Source: an uncultured Prevotellaceae bacterium | GTDB lineage: Bacteria; Bacteroidota; Bacteroidia; Bacteroidales; Bacteroidaceae | Direction: 5' to 3' | Assembly: GCA_902801155.1 (NCBI GenBank) | Contig: CADCHG010000010.1 | Coordinates: forward strand, 1 to 53,172 | Length of the DNA: 53,172 nt | Translations under genes and position numbers: made by a program | Shown here: positions 1-53,172 of the stretch, piece after piece | How positions within the stretch are numbered: the stretch's first letter is position 1 | How the letters are laid out: each line of letters opens with the position of its first letter | Notes under the pieces: generated by a model | The model's input: the letters and a program-made list of their open reading frames with translations, nothing else | Told to the model about the DNA's origin: nothing | Database searches by the model: none

Positions 1-147
1 ATTTTTCGGGAAATATTTTCAGAAAATCATGCTTTTTCACGGCCTGAATGACCAAAATCAAGGAAAATAGACGATATTCGGAAGATATGAGCAGAGCGTT
101 GCGGAAATGAGAGGGGCAAGACGAACTCGGCCCGGGGGAGAAAAGAA

Positions 148-183
148 AGACCTTATCGTAAGGTTAAAGTTACAATAAGGTCT
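148..183 (-). terminator. Rho-independent terminator after murF
   Basis: Inverted repeat AGACCTTAT (148-156) / ATAAGGTCT (175-183) with an 18-nt loop. Read leftward it is followed by TTCTTTTCT, a fair U-tract. It lies 20 bp beyond the murF stop and closes the arg-pro-murF run. Bases 1-147 beyond it show no gene or clear structure. Confidence 0.75.
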
Positions 184-202
184 TTTCTGAAATTATATTT
201 AA

Positions 203-1549
203 TTAAAGCAATTCCGGAAGTTGGAATAGTTTTATGCCGTTTGAGCCCTTGATAAGGATATACTCTCCCTTGGGCGGATTGACGGCAATCTCTTGCTTTA
301 CCAGATCCACATTGTCAAACTTTCGATAGTTGCAATCTGTCTTTGCGAACTCAGAGCCTACAAGCCAAACATTCGTAATATCTGTTTGCTTGAGGAAATC
401 CACCACATTCTGATGTTCCTCTGCACTTACCTCTCCCAACTCACGCATATCTCCCAGAATTGCCATCTTAGGAGAAACCTTCATATCGCGGAAATTCTGC
501 AAAGCAGCATTCATGCTCGTAGGGTTAGCATTATAAGTATCTACGATGAGCTTGTTAGATGAAGTTATTGTAAGTTGAGAACGATTATTACTTGGAATAT
601 AGTTGGCGAGCGCATGATCAACCTGTTCCTCGGAAACTCCGAAATGCAATCCGATAGTGGCAGCCGCTAACATATTATATATATTATAGGAGCCGATAAG
701 GTGAGTATTCACATTATGAACAGAAGCATTAGAGCCTACAGCTTGATTCTTCCAAGAGAAAGAAAGGAACGGAGCACATTCTGCTATCTCGCCAAAGACG
801 GCGAGATTAGAAGAGGGAGTCGTGCCATATTTCACGAGGGCAAGATCATGGGAGATGCCAAGAAGATGCTCGTTGTCGGCATGTATGAAAACCTTCGGGC
901 ATTCATACGACTGACCGCCAGGCATAGAAACCGCATGTTTCTTTGCAGAACGAAGGAAATCATACAGCTCACCCTTAGTACGGATAACGCCCTCGAAAGA
1001 GCCAAAGCCCTCAAGATGAGCTTTTCCTACATTTGTAATAATTCCCAAATCAGGTTCAACGATATCAACAAGAGTCTTTATCTCACCAGGATGATTTGCC
1101 CCCATCTCAATAACAGCAATCTCATGCTCCTTAGTAAGACGAAGCAAGGTCTTTGGAACACCTATGTGATTATTGAAGTTGCCCTGAGTGAAAAGCACAT
1201 TGTACTTTTCTGACAATACAGCCGCAATAAGTTCCTTTGTAGTTGTCTTACCATTAGTTCCTGTTACTCCAATAATCGGAGTACCAAGAGCCTTGCGATG
1301 ATAGTTGGCAAGAAGTTGAAGAGTTGTAAGAACATCATCAACAAGAATACAACGAGAATCAGTAGCATATTCTGCCTCATCAACAACGGCATAGGCACAA
1401 CCAAGTTCCAAAGCCTTCAGCGCATAAGCATTACCATCAAAGGTCTCACCTTTGAGGGCAAAGAATATACTATCAGCAGGACAGTCACGACTATCTGTAG
1501 TAATGACTGGATGCTTAAGAAAAATATCGTATAAAGAAGATATTGACAT
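203..1549 (-). CDS. murF: UDP-N-acetylmuramoyl-tripeptide--D-alanyl-D-alanine ligase
   Basis: MurF adds D-Ala-D-Ala to UDP-MurNAc-tripeptide in the cytoplasm, the last soluble step of peptidoglycan precursor synthesis. The Mur ligase ATP loop GVTGTNGKTTTKE is visible near residue 108, followed by NFNNHIGVP and EMGANHPGEI, and later the C-terminal-domain stretch DTYNANPTSMNAAL. The length of about 448 residues fits the family. The open frame reaches 1588, but that upstream start is TTG; the ATG at 1549 (MSISSLYDIF) gives the normal N-terminus and sits 10 bp after the proA stop. It is the last gene of the leftward run, so it is probably co-transcribed with proline genes, with the terminator at 148-183 just beyond. 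Confidence 0.95.
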   Translation of the reverse strand: MSISSLYDIFLKHPVITTDSRDCPADSIFFALKGETFDGNAYALKALELGCAYAVVDEAEYATDSRCILVDDVLTTLQLLANYHRKALGTPIIGVTGTNGKTTTKELIAAVLSEKYNVLFTQGNFNNHIGVPKTLLRLTKEHEIAVIEMGANHPGEIKTLVDIVEPDLGIITNVGKAHLEGFGSFEGVIRTKGELYDFLRSAKKHAVSMPGGQSYECPKVFIHADNEHLLGISHDLALVKYGTTPSSNLAVFGEIAECAPFLSFSWKNQAVGSNASVHNVNTHLIGSYNIYNMLAAATIGLHFGVSEEQVDHALANYIPSNNRSQLTITSSNKLIVDTYNANPTSMNAALQNFRDMKVSPKMAILGDMRELGEVSAEEHQNVVDFLKQTDITNVWLVGSEFAKTDCNYRKFDNVDLVKQEIAVNPPKGEYILIKGSNGIKLFQLPELL

Positions 1550-1559
1550 AACAATAAAA

Positions 1560-2801
1560 CTATGGACGAATCTGGCCGTTACCATCAATAAGCCACTTGT
1601 ACGTGGTCATCTCCTCAAGAGCCATAGGGCCGCGAGGACCAAGCTTCTGGGTGGAGATTCCAATCTCTGCACCAAGACCGAACTGAGCACCATCCGTGAA
1701 ACTCGTAGGAGCATTAACATACACACAAGCAGCATCAACCTGCGCCTGGAAGACAGAAGCAGTTTCCTTATTGTCGGTTATGATACACTCGCTATGGCCA
1801 GAACCATTCTTTGTAATATGAGAGATAGCAGCCTCCAGAGAATCCACAGTCTTGATCGCCATTGAATATGACATAAACTCAGTCCCGAAGGACTCCTCCG
1901 TTGCATGGAAGAGAAGTTCATCGCTGTATTTTCCAGAAAGGGCAGCAAAAGCGGCCTCATCAGCATATATTTTCACATTACTCTTCGCAAGAGGTTCACA
2001 AAGAGCAGCAAGATCCGCAATTCTCTCCTTATTAATAAGAAGGCAATCAAGGGCATTGCAGACACTAACACGACGAGTCTTGGCATTATTCACAATACGC
2101 TTACCCATCTCAAGGTCACCATCCTTATCAAAATAAGCATGAACGACACCTGCACCTGTCTCAATAACAGGAATCTTCGCTGTGTCGCGCACAAAATTAA
2201 TAAGGCGGCTACTACCACGAGGTATGCAGACATCAATATAGCCAACGGCATTAAGCATCTCAGCTGTAGCCTCATGAGTAGAAGGCAAGAGAGCTACAAC
2301 ATCGTTGTCAACGCCATACTTGTCGAGCACGCTATGTATAAGGGCAATGATAGCCTGATTAGAATCATCAGCATCTTTTCCGCCCTTCAGTACACATGCA
2401 TTTCCACTCTTGAAACAGAGAGAGAAGACATCGAAGGATACATTTGGGCGTGCCTCATACACCATACCAATTACTCCAAAAGGTACGGACACACGACGAA
2501 GACGCAGACCATTCTCGAGAGTCTTATCCTTCAGAACTCGACCAAGAGGTGACGGGAGGGCTGCAACATGACGCATATCAGAAGCTATATCGGCAAGACG
2601 AGCCGGAGTAAGCTGCAGACGGTCATAAAGAGGGTTAGACTTATCCATTCGTGACAAGTCCTTTGCATTAGCCTCAAGAAGAGAAGCCTCACTTGCAAGA
2701 ATGGCATCAGCCACCGCAAGAAGAATCTCATCACGACGAGCATCTGGGATTAAAGCGAGAGAACGACTCGCTACCTTAACTTTCGAGAAAATTTCAAGCA
2801 T
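1560..2801 (-). CDS. proA: Gamma-glutamyl phosphate reductase
   Basis: ProA reduces gamma-glutamyl phosphate to glutamate semialdehyde with NADPH, the second step of proline synthesis. The aldehyde-dehydrogenase-fold signatures are readable: [44 protein letters not shown], the catalytic cysteine region [13 protein letters not shown], and the C-terminal [20 protein letters not shown]. At 413 residues it is normal length. It follows proB by 11 bp and precedes murF by 10 bp, so these are almost certainly translated from one message. ProA and ProB commonly act as a complex that channels the labile acyl phosphate. Confidence 0.96.
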
Positions 2802-2812
2802 ATTATTTTGTT

Positions 2813-3580
2813 TTATTTTGGTAGGAACTCTGTATGAACAGTCTCTTCTGGATTCTCCAACAAAAGACGGAGGATATCCGGGCGATTACCATTGGCTATG
2901 ATAACCTTGATTCCTGCTTCTGCCGTCTGACAAGCGGTATTGTACTTAGATTCCATACCGCCACGACCTGCAGAACTCTTTGAAGGGAGAATGTACTTGT
3001 CAAGACTCTCACCCGGAGCAACAGAACGAATAACCTCAGACTCTGGATCAGAAGGATTGCCCGTATAGATACCGTCAATGTTAGAGAGAAGAATGAGAGC
3101 CTCAGCCTTCATCATCTGGGCAATAAGGCCGGATAGCTCATCATTATCCGTGAACATCAACTCTGTGACGCACACGGTATCATTCTCATTCACAACAGGA
3201 ATAACACCATTCTGAAGCATAACCTCCATACAAGCCTGCTGATTGCGATATTGCTCTGGAGTCTGGAAATTTGACTTCATCGTCAACACCTGTCCTATGT
3301 GGATGTTATATTCGCGGAAGAGGTCATAATAGAGATTCACCAACTTTACCTGTCCCATAGCAGAGAAAAGCTGACGCTGTTCAACAGAGTCAAGGTGATG
3401 ATCAACCTGAAGTTCACGACGGCCACAAGCCACCGCACCTGAGCTGACCAATATCACCTCATATCCATGCCAGCGAAGCCAGGCAATCTGGTCAACGAGC
3501 GACGACATACGAGTGATGTCGAGCTTGCCAGAGTCTGTGGTGAGGACATTAGAACCTACTTTTACTACAATTCTTTTCAT
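2813..3580 (-). CDS. proB: Glutamate 5-kinase, short form without PUA domain
   Basis: ProB phosphorylates glutamate and is the feedback-controlled first step of proline synthesis. The N-terminus [14 protein letters not shown] is the amino-acid-kinase signature, followed by [14 protein letters not shown] and VVNENDTV, and later [11 protein letters not shown], which contributes to nucleotide binding. I chose ATG at 3580 because the extra ten residues of the longer frame carry no family similarity. The protein is about 255 residues and ends after the kinase domain; the C-terminal PUA domain of the E. coli enzyme (about 367 residues) is absent. Short forms are known in several lineages, so this is probably not a truncation. 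Feedback behaviour may differ, since the PUA domain affects it in E. coli. Confidence 0.95.
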
Positions 3581-3619
3581 ATCATATAAGCGACAAAATC
3601 GCTCTAACAAGGCGAATGT

Positions 3620-4399
3620 TTATTTTAAGCCAGCCTTAAGGCTCTTGATTACAGCAGAGTTGAAACCACAATGATCAAGTTCGTTAAGTCCCTTGATTGT
3701 CACGCCACCAGGAGTTGTAACCTTATCAATGGCCTCCTCTGGATGCAAACCTGTTTCCTTGAGAAGAGAAACAGCTCCCTGCATTGTCTGCAAGGCAATC
3801 TGCTTTGCCTGCTGTGGATAGAACCCCATCTCACAACCGCCCTCCATCTGAGCACGGATATAACGCATGACATAAGCGATACCGCAACTTGCCATCATCA
3901 TACCAGGACCTACTAGATTCTCTGTAACAACGAGCGTATCACCACAAAGGTCATAAAGAGTCTTTACCTTTGCAAGACTCTCATCAGATGCGACCTTACC
4001 CTTTGCTATGAAACTCATACTTGCCCCGAACTCAGCAGCAATGTTAGGAATAACATAGCAGAACTGGCCAGAAGTACCCAACTGCTCAGCGAGCTTGTCT
4101 GTGGTAAAGTTAGCAGCATCAGAAACGATAATCTGCTTGTCGAGATCCAATGCCGGCTTGATTTCACCAAGCACAACAGGCATAAGCCAAGGCTTAACCA
4201 CCATCACAACAATATCTGCACCCTTTACAGCTGCCACATTGTCAGTTGTTATATTGATAGAAGGATATTTCTCCTTGAAACTTGCGAGAAGAGCCTCGTT
4301 CTTGTCAGAAATGGTGATAGAAGAGAGTTTTCCACTCTTTGCCCATCCATGAATCAAGGCACCACCCATGTTTCCAGCTCCGATAACTGTAATATTCAT
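3620..4399 (-). CDS. proC: Pyrroline-5-carboxylate reductase
   Basis: ProC makes L-proline from pyrroline-5-carboxylate with NAD(P)H. A Rossmann start MNITVIGAGNMGGALIHGW is followed by VKP (residues 73-75) and the C-terminal family signature with GVTIKGLNELDHCGF. At 259 residues it is typical. It lies between argD and proB, 34 and 39 bp away. The arrangement places all three proline enzymes downstream of arginine genes, so both glutamate-derived pathways may share transcription from the argR promoter region. Whether there is an internal promoter is not clear from the sequence. Confidence 0.95.
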   Translation of the reverse strand: MNITVIGAGNMGGALIHGWAKSGKLSSITISDKNEALLASFKEKYPSINITTDNVAAVKGADIVVMVVKPWLMPVVLGEIKPALDLDKQIIVSDAANFTTDKLAEQLGTSGQFCYVIPNIAAEFGASMSFIAKGKVASDESLAKVKTLYDLCGDTLVVTENLVGPGMMMASCGIAYVMRYIRAQMEGGCEMGFYPQQAKQIALQTMQGAVSLLKETGLHPEEAIDKVTTPGGVTIKGLNELDHCGFNSAVIKSLKAGLK

Positions 4400-4433
4400 C
4401 TTTTATTCTTTAGTTTATGTTGTTTACGCAGAC

Positions 4434-5573
4434 TTAGAGCACAGCCTTGAAGCGTGCGATGAAGTCGTCAGCATCTGCCTTTGAGATGCAGAGAGGCGGA
4501 AGGAGACGTATAACGTTTGTACCAGCACAACCGGTAAAGCAATGCTGCTCCTTGATAAGACGTGTACGAGGCTCCTTGTATGGAATATCAAGTTCTATGC
4601 CAATCATAAGACCTTCACCACGAACATCTACAACATGAGGAAGATTTCCTGCCTTCATTTCAGAAGTAAGAGCCTCGATGAGATAAGAACCCACCTTATT
4701 GGCATTTTCCACAAGATTCTCCTTCTCCATAATGTCAAGCACAGCAATAGCACCTGCACAGCCAAGGTGATTTCCTCCGAATGTTGTTCCAAGCTGACCA
4801 TAAACAGGCTTGAACTTAGGAGAGATAAGAACACCTGCCATTGGAAATCCGTTACAGATACCCTTAGCAACAGTTATCATATCAGGCTTAACGTCAAGCC
4901 ACTGATGAGCAAAGAACTTACCAGAACGGCCATAGCCACATTGTATCTCATCACAGATAAGAACAGTATTGTATTTATCGCAAAGAGCACGAATCCCCTG
5001 AATGAACTCCTTGCTGACCATGCGAATACCACCAACACCCTGAATACATTCAAGGATTACGGCACATACATCTCCCTTGCTAAGTTCTGCCTCCCAAGCA
5101 GCAAGGTCATTGATAGGAAGATATGTCACATGACCATTAGCATTGATAGGAGCTATAATCTTAGGGTTGTTAGTTACCTCAACAGCAAGAGAAGTACGAC
5201 CGTGGAAAGCCTTCTCAAGAGAGAGGACACGTGTACGTCCGTTATAGAAAGAAGAAAGCTTCAGGGCATTCTCATTAGCCTCAGCACCTGAATTGATGAG
5301 GAAAAGCTGATAATCCTCATAACCGCAAGCCTTGCCAAGACGCTTTGCAAACTCCTTCTGAAGTGGGTTCTGAACTGAGTTTGAATAGAAACCAAGCTTT
5401 GCTACCTGATTTGAGATAGCTTCAACATAGTGAGGATGCGCATGACCTACAGAGATAACGGCATGACCACCATAGAGGTCAAGATATTCCTGACCTTCCT
5501 CATCCCATACATGACATCCCTTGCCATGATCAATTGCTATATCGAAAAGTGGATAAACATCGAAGAGTTCCAT
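4434..5573 (-). CDS. argD: Acetylornithine (or succinylornithine) aminotransferase
   Basis: A class-III PLP aminotransferase that converts N-acylglutamate semialdehyde to N-acylornithine in arginine synthesis. Visible motifs are YLDLYGGHAVISVGHAHP, NSGAEANENALKLS, LICDEIQCGYGRSGKFFAHQ (PLP aspartate in CDEIQ), and the Schiff-base lysine in TVAKGICNGFPM. At 379 residues it is normal. In Bacteroides the arginine route uses succinylated rather than acetylated intermediates; that is known for the group's transcarbamylase and is inference here because argF is outside the window. A 157-bp gap carrying an 11-bp repeat array separates it from argC. Confidence 0.93.
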   Translation of the reverse strand: MELFDVYPLFDIAIDHGKGCHVWDEEGQEYLDLYGGHAVISVGHAHPHYVEAISNQVAKLGFYSNSVQNPLQKEFAKRLGKACGYEDYQLFLINSGAEANENALKLSSFYNGRTRVLSLEKAFHGRTSLAVEVTNNPKIIAPINANGHVTYLPINDLAAWEAELSKGDVCAVILECIQGVGGIRMVSKEFIQGIRALCDKYNTVLICDEIQCGYGRSGKFFAHQWLDVKPDMITVAKGICNGFPMAGVLISPKFKPVYGQLGTTFGGNHLGCAGAIAVLDIMEKENLVENANKVGSYLIEALTSEMKAGNLPHVVDVRGEGLMIGIELDIPYKEPRTRLIKEQHCFTGCAGTNVIRLLPPLCISKADADDFIARFKAVL

Positions 5574-5642
5574 TTACTTTTTATTGTTTTTAGTGAGTTT
5601 ATTTGGATAGCTTAAAAGACCGATAAAATGCCGATTCTACGA

Positions 5643-5686
5643 AACGGACTTACAACGGACTTATAACGGACCTGGAACGGACCTAC
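5643..5686 (+). repeat. 11-bp tandem array A1 (four units) between argC and argD
   Basis: Four head-to-tail 11-mers: AACGGACTTAC, AACGGACTTAT, AACGGACCTGG, AACGGACCTAC, then a decayed fifth unit ATCTGCCTTGA. The CG of each unit is exactly 11 bp from the next (5645, 5656, 5667, 5678). The rest of the argC-argD gap (5574-5730) shows no gene or obvious hairpin. Almost the same block, one unit shorter, is at 46530-46573. Confidence 0.85.
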
Positions 5687-5730
5687 ATCTGCCTTGAAAA
5701 ACTCACATTATTTTCATTTGTTTTATTTAC

Positions 5731-6747
5731 TTAGAATGCTGCTGCCTTAAGGTTAAGACCAGCCTTCTCTTCAAGTCCGAACATGATGTTCATATTCTGG
5801 ACAGCTTGACCAACTGCACCCTTCAGAAGATTATCAATCATAGAGGTTACGACTATCTTACGACCGAACACCTCTACATGAAGCAAGCACTTGTTGGTAT
5901 TCACAACCTGCTTGAGGTCGAGAGCCTTGTCTGAATAATGTGTGAAGGCTGCATCCTTGAAGAATTCCTTATATAGAGCTACGATAGCATCCTTATCCTG
6001 AGCTTTGTCACAGGTAATGACCTCTGTACAGAAGATACCACGGGCAAAGTCACCACGGTAAGGGATGAAATCAACAGTAATACCATCACCTTCAAAGCCC
6101 TCGTCAAGAGTATCAATAGCACGAGGAGCAGACGCAGGACGAAGCTCGTTCAATGTCTGGCAAATCTCATGCAGATGCTGGTGAGTGAAAAGCTTATAGA
6201 CAGAGAAGTTGTTATTACGCCAAGAGAAATGGGTTGTTGCTCCCGGCTTCTGACCTGCTCCTGTTGAGCCTGTGATAGCATTAACAGCAATATCACGAGT
6301 CAAGAGACCTGCCTTTGCAAGTGGAAGAAGACCTTCCTGAATACAAGTAGCAAAGCAACCAGGGTTAGCCAGATGCTGGCACTTGGCAATCTCCTCGCGA
6401 TGAGTCTCAGGCAAGCCATACACATAGTCGTGGTTACCCTTGATACGGAAGTCCTGAGCAAGGTCAATGATCTTCACATTTGAAGGAATTGTATGTTCCT
6501 TGAGGAAAGCCTCACTCTTTCCATGACCAAAACAGAAGAACACAACATCTACCTTGTCAAAAGGCATCTCGCTTGTGAACTCCAGTTCTGTGTCACCGAT
6601 AAGTCCCTCGTGAACATCATATACCTTATTGCCAGCGTTTGACTCGCTATTAGCGAATACAATCTCAGCCTCAGGGTGATTAATCAATAATCTTATAAGT
6701 TCACCGCCAGTATAGCCGGCAGCTCCAAGAATACCTACTCTTACCAT
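5731..6747 (-). CDS. argC: N-acetyl-gamma-glutamyl-phosphate reductase
   Basis: ArgC reduces N-acylglutamyl phosphate to the semialdehyde. The start MVRVGILGAAGYTGGELIRLL is the Rossmann NADP site, and NPGCFATCIQEGLLPL holds the catalytic cysteine. The helix-loop ITGSTGAGQKPGATTHFSWR and TPHQH-like FTHQHLHEI are also family features. At 338 residues it is normal. It starts 2 bp after the pspC stop, so translation is likely coupled to that small gene. The argB kinase, which should precede it in the pathway, is not in this window. Confidence 0.94.
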   Translation of the reverse strand: MVRVGILGAAGYTGGELIRLLINHPEAEIVFANSESNAGNKVYDVHEGLIGDTELEFTSEMPFDKVDVVFFCFGHGKSEAFLKEHTIPSNVKIIDLAQDFRIKGNHDYVYGLPETHREEIAKCQHLANPGCFATCIQEGLLPLAKAGLLTRDIAVNAITGSTGAGQKPGATTHFSWRNNNFSVYKLFTHQHLHEICQTLNELRPASAPRAIDTLDEGFEGDGITVDFIPYRGDFARGIFCTEVITCDKAQDKDAIVALYKEFFKDAAFTHYSDKALDLKQVVNTNKCLLHVEVFGRKIVVTSMIDNLLKGAVGQAVQNMNIMFGLEEKAGLNLKAAAF

Positions 6748-6749
6748 AT

Positions 6750-6956
6750 TTATTTAATATATCCACCTACCCCAGGCTCTTTCGGAGCAAGAATCCAGAC
6801 GATGATGTAAATCCAGAGACTTAAACCTCCAAAGAATACAGCAAGGAATATAACCAGTCGAACCATGAAAGGATCAACATCGAAATACTCAGCGAGTCCA
6901 CCACAGACACCGCCGATTTTCTTGTCTTTCTGAGACAGATAGAATTTCTTTTGCAT
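6750..6956 (-). CDS. Small PspC-domain membrane protein
   Basis: A 68-residue protein consisting of one PspC domain. The N-terminal half has the family core YLSQKDKKIGGVCGGLAEYFDVDP, and the C-terminal half is a single hydrophobic segment, VRLVIFLAVFFGGLSLWIYIIVWIL. PspC domains act in the inner membrane, in envelope-stress (phage shock) responses in proteobacteria; the role of stand-alone versions in Bacteroidetes is not known to me. It is wedged between argG and argC, 48 bp after argG and 2 bp before argC. Why it is embedded in an arginine operon cannot be told from sequence. Confidence 0.85.
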   Translation of the reverse strand: MQKKFYLSQKDKKIGGVCGGLAEYFDVDPFMVRLVIFLAVFFGGLSLWIYIIVWILAPKEPGVGGYIK

Positions 6957-6972
6957 AGGAATTGTTATTAGA

Positions 6973-6994
6973 ATCCCTCCACGAAAGGAGGGAT
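6973..6994 (-). promoter_or_regulatory. Intercistronic hairpin between argG and pspC
   Basis: Perfect 8-bp stem ATCCCTCC (6973-6980) / GGAGGGAT (6987-6994) with a 6-nt loop, inside the 48-bp argG-pspC gap. No U-run follows in the direction of transcription, so it may protect the argG message 3' end or lower distal expression rather than terminate fully. Confidence 0.5.
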
Positions 6995-7004
6995 ATGTTA
7001 TTGA

Positions 7005-8207
7005 TTAATCTCTTTCACCTGGGTGAGCAAGATAGTAAGCACGAAGAGGAGTTGATGTGACCTTGATAAAGCCCTTTGCATCCTCAGATGTCCAAGCCTT
7101 AGCAGTCTCACCATACTCACCGAGCTTATTCTTTACAAGGTCGTTAGGAGAATCAACACCAACGGTCTGGAAACCGAGTGGACGGAGTTCAAGCTCAACG
7201 ACACCTGTTACATTACGCTGTGAAGAAGTAAGCATAGCCTCGATATCCGGCATTACAGGCTCAAGATACTGAGACTCATGAAGGAACATGCCGTACCAGT
7301 TGCTTACCTGATCCTTCCAATATTGCTGCCACTTAGAGAGAGTGAACTTCTCAAGGAATCTGTGAGCGCCGATGATAAGCATAGGAGCTGCAGCCTCAAA
7401 GCCTACACGTCCCTTGATACCTATGATAGTATCACCAACGTGACAGTCACGACCTATGCCGTATGCTGCGCCAATCTTCTCTACAGCCTGAATAGCCTTG
7501 ATCTTATCGTCATACTCAACCCCATTTACAGAGCAAAGCTCTCCTTTATCAAAACCGAGCTTGAGAGTCTCAGGTCCTTCCTTTGTAACGTGCTTGAGAT
7601 AAGCAGACTCAGGCAAGCCCTGCTTTGAGTCAAGAATCTCACCACCACAGATTGAAGTTCCCCAGATACCTACATTATATGAATACTTCAGTTTTGTGAA
7701 GTCTGCAAAATAGCCATTTGCGTTGAGGTAGTCAACCTCTTCCTGACGGCTCAGGTTACGGTCACGTGTGAGTGTGATAATCTCCACACCAGGAGCCATA
7801 ACGAGGAAAGTCATGTCAAAGCGGATCTGGTCATTACCTGCACCAGTTGAACCATGTGCGATAGCATCAGCACCTATTTCCTTTGCATAGCGGGCAATAG
7901 CGATAGCCTGGAAGATACGCTCAGAAGATACAGAGATAGGATAGCAGTTGTTACGGAGAACATTGCCATAGATCATATACTTCAGAGACTTATCATAATA
8001 CTCCTTAGTTACATCGAGAGTTACATACTTAACTGCACCGAGCTTATAAGCATTCTCCTCGTTTGCCTTAAGCTGTTCAGCACTAAAACCACCTGTATTT
8101 GCACATGCAGCATAAACTTCATACCCCATTTCCTTGGTGAGGTACATCACGTTGTAACTTGTGTCAAGGCCACCACTGAAGGCAACCACTACTTTCTTCT
8201 TAGCCAT
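7005..8207 (-). CDS. argG: Argininosuccinate synthase
   Basis: ArgG joins citrulline and aspartate using ATP. The PP-loop VVVAFSGGLDTSYNVMYL is at the N-terminus, followed by ACANTGGFS, IAHGSTGAGNDQIRFD (the citrulline/ATP-binding signature) and RNLSRQEEVDYL. At 400 residues it is the expected size. It lies 25 bp downstream of the GNAT gene and is followed by a hairpin before pspC. Regulation is probably by ArgR acting at the promoter ahead of argR. Confidence 0.96.
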   Translation of the reverse strand: MAKKKVVVAFSGGLDTSYNVMYLTKEMGYEVYAACANTGGFSAEQLKANEENAYKLGAVKYVTLDVTKEYYDKSLKYMIYGNVLRNNCYPISVSSERIFQAIAIARYAKEIGADAIAHGSTGAGNDQIRFDMTFLVMAPGVEIITLTRDRNLSRQEEVDYLNANGYFADFTKLKYSYNVGIWGTSICGGEILDSKQGLPESAYLKHVTKEGPETLKLGFDKGELCSVNGVEYDDKIKAIQAVEKIGAAYGIGRDCHVGDTIIGIKGRVGFEAAAPMLIIGAHRFLEKFTLSKWQQYWKDQVSNWYGMFLHESQYLEPVMPDIEAMLTSSQRNVTGVVELELRPLGFQTVGVDSPNDLVKNKLGEYGETAKAWTSEDAKGFIKVTSTPLRAYYLAHPGERD

Positions 8208-8232
8208 TTTTATTATCGTTTTTTATTTTATC

Positions 8233-8862
8233 CTAAAATTGAATTCCTCTCAAAGTAAGAGTCTTGATTACATCCTGGAACACTTCACTTGGAGTAGGTT
8301 CACCTGTATGTGTATCAGGATCATAGAGCATACCTGTACAGATACAGAACTTCCTGTTCTTAGCCTGAAGGATGTCATGATTTACGCATCCCTCACATCC
8401 ACGCCAGAAGGCATCATCATCAGTAAGCTGATTGAAAGATACAGGAACATAGCCCAACTGAGTGTTCATCTTCATAACAGCATCGCCACTTGTCAAAGAG
8501 AATATCTTTGCATGAGGCCAACGAACACGAGCAAGAGTAAACGTATAGTTCTTGATACGCTTAGCAACACCCATGCCAAGATAGTCAGGGTGGACAATAA
8601 GACCAGAGGTTGTGACATATGACTTATTACCCCAAGTCTCTATATAGCTAAAGCCAACGAACTTATCCCCCAACTCTGTCTGAGTATCTGTGTCAATAGC
8701 AAGGATTGCCTTGCCTTCCTTCATCTTGGTAGCTACGTACTCATGTGTACGTTCTGCAATACCCGTACCACGCTTCTTTGCAGCTGTACGAATAGTGTCA
8801 AGTATGGTATCAACATACTTCTCATGACTTGCGTCAGCAACCAAAACCTTAATATTTGCCAT
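8233..8862 (-). CDS. GNAT-family acyltransferase of the arginine operon (candidate N-acylglutamate synthase)
   Basis: A 209-residue GNAT protein. The acetyl-CoA-binding core is readable as LIVHPDYLGMGVAKRIKNYTF, after KAILAIDTD and FVGFSYIE strands. A cysteine-rich C-terminal part follows (WRGCEGCVNHDIL, FCICTGM). It sits between argR and argG. The same gene order occurs in Bacteroides, and to my recollection that homologue is needed for arginine synthesis and has been proposed to make N-succinylglutamate or N-acetylglutamate, the first pathway intermediate. No argA or argJ is visible nearby, which agrees with that role. The family call is firm; the substrate is inference. Confidence 0.8.
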   Translation of the reverse strand: MANIKVLVADASHEKYVDTILDTIRTAAKKRGTGIAERTHEYVATKMKEGKAILAIDTDTQTELGDKFVGFSYIETWGNKSYVTTSGLIVHPDYLGMGVAKRIKNYTFTLARVRWPHAKIFSLTSGDAVMKMNTQLGYVPVSFNQLTDDDAFWRGCEGCVNHDILQAKNRKFCICTGMLYDPDTHTGEPTPSEVFQDVIKTLTLRGIQF

Positions 8863-8896
8863 TTTCTATTTTAAGGAATTATCTGTATTGTACTTT

Positions 8897-9370
8897 TTAC
8901 TGATTACTTTTTAATGCTGCGGCAATATTCTCTGACACCTGCTTGATCGGTATCTCCTGATTTATCACCACGAAAATCGTATCATCTCCGGCTATTGTTC
9001 CAAGCACCCCCTCAGGCGAGGCAGAATCCAAATGATATGCTATGCTACCTGCATGCCCAGGTTTGGTCTTTATAACCCCCATATTTCCGGAGAACTGCAT
9101 AGAGACAAAACCTGGAACAGGAGGATTGTCAACCAATGTATATGCCTGATATACACGCTTGTAAAGAGTTTCCTCTGGCAAAAGATATATTGATCTGCCA
9201 TCAGCAACCATTTTCTTTACAATCTTAAGCTTGTTCATATCTCGCGAAAGAGTTGACTGAGTAACTGTGAACCCTTCAAGAGCCATAGCCTGTATAACCT
9301 CCTCTTGCGAACTCAATTCCTTGCGAGCTATAACAGCCCTCAACGCCGCCATTCTGTCATTCTTTTTCAT
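8897..9370 (-). CDS. argR: Arginine repressor ArgR
   Basis: Arginine-responsive DNA-binding protein that as a hexamer represses arginine genes. The N-terminal winged helix contains ELSSQEEVIQAMALEGFTVTQSTLSRDMNKLKIVK, with the SxLSRD signature. The C-terminal hexamerisation/arginine-binding part has GHAGSIAYHLD and GTIAGDDTIFVV. The ATG at 9370 is preferred over an adjacent TTG at 9373. It is the first gene of the run, so it should be autoregulated through the palindromes upstream. At 157 residues it is normal. Confidence 0.95.
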   Translation of the reverse strand: MKKNDRMAALRAVIARKELSSQEEVIQAMALEGFTVTQSTLSRDMNKLKIVKKMVADGRSIYLLPEETLYKRVYQAYTLVDNPPVPGFVSMQFSGNMGVIKTKPGHAGSIAYHLDSASPEGVLGTIAGDDTIFVVINQEIPIKQVSENIAAALKSNQ

Positions 9371-9401
9371 CAATATGCAGGAATTATTCTTTTTGGAAGT
9401 G

Positions 9402-9433
9402 CAAAATTACGAATATTCCTGCATATATCCAAA
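9402..9433 (-). promoter_or_regulatory. Promoter of the argR-arg-pro operon
   Basis: Leftward Bacteroidetes-type promoter: -33 TTTG (complement of CAAA 9430-9433), 20-bp spacer, -7 TAATTTTG (complement of CAAAATTA 9402-9409). It predicts a start near 9395 and a leader of about 25 nt before argR. Confidence 0.75.
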
Positions 9434-9442
9434 TTTTATTCA

Positions 9443-9508
9443 GAAAATATGAATATTTTCGTATGCATAGTGCATATTTTCTGTTTTTCCTATGCATATT
9501 ATTGCATA
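9443..9508. promoter_or_regulatory. argR: Candidate ArgR operator palindromes
   Basis: Two 18-bp palindromes lie upstream of the argR promoter. 9443-9460 is GAAAATAT-GA-ATATTTTC with 8-bp arms. 9491-9508 has arms TATGCA / TGCATA around an all-A/T centre. A shorter TATGCATA-G-TGCATA sits at 9462-9476. The 18-bp size and A/T centre fit ARG boxes known from other bacteria; assignment to ArgR is inference from position. Confidence 0.55.
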
Positions 9509-9526
9509 TAACTGCATATTGCGATT

Positions 9527-10201
9527 TTATTTCGTGAATATCTTCTCAATCCACCCTGAATACGTATTCATTCTTATGCAAATCCTATCTCCTGCAGAAT
9601 ACTCTTTTAGGGGGACACTAATATATACCGTCTGAGTATAGTATTCAGGAATAGAATCCTGATCATGATGAAGGGTGAGATAATAGGTCTTGCTACCGTC
9701 TGCTATTGTCTCCACGGAGTTAACAACAAGTCCTACCTTATGAACAGCATCTTCATTCTCCACATTTCCAACCATCAGTCCAAGCGACATATTAATGTAA
9801 CTGCCATTCTGAGCCTTCCATGCACTAATAAACTTGACAGGATCATCTTTAAGAGTCAACGAAGAGTGCTTGTCTGAAGATTTCACAACATAAGCACGTT
9901 TCAGCGACTTCAAGTCAACGGAATTGTTTCCCTCCTTATTATAATATAGCATCATGCGATACGTGGTATCCCTATGCTCCATATTCTCAGGAAGCAAGTA
10001 TGATGATGATACCGCAAGCCGTTCGTCAGAATCAGTAACAATACTCTTTATCTCCCTACCCACGACATGCATATCCACCATCTCTGCCATAAGGTAAGAG
10101 AGGGAGGTATCACCCGTTTCGTATGGCTCAACAGTACATGAAACCATAAGTAAAAAGGCACTTACGAGCGATAAGCTCCTATACAAGCTAACGTATCTCA
10201 A
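9527..10201 (-). CDS. Lipoprotein of unknown function (NigD-like?)
   Basis: A 224-residue protein with a lipoprotein signal: basic start MRYVSLYRS, hydrophobic core, and lipobox LMVSC at about residues 18-22. The mature part is rich in beta-strand patterns and ends GDRICIRMNTYSGWIEKIF, which reminds me of NigD-like lipoproteins of Bacteroidales. I cannot confirm that family by eye. The start codon is TTG and overlaps the TGA stop of the upstream acyltransferase gene (TTGA), so translation is probably coupled. No later ATG would keep the signal peptide intact. Confidence 0.7.
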   Translation of the reverse strand: MRYVSLYRSLSLVSAFLLMVSCTVEPYETGDTSLSYLMAEMVDMHVVGREIKSIVTDSDERLAVSSSYLLPENMEHRDTTYRMMLYYNKEGNNSVDLKSLKRAYVVKSSDKHSSLTLKDDPVKFISAWKAQNGSYINMSLGLMVGNVENEDAVHKVGLVVNSVETIADGSKTYYLTLHHDQDSIPEYYTQTVYISVPLKEYSAGDRICIRMNTYSGWIEKIFTK

Positions 10202-11373
10202 TCTTTCTGAACCTTTGCATTAAGGTAATTACGGGCAGGATTTGAATACATAGTAAGCAATCTCTCACGAAGATATGCCATATCGGGATTCGGGACACGA
10301 ACCTTTGAAAGTCTCTCGGCAACATAAGCCTCAAACACCTTCACGTCAGCCTCTGTATATTTATCGCTATGAGCCTTCGGAGTACCCTCTATCTCATCAA
10401 GCGCGATCCAGTTGCCCGGATAGAGTTTATAGCGTCTATGTATTTCCTCGTCAATATGCTTGGCAACAGCAGCAAATACCTCTTGCTTAGGCATATCGGC
10501 AGGCAGAGTATCAAGCCATGCATCAATACAGGGAGCAGCCTCATAGTGCAGGCGTCCTTTCTTGCCGAAGATACCAGTCTTCATATTATCAAGGTCATCC
10601 TGCTTGCTCTTCTTCCACCCCTCCACATCTCTCTTGAACTGGAATTCCTCAGCCTTGAGATAGTCGCATGGGTCATATTCGTATGATATGGCAAGCGGAA
10701 CAATATGCAGATGCTTCAAACGGTCAATGACACTCCCCTCGCCTCCCATAGCAAACATCTTCAGCACAGCCTCCTGAGTTCTGTCATCAGAATCCTTGGC
10801 ACGTCCCTCACGCTGGGCAATCCATACATTCTCGCCCTTCTCATTCACGGCAAAGTGGATATACTGACTCATAAGAATGCTTGAGCGGAGCATTTCCTTC
10901 GGAGACAAGCCCCTGCGGACGGTGAACGATTTGTTCAGCCTTACAAGTTTCTTAATCCAAGGATAGATAAGAAGATTATCTCCTATACCTATCTCACAGG
11001 TACGGGCGAAATCATTCTTTATCAGCATCACATCAAGGAAAGCAGAATCAAGAACTATATCACGATGGTTTGAAAGGAAGATATAGCTTCCTTTCCTGTC
11101 AAGGCTCTTGTCAAACTCACATCCACTTGACGTTGTAGTCCTGAAACGAAGGAAATTGACAAGAGGTCTCATAAGTCTCATCTGGAAGTCCTGTGAACTC
11201 TTCACCCTCCAGAGGAGCATTCGTATCAATCCGTTACGCACAGACTTAGGCAGCCAGGGTACAAGTCCCTTGAGCACAAGCGAAAACTGCCTATCCTTCA
11301 GCAGTTCGTCTATGACTACAGGAACCTCCTCCGGCTCGTATGGACGGATATCATCGAAATCGTGAATTGTCAT
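10198..11373 (-). CDS. PlsC-like phospholipid/glycerol acyltransferase
   Basis: A 391-residue acyltransferase of the PlsC superfamily, probably acting at the membrane on glycerophospholipid or another lipid acceptor. Block I reads FLSNHRDIVLDSAFLD, block III AQREGRAKDSDD, and block IV IVPLAISYEYDPCD. In block I the aspartates lie 2 and 6 residues after the histidine, so the canonical HX4D spacing (five after) is not kept; as far as I recall this NHRDIVLD form is usual for this Bacteroidetes subfamily. It follows ddl by 16 bp and overlaps the lipoprotein gene by 4 bp. The substrate is unknown. Confidence 0.8.
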   Translation of the reverse strand: MTIHDFDDIRPYEPEEVPVVIDELLKDRQFSLVLKGLVPWLPKSVRNGLIRMLLWRVKSSQDFQMRLMRPLVNFLRFRTTTSSGCEFDKSLDRKGSYIFLSNHRDIVLDSAFLDVMLIKNDFARTCEIGIGDNLLIYPWIKKLVRLNKSFTVRRGLSPKEMLRSSILMSQYIHFAVNEKGENVWIAQREGRAKDSDDRTQEAVLKMFAMGGEGSVIDRLKHLHIVPLAISYEYDPCDYLKAEEFQFKRDVEGWKKSKQDDLDNMKTGIFGKKGRLHYEAAPCIDAWLDTLPADMPKQEVFAAVAKHIDEEIHRRYKLYPGNWIALDEIEGTPKAHSDKYTEADVKVFEAYVAERLSKVRVPNPDMAYLRERLLTMYSNPARNYLNAKVQKD

Positions 11374-11389
11374 CTTGCCTATTTTGTGA

Positions 11390-12391
11390 TTAGAACTGAT
11401 TCTCTACGATATCACTTAACACATCCTTTATGTCAAGACCAGCGGCACGCACCTGCTGTGGGATGAAAGACGTAGCAGTCATGCCTGGAGTGGTATTAAT
11501 CTCAAGCATATTTATCTTGTCCGTACCATCTGCCTGCTTTGATATGATATAGTCGATACGGATGATACCATTGGCATGAAGGATGTCATAGATTGCAGAT
11601 GTAATCTTTGCTACACGCTCTGATGTCTCAGGAGCCAGACGGGCAGGAGTGATCTCCTGTACCTGACCATTATACTTGGCATCATAGTCAAAGAACTCAT
11701 TCTCAGTAACAACCTCAGTAGCAGGCAGAACAACAGACTTTGTCTTTGTCTTATAGCAACCCTGAGATATCTCAGTACCTTCAAGGTAGCTCTCAATCAT
11801 CACGGTATCGCTCTCCATAAATGCCTTACGCAAGGCAGGAGCCAACTGGTCGAATTCCTTCACCTTGCTTACACCAAAGCTACTACCATCAGCAGCCGGC
11901 TTTACGAAACATGGGAAACCGACAGTCTTCTGAAGCTGCTCCTCGGTAAGCGAATCCTCATCACCACGACGAACGAGAACGCTCTCTGCAACCGAAACTC
12001 CGAAACCACGAAGATAGTTATTCAGCACGAACTTGTCAAAGGTAAGAGCCTCAACAAGTACACCACTTGTGGAGTATGGAAGATGAATCAAGTCAAAGTA
12101 GCCTTGAAGCAGACCATTCTCTCCAGGGGTGCCGTGGATAGTAATATATGCATAATCAACCACCACAGTCTTACCATTATGACGGAATGAGAAATCATTA
12201 CGGTCAATAGGAGCGATTGTGCCGTCAGGGAAGTCCACATGCCAGTCCTGTCCCTTGATATCTACGATATAGAGGTCATACTTGTCTTTATCGAAGAAAG
12301 AATACAAGCCCTGAGCTGAGCGCATTGAAACATCATGCTCAGAAGAGTCGCCACCGCAAACGATGGCTATTGTACGTTTGATATTTGCCAT
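11390..12391 (-). CDS. ddl: D-alanine--D-alanine ligase
   Basis: Makes the D-Ala-D-Ala dipeptide used by MurF. The N-terminus IAIVCGGDSSEHDVSMRSA carries the D-Ala ligase start motif, and ITIHGTPGENGLLQGYFD, FPCFVKPAADGSSFGVSKV, and IIRIDYII...MLEINTTPGMT give the ATP-grasp signatures in order. At 333 residues it is normal. The partner enzyme MurF is at the other end of this leftward half (203-1549), so both ends of the D-Ala-D-Ala branch are in the window although in separate clusters. Confidence 0.95.
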   Translation of the reverse strand: MANIKRTIAIVCGGDSSEHDVSMRSAQGLYSFFDKDKYDLYIVDIKGQDWHVDFPDGTIAPIDRNDFSFRHNGKTVVVDYAYITIHGTPGENGLLQGYFDLIHLPYSTSGVLVEALTFDKFVLNNYLRGFGVSVAESVLVRRGDEDSLTEEQLQKTVGFPCFVKPAADGSSFGVSKVKEFDQLAPALRKAFMESDTVMIESYLEGTEISQGCYKTKTKSVVLPATEVVTENEFFDYDAKYNGQVQEITPARLAPETSERVAKITSAIYDILHANGIIRIDYIISKQADGTDKINMLEINTTPGMTATSFIPQQVRAAGLDIKDVLSDIVENQF

Positions 12392-12418
12392 TTTTATGTA
12401 TTGTACTTTTTGTTGTTT

Positions 12419-13507
12419 CTATTTTTCGTTTAAGAAGGCATTTGCGCCATTCACATAGTTTCTCCATTTATCAATGAGTGCAGAGAAATCCTCAGGCCAC
12501 TCACTTGTGAAGTCCATCTGCTCACCTGTTACAGGATGCACGAAACCGAGGGTCTTAGCATGCAGAGCCTGACGCGGACAGAGTTTGAAACAATTCTGGA
12601 TAAATGCCTTATATGTAGAAGACCGTGTGCCTCGAAGAATCTCCGAACCGCCATACCTCTCATCACAGAACAAAGGATGGCCGATATGCTTCATGTGAGC
12701 CCTGATCTGGTGCGTACGGCCAGTCTCAAGAATACATTCAATCAAGGTAACATAACCGAATTTCTCTATAACCTTCCAATGAGTAACGGCAGGCTTGCCT
12801 ATTCCTGAGTCAGGAGCGGCAACCGTCATCCTCAGCCTGTCCTTAGGGTCTCGGGTAATATTGCCTTCAATCCTACCTTCATCTTCTGTGAAGTGTCCCC
12901 AGACAAGGGCATGATACGAGCGATGCGTAGTCTTATTGAAGAACTGCTTTCCAAGAGCAGACTTAGCCTCCGGCGTCTTGGCAACCACAAGCAATCCGCT
13001 TGTATCCTTGTCTATACGATGCACAAGTCCCACCTCCGGGGAGTTCGGATCAAACTCCGGCACATCCTTCATATGCCACGCCACAGCATTGATAAGCGTA
13101 CCACTGAAGTTTCCTGCACCCGGATGAACCACCATACCCGCCTCCTTATTTATAACCATGAGATAATCATCCTCGTACACGACATTGAGAGGGATGTCTT
13201 CCGGATATATGGTAGTATCGTGTTTCGGACGAGAGAGCATCAGCGTCACCACATCACCAGGACGAACCTTGTAGTTGCTCTTCACCGGCTTGTCATTCAC
13301 ATGAATATAGCCAGCCTCAGCAGCAGCCTGAATGCGGTTGCGCGAGGAATGCTGCATGTGCTCAAAGAGGAACTTGTCAATTCTAAGCTTATCCTGACCT
13401 GCATCTGCCACGATACGGAAATGCTCATAGAGCTGTCCGTCTTCGGCCTGAGCCTCTTCAACTTCCTCGATATCTATATCGTCGAATATTTCTTCCTGTT
13501 CTTTCAA
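12419..13507 (-). CDS. rluD: RluA/RluD-family 23S rRNA pseudouridine synthase
   Basis: Isomerises uridines in large-subunit rRNA. An S4 RNA-binding region (about residues 35-95, LRIDKFLFEHMQHSSRNRIQ and GYIHVNDKPVKSNYKVRPGD) precedes the catalytic domain with LVHRIDKDTSGLLVVAKT, the RluA signature with its catalytic aspartate, and ETGRTHQIRAHMKHIGHP. The 362-residue frame opens with TTG at 13507, 5 nt after repeat copy R1, and an in-frame TAA in the repeat blocks any earlier start. The next ATG would cut into the S4 region, so TTG is the likely start. The first 30 residues are unusually acidic. Confidence 0.9.
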   Translation of the reverse strand: MKEQEEIFDDIDIEEVEEAQAEDGQLYEHFRIVADAGQDKLRIDKFLFEHMQHSSRNRIQAAAEAGYIHVNDKPVKSNYKVRPGDVVTLMLSRPKHDTTIYPEDIPLNVVYEDDYLMVINKEAGMVVHPGAGNFSGTLINAVAWHMKDVPEFDPNSPEVGLVHRIDKDTSGLLVVAKTPEAKSALGKQFFNKTTHRSYHALVWGHFTEDEGRIEGNITRDPKDRLRMTVAAPDSGIGKPAVTHWKVIEKFGYVTLIECILETGRTHQIRAHMKHIGHPLFCDERYGGSEILRGTRSSTYKAFIQNCFKLCPRQALHAKTLGFVHPVTGEQMDFTSEWPEDFSALIDKWRNYVNGANAFLNEK

Positions 13508-13511
13508 AATT

Positions 13512-13538
13512 CCTTATTGTTACCTGTTACTTGTTACC
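13512..13538 (-). repeat. Heptamer stop-repeat copy R1
   Basis: Read on the minus strand: three RGTAACR-type heptamers (GGTAACA, AGTAACA, GGTAACA) then ATAAGG. It fills the PASTA-rluD gap, 7 bp after the PASTA TAG and 4 bp before the rluD TTG. Identical in core to R2 and R7, but without the following AAAATAGT tail. Confidence 0.9.
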
Positions 13539-13545
13539 ACTTGTG

Positions 13546-14205
13546 CTACTCAACAACCACGAAGTTGTCAACTTCACCTCCATTGACATCTCCGCGCTCA
13601 GGCATATTGACATACACCGCATCGGTAACAACAACGGAATCGTTGGCATCACGCTGTCCGCTACCTATCTGAAGCACAATCTTGTCTTCAATAGAAACCC
13701 TGTCACCTGCCGCCAAACTCTTTCCATTGCACTCAACGCCATACACCCAGTCCTTCTCACCGGTAATATATTTCGGATCACCGACAAGGAAGCCCATAGC
13801 CGTAAGCTTTGCCTGTGCCTCACGATAAGAACAGTTGTCTATCACATCAGGCATAGTCAGTACAGGAGTATCGGCAGCGTTTATGGTAAGATAGATTGTA
13901 CGGCCGGTCTTAACCTTCTGACCAACCTCTGGAGAAAGTTCAAGTACGGCATCAGCAGGCAGGGTCTTCACATAGCCTGTATCGACAACCACAACATTAA
14001 AGCCGAGACTGTTGAGAATACGCTCAGCATCGTCAAACGTGCGACGACGCACATCCGGTACGGATATCGCCTCTCCATGATGAGTATAAGTATCAAGTCC
14101 GTACTTTACACCCATCACACAAAGAACTACCACCAGGGCCATCGCAAGAAGATTTGCCCAAAGGAAGCTGCTTTTGAACTTACTCAAGAATTCTTTTCCA
14201 TTCAT
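13546..14205 (-). CDS. Membrane-anchored PASTA-domain protein
   Basis: A 219-residue protein with one N-terminal transmembrane segment (about residues 14-35, LWANLLAMALVVVLCVMGV) and a periplasmic part of PASTA-like repeats: ISVPDVRRRTFDDAERILNSLG, then a second with VLELSPEVGQKVKTGRTIYLTIN, and a third from TMPDVIDNCSYREAQAKLTAMG. PASTA domains bind peptidoglycan or muropeptides in kinases and penicillin-binding proteins; here no kinase or transpeptidase domain is attached. It precedes rluD and ddl, so a link to wall synthesis is plausible but inferred. It has its own promoter at 14228-14258. Its stop lies 7 bp before repeat R1. Confidence 0.88.
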   Translation of the reverse strand: MNGKEFLSKFKSSFLWANLLAMALVVVLCVMGVKYGLDTYTHHGEAISVPDVRRRTFDDAERILNSLGFNVVVVDTGYVKTLPADAVLELSPEVGQKVKTGRTIYLTINAADTPVLTMPDVIDNCSYREAQAKLTAMGFLVGDPKYITGEKDWVYGVECNGKSLAAGDRVSIEDKIVLQIGSGQRDANDSVVVTDAVYVNMPERGDVNGGEVDNFVVVE

Positions 14206-14227
14206 TGTCTATGTGCATATTTTGGTA

Positions 14228-14258
14228 CAAAGTTAAGACAAACCGCCCAAATTACAAA
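14228..14258 (-). promoter_or_regulatory. Promoter of the PASTA-rluD-ddl operon
   Basis: Leftward -33 TTTG (complement of CAAA 14255-14258), 19-bp spacer, -7 TAACTTTG (complement of CAAAGTTA 14228-14235). It lies 23 bp ahead of the PASTA start codon. Confidence 0.72.
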
Positions 14259-14288
14259 ATTTCTCGCGTACTTTTTTATTTATATAAC

Positions 14289-14326
14289 AAAAAAGCAGTC
14301 TTCCATATCTGAAAGACTGCCTTTTT
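14289..14326. terminator. Bidirectional terminator after rpmH
   Basis: Stem GCAGTCTT (14295-14302) / AAGACTGC (14313-14320) with a 10-nt loop. A run of six A (14289-14294) gives a U-tract on the leftward transcript, and TTTTT (14322-14326) gives one rightward. It separates rpmH from the PASTA promoter. Confidence 0.85.
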
Positions 14327-14344
14327 ATGACTCAAGAGCCATAA

Positions 14345-14500
14345 TTACTTACCGTGGTGCTCAGAGCTAACAGTAAGCTTCTTACGACCGTGTGCGCGAC
14401 GAGATGCGAGTACGCGACGACCATTCTTAGTTGCCATGCGAGCACGGAAACCATGCTTGTTCACGCGACGGCGGTTGTGTGGCTGGAATGTTCTTTTCAT
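14345..14500 (-). CDS. rpmH: 50S ribosomal protein L34
   Basis: A 51-residue, very basic protein translated from the minus strand: it begins [19 protein letters not shown], continues [20 protein letters not shown], and ends [12 protein letters not shown]. This is the complete L34 family sequence. It is a structural protein of the large ribosomal subunit. It has a near-consensus promoter 73-103 bp upstream and a terminator directly downstream, so it is a single-gene unit. Its length is under the usual ORF cut-off, so it is easy to miss. Confidence 0.97.
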
Positions 14501-14572
14501 TGTTATTCTATTTTATTTGTTATTTTTTGTTTCTTACCTAAACTTAAAAGCACTTTTGCGCAATTCAGGGTG

Positions 14573-14603
14573 CAAAAGTACTCATATTTTTTGAATTAAC
14601 AAA
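14573..14603 (-). promoter_or_regulatory. rpmH promoter
   Basis: Leftward -33 TTTG (complement of CAAA 14600-14603), 19-bp spacer, -7 TACTTTTG (complement of CAAAAGTA 14573-14580). All fixed positions of the Bacteroidetes promoter consensus match. Confidence 0.8.
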
Positions 14604-14696
14604 GAAATTTAGCCATTTTAGCATCAAAAAAACGTATTTTTCTTTATTTCGAGTAGTTTTTTTGTAAAAAGTGGGCGTTTTTTGGCGAAAATATAG

Positions 14697-14704
14697 TAAC
14701 TTTG
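14697..14704 (+). promoter_or_regulatory. efp promoter -7 element
   Basis: TAACTTTG matches TAnnTTTG and lies 46 bp before the efp ATG. No TTTG is found at the usual 19-21 bp distance, so only the -7 box is supported. Confidence 0.55.
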
Positions 14705-14750
14705 CACTCACAAATCAGAAAATATAATTCATAACAACAATAAAAAAACA

Positions 14751-15317
14751 ATGATTAATTCACAGGACATTAAGAAGGGTGTAGCAGTTCGTATGGACGG
14801 TGGCATCTGGGTGTGCATCGATTTCCAGCACCGCAAGCCAGGTAAGGGTAACACAATCATGATCATCAAGCTGAAGAACGTAACCGACGGTCGCGTACTT
14901 GAGCGTCGCTTCAACATCGGTGAGAAGCTTGAGGAAGTTCAGATTACACGTCGCCCATACCAGTACCTCTACAAGGAGGGTGAGGACTATATCTTCATGA
15001 ATCAGGAGACATACGACCAGACTCCTATCTCTTCTGAACTCGTAACAGGCGTTGAGTACATGAAGGAGAGCGACATCGTTGAGGTTGTAAGCGACGCTGA
15101 CACAGACACCGTTCTCTACGCTGAAATGCCAGTAAAGACTGTTCTTCGCGTTACTCACTCTGAGCCAGGCGTAAAGGGCGATACAGCTACAAACACTCTC
15201 AAGCCAGCAACTCTTGAGACAGGTGCTGAGATCCGTGTACCTCTCTTCATCAACGAGGGCGACCTCGTACAGGTAGATACACGTGACGGTAGCTACATTC
15301 AGCGCATGAAGGAGTAA
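14751..15317 (+). CDS. efp: Elongation factor P
   Basis: EF-P relieves ribosome stalling at polyproline. The KOW-like first domain carries the conserved loop HRKPGKGN, whose tip lysine is residue 32, the position that is modified in many bacteria. The second and third OB domains follow (YLYKEGEDYIFMNQETYDQ, and the C-terminal VPLFINEGDLVQVDTRDGSYIQR). At 188 residues it is typical. The start ATG follows an A-rich leader, as expected for Bacteroidetes, which seldom use strong Shine-Dalgarno sequences. No lysine-modifying enzyme gene is seen nearby. Confidence 0.96.
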   Translation: MINSQDIKKGVAVRMDGGIWVCIDFQHRKPGKGNTIMIIKLKNVTDGRVLERRFNIGEKLEEVQITRRPYQYLYKEGEDYIFMNQETYDQTPISSELVTGVEYMKESDIVEVVSDADTDTVLYAEMPVKTVLRVTHSEPGVKGDTATNTLKPATLETGAEIRVPLFINEGDLVQVDTRDGSYIQRMKE

Positions 15318-15356
15318 TCTCCTTTCCCTATATTTAGGTTATCCTAAAATGGATAT

Positions 15357-16394
15357 ATGAAATATAGTATTATAGTACCAGTATATAATAGGCCTGACGA
15401 GGTTGACGAACTGCTTGACAGTCTCACCCGTCAGGCTTATTCCGACTTTGAGGTCATCATCGTAGAGGATGGTTCTGCCATTCCCTGCAAGGATGTATGC
15501 GAGAAATACGCAAACAGCCTTCCTCTCAACTATTTTCTGAAGGAGAACTCAGGTCCGGGACAAAGCCGAAACTATGGCGCAGAGCGTGCCAAAGGCGACT
15601 ACCTCATCATCCTCGACAGCGACGTGGTTCTGCCCGACGGCTACCTCAAGGCTCTCGACAAAGAGCTAAGCGAGAACCCTTGCGAGGCTTTCGGCGGAGC
15701 TGATGCATCCCACCCTTCATTCACTCCTGTGCAGAAAGCTATCTCCTACTCCATGACCTCGTTCTTCACAACAGGCGGAATACGCGGAGGCAAGGCGAAG
15801 CTCGACAAGTTCTACCCACGCTCATACAACATGGGCATAAAGCGAGAGGTTTACCAGCAGCTCGGAGGATTCTCGAAGATGCGCTTCGGTGAGGACATCG
15901 ATTTCTCCTACCGCATCGTGGAGGCTGGCCACAAATGCCGTCTGTTCCCATCAGCATGGGTATGGCACAAACGCCGCACCGACCTTAGGAAATTCTTCCG
16001 ACAGGTATATAATAGTGGTATTGCGCGCATAAACCTTGAAAAGCGCCACCCAGGCACTATGAAACTGGTACACATGCTTCCGATGGTCTTCACCATAGGA
16101 GTCATCGCGCTAATTCTCATATCCATGACCGGCCGTCTGCTCATGCACTATGACGACCCTCACAAGTGGTACTGGCTATGCGCCGCTCCTTGGTTGCCGA
16201 TATTGCTCTACTCGCTGCTTATCTTCATCGACTCAACCATCAAGAACAAATCGCCACGCATCGGCTTCATCAGCATAGCAGCCGCCTTCGTTCAGCTCAT
16301 GGGCTACGGCTTCGGTTTCCTTGAGGCATGGTGGAAGAGATGCGTAAGAAAGCAGGATGAGTTCCAGGCATTCGAGAAGACATTCTACAAGTAA
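15357..16394 (+). CDS. Membrane-associated family 2 glycosyltransferase
   Basis: A GT-A glycosyltransferase of 345 residues. The N-terminus SIIVPVYNRPDEVDELLDSL is the GT2 nucleotide-sugar fold, with GDYLIILDSDVVLP holding the metal-binding DSD, and FGEDIDFSYRIVEAGHKCRL as the acceptor-side ED motif. The C-terminal third has two to three hydrophobic segments (from about residue 240: VFTIGVIALILISMTGRLL, WLPILLYSLLIFI, and a third ending YGFGFLEAWW). It likely transfers a sugar onto a lipid-linked or surface glycan on the cytoplasmic face. Sugar and acceptor are unknown. It starts 39 bp after efp. Confidence 0.85.
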   Translation: MKYSIIVPVYNRPDEVDELLDSLTRQAYSDFEVIIVEDGSAIPCKDVCEKYANSLPLNYFLKENSGPGQSRNYGAERAKGDYLIILDSDVVLPDGYLKALDKELSENPCEAFGGADASHPSFTPVQKAISYSMTSFFTTGGIRGGKAKLDKFYPRSYNMGIKREVYQQLGGFSKMRFGEDIDFSYRIVEAGHKCRLFPSAWVWHKRRTDLRKFFRQVYNSGIARINLEKRHPGTMKLVHMLPMVFTIGVIALILISMTGRLLMHYDDPHKWYWLCAAPWLPILLYSLLIFIDSTIKNKSPRIGFISIAAAFVQLMGYGFGFLEAWWKRCVRKQDEFQAFEKTFYK

Positions 16395-16424
16395 TAAACC
16401 GTAACAAGCATAATCTAATCGCCT

Positions 16425-17261
16425 ATGTGGAGAGTAAAAGAATTCTATGAGCCAGAGGACTTCAAGGAAGAAACCTCAAAGGCTGAAAACACAAAGAATA
16501 ATGAGCAAAACGAAGCTCACAATACGGAATGCCCTTCGCCTTCCGGCTCCCTCCCTACGGGGGAGGGCGGGGGGAGAGGCAGCTTCCCTATCACCTCATG
16601 GGCAGAGGATGACCGACCTCGCGAGAAGCTTGCACGCATAGGAGCTGAGAACCTGTCAGACGCAGAGCTTATCGCCATCCTCATAGGCTCTGGCAACACG
16701 AAGGAGTCTGCCGTTGACCTCATGAAGCGCATCCTCAAGGATTGCGACAACAACCTCGGCATCCTCGGCAGGAAAAGCATATCCGAACTCACCGCATACA
16801 ACGGCATAGGCGAGGCGAAAGCCATTTCAATACTCGCTGCCTGCGAACTGGGCAAACGTCGTGAGCATGAGGATAAACTCGAACGCCTCGACCTCAGCCA
16901 GCCCGACGCCATTTACCAACACCTGTTGCCGAAGATGCGCGACCTCGACGTGGAAGAGGCTTACATCGTGCTGATGAACAATAACTACAAGCACATCAAG
17001 ACCGTGCGCCTCTCACATGGAGGAATAACCGAAACGGCCGTTGACGTGCGCGTAATAATAAAGGAAGCGGTACTATGCAACGCCACCATCGTTGCCCTTG
17101 CCCACAATCACCCGAGCGGCAATATCCACCCAAGCGGCCACGACGATCAGATCACCCGACAGGTGAAATCCGCTTGCGATGCCATGCGCCTGCATTTCGC
17201 CGACCATATCATCGTGACTGACGGAGCCTACTACTCATATCACGAGAGTGGGAAACTCTAG
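16425..17261 (+). CDS. radC: RadC-family JAB/JAMM domain protein with extended N-terminus
   Basis: The family is called RadC, though a direct role in recombination is doubtful. The core begins at SWAEDDRPREKLARIGAENLSDAELIAILI (about residue 60), passes a helix-hairpin-helix-like stretch NGIGEAKAISILAACELG, and ends with the JAMM zinc motif HNHPSGNIHPSGHDD. Standard members are about 220-230 residues; this one is 278 because of about 60 added N-terminal residues. Part of that addition is encoded by a GC-rich palindrome (16533-16595). The ATG at 16425 may be right, but translation could also start closer to the core, where no ATG is present. It is followed by sufT 64 bp away. Confidence 0.88.
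   Translation: MWRVKEFYEPEDFKEETSKAENTKNNEQNEAHNTECPSPSGSLPTGEGGGRGSFPITSWAEDDRPREKLARIGAENLSDAELIAILIGSGNTKESAVDLMKRILKDCDNNLGILGRKSISELTAYNGIGEAKAISILAACELGKRREHEDKLERLDLSQPDAIYQHLLPKMRDLDVEEAYIVLMNNNYKHIKTVRLSHGGITETAVDVRVIIKEAVLCNATIVALAHNHPSGNIHPSGHDDQITRQVKSACDAMRLHFADHIIVTDGAYYSYHESGKL
16533..16595. repeat. GC-rich palindromic element inside radC
   Basis: A C/G-rich block containing CCCTCC (16551-16556) and GGAGGG (16561-16566) as stem arms, then a G-run. It resembles the short G/C palindromes that Bacteroidetes genomes scatter between genes, but here it reads in frame, encoding a Ser/Pro then Gly-rich stretch (residues about 38-57). Confidence 0.55.
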
Positions 17262-17325
17262 GCTCCAGACAATCTGGATATTCCGGCAAATCCGGAAACA
17301 AATTGAAACAAAAAAAACAACAGAT

Positions 17326-17646
17326 ATGACACAAGAAGAACGTACACAAATAGAAGATCGCATCGTTGAGGTGCTCAAGACGGTCTATGACCCTGAGATT
17401 CCAGTAAACATCTACGACCTCGGTCTCATCTACAAGATCGACCTCAACGACGAGGGAGCACTCGACCTCGACATGACCTTCACCGCTCCTTCATGCCCGG
17501 CAGCCGACTTCATCCTCGAAGACGTGCGCTCAAAGGTGCTTGCCGTTGAAGGCGTGACAAGCGCCAACGTGAACATGGTCTTTGAGCCTGAATGGGACAA
17601 GTCAATGATGACTGAAGAAGCAAGAATAGAATTAGGACTGGATTAA
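17326..17646 (+). CDS. MIP18/DUF59-family Fe-S assembly factor (SufT/PaaD-like)
   Basis: A 106-residue protein of the DUF59 family, which helps mature iron-sulfur proteins. The family motifs are present: VYDPEIPVNIYDLGLIY and TFTAPSCPAADFI, with the conserved cysteine in the second. The C-terminal half reads VEGVTSANVNMVFEPEWDKSMM. The frame is open further upstream to 17248, but the ATG at 17326 gives the correct family N-terminus. It ends 2 bp before lpxH. The specific symbol (sufT) is not certain. Confidence 0.88.
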   Translation: MTQEERTQIEDRIVEVLKTVYDPEIPVNIYDLGLIYKIDLNDEGALDLDMTFTAPSCPAADFILEDVRSKVLAVEGVTSANVNMVFEPEWDKSMMTEEARIELGLD

Positions 17647-17648
17647 AA

Positions 17649-18416
17649 ATGGGGTATATCTACTTTCTCTCCGACGCCCACCTCGGCTCTCTCGCAGCTG
17701 AGCATCCACGTACTCAGGAACGCCGTCTCGTGCGCTTTCTCGATGAGATTAAGGCGAAGGCTTCCGCGGTGTATCTGTTGGGCGACATGTTCGACTTCTG
17801 GCATGAATACAAATACGTCGTGCCAAAGGGCTACACGCGCTTTCTCGGAAAGCTGTCGGAACTAACCGACTCTGGCGTAGAGGTGCATTACTTCACCGGA
17901 AACCATGACATCTGGGAATACGGCTATCTGGAGAAGGAATGTGGAGTAATCGTGCACCACAAGCCTGAGACGCTCGAAATAAACGGCAAGACGTTCTTTC
18001 TTGCCCACGGCGACGGTCTTGGCGACCCTGACAAGAAATTCAAGTTCATAAAGAAGATATTCACGAGCAAGACTTGCCAATGGCTTTTCCGCAACGTGCT
18101 TCCTACGACATGGGGAATGAAGTTCGGTCTTAACTGGGCAAAGTCTTCACGCCTGAAGCGCAAGGACGGCAAGGAACCGCCTTACATGGGTGAGGACAAG
18201 GAGCATCTCGTTCTCTTTGCCAAGGACTATCTGAAATCGCATCCTGACGTGGATTATTTCCTCTTCGGCCACCGCCACATAGAGCTTGACCTCATGCTCA
18301 CGCGCTCATGCCGACTTATGATTCTCGGCGACTGGATATGGCAGTTCACCTATGCCGTATTCGATGGTGAGATGATGTGCATGGAGAACTATATCGAAGG
18401 GGAGAGCAAGCCTTAA
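17649..18416 (+). CDS. lpxH: UDP-2,3-diacylglucosamine diphosphatase-like metallophosphoesterase
   Basis: A calcineurin-like phosphoesterase that in lipid A synthesis cleaves UDP-2,3-diacylglucosamine to lipid X. Metal-binding motifs appear in order: SDAHLG, LLGDMFDFWHEY, TGNHDIWEYG, LAHGDGLG and FLFGHRHIEL. Of the two standard types (LpxH and LpxI) this fits the LpxH-type fold, and 255 residues matches Bacteroidetes members. It ends a rightward cluster and is followed by a strong terminator. Substrate is by family inference. Confidence 0.85.
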   Translation: MGYIYFLSDAHLGSLAAEHPRTQERRLVRFLDEIKAKASAVYLLGDMFDFWHEYKYVVPKGYTRFLGKLSELTDSGVEVHYFTGNHDIWEYGYLEKECGVIVHHKPETLEINGKTFFLAHGDGLGDPDKKFKFIKKIFTSKTCQWLFRNVLPTTWGMKFGLNWAKSSRLKRKDGKEPPYMGEDKEHLVLFAKDYLKSHPDVDYFLFGHRHIELDLMLTRSCRLMILGDWIWQFTYAVFDGEMMCMENYIEGESKP

Positions 18417-18445
18417 GAAGAAAGCTCAACCTCTGACACACATAC

Positions 18446-18483
18446 TCCGATGTTCTTGCAAAAGCAAGAGCATCGGATTTTTT
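18446..18483 (+). terminator. Terminator of the efp-lpxH run
   Basis: A 14-bp stem: TCCGATGTTCTTGC (18446-18459) / GCAAGAGCATCGGA (18464-18477), loop AAAA, one G-T mismatch, then TTTTTT (18478-18483). A textbook rho-independent terminator. Confidence 0.9.
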
Positions 18484-18494
18484 CATACTATTTT

Positions 18495-18521
18495 CCTTAT
18501 TGTTACCTGTTACTTGTTACC
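18495..18521 (-). repeat. Heptamer stop-repeat copy R2 (supplies the RAYT stop codon)
   Basis: On the minus strand: GGTAACA, AGTAACA, GGTAACA, ATAAGG, then AAAATAGT (down to 18487). The RAYT gene reads into it: GGT AAC AAG TAA encodes Gly-Asn-Lys-stop, so the gene ends at 18510 within the repeat. Confidence 0.92.
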
Positions 18522-19706
18522 GATGGGCAAAGCCTTCCACCAGTCGTCATTTCGCTGAGTGATCACTCTTGCCAGTTCGTTCATAACAAGACACATCTCA
18601 CGGCTCACGGTTGCGTTTTTCCGATATTCATAGCGCCAGCATGATATCTGTAGCAGGCGGTTCTCAGCACAGGCATAGAAGGCCTTGCCCGTGGGCTTGT
18701 AGCGGTCGGCAAATCCGTTATCCATAATCTCGATGAAAGGCAACAGCTCCACCATCAGTTGTGTCTTTATCTCCTTCTCTTTCGGAGAGATGAAAGCTGA
18801 GACGATAATCCAGCCGTTTCTTGCAGCATTCATCACAGCCTCTTTCTGTTGCTCAAACTGGGCAGCGTCTTTTCTATGGCATATCAGGGGCAGTTTCCTT
18901 TCTTCTGCCATAAGTGGTGGGAAGCCTAAGTAGTCGAGGCACGCTCCTCTTTCGTCGGTTGCGAGTCGTGCTGTCACGTTGCGCTGAGCCGCGAGGCATT
19001 TGTCTGTGTTGCTGGCAAAGAACGGATCGGTGGCTACGGCACGCATGGCGACCTCGGTGCTCCAGTTGCGGGAGTGCTTGCCGCGCTCTATGCAGAAACA
19101 GCGATGCATGCGGCCTTTTATCAGTCGCCGCTCTGCCTGCGAGCGGATGTAGGCAATCTTTATCTGCACCTGCTCTTCGGTAATCGCCTCCACATCGTTA
19201 TAGCCATGCACGAAGAGAGCAGGGCCACGGAAAGAGCGCGTGTGGTTGCGGTCCCGGTCAGGCAAAGCGAGCGCGTGCGCGCTGAGTTTATCTCTGCGCC
19301 ACTCTATGCCCAGCATGTCCCAGTATGCGTGAGTACAGCCAGCCATAAAGCCGCTTATCAAGCTGCCCAAATGGCGCTTATTTCCAGGGAGTAAATGGAT
19401 AAGCCCATGAAAATGCTCTGGCATCGCCTCGCATGGCCCTACCCTTACCGTTGAACAGATGGAAGGCATCCTTTTCCAACTTTCGATTACGCCAAGCCCC
19501 AACTTCGTATATCTGCAATGCGGGCTATTGGCACCTGTGGCGCCGATAGTGCCTTCTACCGACGAGAGGACTGGCGATTCGCCACGAGTGTTGAGAGTGA
19601 CGAAGTAATAACCTTCGAGATAGTTAGAGAGCGAGTCACGCTTCAGAGCATCGGGCGTGGCGGCTGCCTTCTTGTTGATCATTGCTATTTGGGCGGAAGT
19701 AAGCAT
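18510..19706 (-). CDS. REP-associated tyrosine transposase (RAYT)-like protein with C-terminal extra domain
   Basis: A 398-residue Y1/HUH transposase-like protein. The N-terminal half has GYYFVTLNTRGES (first strand), GVIESWKRMP, and the His-hydrophobic-His pair in MPEHFHGLIHL. IAYIRSQAERRLIKG is the expected region of the catalytic tyrosine. From about residue 255 a second domain follows with AARNGWIIVSAFISPKEKEI, FIEIMDNGFADRYKPTGKAF, ACAENRLL and REMCLVMNELARVI; I recall this pairing in other Bacteroidetes transposase-like proteins. RAYTs act on REP palindromes and are usually single-copy, domesticated genes. Repeats flank this gene on both sides, and its last three codons and stop lie in copy R2. 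Activity is inferred. Confidence 0.75.
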   Translation of the reverse strand: MLTSAQIAMINKKAAATPDALKRDSLSNYLEGYYFVTLNTRGESPVLSSVEGTIGATGANSPHCRYTKLGLGVIESWKRMPSICSTVRVGPCEAMPEHFHGLIHLLPGNKRHLGSLISGFMAGCTHAYWDMLGIEWRRDKLSAHALALPDRDRNHTRSFRGPALFVHGYNDVEAITEEQVQIKIAYIRSQAERRLIKGRMHRCFCIERGKHSRNWSTEVAMRAVATDPFFASNTDKCLAAQRNVTARLATDERGACLDYLGFPPLMAEERKLPLICHRKDAAQFEQQKEAVMNAARNGWIIVSAFISPKEKEIKTQLMVELLPFIEIMDNGFADRYKPTGKAFYACAENRLLQISCWRYEYRKNATVSREMCLVMNELARVITQRNDDWWKALPIGNK

Positions 19707-19740
19707 AATGGCGCGGGTATTTGATTATAATCCTAATGTC

Positions 19741-19824
19741 TCGCCTGCAAAGATAGCAATAATCCTGCACCCCACAAAATTTCTTCCGCACTATTTTCCT
19801 TATTGTTACCCGTTACCTGTTACC
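19741..19824 (-). repeat. Extended heptamer repeat copy R3 with RAYT promoter
   Basis: Core 19798-19824 (minus strand GGTAACA, GGTAACG, GGTAACA, ATAAGG), then AAAATAGT and about 45 bp more down to 19741. This extension matches the R6 extension at 23660-23714 with about nine differences over 83 bp in all. It ends at the RAYT promoter. Confidence 0.88.
19748..19778 (-). promoter_or_regulatory. RAYT promoter inside repeat R3
   Basis: Leftward -33 TTTG (complement of CAAA 19775-19778), 19-bp spacer, -7 TATCTTTG (complement of CAAAGATA 19748-19755). The RAYT start codon is about 42 bp further left. The same promoter is present in R6. Confidence 0.75.
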
Positions 19825-19857
19825 CCGATATGGCTTCGCTATTATCCCATTCTTAGG

Positions 19858-19956
19858 AACGGATCTGCAACGGATTTACAACGGACCTGAAACGAATCTG
19901 GAGCGAAGGCACAACGAAGGCATAGCGGAGGCACAGCAGAGGCATGGCAAACGGCC
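19858..19956 (+). repeat. 11-bp tandem array A2 (eight to nine units)
   Basis: Head-to-tail 11-mers starting AACGGATCTGC, AACGGATTTAC, AACGGACCTGA, AACGAATCTGG, AGCGAAGGCAC, AACGAAGGCAT, AGCGGAGGCAC, AGCAGAGGCAT. The CG dinucleotide recurs exactly every 11 bp at seven positions, 19860 through 19926. The array lies between repeats R3 and R4, which face opposite ways. Confidence 0.85.
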
Positions 19957-19958
19957 TC

Positions 19959-19985
19959 GGTAACAGGTAACAAGTAACAATAAGG
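19959..19985 (+). repeat. Heptamer stop-repeat copy R4
   Basis: Plus strand GGTAACA, GGTAACA, AGTAACA, ATAAGG: same heptamers as the other copies but in a different order. It is inverted relative to R3. There is no gene directly upstream in its own direction, unlike the other copies. Confidence 0.88.
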
Positions 19986-20078
19986 AATTGTGTGCATGGC
20001 CAAGAATTTTACTGAAAATTTCTAAGGAGTTTATATACCTTATTATATATAGAATAATAAAATTAGGGCAGTCGTTTT

Positions 20079-20103
20079 CTTATTGTTACCTGTTACTTGT
20101 TAC
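20079..20103 (-). repeat. Heptamer stop-repeat copy R5 (supplies stop of the 20100 gene)
   Basis: Minus strand AGTAACA, AGTAACA, GGTAACA, ATAAG. The first TAA is the stop codon of the membrane protein gene that ends at 20100. With R7 (25618) it forms an inverted pair around a 5.5-kb block. Bases 19986-20078 between R4 and R5 show only A/T-rich sequence. Confidence 0.88.
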
Positions 20104-20873
20104 TGGCCGCTAAAAATTTGCTTATTCCTGCGTGCCTGTAGTTTCTTGACGAATTCACTATAATCAGGAAATCTTGGACAGGAAAAAAAGGAATCATCGT
20201 AAGTGATTGCCACGCTGTCATTATAATTCAAATAAGGAGCTCCCTTATGGGGATAAGTAACATCTTTATTAAGTATCTTGGCATTAATTCTGATGACATA
20301 AAAGTATCTTGATGATTTGCCAAAGTATTTGTAGACAAGGTCTGCATCTATGGTGCAAGTATCGGGGCGGGTGGTTATTTTGATTTCTTTCACATTTGCT
20401 TTTTCCATAAGTTGCTTGATTGTTCCCTTTTCTTTACAATTCCAAGAATCTATTTCCTTGAGTTTGTATACTAATTCAGTATTATGCTTTGCCGATGCGT
20501 TGACATATCTAACGAGCTTCTCCATATCATCCTTATGCTCAAGATAGTTCTCTTCCATTTCTGCTGCGGTGGTATATGGTTGAGCGAAAATCAAGATGCA
20601 TATTAATAGTATGAGGTTAAGTGCATTGATGAATCGTAATGGCTTTGCCCACCTTTTCTTGACAAACGAGAACCCGACAGGGCATAATGTTACTGCAAGG
20701 AAAAAGAAAGAGAGCCAGTTTAAATGAAAATATATACACAATAGATCATTACGGAAAGCAACTGTTGGTTTGCTGAGTAAATAGTGTCCAAGGAAATAGG
20801 TAAAGAATAATGCTATAAGATATATTGTTGCTATACCTATGCCCTTGACTATTTTGATGATTTTTTCTCCCAT
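20100..20873 (-). CDS. Membrane protein of unknown function
   Basis: I do not recognise this 257-residue protein. The first 105 residues contain three hydrophobic segments: about 12-32 (IATIYLIALFFTYFLGHYLL), 45-68 (LCIYFHLNWLSFFFLAVTLC), and 80-98 (FINALNLILLICILIF). The remaining 150 residues are charged and soluble, with lysine-rich stretches, and end NKQIFSGQ. It has its own promoter and its stop is the first TAA of repeat R5. It is divergent from the primase-like gene. The region is A/T-richer than the housekeeping genes to the left. Confidence 0.7.
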   Translation of the reverse strand: MGEKIIKIVKGIGIATIYLIALFFTYFLGHYLLSKPTVAFRNDLLCIYFHLNWLSFFFLAVTLCPVGFSFVKKRWAKPLRFINALNLILLICILIFAQPYTTAAEMEENYLEHKDDMEKLVRYVNASAKHNTELVYKLKEIDSWNCKEKGTIKQLMEKANVKEIKITTRPDTCTIDADLVYKYFGKSSRYFYVIRINAKILNKDVTYPHKGAPYLNYNDSVAITYDDSFFSCPRFPDYSEFVKKLQARRNKQIFSGQ

Positions 20874-20898
20874 AAGTTCGGTTTTAATTATCTGTTTG

Positions 20899-20930
20899 CA
20901 AAGATATAGATAATTTCTTATTCGTGCAAG
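20899..20930 (-). promoter_or_regulatory. Promoter of the membrane protein gene
   Basis: Leftward -7 TATCTTTG (complement of CAAAGATA 20899-20906) with a three-of-four -33 CTTG (complement of CAAG 20927-20930) after 20 bp. It lies 25 bp before the start codon. Confidence 0.6.
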
Positions 20931-20995
20931 TTTTCGTCAAGAAAAAATATAACCGCCTTTGACGATTGCACACTATCACAATACGGCTCTTTGAA

Positions 20996-21052
20996 ATTAC
21001 CACACTAATTCTGCAAATTACCACACTAATTACAAAGAATAGCACACTAATT
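20996..21052 (+). repeat. Three 21-bp direct repeats upstream of the primase-like gene
   Basis: CACACTAATT recurs at 21001, 21022 and 21043, exactly 21 bp apart. The first two units share the longer AAATTACCACACTAATT; the third has AATAGCACACTAATT. A weaker relative, CACACTATCA, is at 20969. The spacing equals two helical turns, so a protein could bind all copies on one face. They lie about 45-100 bp upstream of the -7 box of the next gene. Confidence 0.8.
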
Positions 21053-21071
21053 ATGCACAGGCGGAAAAGGC

Positions 21072-21102
21072 TTGGAGGTATGGGGAATTTGTCGTAATTT
21101 TG
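21072..21102 (+). promoter_or_regulatory. Promoter of the primase-like gene
   Basis: -7 TAATTTTG (21095-21102) with imperfect -33 TTGG (21072-21075) after 19 bp. Predicted leader about 48 nt before the ATG at 21157. Confidence 0.6.
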
Positions 21103-21156
21103 CAATCGACAACGGGCCTGAAGGCTCAATTCTCTAACTTCAAAAAACAATTCAGC

Positions 21157-23388
21157 ATGGAAAAGAAAATTACCCCAATTGGTTACATGGATTCTTGCAG
21201 AAGCAAGACCATGAAGCGTCTTACTCCTGAGGCGCTCGATACCCTTACCAACTCATTCGAGGTGAACAGCACGATGCGTCAGATTGAGGCTGAGGCTGAT
21301 CAGGAGATGAAAAGCAAGCTGAAGGGCGATCTGCCTGTGGTGCTCTATGCTTGCCAGATGCCAGAGGATGGCGTGCGTCCAACGGCTGAGACTGCCATTC
21401 CAAGCGGATTCTGTCTGCATGACTGGGACCACATGAAGGTGAATCCTCGCAAGTTCTATGACGAGCAGATTGCCGGCAAGGAAACGGAACTGGGCATCGT
21501 TCTTGCTCATGTCACTCCACGTGGCGAGGGGCTCCGACTGGTGACCATACTCGGTGAAGGCGAGCGAATAACCCAGTGCCAGGAGAGGCTTGCAGCAACA
21601 TTCGGGATGAGCGAGTTTGCCGACCGCAAGATCAAGGATCTGTCGCGCGTGTCATTCCTTCCCAGCAAGGACTACATGCTCTTCGTTGACAATGACAGGC
21701 TCTTCAATCATGTTCTCGAGGAGGGGAATAAGGATGAAGGGATGAAGGATGAGGGGATGAAGGATGAAGGAGTGAAGGTGAGCGACAACTTCAACTATCA
21801 GGGCATTAAGTTCAGCAACATCATTGAGGCTCTGCTCCGACGAATAGCCACACAGGGCAATCCTCGCGAGGGTGAGCGCAACGACGACCTCTTTATTCTT
21901 GTGCGTGAACTTCGCCACATCTGCGACTACAACTTCAACACGCTCTACATGCTCGTGGCTCCTTACTTCCCCACCCTTCCCGATGCCGAGATTCGTCGCA
22001 CCATCAGCAACGCCCTTGCCACCAACGGCCGCACGATAACGCCCGTGATGAGAGGTGTGATTAGCGAGCTGAGAAACGTGAGCAACGCTTCTGACGAGAC
22101 CGACATCCAACTGCCTCGCCTGCCAAGGCTCTCAGCCGTGGAGGAGATGATTCTCGCACACTACCCCAAGCATCTCCGCTCGCAGGTGTATATGGCTATG
22201 CTGCCAATCTGGGGCGTGTATGGCACACACATCCGCTTCAACTACATGGACGGCCGTGAGAACTCGCTCTCGTTCCAGACAGCCGTGGTGGGCAAGAGCA
22301 GTAGCGGTAAGGCATTCGCAGCACATCTCTTCGACCTTATGACGAAGCGCATCCGCATTGAGGACAACATTGAGCGCCAGAAGGCTGCCGAGTATCTCGC
22401 CATCTGCAACAAGGCAAGCGATGCCTCAGAGAAGCCCGACGACCCACGTCCGCGAGTGAAGCTCTTCGGCGACGACATCACCACAAGTCAGATGCTGGAG
22501 TATCTCGACAATCTCGAAGGAGAACATGCCATTCAGTTCACGGAGGAGGTGGCACGACTCTCGAAGGCGAAGAAGACGGTGTACGGCGATAACGACGACC
22601 TTCTGTGCAAGGCATTCGACAATGCCATGGGCGGTAAGGAGAGCAAGAGCCATCTGACGCGCAACATCCGCATTCCTATCTTCCTCAACTGCCTCTACTG
22701 CGGTACTCCAGGCGGTATGCATAAGTTCTACAACAACCCTGAAGGCGGTCTTAACAACCGTGTGCTCTTCGCCTTCATGCCATCGGTTAGGATAAAGGGA
22801 TTTCCTCACTATGAGAACCTTACCGAGACGGAGCAGGCACAGTTTGACGAGGCTTGCGACCTTCTCTCCGAGGCAGGCAAGGACGGTAGGAAGGTGCAGC
22901 TGCCGTGGCTCGAGAAGACCGTCATGATGCTCAAGAACAAGTGGGACAAGGAAGACGACGAGAACCCTGACGAGGTGTGGTATGACCTCGGCAAGCGTGC
23001 CCTTGTGGTGGCTATGCGTGCTGGTGTGCTGCAATGGTATCTTCGCGGCTGTCCTACTGACGAGAAGCAGATTCGCGACATAGCGAAGGTGGTGAAGTGG
23101 ACAGCCGAGGCTCACCGACTTGGGGTATATACCTTCTGTGGCAAGGACTACGAGGACATCAACGACATCGACAACTCGCTCATGCAGAAGCAGGGACGAA
23201 TGTCGAAGAACAAGAAGCTGTTCTCTGTGCTTCCCGACCATTTCAGCGTGCAGGAACTCATTGCCCTTCGTGTGCAGAATGGCGACAGCGCCAACGTGAA
23301 GATGGTGATAAGCCGATGGGTGGCTGACGGACTTATCCGCAAGGTGTCGGAAGGATGCTACGAGAAGGTGCTGCAACTGGTGGCGTAA
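21157..23388 (+). CDS. BT4734/VirE-N primase-like protein with ATPase domain
   Basis: A 743-residue protein. Residues about 45-190 look like the BT4734-like (VirE N-terminal) domain: VVLYACQMPEDGVRP, GFCLHDWDHMK, VLAHVTPRGEGLRLVTIL and LSRVSFLPSKDYMLF. A linker of three KDEG repeats follows, then a helical region, then a P-loop-like GKSSSGKAF, in which alanine replaces the usual Ser/Thr after GK, and IQFTEEVARL as a possible Walker B. IPIFLNCLYCGTPGGMHKFY follows. Such proteins occur in Bacteroidales mobile elements and near prophage-type primase genes. No integrase or relaxase is nearby. The start at 21157 follows the family N-terminus; the upstream frame begins with TTG. Replication function is inferred. 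Confidence 0.75.
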   Translation: MEKKITPIGYMDSCRSKTMKRLTPEALDTLTNSFEVNSTMRQIEAEADQEMKSKLKGDLPVVLYACQMPEDGVRPTAETAIPSGFCLHDWDHMKVNPRKFYDEQIAGKETELGIVLAHVTPRGEGLRLVTILGEGERITQCQERLAATFGMSEFADRKIKDLSRVSFLPSKDYMLFVDNDRLFNHVLEEGNKDEGMKDEGMKDEGVKVSDNFNYQGIKFSNIIEALLRRIATQGNPREGERNDDLFILVRELRHICDYNFNTLYMLVAPYFPTLPDAEIRRTISNALATNGRTITPVMRGVISELRNVSNASDETDIQLPRLPRLSAVEEMILAHYPKHLRSQVYMAMLPIWGVYGTHIRFNYMDGRENSLSFQTAVVGKSSSGKAFAAHLFDLMTKRIRIEDNIERQKAAEYLAICNKASDASEKPDDPRPRVKLFGDDITTSQMLEYLDNLEGEHAIQFTEEVARLSKAKKTVYGDNDDLLCKAFDNAMGGKESKSHLTRNIRIPIFLNCLYCGTPGGMHKFYNNPEGGLNNRVLFAFMPSVRIKGFPHYENLTETEQAQFDEACDLLSEAGKDGRKVQLPWLEKTVMMLKNKWDKEDDENPDEVWYDLGKRALVVAMRAGVLQWYLRGCPTDEKQIRDIAKVVKWTAEAHRLGVYTFCGKDYEDINDIDNSLMQKQGRMSKNKKLFSVLPDHFSVQELIALRVQNGDSANVKMVISRWVADGLIRKVSEGCYEKVLQLVA
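21724..21777 (+). repeat. In-frame tandem repeat coding for KDEG(M) units
   Basis: An imperfect 15-bp unit (AAGGATGARGGGATG) repeated three times within the primase-like gene, encoding KDEGM, KDEGM, KDEGV. It sits between the N-terminal domain and the helical region. Copy number could vary without breaking the frame. Confidence 0.75.
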
Positions 23389-23420
23389 GAGGGGTGATTA
23401 TCCGCATGAATCCGATGGCA

Positions 23421-23607
23421 CCCCGAAGGGGTAGCAAGCTCACAGCCCATGGCATCGCCATGGGTATAGTGAGGGGGTCGGTTCGCCCTAAAGGGGCAAA
23501 AGCATTGAAATCAATTTAGGGCTTTTGCCCTTACAGGGCGATTAGGTACACCTCTAATTACCCAGGGCGTCGCCCTGGGCTAATTGCAGACCTTGCCCCT
23601 TCGGGGC
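23421..23607. repeat. Cluster of GC-rich palindromes
   Basis: Five stems in 190 bp: CCCCGAAGGGG (23421-23431); CCCATGGC / GCCATGGG (23446-23464); nested CGCCCT...AGGGCG (23484-23540) with GGGCAAAAGC / GCTTTTGCCC inside; CCCAGGGCG / CGCCCTGGG (23561-23579); GCCCCTTCGGGGC (23595-23607). No open frame covers it. This fits dispersed Bacteroidetes intergenic palindromes and fills the first part of the 748-bp gap after the primase-like gene. Confidence 0.75.
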
Positions 23608-23632
23608 GCAACCACCTGATTGCGGATAGAGC

Positions 23633-23714
23633 GGTAACAAGTAACAGGTAACAATAAGAAAAATAGTGTAGAAGAAATTTTGTGGGGTGCTGGAATATTA
23701 CTATCTTTGCAGAC
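23633..23714 (+). repeat. Extended heptamer repeat copy R6
   Basis: Core 23633-23659 (GGTAACA, AGTAACA, GGTAACA, ATAAGA), AAAATAGT, then the same extension as R3, ending TATCTTTGCAGACG. It has the left part of the RAYT unit, with promoter, but no RAYT gene after it. Confidence 0.88.
23679..23709 (+). promoter_or_regulatory. Promoter carried by repeat R6
   Basis: -33 TTTG (23679-23682), 19-bp spacer, -7 TATCTTTG (23702-23709), same as the RAYT promoter but on the plus strand. The next gene in that direction begins at 24137. Confidence 0.6.
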
Positions 23715-23816
23715 GCATGAGGGTTCTTGCACCCCCCGAAACACTTCAATCTAAACAATTCAACTTTTGCAAGCTCTGAACATCGAAGAGGTCGGTGGCC
23801 GAAAGGGGAATGCCAA

Positions 23817-24057
23817 TTGCCTGGAAGGCAACACTATGAGTAACCGAGGTGCATAATCGACGAAGGAGAGGATGCCCTCGGATTGAAAGCAGCAGCCACC
23901 TTTAGCAGCCTGGAAGGCTGTACCTGATTGGCTTTTACACACAACCTTTTCGCGAGGTACTGTCTTCCAGACAGATGAAGGATTATTGGTTTATCCCCGC
24001 ACATCCTCGTTACACTCGTATGTACGGGGTTACTAAAAAGTACTGTCTTCCAGACAG
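23817..24057. repeat. Palindromes with a shared CTGGAAG centre
   Basis: TTGCCTGGAAGGCAA (23817-23831), CAGCCTGGAAGGCTG (23906-23920), and two copies of CTGTCTTCCAGACAG (23960-23974, 24043-24057), which read CTGGAAG on the other strand. The stem bases differ between copies but remain paired; the centre is constant. The region has no supported gene. Confidence 0.75.
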
Positions 24058-24136
24058 TCTTGGACTTGCAACTGTCTTGCTGATGAGCAAAGCGAATAAA
24101 CTTGAATAAACAAAACAAGCAAAAATCATAGAAAAA

Positions 24137-25126
24137 ATGAAAAAAGATATATTAAAAGACATACTGAATCGGTTTGACCACTTTATAAAGAATGTGGATT
24201 TCGACAATCTGCCTGAACGGGATAGTGAGGACTATCGCGAGCTGCTGATGCAGACGGCTAACGACGGGATATTCTGCGATGGAAGATACAGCGCGAACAC
24301 GGAATATACGCTTGAGGTATTCGAGAACCCTGACTATGCAAGCGAGAGCCGTAGTCTGGCTGCTATCAACGCACTGAGCGAGAAAGACCGCGTGCGCTTC
24401 AGATTCTATCTGGATCTGAAGGATATGTGCTATCCTCTTTTCCGTGGCAAGAAGACAGACTGGTCGGCATGGCCTTGGAACATGGCAGACGGCGAGAGCA
24501 GCTTGGACAACAAGGAGCTGTATGCCTTCATAACCGACTGCAAGTGGCCTAACCTGTCGGCTGCCATCCTGTATGACATTCACATGCTGATGATGAACGA
24601 TGAGGAGAACTACACCAGCGTGGCTCGCAACGAGGTTTCGATGCACGTGTTCTATGGCATAAAATCGCACTGGGGAGGACATGACCAGTCAGAGGAGAAA
24701 AAGAAGAAACTCATTGCAGCCATAGGCAAGTGCGCCGACGACCTGTGGGCTGTAGAGAACCACATGAAGGTGGGAAGGCTCGTGTGTAAGGATATGCTCG
24801 AGTTGTCGCTCTATGACGCTATGGACACGTTTATCGACTCTACGTTCCGCTATCAGCAGGTGCTCATGGCGAGTGAGATGGCTGCATGGATAAGGGAGAA
24901 CTGGACCATAGGCGAGAGACATCCTGAGAAGGCAAAAGAGAAGGCATTGTGGGCAAAACTTGATGAGCTGAAAGCAAAGTATGACGTTAAGTCGCCAGAC
25001 ATGAACCACACCTGTCTCATCATCGCCATTGACATACTCCAGATGTCGATGTTCTCAGAGGAAGAGGAGAACTTCGATGATGACGATGAATGGATTGACG
25101 AGTCTGACGAAGATAAAACAGAGTAA
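24137..25126 (+). CDS. Acidic protein of unknown function
   Basis: I do not recognise this 329-residue protein. It starts MKKDILKDILNRFDHFIKN, has several Trp-rich or helical stretches (KKTDWSAWPWNMADGE near residue 110; LMASEMAAWIRENWTIGE near 245), and ends with a strongly acidic tail (EEEENFDDDDEWIDESDEDK). No membrane segment or signal peptide is seen. The next gene overlaps its last 50 bp in another frame, so the two are probably co-expressed. Upstream is repeat R6, whose promoter points toward it across 400 bp of palindromes. Confidence 0.65.
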   Translation: MKKDILKDILNRFDHFIKNVDFDNLPERDSEDYRELLMQTANDGIFCDGRYSANTEYTLEVFENPDYASESRSLAAINALSEKDRVRFRFYLDLKDMCYPLFRGKKTDWSAWPWNMADGESSLDNKELYAFITDCKWPNLSAAILYDIHMLMMNDEENYTSVARNEVSMHVFYGIKSHWGGHDQSEEKKKKLIAAIGKCADDLWAVENHMKVGRLVCKDMLELSLYDAMDTFIDSTFRYQQVLMASEMAAWIRENWTIGERHPEKAKEKALWAKLDELKAKYDVKSPDMNHTCLIIAIDILQMSMFSEEEENFDDDDEWIDESDEDKTE

Positions 25127-25622
25127 GGGCGTGGAGTGGGAAGAAGAAATATTTGAGCCTCGGCCGAAGAAGGCGGTTGGGCGACCAGCGAGGAATCCTT
25201 TTCATACCGTAGAGTGTGAAGAGGATTTCATACGTCGCTGTAGGAATATGGTAGAGAGATATTATCACCCCACGCCTAACACATATTCGGATTTCGTGTT
25301 TGCAGCAAGGAAGAAGGCAAGCAAGTCGCGCTTCTGGGCGATGATCTTCATCTACTATATGGAAGAGAAAGGCATGGATGAAAATTATTCAGGCTTCATA
25401 GAGCGCGTGGTAAGCACGCTCGGCAACTCGGTGATATGCGACCGCCCCACTTTGAGCCGTACCATCAAGGGCCTCCAGAAATTGTATATCACTATTGACG
25501 ATGCCCGACTGACGGATATGGATAATGACATAAGGATTTCAGATGCTGACATGAAGGCTCGCCAGAAATACAGGAAGCAGTATGTGGGTGTGGTGAGGTA
25601 CTGGGAAGAGTGCCTGGGGTAA
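25077..25622 (+). CDS. Basic protein of unknown function, stop codon in repeat R7
   Basis: About 181 residues; not recognised. Near residue 30 it has RPKKAVGRPARNPFH, whose GRP with basic neighbours looks like an AT-hook. A later part, VICDRPTLSRTIKGLQKLY, could be a helix-turn-helix-like segment, but I cannot show that. The start is uncertain: ATG at 25077, 25080 and 25086 all lie within the overlapping end of the previous gene. It ends EECLG with the stop being the first TAA of repeat R7. A decayed copy of its last 60 or so bases, with repeat, is found at 29145-29230. Confidence 0.65.
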   Translation: MMTMNGLTSLTKIKQSKGVEWEEEIFEPRPKKAVGRPARNPFHTVECEEDFIRRCRNMVERYYHPTPNTYSDFVFAARKKASKSRFWAMIFIYYMEEKGMDENYSGFIERVVSTLGNSVICDRPTLSRTIKGLQKLYITIDDARLTDMDNDIRISDADMKARQKYRKQYVGVVRYWEECLG

Positions 25623-25644
25623 CAAGTAACAGGTAACAATAAGG
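25618..25644 (+). repeat. Heptamer stop-repeat copy R7
   Basis: GGTAACA, AGTAACA, GGTAACA, ATAAGG. It supplies the TAA of the upstream gene (25620-25622). It faces the opposite way to R5, so R5 and R7 bracket 20104-25617. Confidence 0.92.
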
Positions 25645-25700
25645 AAATTAGTCTTGCTCGTTGTATAACATGTACTTATTGCTGAAAAATCCCGTAAAAT

Positions 25701-25731
25701 TTTGTTGATTCATTTTTTTGTTGTACCTTTG
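25701..25731 (+). promoter_or_regulatory. rtcB promoter
   Basis: -33 TTTG (25701-25704), 19-bp spacer, -7 TACCTTTG (25724-25731). A full match to the Bacteroidetes consensus. The start would be near 25738, giving a 243-nt leader before rtcB. Confidence 0.8.
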
Positions 25732-25840
25732 CAACCTCATTTGTAATACATAATTATTTTTAGTTTAACAAATACAGAATAGAGTAAGCAGACTCACTTG
25801 ACAAAGATGTAATAAAAATATACCTGCATATTTAAGCAAG

Positions 25841-25952
25841 GCGCAGATGCCAAGTTGATGTTCTTGTCGCAAAACCAGAACAGGAACATTGTGACTATGG
25901 CAACGCATTTTACAGACAGCCCTTATTGTGTCCTCGCGTGAGCGAGCAAGGG
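25841..25952 (+). ncRNA. Structured leader RNA upstream of rtcB (candidate)
   Basis: Two hairpins. The first: ATGTTCTTGT (25858-25867) pairs with ACAGGAACAT (25880-25889) over 10 bp with a 12-nt loop. It is extended by AGT/ACT, GCCA/TGGC (about 25849-25902) and GCG/CGC with small internal loops. The second: CTCGC-GTGA-GCGAG (25933-25946), a GNRA-type tetraloop, inside CCCTT (25920-25924) / AAGGG (25948-25952). The second ends 28 nt before the rtcB ATG. No open frame is supported here. No known RNA family is recognised. Confidence 0.55.
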
Positions 25953-25980
25953 GTTAATATTCACAAAAAAATATTACATC

Positions 25981-27183
25981 ATGTTAGAACTAAAAGGAAA
26001 GTATTGCAAAGATTGCAAGATTTTCACAGATAATATAGAACAGGATGCACTCAGCATGATCTATCATTTCCTTGACCAGGCAATGTTTGATAATGCCAAG
26101 ATTCGCATCATGCCTGATGTCCATGCAGGCAAGGATATAGTTGTTGGCTTCACCGTGCCATTCTCTGATCATGTCAATCCCGACCATGTTGGTGGCGATA
26201 TCGGTTGTTCAGTAAGCACTACTATCACAGACCAGAAAGTCAGTAAGGATGAATATCCTACTATCGAGCGTAAAATTCGTGAAAATGTGAAGTTTGGCAT
26301 GACAATTCACGAGAATGCGAAATACGAATATCGTGAACTATACAGTTATCTTAAGAACGCGCATCAGAAAGCTCGTAAGCAATGGCCTGAGATGGTGAAC
26401 GACATCGATATCAGCGAGAAAGGGATTACCGAATTTCTTAAACGAGTGGATCAAAGCGAACACATGTTCTATCATAGCATCGGTACTGTAGGTGGAGGAA
26501 ACCATTTCGTTGAGATAGGAACAACACCTGATGGATGCTATGCTTTCACCATCCATTGTGGCAGTCGTAATCTCGGTCAGAAAGTGTGGAAATACTGGAA
26601 GATGGAGGCAGGCAAACTGACAGGTATCACTAACGGGTATCTTGTAGGTGAAGCAATGAAGGGGTATCTCACAGATATGGTTATTGCTCAGGCGTATGCT
26701 GAATTCAATCATAAGATTATCGGCAAACTGATTCTTGAGTCCATATGTTATGCAAGTGGGAAGCCTGTGCATGTCAAGGAGGTTGTTCACACCACTCACA
26801 ACTATGTTGACTTCCAGATGAAGATGCTTCGCAAGGGTGCTGTGGCGGCTCCTGAAGGTCGTAGGTTAGTCATTCCATTCAATATGCGTGACGGTCTCAT
26901 TATTTGTCGTGGCAAAGGCAATGATGACTGGAACCAGAGTGCTCCTCATGGTGCTGGCAGACTTATGTCACGTGCCATGGCAAAGGAACTTATTGCCCTT
27001 GAAGACTTTCAGGTGGTTATGCAAGGCATCTATTCCACATCAGTATGTACAGGTACTATTGACGAGAGTCCGATGGCATACAAAGATCCTGAAGAGATTT
27101 TGCAACTCATAGCCCCAACGGTAGAGGTTGAGTATTTCATTCGGCCTATTATAAACCTGAAGGCGACAAGTAGTTATGAGTAA
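25981..27183 (+). CDS. rtcB: RtcB-type RNA-splicing ligase
   Basis: RtcB joins RNA ends bearing 2',3'-cyclic phosphate (or 3'-phosphate) and 5'-OH, using GTP and Mn2+. Motifs in order: MPDVHAGKDIVVGFT (Asp46, His48), DHVGGDIGCSV (Asp73, Cys76), GTVGGGNHFVEIG, FTIHCGSRNLG, and SAPHGAGRLMSR, where the histidine is the expected guanylylation site. At 400 residues it is the shorter bacterial type. It stands alone with a near-consensus promoter, a long structured leader and a terminator. No archease, RtcA or Rsr is nearby. In bacteria it is linked to RNA repair and stress, which is family knowledge. Confidence 0.92.
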   Translation: MLELKGKYCKDCKIFTDNIEQDALSMIYHFLDQAMFDNAKIRIMPDVHAGKDIVVGFTVPFSDHVNPDHVGGDIGCSVSTTITDQKVSKDEYPTIERKIRENVKFGMTIHENAKYEYRELYSYLKNAHQKARKQWPEMVNDIDISEKGITEFLKRVDQSEHMFYHSIGTVGGGNHFVEIGTTPDGCYAFTIHCGSRNLGQKVWKYWKMEAGKLTGITNGYLVGEAMKGYLTDMVIAQAYAEFNHKIIGKLILESICYASGKPVHVKEVVHTTHNYVDFQMKMLRKGAVAAPEGRRLVIPFNMRDGLIICRGKGNDDWNQSAPHGAGRLMSRAMAKELIALEDFQVVMQGIYSTSVCTGTIDESPMAYKDPEEILQLIAPTVEVEYFIRPIINLKATSSYE

Positions 27184-27203
27184 CCAAAGGTAATAACAAA
27201 CAG

Positions 27204-27233
27204 AAAACCATCGTCGATTTTGACGGTGGTTTT
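27204..27233 (+). terminator. Terminator after rtcB
   Basis: AAAACCATCGTC (27204-27215) / GACGGTGGTTTT (27222-27233), 12-bp stem with one mismatch-tolerant G-T, loop GATTTT. It ends in a T-run. It lies 20 bp after the rtcB stop. Confidence 0.8.
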
Positions 27234-27282
27234 CACTATATAGAGATGTCAAACAAAATATGAATCTACTGAATTATCTGTC

Positions 27283-27342
27283 AGTAACAGGTAACGGGTA
27301 ACAATAAGGAAAATAGTATTCCTATCGCTACCCGTTTACTGA
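27283..27342 (+). repeat. Heptamer stop-repeat copy R8 with inverted partner
   Basis: AGTAACA, GGTAACG, GGTAACA, ATAAGG, AAAATAGT (27283-27317). Then TACCCG and TTACTG further on can pair back with CGGGTA and CAGTAA, making a hairpin with a bulge. It lies 99 bp after rtcB, in the sense direction. Confidence 0.8.
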
Positions 27343-27405
27343 AGTGGTTGTTTAATTCTTGTTCATTGTCTTGATGCTACATGGCATAGCGAGGGAGCCC
27401 TCTGA

Positions 27406-28482
27406 CTACTTCCAGACCTCATCCGCAATCTCACGAACCAGCTTGAGCTTTGCCCATTGCTCTTCCTGAGTGAGTTTGTTGCCAATAGCGCATGAAGCGA
27501 AACCGCATTGAGGAGAGAGTGACAGGCGATCGAGCGGAATGTACTTTGAAGCCTCGCGGATGCGGTTGATGATCAGCTGCTTGTCCTCAAGTTCAGGACG
27601 CTTGGTTGTGATAAGACCGAGCACCACATGCTTGTCGGCACTCACCTTGCTCAGAGGCTCGAAACCGCCAGAACGCTCATCGTCATACTCCAGATAGAGC
27701 ACATCCACATTCTCACGGGCAAATACCCAGTCGGCAACGGAGTCGTATGCCCCGCTATTGAACCATGTAGAGTGATAGTTGCCTCGGCAGATATGTGAAG
27801 CCACGAGCAAATCCTTAGGACGACCTTCTAGAGCAAGATTGTTGACCTTGAGCAACAAATCCTTTACCTCATCGAGATTAGGGCTGAGACGCGCATATCG
27901 CTGTGCTGCTGCCTCGCCTACCACAGCGCCCCATGTGCAGTCGTCGAGCTGTAGGAAACGGCCTCCAGCCTCATAGAACTGGCGTATGAAGTCCTGATAA
28001 ACGGCAGCTATGTCACGGATTAGATCATTAAGGTCATTGTATATTGCACGTGTTCCAAGATAGTTCTGTGGGACAGTAAGTTGCTGGAAGAACTGTGCAG
28101 GAGAAGGGACTGTGAGCTTGGCTACGCCCTGGGCATCCTCAAACTTCTTCACACGCTTGAATGCCTCGATGAACGGGTGAGGCTTGGCTGTGAGCCTGCC
28201 TGTGAGATATACCTTGTCAAGACGAGCCGTCTCGCCATTGAACGTCACATCGCCGCCTGGCTCATGAGCCACGCCGCCAAAGCCCCAGAAGAAGTCGAGA
28301 TGCCAGAACGTCCTGTTAAATTCGCCATCGGTTATCACGTGATAGCCTAATTCTTTCTGCTTATCTGTCAATTCCTTTACAAGTTGATCACGAGTGTTTT
28401 CTGAAAGATTCTCCGGACGGAGGAAACTGCCTACGAAGTCGGCTCTCTGCGGAACCTGAATACCATTGATTACCTTTGCCAT
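27406..28482 (-). CDS. MetE-like methyltransferase, catalytic domain only
   Basis: A 358-residue protein of the cobalamin-independent methionine synthase superfamily (YxjG/YxjH-like), about half the length of full MetE, lacking the N-terminal barrel. Zinc ligands are visible: HICRGNY (His and Cys), the glutamate region DVLYLEYDDERSGGF, and the C-terminal SPQCGFASCAIG. The start MAKVINGIQVPQRADFVGSFLRP is typical. The methyl donor and acceptor of such short forms are usually unknown; methionine synthesis from homocysteine is the likely role. It is divergent from an Lrp-family gene, and the two promoters are back-to-back. Confidence 0.82.
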   Translation of the reverse strand: MAKVINGIQVPQRADFVGSFLRPENLSENTRDQLVKELTDKQKELGYHVITDGEFNRTFWHLDFFWGFGGVAHEPGGDVTFNGETARLDKVYLTGRLTAKPHPFIEAFKRVKKFEDAQGVAKLTVPSPAQFFQQLTVPQNYLGTRAIYNDLNDLIRDIAAVYQDFIRQFYEAGGRFLQLDDCTWGAVVGEAAAQRYARLSPNLDEVKDLLLKVNNLALEGRPKDLLVASHICRGNYHSTWFNSGAYDSVADWVFARENVDVLYLEYDDERSGGFEPLSKVSADKHVVLGLITTKRPELEDKQLIINRIREASKYIPLDRLSLSPQCGFASCAIGNKLTQEEQWAKLKLVREIADEVWK

Positions 28483-28533
28483 AAAAATATATCAAATTAC
28501 GAATTATTGATTTTTATTCACCTTTACGGAGTG

Positions 28534-28565
28534 CAAAATTAATTCTCTTTCCCTTTCCCTCCAAA
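28534..28565 (-). promoter_or_regulatory. Promoter of the MetE-like gene
   Basis: Leftward -33 TTTG (complement of CAAA 28562-28565), 20-bp spacer, -7 TAATTTTG (complement of CAAAATTA 28534-28541). Confidence 0.75.
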
Positions 28566-28569
28566 AATA

Positions 28570-28601
28570 TTTGGCACATTCAGAAAAATATACTACTTTT
28601 G
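28570..28601 (+). promoter_or_regulatory. Promoter of the Lrp-family gene
   Basis: -33 TTTG (28570-28573), 20-bp spacer, -7 TACTTTTG (28594-28601). Its -33 is 4 bp from the -33 of the divergent MetE-like promoter. Confidence 0.78.
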
Positions 28602-28643
28602 CACTAAATTAATTACAAACAACAGAATATTATTCGGCAGAAT

Positions 28644-29114
28644 ATGAAATACGAAGAACTTGACGAGACGGATCGCAAGATATTGCGCATCCTTCAGGAA
28701 GACTCCACTCTCACGGTAAAAGAACTTGCGGCAAAGGTGAATCTGTCAGCTTCGCCTACCTTCGACAGGCAGAAACGACTGGAGCGCGAGGGGTTCATAA
28801 AAGGCTATCATGCCGTGCTCGACCCTAAGAAGACGGGCAACGGGATAACGGTGCTCTGCAACATGCGCCTCAGACATCACTCGCAGTTGCTCATGGATGA
28901 TTTCATGGAGACTATCCAGAATATCGAAGAGATAACGGAATGCTACAACACAAGCGGCGAGTATGATTTCACGTTGAAGATTCAGACGCGCGACATGGAT
29001 TCATATCAGGAATTCATGCGCACGAAACTCGGAAACATAGAGAGCGTAGGGTATTTTCACAGCATTTTCGTGATGAAAGAAGTGAAGAACACTCACGGTG
29101 TGCCTATCATTTAA
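28644..29114 (+). CDS. Lrp/AsnC-family transcriptional regulator
   Basis: A 156-residue regulator. The N-terminal winged helix reads LDETDRKILRILQEDSTLTVKELAAKVNLSASPTFDRQKRLEREGFIKGY, the Lrp signature. The C-terminal ligand-sensing RAM domain includes VTECYNTSGEYDF-like ITECYNTSGEYDFTLKIQ. Lrp proteins form dimers or octamers and respond to amino acids. It shares a divergent promoter region with the MetE-like gene, so methionine or a related amino acid is a plausible effector; this is inference. The ATG at 28644 is the first in the frame after the promoter. Confidence 0.93.
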   Translation: MKYEELDETDRKILRILQEDSTLTVKELAAKVNLSASPTFDRQKRLEREGFIKGYHAVLDPKKTGNGITVLCNMRLRHHSQLLMDDFMETIQNIEEITECYNTSGEYDFTLKIQTRDMDSYQEFMRTKLGNIESVGYFHSIFVMKEVKNTHGVPII

Positions 29115-29144
29115 TATGAGTTAAGATAAAACAACAGCTGCTTC

Positions 29145-29203
29145 CATCCGCCAAAGGCTTCAGGAAGCAGTATGTGGGATGTGGTAAAGACAGAAGAGTG
29201 CTT
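29145..29203 (+). pseudogene. Decayed copy of the 3' end of the 25077 gene
   Basis: 29161-29203 matches 25571-25617: CAGGAAGCAGTATGTGGG is identical, and the rest agrees at about four in five bases with small gaps, right up to the repeat (R9 versus R7). Similarity fades leftward around 29145. No open frame is kept. Confidence 0.65.
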
Positions 29204-29251
29204 GGTAACAAGTAACAGGTAACAATAAGAAAAATAGTGCTACCTGTTACT
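29204..29251 (+). repeat. Heptamer stop-repeat copy R9 forming a hairpin
   Basis: GGTAACA, AGTAACA, GGTAACA, ATAAGA, AAAATAGT. AGTAACAGGTA (29211-29221) pairs perfectly with TACCTGTTACT (29241-29251), an 11-bp stem with a 19-nt loop. It ends 7 bp before the stop of the leftward outer-membrane protein gene. Confidence 0.88.
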
Positions 29252-29257
29252 AAGCGA

Positions 29258-32206
29258 TTACTTCTTGACTTTGCCCATAGTATTGAAGTTCCATTGCAGA
29301 TGCAGCATGGCATAGCGAGGAAGGGTATTGGTTACGGTCTCGTATCGTCCCTGCGCATTGATGGAGATATTGGTATTGGTGAGCTGATGAAGGAGGTCGA
29401 ACATCTCCAGACGGGCGGTGAGCTTCTTCTTCAGGAACGAGCGGGCAATAGAGGCATTCCACACAAGGTTATTGGTGTTGAGGTCGCTTGAAGCATAGCC
29501 ACGACGAGAATACATCTTGATGTCGGTAGCAAGGGTGATGCCTGTGCGGAACACACGCCATGTGCCGTTGAAACCGTATGAGAAGTTTGTGGCATTGATT
29601 TCATTGAAGTTAGCCTGATCAGATGTACTGTTTCGATACTCCACCTTACCGCTGATGCCAAGCGAGAGACTATCGCCAGAGCGGTATGTAAGAGACAGAT
29701 TGTCACTCCATATGTTGTTGTGAACCTTGCTAAGCTGTGAATCCGTCTGTCCTGCCACAGCAGCCATGTCAACGCTCTGTGAGAAATTGTAGCCCAGGTT
29801 GTTATAGAGGTTGAAGCATTTCTCCTTACCGAAGTCCATACCTGAGCCCCAACCGGCATTCCATGACCAGTTGCCGTCCACGTTCACCGGTTTGAATGTT
29901 CGTCCACCTGTAGTTTTGTCCATAGTATAGCCTTGCGAAACCGCATTCTGCGTAGCATTGATGTTACCATTAATATTCGTCCACACAGTAACGGAATCAC
30001 CACCATGCTCCCAACGCTTGTCAGCATTCAGGTAGAACTCCTCGTTCCAAGAAGGCTTGAGGTCGGGATTTCCAAGACGGATGCTAAGCGGGTCGGAATC
30101 GTTGGTCACGTCAATCAGATTCGATATGTTCGGCTGACTATTACTGATTCTATAACGAGCATTGAAGCCTATACGCTTCTTGTTTTGACGATAATAGATG
30201 TAACCCTGTGGAGAGAAAGACACATAGTTGCGTGTGTGCTGTACATTTTTACTGCCATAATAGTCGTATCTCTGCTTGTTATCACTACCCGCCAAACTTA
30301 AATATGTATAGAAGTTCACACTATCATTATAAATCTGATACATTGCCCTGAAGCTTGCATTATAAGTCTTGGTCAAGTCGGAAGTACGATTGCTGTTCTT
30401 CTCATCTCTGGCACGCTCATAGTTGCTTGGCAGTTCGCCCAACGGATGTATAGACTCCATGCCCCAATCGTCAATATTGTGCAGGTCGTAGTACTGCTGG
30501 GTATTGCTCCGATAGCCTTGGAAATATCCTACAGAAAGATACAATGAAAGATGCTCGTTTGCGCTGTAATTGTATCCTACATTGAAATTATACCTATAGC
30601 TGTGATTAGGAGATGTGGTGTACTTGTTTTGGAATAAATCACTATCCTGAATGCGGAAGTAGTTTACATCCTTAAGACTATAACTCTTGTTCTTCACATT
30701 TTCATAGCTGCCATAGCCATCTAGCTCGATATAGTCACCGGAACTGAGTTTGAATTCCAGATTCATGTTATGACTCGCATTGAATGAAGTATAGTTGCTG
30801 AGCGAGGTGTCCTTTCGACGGTTTATGAGCCGTGCCTGAAGTTGAGGATTGAGCTGCACAGAGAAGGCAGAATCAAGGCTCTGCTGCACATTGCCCCAAC
30901 GATTGAATTGCTCGTCGGCAAGCATACTGCGAGAAACATTGTCGCTGTTGTTCTCATTGTAATTAACATTGGTGTAGTTATACATCCAGTAAGGCTTTCT
31001 TACGTAAAACATATTGGTGAGCCTCATACTCTTGCTATGAGAAATGCGATTGCTCATAGAACGCGAGTAGTTATTTCCCGTGCTAAGGAACTGCTCTGTA
31101 TTGTTTGTATTCTCATCTACGGATTTATCCCATGAGAACTCCACATTACCCTGCTCTTCCCAACGCTGCTCTTTCTCAGTAATCTGAAGGTCAATGCCAG
31201 CCTTGCGCGTGGTGCGAGAGCCTTCCGGCTGATTGGCAGGATCCCATTCGCCATCACGTCCCGGCTTACGGTTCTCGTTCACGTTGTTGGTATTGGCATA
31301 TACGGAAAGACGTGAACAGTCGGTATAGCGGAGTGCGAAGAGGCGTGCGAGGTATCGGTCTTCCGTACCACCAGCCACTTCCACATTGCCAAGGAATCCC
31401 TTATTGTACTGGCGCTTGAGCTGAACATCCATTGTGAATTTTTTCTCTTCTTGCTCACGACCAGCCCATTTACTTTTCTCCGAACTTTTATGATACACCT
31501 GTATGTTCTTGACAGTGAAGCTTGGCAGATTCTCAAGCATAACTTTCTTATTGCCCTTGAAGAAGTCCTTGCCGTTGAGGGTAAGCTCTTCTACCTTCTC
31601 GCCATTAACGGTTATCTCACCTTCACTACTGAGCTTTGCACCCGGTAGCTGACGAACAAGGGCATCGAGCATACTGCCTTCTTCGAGCGGAAATGCATCG
31701 GCATTATAGACGATTGTATCGCCATGCTGAACCATCTTGATCTTTGTCGCCTTGACAACCACCTCATCGAGCATCACGCTATCAGGCACTCCTGCCTTAA
31801 TTGGGCGCATATATATTACAGGCAACTCAAACCAACGGTTACGAGCAACCTTCTTTATTTCATAGTCAACTGTTTTGGAGTAATATCCGGGTGCTTTGGC
31901 CTTTACAATGAATTTGCCCACGGCAGAGTCGGCCGAAACCTTAAGTTCATAATAGGTCTGGTCACGCATGTTCCAACGGCTTTTCACATACCTATGACAG
32001 GTCATAGTGTCGATAACAGTACTATCGGCACGCATGAGAGTTACAAACACGCTATCAGGACCCGCCTTCGTCTTTGCATCGATGACGTATCCGCATAGCT
32101 CAATTTTCTTCTTATTTTTCTTTGTATTTTGTCCGTAAGAGAAAGTTACCGATGTCAGCAAAATCGTCATAATCACCCACAGATATACAGTCTTATTCAA
32201 TGTCAT
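29258..32206 (-). CDS. Outer-membrane beta-barrel protein with carboxypeptidase-like N-domain
   Basis: A 982-residue outer-membrane protein. Signal peptide MTLNKTVYLWVIMTILLTSVTFSYG; a carboxypeptidase-like/CNA-type beta domain from about residue 36 (LCGYVIDAKTKAGPDSVFVTL...); a plug-like region near 150-250 (DEVVVKATKIKMVQHGDTIVYNAD, MLDALVRQLPGAKLSSEGEITVNG); and a long barrel of alternating aromatic strands ending LHLQWNFNTMGK. This matches the outer-membrane protein beta-barrel (OMP_b-brl_3) family, related to TonB-dependent receptors. No SusD partner is next to it, so a nutrient-uptake locus is not indicated. Ligand unknown. Confidence 0.85.
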   Translation of the reverse strand: MTLNKTVYLWVIMTILLTSVTFSYGQNTKKNKKKIELCGYVIDAKTKAGPDSVFVTLMRADSTVIDTMTCHRYVKSRWNMRDQTYYELKVSADSAVGKFIVKAKAPGYYSKTVDYEIKKVARNRWFELPVIYMRPIKAGVPDSVMLDEVVVKATKIKMVQHGDTIVYNADAFPLEEGSMLDALVRQLPGAKLSSEGEITVNGEKVEELTLNGKDFFKGNKKVMLENLPSFTVKNIQVYHKSSEKSKWAGREQEEKKFTMDVQLKRQYNKGFLGNVEVAGGTEDRYLARLFALRYTDCSRLSVYANTNNVNENRKPGRDGEWDPANQPEGSRTTRKAGIDLQITEKEQRWEEQGNVEFSWDKSVDENTNNTEQFLSTGNNYSRSMSNRISHSKSMRLTNMFYVRKPYWMYNYTNVNYNENNSDNVSRSMLADEQFNRWGNVQQSLDSAFSVQLNPQLQARLINRRKDTSLSNYTSFNASHNMNLEFKLSSGDYIELDGYGSYENVKNKSYSLKDVNYFRIQDSDLFQNKYTTSPNHSYRYNFNVGYNYSANEHLSLYLSVGYFQGYRSNTQQYYDLHNIDDWGMESIHPLGELPSNYERARDEKNSNRTSDLTKTYNASFRAMYQIYNDSVNFYTYLSLAGSDNKQRYDYYGSKNVQHTRNYVSFSPQGYIYYRQNKKRIGFNARYRISNSQPNISNLIDVTNDSDPLSIRLGNPDLKPSWNEEFYLNADKRWEHGGDSVTVWTNINGNINATQNAVSQGYTMDKTTGGRTFKPVNVDGNWSWNAGWGSGMDFGKEKCFNLYNNLGYNFSQSVDMAAVAGQTDSQLSKVHNNIWSDNLSLTYRSGDSLSLGISGKVEYRNSTSDQANFNEINATNFSYGFNGTWRVFRTGITLATDIKMYSRRGYASSDLNTNNLVWNASIARSFLKKKLTARLEMFDLLHQLTNTNISINAQGRYETVTNTLPRYAMLHLQWNFNTMGKVKK

Positions 32207-32324
32207 AATATACGTTTCAGTTATAATCTTAGTTGGAGGTTAGTTGGATTCCCAAAAGGAAACACGAGGGTACAGGGCATTTCGTGTATTCTCTCCCCGT
32301 TCCCCTCGCGTTTTGTTCTATTTC

Positions 32325-33116
32325 TTAAAGATTGCCTCTTTCCTTGTCGAGATAGTACTTGTATGTACCTACGGTAAGCTCGTCACAAGCAGGCTCATCG
32401 CATACCACAATAGAGTGTGGGTGCATCTGAAGCATTGAAGCTGTCCACTTATGGCTTATAGAGCCATCGATGATGTGCTTGAGGGCACGTGCCTTGTGGT
32501 GACCGTTGCAAACGAGAAGTACTTCCTTTGCTGCCATTACAGTGCCGATACCTACAGTAAGTGCCTGTGTAGGTACAAGGCTCAGGTCGCCATCGAAGAA
32601 ACGTGAGTTAGCAATGATTGTATCTGTGGTAAGAGTCTTGATACGTGTCTTTGAAGAGAGTGAAGAACCAGGCTCGTTGAAAGCAAGGTGACCGTCAGGA
32701 CCTACACCGCCCATGAAGAGATCGATACCGCCTGCTGCCTCGATAGCAGCCTCGTAAGCCTCGCATTCAGCTATGAGATCCTTTGCATTTCCATTAAGTA
32801 TGTGTACGTTCTCTTTCTTGATATCAATATGAGAGAAGAAATTTGTCCACATGAATGAGTGATAGCTCTCCGGATGCTCTTCAGGAAGATGAACATACTC
32901 ATCCATATTGAATGTAATGACATTCTGGAAAGAGATTTCTCCTGCCTTGTAGAGCTTGATGAGCTCTCTGTAGAGGCCAAGAGGTGAAGAGCCTGTAGGA
33001 CAGCCCAACTTGAATGGCTTTTCCGGAGTAGGATTAGCCTCGATGATACGTTTTGCAACATAGTTTGCTGCCCACTTCGACATTTTGTCGTAGTCTGGTT
33101 CAATAATTACTCGCAT
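32325..33116 (-). CDS. nagB: Glucosamine-6-phosphate deaminase
   Basis: NagB converts glucosamine-6-phosphate to fructose-6-phosphate and ammonia, linking amino-sugar use to glycolysis. Motifs: LGCPTGSSPLGLYRELI, FNMDEYVHL with the catalytic aspartate, GVGPDGHLAFNEPGSSL with the His-containing active-site loop, and TVGIGTVMAAKEVLLV. At 263 residues it is normal. No nagA or transporter is adjacent. It lies downstream of a DUF4954 gene in the same direction with 117 bp between them. Confidence 0.96.
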   Translation of the reverse strand: MRVIIEPDYDKMSKWAANYVAKRIIEANPTPEKPFKLGCPTGSSPLGLYRELIKLYKAGEISFQNVITFNMDEYVHLPEEHPESYHSFMWTNFFSHIDIKKENVHILNGNAKDLIAECEAYEAAIEAAGGIDLFMGGVGPDGHLAFNEPGSSLSSKTRIKTLTTDTIIANSRFFDGDLSLVPTQALTVGIGTVMAAKEVLLVCNGHHKARALKHIIDGSISHKWTASMLQMHPHSIVVCDEPACDELTVGTYKYYLDKERGNL

Positions 33117-33233
33117 ACTTTTCTTGTTATTGGTTGTTTTAAGTTAAGCGCCTGAAGACCTGCTACCAAAAAGTGCAAAAGGAGGGGTTTCCTCAGACTA
33201 TTTTATGATTTGTTTATGTTCTATTTACGTGGT

Positions 33234-34814
33234 TTAAAGTTCGATATTGCAAGCCTGGACATCTCTTTCGCCGTCCTCGTCAAGAGCTGCGTTCCATTCC
33301 GCTTCTGCCTTCTCGCCTTCGGCAATAAGAGGAGCCTTATCAGAAAGGTCGAAATGAGCGGCTACCCAGTTGTATTCATACTGCGCAATAAGCGGCTCTA
33401 TATCTTCGAAAGTCTTGCCAGCCTCAAGGGCAGCTGTCATCTCTGCCTTTGGTACGAGCATTCCGCCATAGTCAACCCATTCGCCTGTTCCCTCTGCTGA
33501 TGCAGTAAGACCTTCACTTGCCTTGAGCACCTGTGCAAGATACATCTTTATCGCCTGATTATATAGAGCTATTCCACGGTCAATATGTTTTGGCGAGATA
33601 ATGCATTTCCTATACTCCGTCAGGCCTTCGCTTTGCATTTTAGAGAGCACCTCAATTGCCTTGAGAATTGATGCAACTGTATATGGACTTAGCATAGAGA
33701 AATTGAGAAGGTCACGACGCGAAGCCTTACCTTCCGTTCTCTTGTCGCGCTTAGGCCACTTCAAAGCATCACGACGAGTGCCCACGCTACGGAATGCCTG
33801 TGCTGGAATGATATGCGTATATCCATCCCTGCCTTCTGTTATGAGCGAGAATGGAAGGTCACGGAGATCATGATGCCCAACATGATGCATAATGACAGTA
33901 CTAAATGCTCCTATCTGCATAGGCCAATACACGTAACTGCTGCTGCCAAGTTTTGCACCACGAAGGAGCTGGCCGTATTTGTTAGGTCCCATCTTATATG
34001 AATGGTTGCTCTGGTTGCTTCCTGAACCTGCATTGAAGAAACTTGTCATACATGCAATCATAAGCGTTGCCTTATGGTGGCTTACGCTATAAGGACCGGC
34101 AAAATAGGCACAAGCTTCTCCATTCTCAAAGTGACAGTTGGCAAAGAAAAGCGACTGGGTTGCAGAGTACATACGGCCGATATGACATCCTTGTCCTACA
34201 AAGCAGTTATCCAACTGGGCTGCATCAGTAATGTGGCTGTCAGAACCAACGATAACGTGCTCCATTATCACATTTGCCCCTACTCCACTTGGAGCTTCAG
34301 GCAAAGAGTTGATACTTACATCAACAAGTCGGGTGGCACCAATGACATGAGCCTTCGGACCTATATGAATATCTGTCAACTGAAGACAATGTTTAACAAC
34401 AGCACCTTCTTCAATGATACTTCCGTCTGATTCTATCTGCTTGGCATAATCAAATGCCTTCTGGTGAAGAGCCTTGACAAGCGTAGGATTTGTATTTGCC
34501 TCCTGCACCTCAAAGGCAGCCTCCATACTGGTAAGGTTATCATGAAGAATAACTTCAAGCCCACCATCTTCTTTCATGACACCAACCTCCGTTCCATTGG
34601 CAAAAGAGGTCTTGCCACTTGTTCCGAGTTCACAGATGTCAACAAGGGTTATATCGGAAGAAAGATATACCTTTCCTGTAAAGTTTACATTGATGATAGT
34701 ATAATTGGAAAAGTCGGTTGTCACAAGGACATCCTGCCAATTAGATGCTGTAGAACCTGCTGATTGCAGCTTCTGTATTTCGTCTTCAGTCAGATTACGA
34801 TATTGCTTTTGCAT
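33234..34814 (-). CDS. DUF4954-family protein with left-handed beta-helix pattern
   Basis: A 526-residue protein that I assign to DUF4954, a Bacteroidales family of unknown function. It begins MQKQYRNLTEDEIQKLQSAGS, and the middle shows hexapeptide-like spacing of small/hydrophobic residues (IHIGPKAHVIGATRLVDVSI, NVIMEHVIVGSDSHITDAAQLDNCFVGQGCHIG), as in acyl- or nucleotidyl-transferases. The second half is helical, with RGIALYNQAIKMYLAQVL. The longer frame to 34847 is not used because ATG 34814 starts the family N-terminus. It sits upstream of nagB, so an amino-sugar-related role is possible, not shown. Confidence 0.8.
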   Translation of the reverse strand: MQKQYRNLTEDEIQKLQSAGSTASNWQDVLVTTDFSNYTIINVNFTGKVYLSSDITLVDICELGTSGKTSFANGTEVGVMKEDGGLEVILHDNLTSMEAAFEVQEANTNPTLVKALHQKAFDYAKQIESDGSIIEEGAVVKHCLQLTDIHIGPKAHVIGATRLVDVSINSLPEAPSGVGANVIMEHVIVGSDSHITDAAQLDNCFVGQGCHIGRMYSATQSLFFANCHFENGEACAYFAGPYSVSHHKATLMIACMTSFFNAGSGSNQSNHSYKMGPNKYGQLLRGAKLGSSSYVYWPMQIGAFSTVIMHHVGHHDLRDLPFSLITEGRDGYTHIIPAQAFRSVGTRRDALKWPKRDKRTEGKASRRDLLNFSMLSPYTVASILKAIEVLSKMQSEGLTEYRKCIISPKHIDRGIALYNQAIKMYLAQVLKASEGLTASAEGTGEWVDYGGMLVPKAEMTAALEAGKTFEDIEPLIAQYEYNWVAAHFDLSDKAPLIAEGEKAEAEWNAALDEDGERDVQACNIEL

Positions 34815-34836
34815 ATTGTCAAACTTAGGTTTTCTG

Positions 34837-34844
34837 CAAAGGTA
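34837..34844 (-). promoter_or_regulatory. -7 element of the DUF4954 promoter
   Basis: Complement reads TACCTTTG, matching TAnnTTTG, 22 bp before the start codon. No TTTG is found at the usual distance upstream. Confidence 0.5.
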
Positions 34845-35046
34845 CAATAAATATCTAATATTCTAAAATATTTATCATTTTCACTTTCACGTTTTTATTA
34901 TTTTTAACAAATTCGAAGCATCCCTTGCCTTCATATCATTTGCGAATCTACATTTTGTATTTAATTATTCTACGTGAGTATAATGAAAAACAGCATACGT
35001 GCATAGCATATAAGTACTTGCTATGCAACTCCCAAGTAATTCCTAT

Positions 35047-35172
35047 GTAAGTCCGTTATAAGTCCCATAATACAAGGAACTAAACTCGGTGAAGGTCCGT
35101 TCCTATAGCAAACATAAAGCGAAGGTTCATCGAGTTTGGTTCGGAGGAAGAACGAAGGTATAACGAATTATC
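35047..35172. repeat. 11-bp phased array A3 (degenerate)
   Basis: CG dinucleotides fall on an exact 11-bp grid from 35054 to 35164, at 35054, 35087, 35098, 35120, 35131, 35142, 35153 and 35164 (eight of eleven grid positions). The left unit GTAAGTCCGTT is the reverse complement of AACGGACTTAC, and the right units AACGAAGGTAT and AACGAATTATC match array A2 in the forward direction. The rest of the 34815-35275 gap holds a promoter box and a terminator. Confidence 0.75.
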
Positions 35173-35233
35173 AGGATTCTTTATGTGACTTCATAATAAT
35201 CATGTTTATAAAAACAAAAGCTAAATACAAATA

Positions 35234-35265
35234 AAAACGCATCCCTCAAGAGAGAGATGCGTTTT
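35234..35265. terminator. Terminator of the six-gene envelope operon
   Basis: Perfect 10-bp stem AAAACGCATC (35234-35243) / GATGCGTTTT (35256-35265), 12-nt loop. The A-run on the left gives a U-tract to the leftward transcript. It lies 10 bp past the TPR gene. Confidence 0.88.
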
Positions 35266-35275
35266 ATATTTTATA

Positions 35276-36952
35276 TTAAAGTGGTCTATGTTCTTCACGC
35301 ATACGTTTTGCGGTCTTTGGCCTTTTACCAGCACATGCATTGAAGATTTGATCTCCTTGACCATAGGTAATATCATAGTCCATCATATGGAGAGCATACT
35401 TCATTGCCTTATCATAGTCGTCTTGGAAGAAATAATAAACACCAAGATAGTGAGCTGCAACAGCTATATACTGTTCATCCTGACTAGTACGACTTACATT
35501 ACTTGCCTCAAGATTGAACAACTTTGTGAAAAGCGCAAGAGCATTTCCTGTCTTTGGATTTTCTTCTGTTTCAGAAACCAAACGTGCATGGTTATAATAT
35601 ATGTTACAAACCTGAGGATCAGTAGAGAAGTCTCTTTCAACCTTTTCGTACAAATTCACCAGATCACGCTGTGCAAGGCTCTTTTCTGTAGCATCTGTCG
35701 AACCTTGATATTTATTCAGAAGAACAGTAATCTGATCACCCCAGTCATTAATTGTCAGATCATTGGCATTCTTCTTGCTCATCTGATACTGACGGATATG
35801 AAGGGCGTCATCATACTTTCCCTTAGCCATTAATGCTTTAACAATTTTCGTAATATCACCACTCATTCCATTATACTGAGCAGAAGCAAGCTCGCGCTGT
35901 CCCATAGTGATACCCATGTCTTGCGAAAGGTCGAGACCTGTTTCCATACCTTTCTCTATTTCATCTACAGCAGCATCCAAACCTACATTACCAGTACTAA
36001 GGCTATCAATACTTTCCAAAGAGAACATAGAAAGTGCTTTATAACGATAGTCGTAAGGCATATAACGATAATGAAGCTTAGCTGTATCAGCACTTTGGAA
36101 GAGCTCATTTGCATTCTTAATAGCATCCTGATAACGTTCCAAACCATAGTTTGCAGCCAACAAGACACTCAAGAATCTTGGATCGGTAACTTCCTGCTCG
36201 TGAGCATAGGATGCAACACTGACAATCTTTTCACGATAATAATTCTTCACATCAGCCTCTTTTGACCAGTCCACAGCAAGATCCAATGCATTACAATATT
36301 TATAAAGATCATCAAGTGAGAGATTCTCATTGCCATGTTCCTCATAGGTAGTAAGACCTCTCTTAAGAAGCCCCATCCTAATACCAAGAGTATCCTCTGG
36401 AGCTTTCCTCGCAACATTAACCTGAAGAGCAGCAATAGTACCACCTATATTAAGGTCAGGACGCTGATCACGAAGATTAAGGAACTGTCTCAATACTCCC
36501 TCTGGATCCTCAGCTGATTTCATAACAGCATAATAGTCATATGAATCAGGATAAAGAGGATTAACTTCCATAGCCTTCTTAAAATAGATAATGGCAGTGT
36601 CTCTATAAGCAGAATCACCATAGTGCTCAAACTTATACTGACAGTGTTTTCCAAGAAGCACATATGAAGGTGCAAAGTCTGGCTGAACCTCAAGAGCCTG
36701 CATAGCATACTTCTTAGTCTTATCAAAATCCTGGTTCATATTATATGCCTCTGCAATACCAAGAAGTACCGTTGGATTCTTACGGTTTGCAAATGCAATA
36801 CGATATGCTAGTGTATCTGCATAGTTCGCATACTCTCTGATAGTCTCAGCGAGCGCACCTGTAAGTGCCTTTACATCAGTTTGTGCATTTGCAGGAGCCG
36901 CAAAAGCTCCAAGCACAAACACAGAAAGGATGATATGTTTGAATAATTTCAT
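35276..36952 (-). CDS. Secreted TPR-repeat protein
   Basis: About 558 residues. A signal peptide (MKLFKHIILSVFVLGAFAAPANAQ) is followed by TPR-like helical pairs, for example NPTVLLGIAEAYNMNQDFDKTKKYAMQALEVQPDFAPSYVLLGKH, and a final AVAAHYLGVYYFFQDDYDKAMKYALHM. The ATG at 36952 puts the signal peptide at the very N-terminus; an ATG at 36964 adds four residues. As the last gene of the operon, it probably acts as a periplasmic scaffold for the outer-membrane proteins upstream. No enzyme motif is seen. Confidence 0.82.
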   Translation of the reverse strand: MKLFKHIILSVFVLGAFAAPANAQTDVKALTGALAETIREYANYADTLAYRIAFANRKNPTVLLGIAEAYNMNQDFDKTKKYAMQALEVQPDFAPSYVLLGKHCQYKFEHYGDSAYRDTAIIYFKKAMEVNPLYPDSYDYYAVMKSAEDPEGVLRQFLNLRDQRPDLNIGGTIAALQVNVARKAPEDTLGIRMGLLKRGLTTYEEHGNENLSLDDLYKYCNALDLAVDWSKEADVKNYYREKIVSVASYAHEQEVTDPRFLSVLLAANYGLERYQDAIKNANELFQSADTAKLHYRYMPYDYRYKALSMFSLESIDSLSTGNVGLDAAVDEIEKGMETGLDLSQDMGITMGQRELASAQYNGMSGDITKIVKALMAKGKYDDALHIRQYQMSKKNANDLTINDWGDQITVLLNKYQGSTDATEKSLAQRDLVNLYEKVERDFSTDPQVCNIYYNHARLVSETEENPKTGNALALFTKLFNLEASNVSRTSQDEQYIAVAAHYLGVYYFFQDDYDKAMKYALHMMDYDITYGQGDQIFNACAGKRPKTAKRMREEHRPL

Positions 36953-36973
36953 TCTATTATGCATCTATAAGGT

Positions 36974-39900
36974 TTATCTAAGAGTATAATGAACACCGAA
37001 GTTAATTGTCTGCAACAGAGTTGAACGTCCAAGGAAGTGATGCTGTCCACCACGATTCAATACGTAGATTGTTGGCTGGCAGAATGCAGCAAGACGATCA
37101 ACAAGCTTACGTGAAATACGGATACCTGCATGTACACCAACACTTATATCTTTCGCAGAATAATCAGGATCAAGGTATCTAATCTTGTCTGCATTCTGGA
37201 AATATACGGTAGGACCAATGAAAGCATCATATTCTGTAGTGCGTGGACGGAAACCACCCATAAGAGTAGTCAGGTTCGCATTGAAACTTGCAGAAAGAAG
37301 TCCCAAATTTACGACCTTAGCAGACTGCATATCACTACGTCCAACTAGCTCATAGGTCAAACGACCTGCAAAGTATTCTGTGAAACGATATTCTCCGTAA
37401 ATCATACCCTGACCACCGGTAATGAAACCCTTTGAACCAACAGCTCTAGAGGTGTGACCACGATAACTATGGAACATATTTATACCGCCTGCAATACCGA
37501 AGCGAAGACGTGATGACAACCAAGGTTTAAAGTCATACATCGCACTAATATCACGCATCTCACGGTACTTCTCTGTACGGAGATTCATACCAAAACCAAG
37601 TTTAATAGAATGACGTCCCTGATTATTGTCATTAAATCCCCATGATTCATATACAGGATCCTGTGGTCTAGTTGAGCTTGCTGTTGTATAAAGATACTCA
37701 ATAAAGACATTCACATCATCACTAAGTTTATACCAAGGATGAACACCGAAATTCAGACTTGTGATATTCTGCTTCAGAAGACCGAAACTATCGTCAACTG
37801 GCTTTTTATCAATATATGCACCTGTCATATATCTATGCATACGCTTCTGACCCATTCCAATACCGACAAAGCCATAAACTCCCCATGGGTCATCCCAAGT
37901 GAAATCTCTGAAGAAACCCATTGGATTTACAAGCAAATCGACTCTTCCACCTAGGTAGTTCTCATTGAAGAACTCAGCTCCACTCATAAGAGGGTTATCG
38001 CCTTTATTGCTTCCCCACTCATAGTAACCCCATTCTGTAGAACGACGTGTGAGTGTACCTCTGAAACCAGCAACAGGAGCAAACCATTTTCCTACAGACA
38101 CACTACTCTCATAACCGATACCGAGTCGTGAACCACCAACATTAGAATCCTGATTCTGCGCAGAAGTCATACAGATACCAGATGAAGCCTCCACAAATAG
38201 AGGGTCACGCCAACGTTCAAGATCAAGAGAATCCTCGAAAGCAGAAAGACGCTTTGCAGGAGCAAGTGCATATTGAACACCGAGATTGAAAGTCTGAAGA
38301 GCCTGCCATCCGCCCATCTTTGGTGTTGGACTACCATACTTGACATTCTTAACAAGATATGCAGTAGGCATGAAGAAAACAGACGCCTGATTTGTGAATC
38401 TATAACTCAAACGTAGATTGACGTTGCCGCCAAGTTTAAGGTCACTATCAGTTATAGGGTATTCAGGACTTCCAACAATAACAGATGCCGTTCCACCTGA
38501 CAACCATGAAGCAGTCAAACCAATACCACCATCAACATCCCACTTGCGATAAGGATCCACACCACGCATAAGACTTGCAAGGTGGAATACAGGACCAATG
38601 TTGAACATTGACATATGAGATGAATGGTTGATTGCATAGCCACCATCCCACTTAGGCTTTTGATTTCCGGTAATATCATACAAATTAATATACTCCATAC
38701 CAATTCTGGTTGAAATATAATGATTGAAACGATATTCACCAAACAACGTAAATCCACTAACAATAGACTTTTTCTGAGCACTCAGATATGGATAATGTGT
38801 CTGCTGACGCTGCAGATAAGCTGCACCTACACCAAGTGTGAGACGAGAAGCCACATTTGGATAAATCGGAAGTTCCTCTGGAAGATATGTATCGCGATAC
38901 TTTCGAGCCTCACTCGTTACAGTAAAGCCGACATTTATATCATATGCATAGCGTTTTGGCAACTTAGAAAGACCTTCATATCTAGTAACATGTGGTTCAA
39001 TGAATACTTGAACACCTCTATCAACACCATACCATCCATGAATACCGGCTTCCAAATTGATTAACCTAGAATTATATACAGAATTGCTTCCATTATATTT
39101 TTCAATACGCCCAATACTTAAACCTCCAACAAGGTATGCACCATACTTTGAATTCCAATCATAGTAGCGACCGAAGCCAAAAGGATTCACAATACCTTCT
39201 ACACGAAGTCCACCCCATGAATAACGGTTTGACATCCTGTAACCATCACCTTGTGAAACCTCAGAATATTCAGCATTACGACCTGTTACACCAAATCGCA
39301 TACCAAAAGCAGGAGAGAACCACTTACCAACAGCAACAGCTGTATTATGGCCACGATGACCAAATGAAGCACCAGTCTGGAAATCTATGAAATAAGGATT
39401 CTGCCAAACACGAAGCTTCTCAACATCCGTCAAACCTGCGTAGTGCCATGAACTACGGATACGATTCCATGCCTCTGGACTATTATGGTCACGAAGATAG
39501 TAAGCATAAGTACCACGAATACCATAATACAAGTCGTACTTGTGCCAGTTTCTTTTTACAGAGTTATCAATCTGGTCAGAAGCTACACCAACATATGGCT
39601 CAATAGAGAGATAACTTCTTGGACCGCCATAGATACCTATAGAAAGACCGAAATGAGCATTTACAGAAAACTTTAGTCCTTTCATCTCATCTGCCAGCCA
39701 ATCCCAATCTATATTCGATGTTCTAGTAAAGCCAAAACCAATACCACCAAACGCACCGATATTAACAGGACGCTGTGGATTATAACCAGCAAAATATGTG
39801 GACAAGTTGTACATATAGTCAATGTTACCATTAACCATATAGTTTCTTGAAGTATTTCCTGATGCACCACGTAATGCATTTTCCATCGTGATATAGAAAC

Positions 39901-40306
39901 GAGCACTACTCAATGGAGTGAAGTTCTTACCGACACCGATATGAGCATTTTCCATTGTGTTGAATCTATATCCTTCAATGCCTCCGATTCTCTGCAAGCC
40001 AAAACCACCCATAAAGTAGAAATGATCCCAGAAACTCTTGCTTGTGAATGTGTCACCAGAAGGAAGGAAACGATTCTCCATGATATAATCATGAGCATTA
40101 AGCTGTCCTTCCTGCTGAGCACGATTAATTTTGCTCAACTTTGTGACATCCTTGTTTGCAATGAATTCCTCCTCATCAATGTCAACTGTGTCGCTGGCAG
40201 CAGTATATGCCTCTCTATTGGATAGAGAAGCCTTTGCTACCGCATTCACTGCGGTGCAACTCAAAAGCATAACTGCCAAAGATATGAAATATTTTGTCTT
40301 ATTCAT
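36974..40306 (-). CDS. Large outer-membrane protein built of repeated beta-barrel modules
   Basis: An 1110-residue protein with signal peptide MNKTKYFISLAVMLLSCTAVNA. The sequence repeats three motifs in order. GK-F-P: GVGKNFTPL near 125, AVGKWFSPAFG near 330, SVGKWFAPVAG near 750. NP-GF-W: YNPQRPVNIGAFGGIGFG, VNPFGFGRYYDWNSKYGAYL, VNPMGFFRDFTWDDPWGVYG. A VFIEP-like strand: SYLSIEPYVG, VQVFIEPHVT, VNVFIEYLYT. The last two modules also share a GEYRF strand and an F(N)LGVQYAL/INFGVHYTLR ending. So there are two full modules of about 400 residues plus one partial. I know of no name for this architecture. Confidence 0.8.
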   Translation of the reverse strand: MNKTKYFISLAVMLLSCTAVNAVAKASLSNREAYTAASDTVDIDEEEFIANKDVTKLSKINRAQQEGQLNAHDYIMENRFLPSGDTFTSKSFWDHFYFMGGFGLQRIGGIEGYRFNTMENAHIGVGKNFTPLSSARFYITMENALRGASGNTSRNYMVNGNIDYMYNLSTYFAGYNPQRPVNIGAFGGIGFGFTRTSNIDWDWLADEMKGLKFSVNAHFGLSIGIYGGPRSYLSIEPYVGVASDQIDNSVKRNWHKYDLYYGIRGTYAYYLRDHNSPEAWNRIRSSWHYAGLTDVEKLRVWQNPYFIDFQTGASFGHRGHNTAVAVGKWFSPAFGMRFGVTGRNAEYSEVSQGDGYRMSNRYSWGGLRVEGIVNPFGFGRYYDWNSKYGAYLVGGLSIGRIEKYNGSNSVYNSRLINLEAGIHGWYGVDRGVQVFIEPHVTRYEGLSKLPKRYAYDINVGFTVTSEARKYRDTYLPEELPIYPNVASRLTLGVGAAYLQRQQTHYPYLSAQKKSIVSGFTLFGEYRFNHYISTRIGMEYINLYDITGNQKPKWDGGYAINHSSHMSMFNIGPVFHLASLMRGVDPYRKWDVDGGIGLTASWLSGGTASVIVGSPEYPITDSDLKLGGNVNLRLSYRFTNQASVFFMPTAYLVKNVKYGSPTPKMGGWQALQTFNLGVQYALAPAKRLSAFEDSLDLERWRDPLFVEASSGICMTSAQNQDSNVGGSRLGIGYESSVSVGKWFAPVAGFRGTLTRRSTEWGYYEWGSNKGDNPLMSGAEFFNENYLGGRVDLLVNPMGFFRDFTWDDPWGVYGFVGIGMGQKRMHRYMTGAYIDKKPVDDSFGLLKQNITSLNFGVHPWYKLSDDVNVFIEYLYTTASSTRPQDPVYESWGFNDNNQGRHSIKLGFGMNLRTEKYREMRDISAMYDFKPWLSSRLRFGIAGGINMFHSYRGHTSRAVGSKGFITGGQGMIYGEYRFTEYFAGRLTYELVGRSDMQSAKVVNLGLLSASFNANLTTLMGGFRPRTTEYDAFIGPTVYFQNADKIRYLDPDYSAKDISVGVHAGIRISRKLVDRLAAFCQPTIYVLNRGGQHHFLGRSTLLQTINFGVHYTLR

Positions 40307-40366
40307 TTTCTTTAAAAAGCTGGTTATATATCAGCGAATATATAGTCTCCTGATTTATTTGACGAT

Positions 40367-42973
40367 TTAATCTTCTTCCTCTGTATTATTATCCGTATTA
40401 TTCTGCGCAGGCTGCTGTCCAGCATTAGGATCTGCAGCATTTGCAGTTTGATCAAGATTTAGATTAACAACTACATCGTCATCTTCATCATCACCACTAA
40501 CAGTTATGTCCTCTTCATTCTCACCAGACTTTCCATCTCCTGAAAGAACGACAAGATCATTGAAGCGTTGCTCATACTTTGCATAATCTTTCTTCTTGTA
40601 AAGATAGATCTTTCGAAGATCATCACTTACCTGACCGTCATTAAAGTAATAGAACTTATAACTTGGCTCCAACTTGAAAGAATGATGGAAGTATGCGAGA
40701 TAATCAGGAATATAGTTCGGACGTGCAACCTTCGTATTCTTGAAAGCTTCTGTACGAGCCGCCATAATTCCCTTCATATACCACTTCTTAGCATTATTAT
40801 CATCCATTGCATTTACAAGAGAATCAATATGATGCTGAGTAAGTCCCAACTGCTTAATTGTCATCAACTCAAGAGCTGCCTCTGTATAGAATACCGCATG
40901 GTTGTCTTTATGAGAAGAAAGCACCTCTTCCATCTCCTGAAGGTATGAATTTGTCTCAGATGGAGACATCTGCTTTGTCACACACTTCATGAAACGATCC
41001 TTGAAACTGATAAACATACGTAGCTTGGCAACCTTCGGATCATTCTGCTCTGATGCCTTGCCAAACCAGAAGTTCATATAACTTTGAGCACTGTCACGCT
41101 CATCCTTCATATAATAGGTGAGAATCTGATTGATAAGAATCTCACGACGGTTCTTCTGTGCGACATCAGTATTGCGAGCAGGTCTTCCCTGTACTCTTGA
41201 ACTACGAGTGTTAATGAAAGGACGAAGGATTTCAAGATCCGGAGCACCTTCCTTCATCTTAAGAATCGCCATTCTGTTTGCACAATACATAGCAAACTTC
41301 ACATTCTCATAACCAAGATCTTTTGTTACATGTCTGTAAGCAAGTCGGGTAATGATTTCCTGATCCTCAGGATCTTCAATAACATCAAAGAGGTTATAAT
41401 AGTCACCATCAGAAAGATCCTCCTTACCATCAATAAGGTTCTGCTTGTGCTCATAATAGAACGCAGCAACCTCAGGACCATTCATGATATGCTTACGCTC
41501 ATAACGATAAGTACAACGCATTCTACGCATTGACTCTAGGATAGGCACAATGTTTGTATCATAGAATGGAAGTATTCTGATACTACCCTCGCCAGAAGGA
41601 ATAACAGCACGAAGAGAGTCTGCCTTGTCCTTGTTTCCTTCTTCATCAAGTTGCTTAGCAACATCATCCCAGCTATATACCCTTGGAGCCTGCTTGCTGA
41701 ACTGTACGTCAGCCTTACCAAGACCACTACGGAGAATGTTATAAGCGACATCAAGACGACCAGAAGCAAGTTTACGGTTAGCCTCGAAACCACCATCAGG
41801 TGATGCTGTAGCCTCAATTGAAACCTGCATCAGAAGGTCACCATAAGATCTCAACTCATCAAGGAACGTCTCCTTGATAGAATCGTTCATAGCATCCTGA
41901 ATAAGAACAGACTTACCAACCTGGAAACGGAGCTTAATATCCTGATTCTTTGTTTCAAAGTTCTCATCAGCCTGAGTCGCGAACTCGTCAAGATCCATAT
42001 CGGCCTGAGATACCGCAAGATTAAGGAACTTATAATAGTTCTTCTTTGTACAAGAAGACTGACTCGCCCATTCAGCCAAATATATATGATGATAGTCAGC
42101 AACCTCAACAAGATATGGGAACTTATAATCCATACTTGGGGTGCGTTTCCTATAAACCACAGTTGTATCAATATCCACACGATTGTGCAGATTCAAAATG
42201 ATGCTACTTGAATAATAATCCTTCAACTTATCGTTCTTACGATAGTTGTAACCCATACGACGGTCCTGAAGCTCATGATATTCAGCACCCTCATAGCAAA
42301 GACCTTTTACATAGTCAACAGAGTCACCAGTCTCACACTCCACTGCATAAGGCTGAATAATAAGACGAGAGTCCTCTGCAACTGTACCAGCAGGAAGATG
42401 TACTACAATTGGAATATAGCAATTAATACCATCATCAAGAGCTGGAGCTGCAACAAGACTCAATGTATCACGGCTCTGACCTTGTACTTCAACATTGCTA
42501 AGCGTATGATTTCCTTTAAAGTCAATCTTCTTCTCTTCTACGTGGATATACTCAGTCTTACCGGCAACAGTTTCAATTACAATGAAATCAGCACCGTCAG
42601 AGGTAAGGTCATCGTCAGGATCGAAAGAAGTGACAAGCAACGCCATTCCCGGATACAAAACGCGAACATTGAAAGTACCGTTAGCCTTTGACTTCTTGAA
42701 GGTCAGCTTATGCTTGGCAACTGCATCATCAAAAGCAAGAGGATTAGTACCATTTGAAATCTCAGGCATAGTTGCCTCAAGAATTGCCTTGACTTCATTA
42801 GCTTTTTTCGTTGTCTTGAAGAGAGCATAACGAAGTGGCTTGGTGGTAACCTCATCACCAGTCTTGAACTGAACCTTGACACTAGCAGTAAATGGCTCAT
42901 CGCTCTGTGCCATAAGTGAATTACTTACGACAAAAAGCAACATTGTCAAAAGGATAAATAATTTCTTCATCAT
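40367..42973 (-). CDS. Large secreted protein with OmpA-like domain and acidic tail
   Basis: An 868-residue secreted protein (signal MKKLFILLTMLLFVVSNSLMAQ). Residues about 350-430 resemble an OmpA C-terminal domain: IKLRFQVGKSVLIQDAMND followed by VSIEATASPDGGFEANRKLASGR and LDVAYNIL, the pattern that binds peptidoglycan diaminopimelate. The long C-terminal half is helical and may hold repeat-like pairs, ending in an Asp/Glu/Asn-rich tail. The N-terminal 300 residues look beta-rich. DUF3868-type proteins of fimbrial operons also have an OmpA part; whether this one is related I cannot tell. It is 64 bp downstream of the DUF3575 gene. Confidence 0.75.
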   Translation of the reverse strand: MMKKLFILLTMLLFVVSNSLMAQSDEPFTASVKVQFKTGDEVTTKPLRYALFKTTKKANEVKAILEATMPEISNGTNPLAFDDAVAKHKLTFKKSKANGTFNVRVLYPGMALLVTSFDPDDDLTSDGADFIVIETVAGKTEYIHVEEKKIDFKGNHTLSNVEVQGQSRDTLSLVAAPALDDGINCYIPIVVHLPAGTVAEDSRLIIQPYAVECETGDSVDYVKGLCYEGAEYHELQDRRMGYNYRKNDKLKDYYSSSIILNLHNRVDIDTTVVYRKRTPSMDYKFPYLVEVADYHHIYLAEWASQSSCTKKNYYKFLNLAVSQADMDLDEFATQADENFETKNQDIKLRFQVGKSVLIQDAMNDSIKETFLDELRSYGDLLMQVSIEATASPDGGFEANRKLASGRLDVAYNILRSGLGKADVQFSKQAPRVYSWDDVAKQLDEEGNKDKADSLRAVIPSGEGSIRILPFYDTNIVPILESMRRMRCTYRYERKHIMNGPEVAAFYYEHKQNLIDGKEDLSDGDYYNLFDVIEDPEDQEIITRLAYRHVTKDLGYENVKFAMYCANRMAILKMKEGAPDLEILRPFINTRSSRVQGRPARNTDVAQKNRREILINQILTYYMKDERDSAQSYMNFWFGKASEQNDPKVAKLRMFISFKDRFMKCVTKQMSPSETNSYLQEMEEVLSSHKDNHAVFYTEAALELMTIKQLGLTQHHIDSLVNAMDDNNAKKWYMKGIMAARTEAFKNTKVARPNYIPDYLAYFHHSFKLEPSYKFYYFNDGQVSDDLRKIYLYKKKDYAKYEQRFNDLVVLSGDGKSGENEEDITVSGDDEDDDVVVNLNLDQTANAADPNAGQQPAQNNTDNNTEEED

Positions 42974-43037
42974 TCTTATATCTGCACCTAAACTGACAGA
43001 TGACTATTATTGATTATACAAACTGTATATAAATTGC

Positions 43038-43598
43038 TTACTTTAAAACGTATGAGATCGAGATGCCGATTCGTGTAGGAAGAAGATAGTATCCACGCGC
43101 ATTTGCCTGAGTGAAACCATTTTCCTTTGAGTCCTCATCGCGAGAGCCTACAAAATTCTCCTTTTGGTTATAGTATACTGCGCCATAACCAGCATGGAAG
43201 TCAAGACTTAGACGGCGAGTAATGTTATAAACATATCCAAATGTTAGACCTGCACCAACCGCATCACCTTTGTAGGTTTTATTCTTCCATTCAATGTCAT
43301 AACGTCCACCAATAGCACCCAAGCCCATGAAGATTCCATGCACAGGGCGATGAGAAAGATAGTAACGGAATTCAGGCTGAATAAGCGTAGCCTCGATATT
43401 CTTTCCCAGGGCCTTCCACCCATAGATAAAATTTACGCCAAAAGAGGTCTTATTGCCTGTGACGATTTCCATACCAAGTGATGGAGCCATCATAGCATCC
43501 ATTGCCAAGTCTGTATTTATAGCTACCATCTGAGCTTTAGCACTCAGAGATATAACAACAGCACATACTATAGAGAGTATTTTCTTCATTCTTTTCAC
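43038..43598 (-). CDS. DUF3575-family outer-membrane protein
   Basis: A 186-residue protein with signal peptide (MKKILSIVCAVVISLSAKAQ) and the DUF3575 pattern: MVAINTDLAMDAMMAPSLGMEIVTGNKTSFGVNF, QPEFRYYLSHRPVHGIFMGLGAIGG, and KTYKGDAVGAGLTFGYVYNITRRLSLDFHAGYGAVYY. DUF3575 proteins are small outer-membrane barrels seen in Bacteroidales fimbrial and related operons. It starts 4 bp after the lipoprotein gene stop. A second DUF3575 domain begins the operon (44503-46212), so this unit has two. Confidence 0.85.
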   Translation of the reverse strand: MKRMKKILSIVCAVVISLSAKAQMVAINTDLAMDAMMAPSLGMEIVTGNKTSFGVNFIYGWKALGKNIEATLIQPEFRYYLSHRPVHGIFMGLGAIGGRYDIEWKNKTYKGDAVGAGLTFGYVYNITRRLSLDFHAGYGAVYYNQKENFVGSRDEDSKENGFTQANARGYYLLPTRIGISISYVLK

Positions 43599-43602
43599 TT
43601 AA

Positions 43603-44493
43603 TTAAAATGTAATATCTCCAAGATTAATGATACGACGTTTTGTCCCATCATCTTCTTGACCATCAACTACAGTGTAACTAACAGACTTCATCTCAGGAA
43701 TTGTTGATGTATCATCACCTCTGAAGCGCACGTAGATATTGGCTGTACCAGTTTTAGAAACACCAAGCACGGTCAGATATTGCTTAAACTCCCTCTTCGT
43801 ATCCTTTGCAGTACCACCAATAGAAAGAACACACTTTACCTTGCTACCTCCGACTACAGCGCCATTCGGTTTCTTCTTTCCTATGATGTCACATATTTCA
43901 ACATACACATTCTGGGCTGCACGACTTGACGTAATACTTCCAGAAACCTTATATTGTGTTGTAAGTTTATAAGGCTTTTGAAAAGTAGCATGTGCCTCCT
44001 GCCCTAACTTTACTTCCACCAACATAGTAGAATCCGCATAAATCCCAGCAGAATTGCTTGATACATATTTCCCAGACAGAGCCTTTTTAACCCCTTCATC
44101 AGAAGTGTTATACTCTGTAGTCTTACTTGAAATAATCACATTGCCATAATATTGACTTCCCTTGGAAAGAGCATCAAAATCAAAATTCTGATAGTCATAG
44201 CCAGTGTTTCTACTTATAGCATAGAACTTATACTTTCCCATAGGAATATTTGTCAACTTATTTTCTTTATTGAAATTATAAGTAAACACTGTATCACAAC
44301 TACCGGCTGTGTTTGTAGCAAAAACCACAGTACGAGTAGTTGGCCAATCTGCCAGACTCACCGTAACAGCCGTACTCTTCTTCTGCTCAGCTAGTTCTCC
44401 CTCTGAAAGCAAATCAACTTGCGAACATGAAGCAAAAGAGGCAGAAACCACAGCTATTGACAATATATTTCTGAATATCTTATTCATTTTCAT
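43603..44493 (-). CDS. Surface lipoprotein, DUF5119-like
   Basis: A 296-residue lipoprotein with lipobox FASC near residue 22 (SASFASCSQVD). The following part, VTVSLADWPTTRTVVFATN and IPMGKYKFYAISRN, resembles DUF5119, a domain found in lipoproteins of Bacteroidales fimbrial-type loci. The middle and end are beta-rich. Two ATGs at 44493 and 44487 both give a good signal peptide. It lies 9 bp after the coiled-coil gene. It may be surface-exposed, but no adhesin motif is evident. Confidence 0.72.
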   Translation of the reverse strand: MKMNKIFRNILSIAVVSASFASCSQVDLLSEGELAEQKKSTAVTVSLADWPTTRTVVFATNTAGSCDTVFTYNFNKENKLTNIPMGKYKFYAISRNTGYDYQNFDFDALSKGSQYYGNVIISSKTTEYNTSDEGVKKALSGKYVSSNSAGIYADSTMLVEVKLGQEAHATFQKPYKLTTQYKVSGSITSSRAAQNVYVEICDIIGKKKPNGAVVGGSKVKCVLSIGGTAKDTKREFKQYLTVLGVSKTGTANIYVRFRGDDTSTIPEMKSVSYTVVDGQEDDGTKRRIINLGDITF

Positions 44494-44502
44494 TATCCCC
44501 GA

Positions 44503-46212
44503 TTAATTGTTATTTTTCGCAGCCTTTGCAGCAGCTTTTGCCTCTGCCTCAGCCCTCTTCCTTGCTTCCTTCTCAGCCTTAGCAGCTTCCTTCTCAGCCT
44601 TAGCCTTTGCTTTAGCCTCTTCCTGAGCTCTCTTCTTAGCCTCACGCTCTGCCTTTGCAGCCTCAGCCTGAGCATCAGCATCAACGCCGCCATTGAGAGT
44701 CTGGCTCTGCTTCTTCAACTGCTCTTCACGCTTCTTCTGTTGTTCTTTTTCCTGCTTTTCGAGATAGCGCTGCCATTCCTTTCTTTCGGCTTCACGTTGC
44801 TTTTCCTTAGCTGCCTGCTTAGCCTCACGCTCCTTCTGGAGAGCCTTCTGTTCAGCATCGTACTTTCTCTGTTCAGCATAAGCCTCATTCATACGCTTAC
44901 GCTTCTCATTCTCGTACTTTCTGTTTTCTTCGGCCATCTGCTTCTCCATAGCCTTCTCCTCTGCAGCCTGCTGCTTCAAGAGAGCCTTCTCCTCTGCATC
45001 AAGAGCCTTCTCAAGCTTGCGTTCCTCAGCCTCTTTCAGCTTATCAGCCTCAATCTGCTGGCGAACCTGCTCTTCAACCTTACGGGCATTAGCCTTATCT
45101 ACGAGGGCAATACTATCTTCCTTAGCCTTCTCCTCTGCAGCCTTGATACGCTCCAGACGCTGCTGCTCACGTGCCTGCTCCTGAATCTTACGAGCCTGCT
45201 CCTCACGAGCCTTGTCAGCCTTACGCTTCATATCTCGTGTATCAGCAAGTTTCTGGTCAATAATACTCTCATGATTCCTCATATTTATAATAAGGAGAGA
45301 GTCGTACTTATTCTGATAGAAACGGTAAATCTTCAGATACTCCATATCGCGCTTACGCAATTCAGCACGATAGTCAAGCTCTGCAAGAACCTTTTCCTGA
45401 TACTTCAAGTCAACATCGTATCTCCAACGATACTTTGTGTATATATTAGCCTTGCCCACACGATATACAAGACCGACGCGAGCCTCGGTCAAGATAGGGA
45501 ATGGCACAATCTTCAAGCCTGACTTCTCTTCTGTAACATAATAGGAAGACGTCTGACTGTCATGGCTATACTTCTCATAATTAGTAAGAGCGAAACCTGC
45601 GCTGAAACCAAAATCAAGGTCAACGCTCTTTCCGCTTGGGAATATATAAAGAGGACGAATCACACCATACTGAAAACCCAAGGTGTATGCCTGGCCCTGA
45701 ATTCCCTCCTTACCAAAAAGGAAAGAATAGTCATCATACGCCAAATAGCCTCCACGATACCAAGTAGTACGAGGATGCTTTGGACGACGACGACGACCAG
45801 AGAGGATTTTCTCATAAGTATGACGATGCGGTCCCAAGTCGTTGGTAGTCTTTCGAGTACGCCAATAATTACGGAACTCTCCGCGGACCTCGAACAGATT
45901 ATACACAACACCCGGATTATAGGTATGCTTAGTATTCCAGTTACCCCTAACATTAAGTCCAATGGCATTACGACTCCAGTTATATTTGCCAAGGTCAAAC
46001 TCAACGCCGAAGTTTGCCAACAGCATCATCCAGTCCACACCATTTGTACGAAGGGAAATACGATCGCTAAATGTAAGCGAATCGAGCTTATGATCATCAG
46101 CCATCTTCTTCTGTGCAAAAACACATGAAGATGAAACTAGCATCATAAGCAGCACGCAATATTTCAGCCCTTTTAAATTCACTGTTTTAATCAAAACTTT
46201 AATATATAACAT
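44503..46212 (-). CDS. DUF3575 barrel fused to a long charged coiled coil
   Basis: A 569-residue protein. After the signal peptide (ending SSSCVFAQ) residues about 45-300 form a DUF3575-like part: ISLRTNGVDWMMLLANFGVEFDLG, GYLAYDDYSFLFGKEGIQGQAYTLGFQYG. From about residue 320 to the end there are about 250 residues of Lys/Glu/Ala-rich sequence with coiled-coil spacing (REEQARKIQEQAREQQRL, then AKAKAEKEAAKAEKEARKR), resembling TolA's long helix. A barrel with an extended helical arm could reach across the periplasm. It is the first gene of the operon. Confidence 0.8.
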   Translation of the reverse strand: MLYIKVLIKTVNLKGLKYCVLLMMLVSSSCVFAQKKMADDHKLDSLTFSDRISLRTNGVDWMMLLANFGVEFDLGKYNWSRNAIGLNVRGNWNTKHTYNPGVVYNLFEVRGEFRNYWRTRKTTNDLGPHRHTYEKILSGRRRRPKHPRTTWYRGGYLAYDDYSFLFGKEGIQGQAYTLGFQYGVIRPLYIFPSGKSVDLDFGFSAGFALTNYEKYSHDSQTSSYYVTEEKSGLKIVPFPILTEARVGLVYRVGKANIYTKYRWRYDVDLKYQEKVLAELDYRAELRKRDMEYLKIYRFYQNKYDSLLIINMRNHESIIDQKLADTRDMKRKADKAREEQARKIQEQAREQQRLERIKAAEEKAKEDSIALVDKANARKVEEQVRQQIEADKLKEAEERKLEKALDAEEKALLKQQAAEEKAMEKQMAEENRKYENEKRKRMNEAYAEQRKYDAEQKALQKEREAKQAAKEKQREAERKEWQRYLEKQEKEQQKKREEQLKKQSQTLNGGVDADAQAEAAKAEREAKKRAQEEAKAKAKAEKEAAKAEKEARKRAEAEAKAAAKAAKNNN

Positions 46213-46345
46213 TTTTTAACCCCAAACATGTCTACCACACATAGGAGCATTCTTTCTTCAACTTATATCTCCTAACTAATTGAAATTGTAGCAGTTACGG
46301 GCGACCCCAATAATAAAATCAGTATGAAGACCCTAAAACTGACTG

Positions 46346-46377
46346 CAAAGTTAAATATTTTTAATTGAATATGCAAA
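46346..46377 (-). promoter_or_regulatory. Promoter of the six-gene envelope operon
   Basis: Leftward -33 TTTG (complement of CAAA 46374-46377), 20-bp spacer, -7 TAACTTTG (complement of CAAAGTTA 46346-46353). The leader is about 127 nt. It is the only good promoter between 46212 and 46619. Confidence 0.78.
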
Positions 46378-46529
46378 CAAATTCTCAACTTTTATATTTT
46401 TTTTAACATATCTATCAACTTTTACAAAAAAACTCAAAACAGCAATATCGCTGACACTCTTTCGTAGAAAGTCATGTTTCAAGCCGTTTTTTGCACCCAT
46501 CAACATCCACCTTTGGGAAAGGGATTCAG

Positions 46530-46573
46530 AACGGACTTACAACGGACCTGGAACGGACCTACATCGGACTTGC
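46530..46573 (+). repeat. 11-bp tandem array A4 (four units)
   Basis: AACGGACTTAC, AACGGACCTGG, AACGGACCTAC, ATCGGACTTGC; CG at 46532, 46543, 46554 and 46565. The first three units equal units 1, 3 and 4 of array A1, so A1 and A4 differ by gain or loss of a unit. Otherwise the 46213-46619 gap has only the operon promoter. Confidence 0.85.
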
Positions 46574-46619
46574 ATTAGAGCGTTTTCTCAGCATGCAAAA
46601 AGTATCACGAGAATGATGA

Positions 46620-48722
46620 CTACCTCCATAGGACTTTCTTGCCATCAGCGATTATAACGCCATTGTTCTTTTGTCCAACAATACGACCATTGACATCGTA
46701 TTTCCTTTTACTCTTAACACTCTCATAGTCATTCACTTCCACATTATTAATATAAGAGGTGGTTCCTATGGTTGTTTTCGGGTGATAAACGCCACTTGAA
46801 TAGTAGTATTCTCCTGCCGAGGCCGTGTACCAGACATATTTGCTTGAACCATCCGCTGTCGGTGTATATTTACCATCCGACGTCAATGTACTTGAGGGCA
46901 TTGTCTTGTCGAAATCCTCATAACATTCAAATTTTACATCTACGCCTTCCAGAATTGGAGCATCCTCAGAAAGTGTACCCGACAAATATTGCTTTAGCAC
47001 ATTATATGCATTAACGATTGCAGACTTCGGAGCATGCTTGTATGCCCAAAGCGGTACACCGGCATTACTAACACAGCTAATACACAAAGCAGGCATATCC
47101 GTAAACCCATCTATGTTTTGCTCCGCTATAACACCATAATATGCGACGCCCGAGATTGTCAACTTAATAAAGGATTTCCCCTCTTGGGTAAACTCCCAAG
47201 TTCCCGTTTTGTCTCCTGAAATCTTTCCACCTTCTGAAAGCACTATTGAAATTGGAGTAGCCTCTGCATAACTCTTATGGTTCAACTTATACGTGTGAAT
47301 CAGCAACTGGTAGGTTCCAGCAACGATCTCATTTGAGTAAAGACGTCCCGTCTCTATCTGAGCCTGAGTCGTTTTCATTGCTGTATATCTGAAAGGAGAA
47401 GCAACAAGCCAACCATATTCGTTCTGAAACAACTGACGTACACGTACCTGATGATGAACAGTACCGTTGTTAAACTTTGTATGATATACGACAAACGCAT
47501 TTCCATCAGCATCCACACAAGCTGAATTATGCCCTTCCGCGCACTCTCCAACAGTCATTGTTCCCCAGTTGTTAAAAGCGCCAAGAAGTTTCATTCCTCT
47601 GTTTGACGTGGCGTTTGGTCCAAAGTTTAGCTGATAATTGTTAAATATTGCAAAATTTCCCGATGCATCCTTATAAGGTCCGGTAGGAGACGAAGAGCGG
47701 AACACGCGCATCTCATATCCCCCATCAGGCGCATAGCCACCATAACTCATGAAAAGATAATAATAGCCACCTATATATTTTATATAAGGTCCCTCGCCTG
47801 AAACATAATACCCTCCGGCTATTTTCTTTCCAAAATACTGGTCGGAAGTGGCATTGGCACTAAGAGTCGTCCCCGAATAAGTATAGGTATAGTCACGAAG
47901 TCCTGTATTCTTGTCGAGCTTCAACATAAAGATTCCTCCCGACCATGAGCCGTAGGTAAGCCAAAGCTCACCTTCCTCATCATAGAAGACACAAGGATCT
48001 ATGCAGTTCGGATAGTAGGTTCCCCACTTGCTACCTGCACTTGAGAAACGAGCAGGAAGTGCTTCTGAACCTGTTACGATTTTCATATCGGTCTTGGCAA
48101 CATCCACCTTCTTGCCTGAGTAAGAAACATTATTGAAACCTCCGAACACTATCGGGGCCTCATATTTGAAAGGACCAGTCGGACTATCCGCAGTAAGAAG
48201 AACTATAACCGATGCCCAGTTATCTCCGTTTAGCGAAAGATACATGCACCATTTCTTCATCTGCACATTATATATAATGTCAGGAGCCCACATATCACCA
48301 GCTATCCACTCGGCAGCATTTGACGAATAGATTGAGCAATAGGCTCCGGCATCAAAAGAGCCTAATGTCTCTGTGACGATATCAGAGCCTCGCTTCACCT
48401 GCACCTCATGGGTAGGACAGGAAGAAAAAGCCGTTTTATAGCTTTGGCCAAGAAAAGCCGAATGTTCCTTACCTGTATTTATTGCCGACCAGTTGACCAA
48501 ATCCTTTGACTTGGCAACTCCGATATGAGAACCTACTATATAATAGTATGCATCAGAGGGATTATAGACAACCGACGGATCATGAACCGCCACATTATTA
48601 TATGTCTTTGCCTTCTGCATGTTCTGAAGCTGCGAAGACGACAGTTTCGTCTGTGCAGACAAAGCCGAAGGCAATAGCATCCATGACAAAAAAGATAATA
48701 TCCAGAGTTTCATTTCAGTCAT
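46620..48722 (-). CDS. Secreted GH43 glycoside hydrolase (arabinan-active type)
   Basis: A 700-residue secreted enzyme. After a signal peptide the five-bladed propeller shows the GH43 triad: Asp48 in VAVHDPSVVYN, an Asp in YPNCIDPCVFYDEEGELWLTYGS, and a Glu in YVSGEGPYIKYIGGYYYLFMS; CAEGHNSACVD supplies the histidine near the metal. These fit arabinan-degrading GH43 enzymes. From about residue 430 come two beta-rich domains of unclear function, and the C-terminus (YDVNGRIVGQKNNGVIIADGKKVLWR in pieces) resembles Prevotella sorting tails. ATG 48722 and 48713 are both possible starts. Confidence 0.85.
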   Translation of the reverse strand: MTEMKLWILSFLSWMLLPSALSAQTKLSSSQLQNMQKAKTYNNVAVHDPSVVYNPSDAYYYIVGSHIGVAKSKDLVNWSAINTGKEHSAFLGQSYKTAFSSCPTHEVQVKRGSDIVTETLGSFDAGAYCSIYSSNAAEWIAGDMWAPDIIYNVQMKKWCMYLSLNGDNWASVIVLLTADSPTGPFKYEAPIVFGGFNNVSYSGKKVDVAKTDMKIVTGSEALPARFSSAGSKWGTYYPNCIDPCVFYDEEGELWLTYGSWSGGIFMLKLDKNTGLRDYTYTYSGTTLSANATSDQYFGKKIAGGYYVSGEGPYIKYIGGYYYLFMSYGGYAPDGGYEMRVFRSSSPTGPYKDASGNFAIFNNYQLNFGPNATSNRGMKLLGAFNNWGTMTVGECAEGHNSACVDADGNAFVVYHTKFNNGTVHHQVRVRQLFQNEYGWLVASPFRYTAMKTTQAQIETGRLYSNEIVAGTYQLLIHTYKLNHKSYAEATPISIVLSEGGKISGDKTGTWEFTQEGKSFIKLTISGVAYYGVIAEQNIDGFTDMPALCISCVSNAGVPLWAYKHAPKSAIVNAYNVLKQYLSGTLSEDAPILEGVDVKFECYEDFDKTMPSSTLTSDGKYTPTADGSSKYVWYTASAGEYYYSSGVYHPKTTIGTTSYINNVEVNDYESVKSKRKYDVNGRIVGQKNNGVIIADGKKVLWR

Positions 48723-48755
48723 TTTTTTTAGTTCGGTCAGTCAGTATTTTCGGGG

Positions 48756-48787
48756 CAAAAATACAATTATTTTTCAACATCAACAAA
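48756..48787 (-). promoter_or_regulatory. GH43 promoter
   Basis: Leftward -33 TTTG (complement of CAAA 48784-48787), 20-bp spacer, -7 TATTTTTG (complement of CAAAAATA 48756-48763), 33 bp before the start. Confidence 0.7.
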
Positions 48788-48838
48788 TTTTCCAAGATAT
48801 TTTTTTGAGAAACGGCACGATGTTTGGTAATTTATTAC

Positions 48839-48846
48839 TATATTTG
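48839..48846 (+). promoter_or_regulatory. GH51 -7 element
   Basis: TATATTTG, 59 bp before the GH51 start codon. No TTTG lies 19-21 bp upstream of it, so the promoter may need an activator. Confidence 0.5.
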
Positions 48847-48905
48847 CAGAAAGTTTACAACTTAAATCATTACAACTAGCTCTAAATTATATCAAAAACA
48901 ATATT

Positions 48906-50894
48906 ATGAAGAGAAAGCTATTCCTGACATCACTCGCTATTGTCAGCTCCCTTGGTTCTTTTGCCCAGAGCAACGAGATGATTATTCAGGCAAAGAAACC
49001 CGGTGCTGCTATCCAAAGCACAATGTACGGTATTTTTTTCGAGGACATCAACTATGCTGCCGACGGAGGCCTCTATGCCGAGATGGTGGCAAACCGTTCA
49101 TTCGAGTACCCCAACAGCTTTGCTTGCTGGGATATCTCCGGCAAGGTGAGCCTCAAGGATGACGGACCTTTCGACAAGAACCCTCACTATGTGCGTCTCT
49201 CCCCTTCCGGTTTCCGCGACAAGCACACCATGATTGAGAATCACGGTTTCTTCGGCATGGGAGTGAAGAAGGATCACGAGTATCGCTTTACCGTATGGGC
49301 TCGTTGTCCAGAGGGTGGCAACGCAAAGATATGGGTTGACCTCGTGGATAATGCCACCATGACCGACGACCAGAAGTTAGGCAATGGAGGCATTGACATC
49401 AGCGGCAAGGAATGGAAGAAATACTCTCTTATCCTCAAGCCAAAGAAGACATTCGAAAAAGCTCACCTACGCGTATGGGGCGACAGCAAGGTCATAACCG
49501 ACCTTGAGCACGTCAGCCTCTTCCCTGTTGATACTTGGAAAGGTCGCGAGAACGGAATGCGTAAGGATCTTGCGCAAGCCCTTAACGACATGAAGCCGGG
49601 CATCTTCCGTTTCCCTGGCGGATGTATCGTCGAGGGTACAGACCTCGCCACGCGCTATCAATGGAAGAATACCGTAGGACCTGTGGAGAACCGTCCACTT
49701 AACGAGAACCGCTGGCACTACACCTTCACTACCCGCTATTACCCCAACTACTTCCAGAGCTACGGACTTGGCTTCTTCGAGTTCTTCCAACTCTGCGAGG
49801 ACTTCGGATGTGATGCCCTCCCTGTCCTCAACTGCGGTATGGCTTGCCAGTATCAGAATCCAGAGAAGACCGACCAGTATGTTGCTCTCGACGATCTCGG
49901 TCCTTATATTCAGGATGCTCTCGACCTGATTGAGTTCGCCAACGGCGATGCAAGCACCACTTGGGGCAAGGTACGTGCGGATATGGGGCATCCAGAGCCC
50001 TTCAACCTCAAATTCCTCGCCATCGGAAATGAGCAATGGGATTATAAGGACAACCCTGCCTTCACCTCACGCCTGAAGAAATTCCTCGACGTTCTCAAGG
50101 CGAAGCACCCGGAAATCAAATACATAGGAACAACCGGTCCCGACTCTGAGGGTAGCAAATTTGATATGCTCCAACCTAAGATGAAGGAACTGAAGGCAGA
50201 CCTTTACGACGAGCATTTCTATCGTAACGAGCAATGGTTCACCGACTCTGTAAACCGCCACCGCTACGACAAATACGACCGTTCAAAAGGCGCTCCAAAA
50301 GTATTTGCAGGAGAGTATGCCTGTCATGGCAAGGGAAAGAAATGGAACCACTTCAACGCAGCCCTTCTCGAAGCAGCCTTCATGACCGGATATGAGCGTA
50401 ACGCAGACGTCGTTCACATGGCTACCTACGCCCCTCTCTTTGCCCACGTGGAGGGCTGGCAATGGCGCCCTGATGCTATCTGGTACGACAATCTCAACTC
50501 TTTCAAGACCTGCTCATACTGGGTACAATATCTCTACGCCCACTACAAAGGCACCAACGTTCTCCCGCTCACTATGAACAATAAGGCTGTTGCAGGCGAC
50601 AGCGACCAGAACGGTCTGTCAGCCTCAGCCGTCATCAACAAGCCAACAGGCGAGATCTACGTCAAGGTTGCAAACATCAGCGACAAGGCTCAGAGCATCA
50701 GACTTAACCTCAAGGGTGTCAAGGCTCTCACAAGCGGTAAGGTCATAACCCTCCACTCCGACAACCCGATAGAAGAGAACTCCATCCAGAGACCTGACGC
50801 TATCCTGCCTGTCGAGAAGGATATTGAGGTTGCCGGCTCTATACTCGACACAGAAGTTCCGGCAAAGACATTCGCCGTATTCGTACTGAAGTAA
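48906..50894 (+). CDS. Secreted GH51 alpha-L-arabinofuranosidase
   Basis: A 662-residue enzyme with signal peptide (MKRKLFLTSLAIVSSLGSFAQ) that releases terminal arabinofuranose from arabinan or arabinoxylan. MYGIFFEDINYAADGGLYAEMVANRSFEY starts the fold, then a carbohydrate-binding-like insert (about residues 60-200), then the barrel: FRFPGGCIVEG, AIGNEQWDY with the acid/base Glu (about residue 376), and VFAGEYACHG with the nucleophile (about residue 470). It is divergent from GH43, and the two probably act on the same polymer: the endo-type GH43 on the backbone, GH51 on the products or side chains. Confidence 0.92.
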   Translation: MKRKLFLTSLAIVSSLGSFAQSNEMIIQAKKPGAAIQSTMYGIFFEDINYAADGGLYAEMVANRSFEYPNSFACWDISGKVSLKDDGPFDKNPHYVRLSPSGFRDKHTMIENHGFFGMGVKKDHEYRFTVWARCPEGGNAKIWVDLVDNATMTDDQKLGNGGIDISGKEWKKYSLILKPKKTFEKAHLRVWGDSKVITDLEHVSLFPVDTWKGRENGMRKDLAQALNDMKPGIFRFPGGCIVEGTDLATRYQWKNTVGPVENRPLNENRWHYTFTTRYYPNYFQSYGLGFFEFFQLCEDFGCDALPVLNCGMACQYQNPEKTDQYVALDDLGPYIQDALDLIEFANGDASTTWGKVRADMGHPEPFNLKFLAIGNEQWDYKDNPAFTSRLKKFLDVLKAKHPEIKYIGTTGPDSEGSKFDMLQPKMKELKADLYDEHFYRNEQWFTDSVNRHRYDKYDRSKGAPKVFAGEYACHGKGKKWNHFNAALLEAAFMTGYERNADVVHMATYAPLFAHVEGWQWRPDAIWYDNLNSFKTCSYWVQYLYAHYKGTNVLPLTMNNKAVAGDSDQNGLSASAVINKPTGEIYVKVANISDKAQSIRLNLKGVKALTSGKVITLHSDNPIEENSIQRPDAILPVEKDIEVAGSILDTEVPAKTFAVFVLK

Positions 50895-50930
50895 CACATC
50901 CCCATAAACATACAAACAACCTAAAAGAAA

Positions 50931-50972
50931 CTCCCCCAACTCTTCCCGTCAAGCGGGAAATGGTTGGGGGAG
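50931..50972. terminator. Hairpin between GH51 and the GTPase gene
   Basis: Stem CTCCCCCAAC (50931-50940) / GTTGGGGGAG (50963-50972), with an inner TTCCCG / CGGGAA stem. Leftward it is followed by TTTCTTTT, so it serves the GTPase gene; it may also end the convergent GH51 transcript. Confidence 0.7.
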
Positions 50973-50982
50973 CAACTGTTTC

Positions 50983-52071
50983 CTACACAATCCTGTGCGT
51001 CGGATTTGGTCTTCCCGGCTGAAGGAATCTCCAGGCAAGGATCTCGTTATCATATTTATCTCCGATAGCAGAGGCTATAACATCCTTCACAATATCATTA
51101 AGATGCTCAGGACTTGTCTCTACACGAGCATTGACGATAAGTTTCAGATTCTCGCTTGTACCGGCAGTACCGCGCAACTGCAAAGTAGAAACATCACCCG
51201 TGATATTACCAACGGCATACTGTGCGCCATTCTCGGCAATAACCTTGACATGACCAACGCGCAGTTTCTCATTCTTCACAACCTTTGCAATACCGTTCAT
51301 GATGTCCTTAAGCAACGTGTCCCAATAAGCAGGAGTTTTACTGCTAACAGCCACCGTACCGTTAAGCCATCCCAACACAGCCTCTCCATGAGCATATTTG
51401 TCGTAGTTGATGTCGAGGATAGTCTTTCCGCTACCCAGTCTATGGCCTACCTCTTCCAACCACTCCACAACGCCGATACCGTTCTGCGTGCTTACCGTCA
51501 TAACTGCAGTATGCGGGAAACAGGTCTGTGTATCCTTTTTCAGTTTCTCAAGTTCAGAATCGCTCAACAGGTCGGTCTTTGTTATGAGGATTACCTCACT
51601 CTCCTCCAACTGTTTACGATAGATATAGGCTGCATCCTCGTGAAGGCCTCCGTCACCGCCATAGATGATAGACCTCAGTCGCAAAGGATCTGAAAGGACT
51701 GTAAGAGGCGATACAAGAACCTCCGTATCAAGGTATTTCTTCATCGGACGTATAATCGTTGCGGTAAGGTCGGCACAACTGCCCACCGGCTCTGCAAGAA
51801 TCACATCTGCCTCCACTTCCTTGCGGAGCTTCTTGATGGCATCTGTGAAACCGTCGAAATTACAGCAGAAGCAGCTTCCTGCCACCTCCTGAACCTGCAG
51901 GTTTGCCTGTCGCAGCAATCGACTGTCAACAAGTTCCGGAGCCTGATCATTTGTAATCAATCCTACTCGCAAGCCTTTTGCCATAAGTCTCTGTGCCACA
52001 TCCCATATAAGTGTGGTCTTACCGGCTCCCAAGAAACCACCGGTGATTATCAATCTTGTCTGTTTATCCAT
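50983..52071 (-). CDS. CobW/G3E-family GTPase
   Basis: A 362-residue G3E P-loop GTPase. Walker A LIITGGFLGAGKTTLIWDV is at the N-terminus, GSCFCCNFDGF gives the CxCC metal-binding motif of the CobW/ZNG group, and LITKTDLL is the guanine-binding motif. The C-terminal domain starts near residue 230. Such proteins load metals (Zn, Co, Ni) into targets. No zinc- or cobalamin-related gene is adjacent, so the metal is open. ATG 52071 is preferred; 52077 is a TTG. It is 41 bp after the aquaporin gene. Confidence 0.88.
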   Translation of the reverse strand: MDKQTRLIITGGFLGAGKTTLIWDVAQRLMAKGLRVGLITNDQAPELVDSRLLRQANLQVQEVAGSCFCCNFDGFTDAIKKLRKEVEADVILAEPVGSCADLTATIIRPMKKYLDTEVLVSPLTVLSDPLRLRSIIYGGDGGLHEDAAYIYRKQLEESEVILITKTDLLSDSELEKLKKDTQTCFPHTAVMTVSTQNGIGVVEWLEEVGHRLGSGKTILDINYDKYAHGEAVLGWLNGTVAVSSKTPAYWDTLLKDIMNGIAKVVKNEKLRVGHVKVIAENGAQYAVGNITGDVSTLQLRGTAGTSENLKLIVNARVETSPEHLNDIVKDVIASAIGDKYDNEILAWRFLQPGRPNPTHRIV

Positions 52072-52075
52072 TTTC

Positions 52076-52119
52076 AATTTTCAATTATCCATTATCAATT
52101 TTCAATTTTCAATTATTTG
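52076..52119. repeat. A/T-rich CAATT repeat in the GTPase-aquaporin gap
   Basis: Short degenerate repeats of TCAATTTTCAATTA type, 9-11 bp long, with CCATTATCAA variants. Similar stretches are common between genes in Bacteroidales. It touches the aquaporin stop and precedes the GTPase start. Confidence 0.5.
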
Positions 52120-52922
52120 TTACATCCGCACTGGCAGTTCTTCTTCTTGTTGATAGGCTCAAGAATATACTTGAACAGGAGCGCAGCAACCGTTCCGCCC
52201 AAGATAGGAGCAAAGATATAAACCCAGAACCAACCGCCTACCTCATCAGGCATAGCAGCACTACCCCATCCTATGAGATATGCCACGATACGAGGTCCGA
52301 AGTCGCGAGCAGGATTCAAGCCTGCCTGAGTAAGCGGAGCCACAAAGAAGATTATGCTTGATACGGTAAGACCAATGAACAATGGCTGAAGATCAGAAGA
52401 AGGACGTCCTACATTACAGTCCTCCGTCAAGGCAAAGATGAAGAGGGCGAGCAGCATAGTGCCGAATCCCTCCGCAAGCATAGCCAAAGGCAGGGACACC
52501 GTGGCTATTGAGTCGCCCGGATTAGGATAGAACTCACCGAACATACGTGCCGTATCAACCGAACCTGCCGAACCCCTCGCAATATTATGCACCAATTCAT
52601 ATTGCGCTATCGACGGACTGAAAAGCACATAGAGCATAGCGCCCGCAAGAATAGCGCCGACAAACTGAGCCGTCAGATAACTCGGCAACTGCTTGGCCTT
52701 CATACGACCAGCCACCACCATAGCCACCGACACGGCAGGATTAAGATGTGCACAGCAGATGTTGCGGGTAAGGAATATTGCCAATGTCACGCCAACACCC
52801 CATACCAAGCCAATCTGGAAAATACTGTTATACTCACCGAAGAGCACAGCCACGGCCACACTACTGCAGCCAAACAATGTGAGGATGAAAGTCCCCAGCA
52901 TTTCTCCAATAAATCCTCTCAT
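52113..52922 (-). CDS. MIP-family channel, probable glycerol facilitator (aquaglyceroporin)
   Basis: A 269-residue MIP-family channel with six hydrophobic segments and both NPA boxes: AHLNPAVSVAMV (near residue 60) and AGLNPARDFGPR (near 200). The Asp after NPAR in the second box is typical of glycerol-conducting members such as GlpF. It ends CQCGCNK, an unusual cysteine-rich tail of unknown meaning. No glycerol kinase is next to it. The start MRGFIGEMLGTFIL is standard. No good promoter is seen between 52923 and 53037. Confidence 0.88.
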   Translation of the reverse strand: MRGFIGEMLGTFILTLFGCSSVAVAVLFGEYNSIFQIGLVWGVGVTLAIFLTRNICCAHLNPAVSVAMVVAGRMKAKQLPSYLTAQFVGAILAGAMLYVLFSPSIAQYELVHNIARGSAGSVDTARMFGEFYPNPGDSIATVSLPLAMLAEGFGTMLLALFIFALTEDCNVGRPSSDLQPLFIGLTVSSIIFFVAPLTQAGLNPARDFGPRIVAYLIGWGSAAMPDEVGGWFWVYIFAPILGGTVAALLFKYILEPINKKKNCQCGCNK

Positions 52923-53037
52923 TTTCGTTATAATTTGTATTAGTTTAAACGTGAGTTCGACGACTTGCTTTAGCTTGGTGAGCCTTTGCGAACAATTTAT
53001 TCTGTTGTATATTGTTGACTATCATGTGGTTGAAAGA

Positions 53038-53144
53038 GCTCTGAAGGAGCGATACCTAATAGGGCAGTCCGTCAGGGCTGTTATATTTGTCGATATAGGG
53101 GGTATGAGGTCTGAAGGACCGACACCTAAAGTCTTCAGGTGTCG
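53038..53144. repeat. Palindromic cluster with TGAAG-centred stems
   Basis: GCTCTGAAGGAGC (53038-53050), GGTCTGAAGGACC (53108-53120), CGACACCT / AGGTGTCG (53120-53144). The first two are each followed by CGAYACCTAA. Different stems, constant centre, as in the 23817-24057 cluster. Window bases 52923-53037 and 53145-53172 show no gene. Confidence 0.7.
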
Positions 53145-53172
53145 CACTTACAGCGCTCCTTTAATCACGCAT

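Follow-up and report, generated by a model that had tools for sequence, protein, structure and literature searches.

A dispersed heptamer-array repeat of Prevotella-like bacteria: a probable homology anchor for gene-cassette exchange and a module of mosaic intergenic elements

The window, a 53,172-nt stretch of DNA from an uncultured Prevotellaceae bacterium, contains nine copies of a short repeat with stop codons in every frame of one strand. What does such a sequence do between genes and at their ends? A preliminary description made from the letters alone proposed a built-in three-frame stop cassette, and its account of the repeat was accurate. All nine copies match the degenerate 27-mer RGTAACRRGTAACRRGTAACAATAAGR exactly and were placed correctly to within one base (0 matches expected, 100 shuffles); TAA falls at offsets 3, 10, 17 and 23, covering all three frames of one strand, and the 27-mer's other strand is stop-free. 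The genes ending at 18510, 20100 and 25622 do have their stop codons inside a repeat copy. The accompanying statement, that a copy is always sense to its upstream gene where it has one and close to that gene's 3′ end, was too general, as copy 19959 (plus strand) has the opposite-strand gene 18510–19706 upstream and copy 23633 sits 244 bp past the called upstream gene. The features of the locus are as follows.

13512..13538, minus: solo repeat copy, 7 bp from the stop of a PASTA-domain gene; precedes the TTG start of an rluD-type pseudouridine synthase gene
18495..18521, minus: repeat copy; contains the stop of gene 18510–19706; downstream boundary of the 398-aa cassette
18510..19706, minus: 398-aa ORF, a cassette flanked by the direct repeats 19798 and 18495; unmatched in Pfam and PADLOC
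19798..19824, minus: repeat copy that bounds the 398-aa cassette upstream; promoter-like TTTG-N19-TATCTTTG comes after it
19959..19985, plus: repeat copy, forming the left arm of the unit 19959..20104
19959..20104, plus: short inverted-repeat unit with a conserved CTAAGGAGTTTATATACCTTATTATA core; predicted RNA hairpin of −44.3 kcal/mol, z −6.2
20078..20104, minus: repeat copy; right arm of the unit 19959..20104; contains the stop of gene 20100–20873
20100..20873, minus: 257-aa ORF whose end lies in the repeat; matches neither Pfam nor PADLOC; missed by our home-made gene caller
21100..23388, plus: DUF3987 gene; an insert of about 240 bp separates stop and repeat here and in CACYXI
23633..23659, plus: repeat copy; the promoter-like segment of copy 19798 recurs after it
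24137..25622, plus: ORFs 24137–25126 and 25029–25622 between direct repeats; the second stops inside repeat 25618
25618..25644, plus: repeat copy that bounds the RtcB cassette upstream
25981..27183, plus: RtcB-family gene (PF01139, E 9e-54) with promoter-like sequence upstream (by eye); cassette 25645–27282
27283..27309, plus: repeat copy that bounds the RtcB cassette downstream and the methionine-synthase-like/Lrp pair upstream
27406..29114: cobalamin-independent methionine-synthase-like gene (minus) and Lrp/AsnC gene (plus)
29204..29230, plus: repeat copy; its upstream 45 bp are similar to those of copy 25618

The promoter-like motif after copy 19798 was spotted by eye, and we take it to be of the Bacteroidetes type. 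At copy 13512, the AAGGAATTTTG end appears to provide the rluD-type gene with its ribosome-binding site and start codon, and a copy occupies the equivalent position in CAMKEM, CADBXL, CACYXI and G232. The stop of the DUF3987 gene is followed by a repeat after 6–7 bp in CAMKEM, CADBXL, CADCIQ and DCJC. Copies 19798 (minus), 19959 (plus) and 20078 (minus) form one alternating unit, which the preliminary description missed. Next to the last copy, 29211–29221 pairs with 29241–29251 in a predicted hairpin of −14.1 kcal/mol. As for defence genes, none of 10 proteins matched PADLOC (four from the window and six from other between-repeat stretches).

The full repeat unit is 36 bp long, RGTAACARGTAACRGGTAACAATAAGGAWWTTAGTG (317 copies, 106 stretches). 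Its three TAAC motifs and AATAAG are each conserved in 99–100% of the 317 copies, a conservation partly built in by collecting the copies through pattern matching, and the remaining variable positions are A/G. It is the three TAAC heptamers that put a stop in every frame of one strand. The window's own genome (G000) holds 71 copies; outside it, exact copies were found only in Prevotellaceae/Bacteroidales MAGs. The relatives' loci are 95 stretches taken by an exact-match scan, so places without the repeat are under-sampled, and the copies are not independent because orthologues recur.

Gain and loss of repeat-bounded cassettes are shown, at the level of the assemblies compared, by a survey of direct repeat pairs 300–12,000 bp apart. 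Ten genome pairs, representing seven cassettes, have, in one member, two direct repeats enclosing genes and, at the orthologous position of the other, a single repeat; for five of the seven the present state was seen in two assemblies. The 398-aa gene cassette (18522–19797) is present in CADBXL, 97.4% identical, and absent from CACYXI, where one repeat is left. The RtcB cassette is present in CAMKEM, 99.3% identical, and absent from CADBXL, which again keeps a single repeat; in CACYXI and CADCIQ its place is taken by a 330-aa gene. In a third relative the 330-aa gene cassette sits at another position, its orientation relative to the repeat unchanged. In CAMKEM the methionine-synthase-like/Lrp pair is found at the opposite end of the variable region, with repeats oppositely oriented relative to the genes. 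Some cases are less clean: the AhpC-like cassette, one of the seven, is not a repeat-to-repeat change, its short state showing an internal deletion; for C29 and C44 the shared sequence runs past the repeat; and for C50 the crossover point is ambiguous. A further candidate empty site, G000C26, was rejected, as relatives differ there by paralogous genes.

Exchange of cassettes between species is supported by contrasts in identity. Several repeat-bounded segments show 96–99% identity in species that, for the genes to one side, reach 84–88%. Segment 24137–25617 is 97.0–98.4% identical in four relatives (CAMKEM 97.0%, CACYXI 98.4%) and 74.2% in DCJC, and gene 20100–20873 is 99.3% identical in CADBXL and CACYXI; the PASTA gene and 14751–18416 reach 84–88% in CAMKEM and CACYXI, and rluD 86.7% in CAMKEM. 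The contrast is not uniform, since DUF3987 in CAMKEM is 92.7% identical, gene 32325–33116, outside the region, 91.4%, and the CADBXL genes on the rluD side 91–96%; in G158, one unrelated 230-bp flank is 97% identical. In three cases the estimated crossover windows were repeat positions −1..7, 13..30 and 30..37, and such variation between cases is as expected of homologous recombination.

Most copies have a different setting from those of the window. In the own genome, 58 of the 71 lie in alternating non-coding mosaics, with an opposite-facing copy within 700 bp. The mosaics measure roughly 0.9–1.2 kb and their internal order recurs. One of them has a complete structure:

G000:C12:13366-14242, 877 bp: L244, MITE-like element containing three repeats; its ends are inverted repeats and the 9-bp target duplication TTTTGATTT is exact

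The terminal inverted repeats of L244, TATTGCTGTCTGGTAA / TTACCAGACACCAATA, together with the duplication give it the structure of a MITE, and its longest ORF has 75 aa; the remaining mosaics would be of the same kind. The TATTGSTGTCYGGTAA-type end pattern is matched 26 times in G000 and its reversed control 9 times, which makes single ends elsewhere weaker evidence. Among 12 listed candidate pairs of MITE ends, four have a duplication of 8 or 9 bp. L243 (1468 bp), a second end pair around three repeats, has a duplication of 2 bp only, and L251 and L255 have similar ends and 9-bp duplications without heptads. Orthologous places free of a mosaic exist; in G232 the corresponding place lacks L244 but does not match an empty site base for base, with an own-genome gap of 1.3 kb against 0.88 kb for the element. 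No autonomous IS or transposase with the same ends, of the kind that mobilises a MITE, was found in these contigs, several of which end inside such elements, and DDE_Tnp_1 occurred in one of four genomes, without TATTGSTGTCYGGTAA-type ends. Solo 36-bp copies lack the target-site duplication of a MITE: best flanking matches were 0–6 bp at all six window copies examined.

We propose, at a probability of about two in three, that the repeats act as short homology anchors for cassette exchange and as a module of a mosaic element family, their stop codons being incidental. The 27-bp core (36-bp unit) would be a module of lineage-restricted intergenic elements of Prevotella-like bacteria; most copies belong to non-coding mosaics, and terminal inverted repeats of the TATTGSTGTCYGGTAA type enclose the L244 kind. 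Copies standing alone, like those of the window, would offer a short shared sequence where homologous recombination, presumably of the RecA type, inserts, deletes or exchanges whole gene cassettes between related species. Each cassette would be laid out as repeat, promoter-like sequence, gene, repeat, and the reading frames at its junctions would be closed by the repeat only incidentally. At 27–36 bp, the repeat is short for homologous recombination.

The repeat pattern had no match in viral contigs, blastn of the mosaic against plasmids and phages returned none, and the 36-mer gave short matches in 107 plasmid records, none reaching 80% coverage; a phage or plasmid origin was rejected on these comparisons. 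A known RNA was rejected on the Rfam results, with nothing at gathering score in the whole window and one match (abiF) at nine other loci; a separate match near a mosaic was far below threshold. None of the searched literature contained sequence words from the repeat or the mosaic, and term searches of titles and abstract starts found no description of the family, which is apparently undescribed so far.

Partial parallels exist. As outlined in PMC3898611, Neisseria dRS3 is a 20-bp repeat with 6-bp inverted ends that occurs with RS elements in intergenic arrays of 200–2700 bp; it is the target of a filamentous phage, and recombination between its copies has been suggested as a cause of gene insertions and rearrangements. 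The neisserial mosaics so outlined resemble ours in joining a short repeat (20 bp; here 27–36 bp) to longer modules between genes, whereas our repeat is a directional heptamer array with no phage link in the viral-contig and phage searches. The same source outlines the minimal mobile elements of Neisseria, in which different whole-gene cassettes lie between the same conserved genes of related genomes. Their definition also calls for uptake through homologous recombination alone; here the three mapped crossovers vary in position. The arrangement of different cassettes between conserved genes is found here too; the Prevotella-like cassettes differ from that outline in being bounded by a dispersed repeat and, in one case, in occupying more than one place. 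BrickBuilt of Porphyromonas gingivalis, a MITE of 84–991 nt whose leader and tail flank direct repeats (PMC4596501), is likewise a non-coding intergenic Bacteroidales element with small terminal inverted repeats. As characterised there, it is built on a 23-nt minisatellite and has other terminal repeats and no gene cassettes, whereas the Prevotella-like mosaic has three heptamer blocks in alternating orientation.

Could the repeat instead be a specific recombination site? Integron cassettes and CALIN arrays also consist of genes with a repeat at the 3′ end that are gained and lost, and an integron is defined by attC sites folding as hairpins and an integrase adjoining the array. By analogy, a recombinase or transposase would bind the directional array (RGTAACA)n-AATAAG and move cassettes as the integron integrase does with attC, the array serving as a protein-recognised site in MITE-type mosaics and as the boundary of cassettes that carry promoters, without an integron integrase. 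We regard this as unlikely, although the cassette layout and the finding of a single cassette at two positions across species agree with it. Genes between direct repeats have the same orientation as the repeat in 34 cases and the opposite in 15 when the conserved 13512–18495 block is excluded (42 and 35 with it included). Other Prevotella-like MAGs carry (RGTAACA)2-5 AATAAG in inverted pairs around different interiors, and the near-invariant TAAC heptamers hint at a putative binding protein that homologous recombination makes superfluous. However, the estimated crossover points vary between events, some cassettes contain only genes antisense to the repeat, and the solo repeat 25618–25653 has a predicted MFE of 0 kcal/mol, unlike the folded attC. 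Phage_integrase had four matches in G000 (three above cut-off), none on a repeat contig of this 81% complete genome. Promoter-like sequences inside the cassettes also set them apart from integron cassettes. If true, such a site would amount to a gene-cassette exchange system moving cassettes between Prevotella-like species without an integron integrase.

An improbable reading is that of a REP-like extragenic element acting on RNA between convergent genes, as a bidirectional terminator or mRNA stabiliser. Convergent gaps do make up 41 of 111 repeat-holding gaps (12 of 26 in the own genome) against 7% of other intergenic length, and one 154-nt inverted-repeat unit has a predicted fold of −52 kcal/mol (z −8.3). 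Yet REPs are palindromic repeats of 20–40 bp (PMC3733652), and a single unit here is neither palindromic nor predicted to fold. Loss of insertions upstream of genes would explain the placement equally, and the REP reading leaves cassette turnover unexplained.

Placement also accounts for the orientation bias on which the stop-cassette proposal was to be judged. The test used 269 copies with a called upstream gene, from 312 at ≤2 mismatches, and gene calls from a home-made codon-usage caller. Within the own genome, 65 of the 71 copies have a called gene upstream, and 46 of them are sense to it (p 0.001), as predicted, but the overall bias arises from placement between convergent genes, where both orientations score as sense. 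Across all genomes, the informative co-directional gaps give 56 sense and 60 antisense, that is, random orientation; those with a single copy give 21 and 13, with 16 of the 21 belonging to the window locus or its orthologues. Near gene 3′ ends (−40 to 100 bp) the count is 40 sense to 22 antisense, and it shrinks to 18 to 15 without that locus and its orthologues. Nine copies supply a stop codon, all at the window locus or its orthologues, and 0 of 227 do so elsewhere, according to this caller, which omits gene 20100–20873. A cassette selected at gene ends to terminate translation is thus very improbable: its stops are real and used at the window locus, the orientation and stop-supply counts reject a general gene-end function, and the stop codons look like a side effect.

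A sequence property as striking as stops in every frame can, then, be local and incidental. Repeats acting as homology anchors would provide a concrete route, with its junctions mapped, for single-gene turnover and interspecies exchange in Prevotella-like bacteria.

Comparison of the window with contigs of its relatives (CAMKEM, CADBXL, CACYXI, CADCIQ, and DCJC) shows that the repeats bound cassettes that have been gained and lost. CAMKEM has the RtcB cassette, CADBXL lacks it and retains a single repeat, and CACYXI and CADCIQ have in its place a 330-aa gene that carries a promoter-like sequence. The 330-aa gene cassette was found at two places, since in CAMKEM it lies at a different one, its orientation to its repeats unchanged. 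Likewise, CADBXL contains a 398-aa gene that CACYXI lacks, a single repeat remaining in the latter. A systematic search for cassette presence and absence found seven cassettes in ten genome pairs; in one of the seven, which is AhpC-like, the deletion is within the cassette, and CADBXL holds short and long units in tandem. The estimated crossover windows differ in each of three events, and in cases C29, C44, and C50 the crossover is not confidently placed inside the repeat. Cassette gene content is varied (RtcB, AhpC/TSA-like, BspA-type LRR, an Lcl_C match below the cut-off, and several without a Pfam match), and none of the 10 proteins tested has a PADLOC match. Genes between direct repeats run in the same direction as the repeat in 34 instances vs 15 opposite when the conserved 13512–18495 block of four genomes is left out, and in 42 vs 35 when it is included. 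We propose, with a probability of roughly two in three, that the repeats are short homology anchors for cassette exchange.

Some of the repeat-bounded DNA is more alike between species than are the genes to one side of it. Identities of CAMKEM to the window are 86.7% for rluD, 84.2% for PASTA, 87.9% for 14751–18416, 92.7% for DUF3987, 97.0% for 24137–25617, 99.3% for RtcB, 81.6% for OMP, and 91.4% for 32325–33116, with the methionine-synthase-like gene (89.6%) and Lrp (88.9%) both located at another place. For CACYXI, PASTA (84.7%) and 14751–18416 (88.3%) are followed by higher values in DUF3987 (96.0%), 24137–25617 (98.4%), and a 257-aa gene (99.3%). The contrast is small in CADBXL, with 91–96% on the rluD side and 97–99% in repeat-bounded segments; OMP is at 78.0% and 32325–33116 at 90.9%. 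In another genome, G158, an unrelated flank has 97% identity, so high identity alone is no proof of repeat-guided exchange. In the window, a ~240-bp insert (23395–23632), lacking in CADBXL and CAMKEM and partly similar to sequence 5′ of another CAMKEM repeat copy, separates the DUF3987 gene from the repeat; the gene itself contains 15-bp repeats (21718–21777).

The preliminary description had viewed the repeat as a three-frame stop cassette at gene ends. Its nine window copies are borne out, as exact matches to RGTAACRRGTAACRRGTAACAATAAGR (0 expected). On one strand of every copy, TAA occurs in each of the three frames, and the other strand has none; three genes of the window terminate within a copy. 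The sense orientation claimed for every copy with an upstream gene is wrong at 19959. A sense excess relative to the upstream gene does hold in the window's own genome (46/65), but co-directional gaps overall give 56 sense vs 60 antisense. Single-copy co-directional gaps have 21 sense vs 13 antisense, and the window locus and its orthologues supply 16 of the sense copies. Convergent gaps make up 41/111 of repeat-bearing gaps vs 7% of other intergenic length (own genome alone, 12/26, p = 5e-8). By our home-made, codon-usage-based gene caller, stop codons fall inside nine copies, each from the window locus or an orthologue of it, and inside 0/227 elsewhere. The three-frame stop property is probably incidental.

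With ≤3 mismatches allowed, 71 copies are found in the own genome (2.76 Mb in 89 contigs; completeness 81%) and 0 for the reversed control. At ≤2 mismatches, 7/120 genomes of the genus match, the own genome included; the remaining six are G071 and G111, with strong signals (20 and 52 matches), and four genomes in which one to three weak matches occur. When the GTDB species set was scanned for exact matches, 95 stretches emerged, and the titles of all of them name Prevotellaceae, Prevotella, or Bacteroidales MAGs or isolates. Several carry RUG names, taken here to denote rumen genomes. None was found in viral contigs and phages, and the plasmid search gave nothing beyond short weak matches. Other Prevotella-like MAGs carry (RGTAACA)2-5 AATAAG, mostly as inverted pairs with differing, often AT-rich interiors.

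A solo copy, 13512, lies in the PASTA–rluD junction of the window, CAMKEM, CADBXL, CACYXI, and genome G232, and in this group its 3′ end appears to provide rluD with AAGGA and the TTG start codon. In the rluD upstream set of 30 loci, which includes L184 without an rluD match, the ~110 bp 5′ of rluD at 29 loci contain the repeat in three (window counted) and no copy in 26. Elsewhere, an abiF sRNA (RF03085, 56.8 bits vs a cut-off of 37) lies at L031:6659–6695 (minus strand, own-genome contig C1), ~170 bp downstream of a copy.

An opposite-facing copy lies ≤700 bp away for 58/71 own-genome copies. The modules of a recurring mosaic are, in sequence, tail A, repeat(−), ~430 bp containing arrays with an 11-bp period, repeat(+), ~75–100 bp, repeat(−), and tail B. 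In the 430-bp module (L045:3044–3527 and similar mosaics), the arrays are of ACGGACTTACA and GCGAAGGCATA types, with orientation switching part-way. A wider set, comprising 1.02 Mb in 106 contig stretches and 326 copies at ≤4 mismatches, contains 64 short inverted-repeat units, of which 51 have a minus copy no more than 1.2 kb upstream; one unit is predicted to form a long hairpin with an energy of −52 kcal/mol and a z of −8.3, and no fold is predicted for the solo repeat. One mosaic is MITE-like, as follows.

G000:C12:13366–14242 (own genome), 877 bp: MITE-like element that has terminal inverted repeats, contains three copies of the repeat, and shows a perfect 9-bp duplication

An 8–9-bp duplication accompanies 4 of the 12 candidate end pairs of this type; at L243, which is also heptad-bearing, the duplication measures 2 bp. 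At the orthologous place in G232, the matching flanks are ~63 bp apart vs 1.3 kb in the own genome, a difference exceeding the MITE-like element alone. Elements of ~270–1060 bp at L241, L251, L255, L240, and L245 have TATTRSTGTCCGNTAA-type ends without the heptamer repeat, and several contigs of G111 and G158 terminate within elements with such ends. In CADBXL23, another kind of MITE-like insert, whose ends are CGTGAGTTCGACGAATT / GAATTCGTCGAACTCACG, interrupts the repeat at 43624 (L129) with, read by eye, an apparent 9-bp duplication, TAACAATAA; its end is similar to the MITE700 terminal repeat given in PMC4596501. Solo copies probably derive from mosaics or share their origin.

The repeats do not qualify as an integron array, since the solo copy has no predicted fold and no integrase was found beside them. 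BrickBuilt is the nearest Bacteroidales MITE among those compared. The proposal of homology anchors is slightly weakened by identity contrasts that are uneven and by the absence of an 8–9-bp duplication at L243. A dedicated DNA-binding protein is possible because the TAAC heptamers are near-invariant, which is partly built in by the search. The agent of cassette turnover would be homologous recombination, and in way of working, the nearest known kinds are two from Neisseria, its mosaic elements and its minimal mobile elements.
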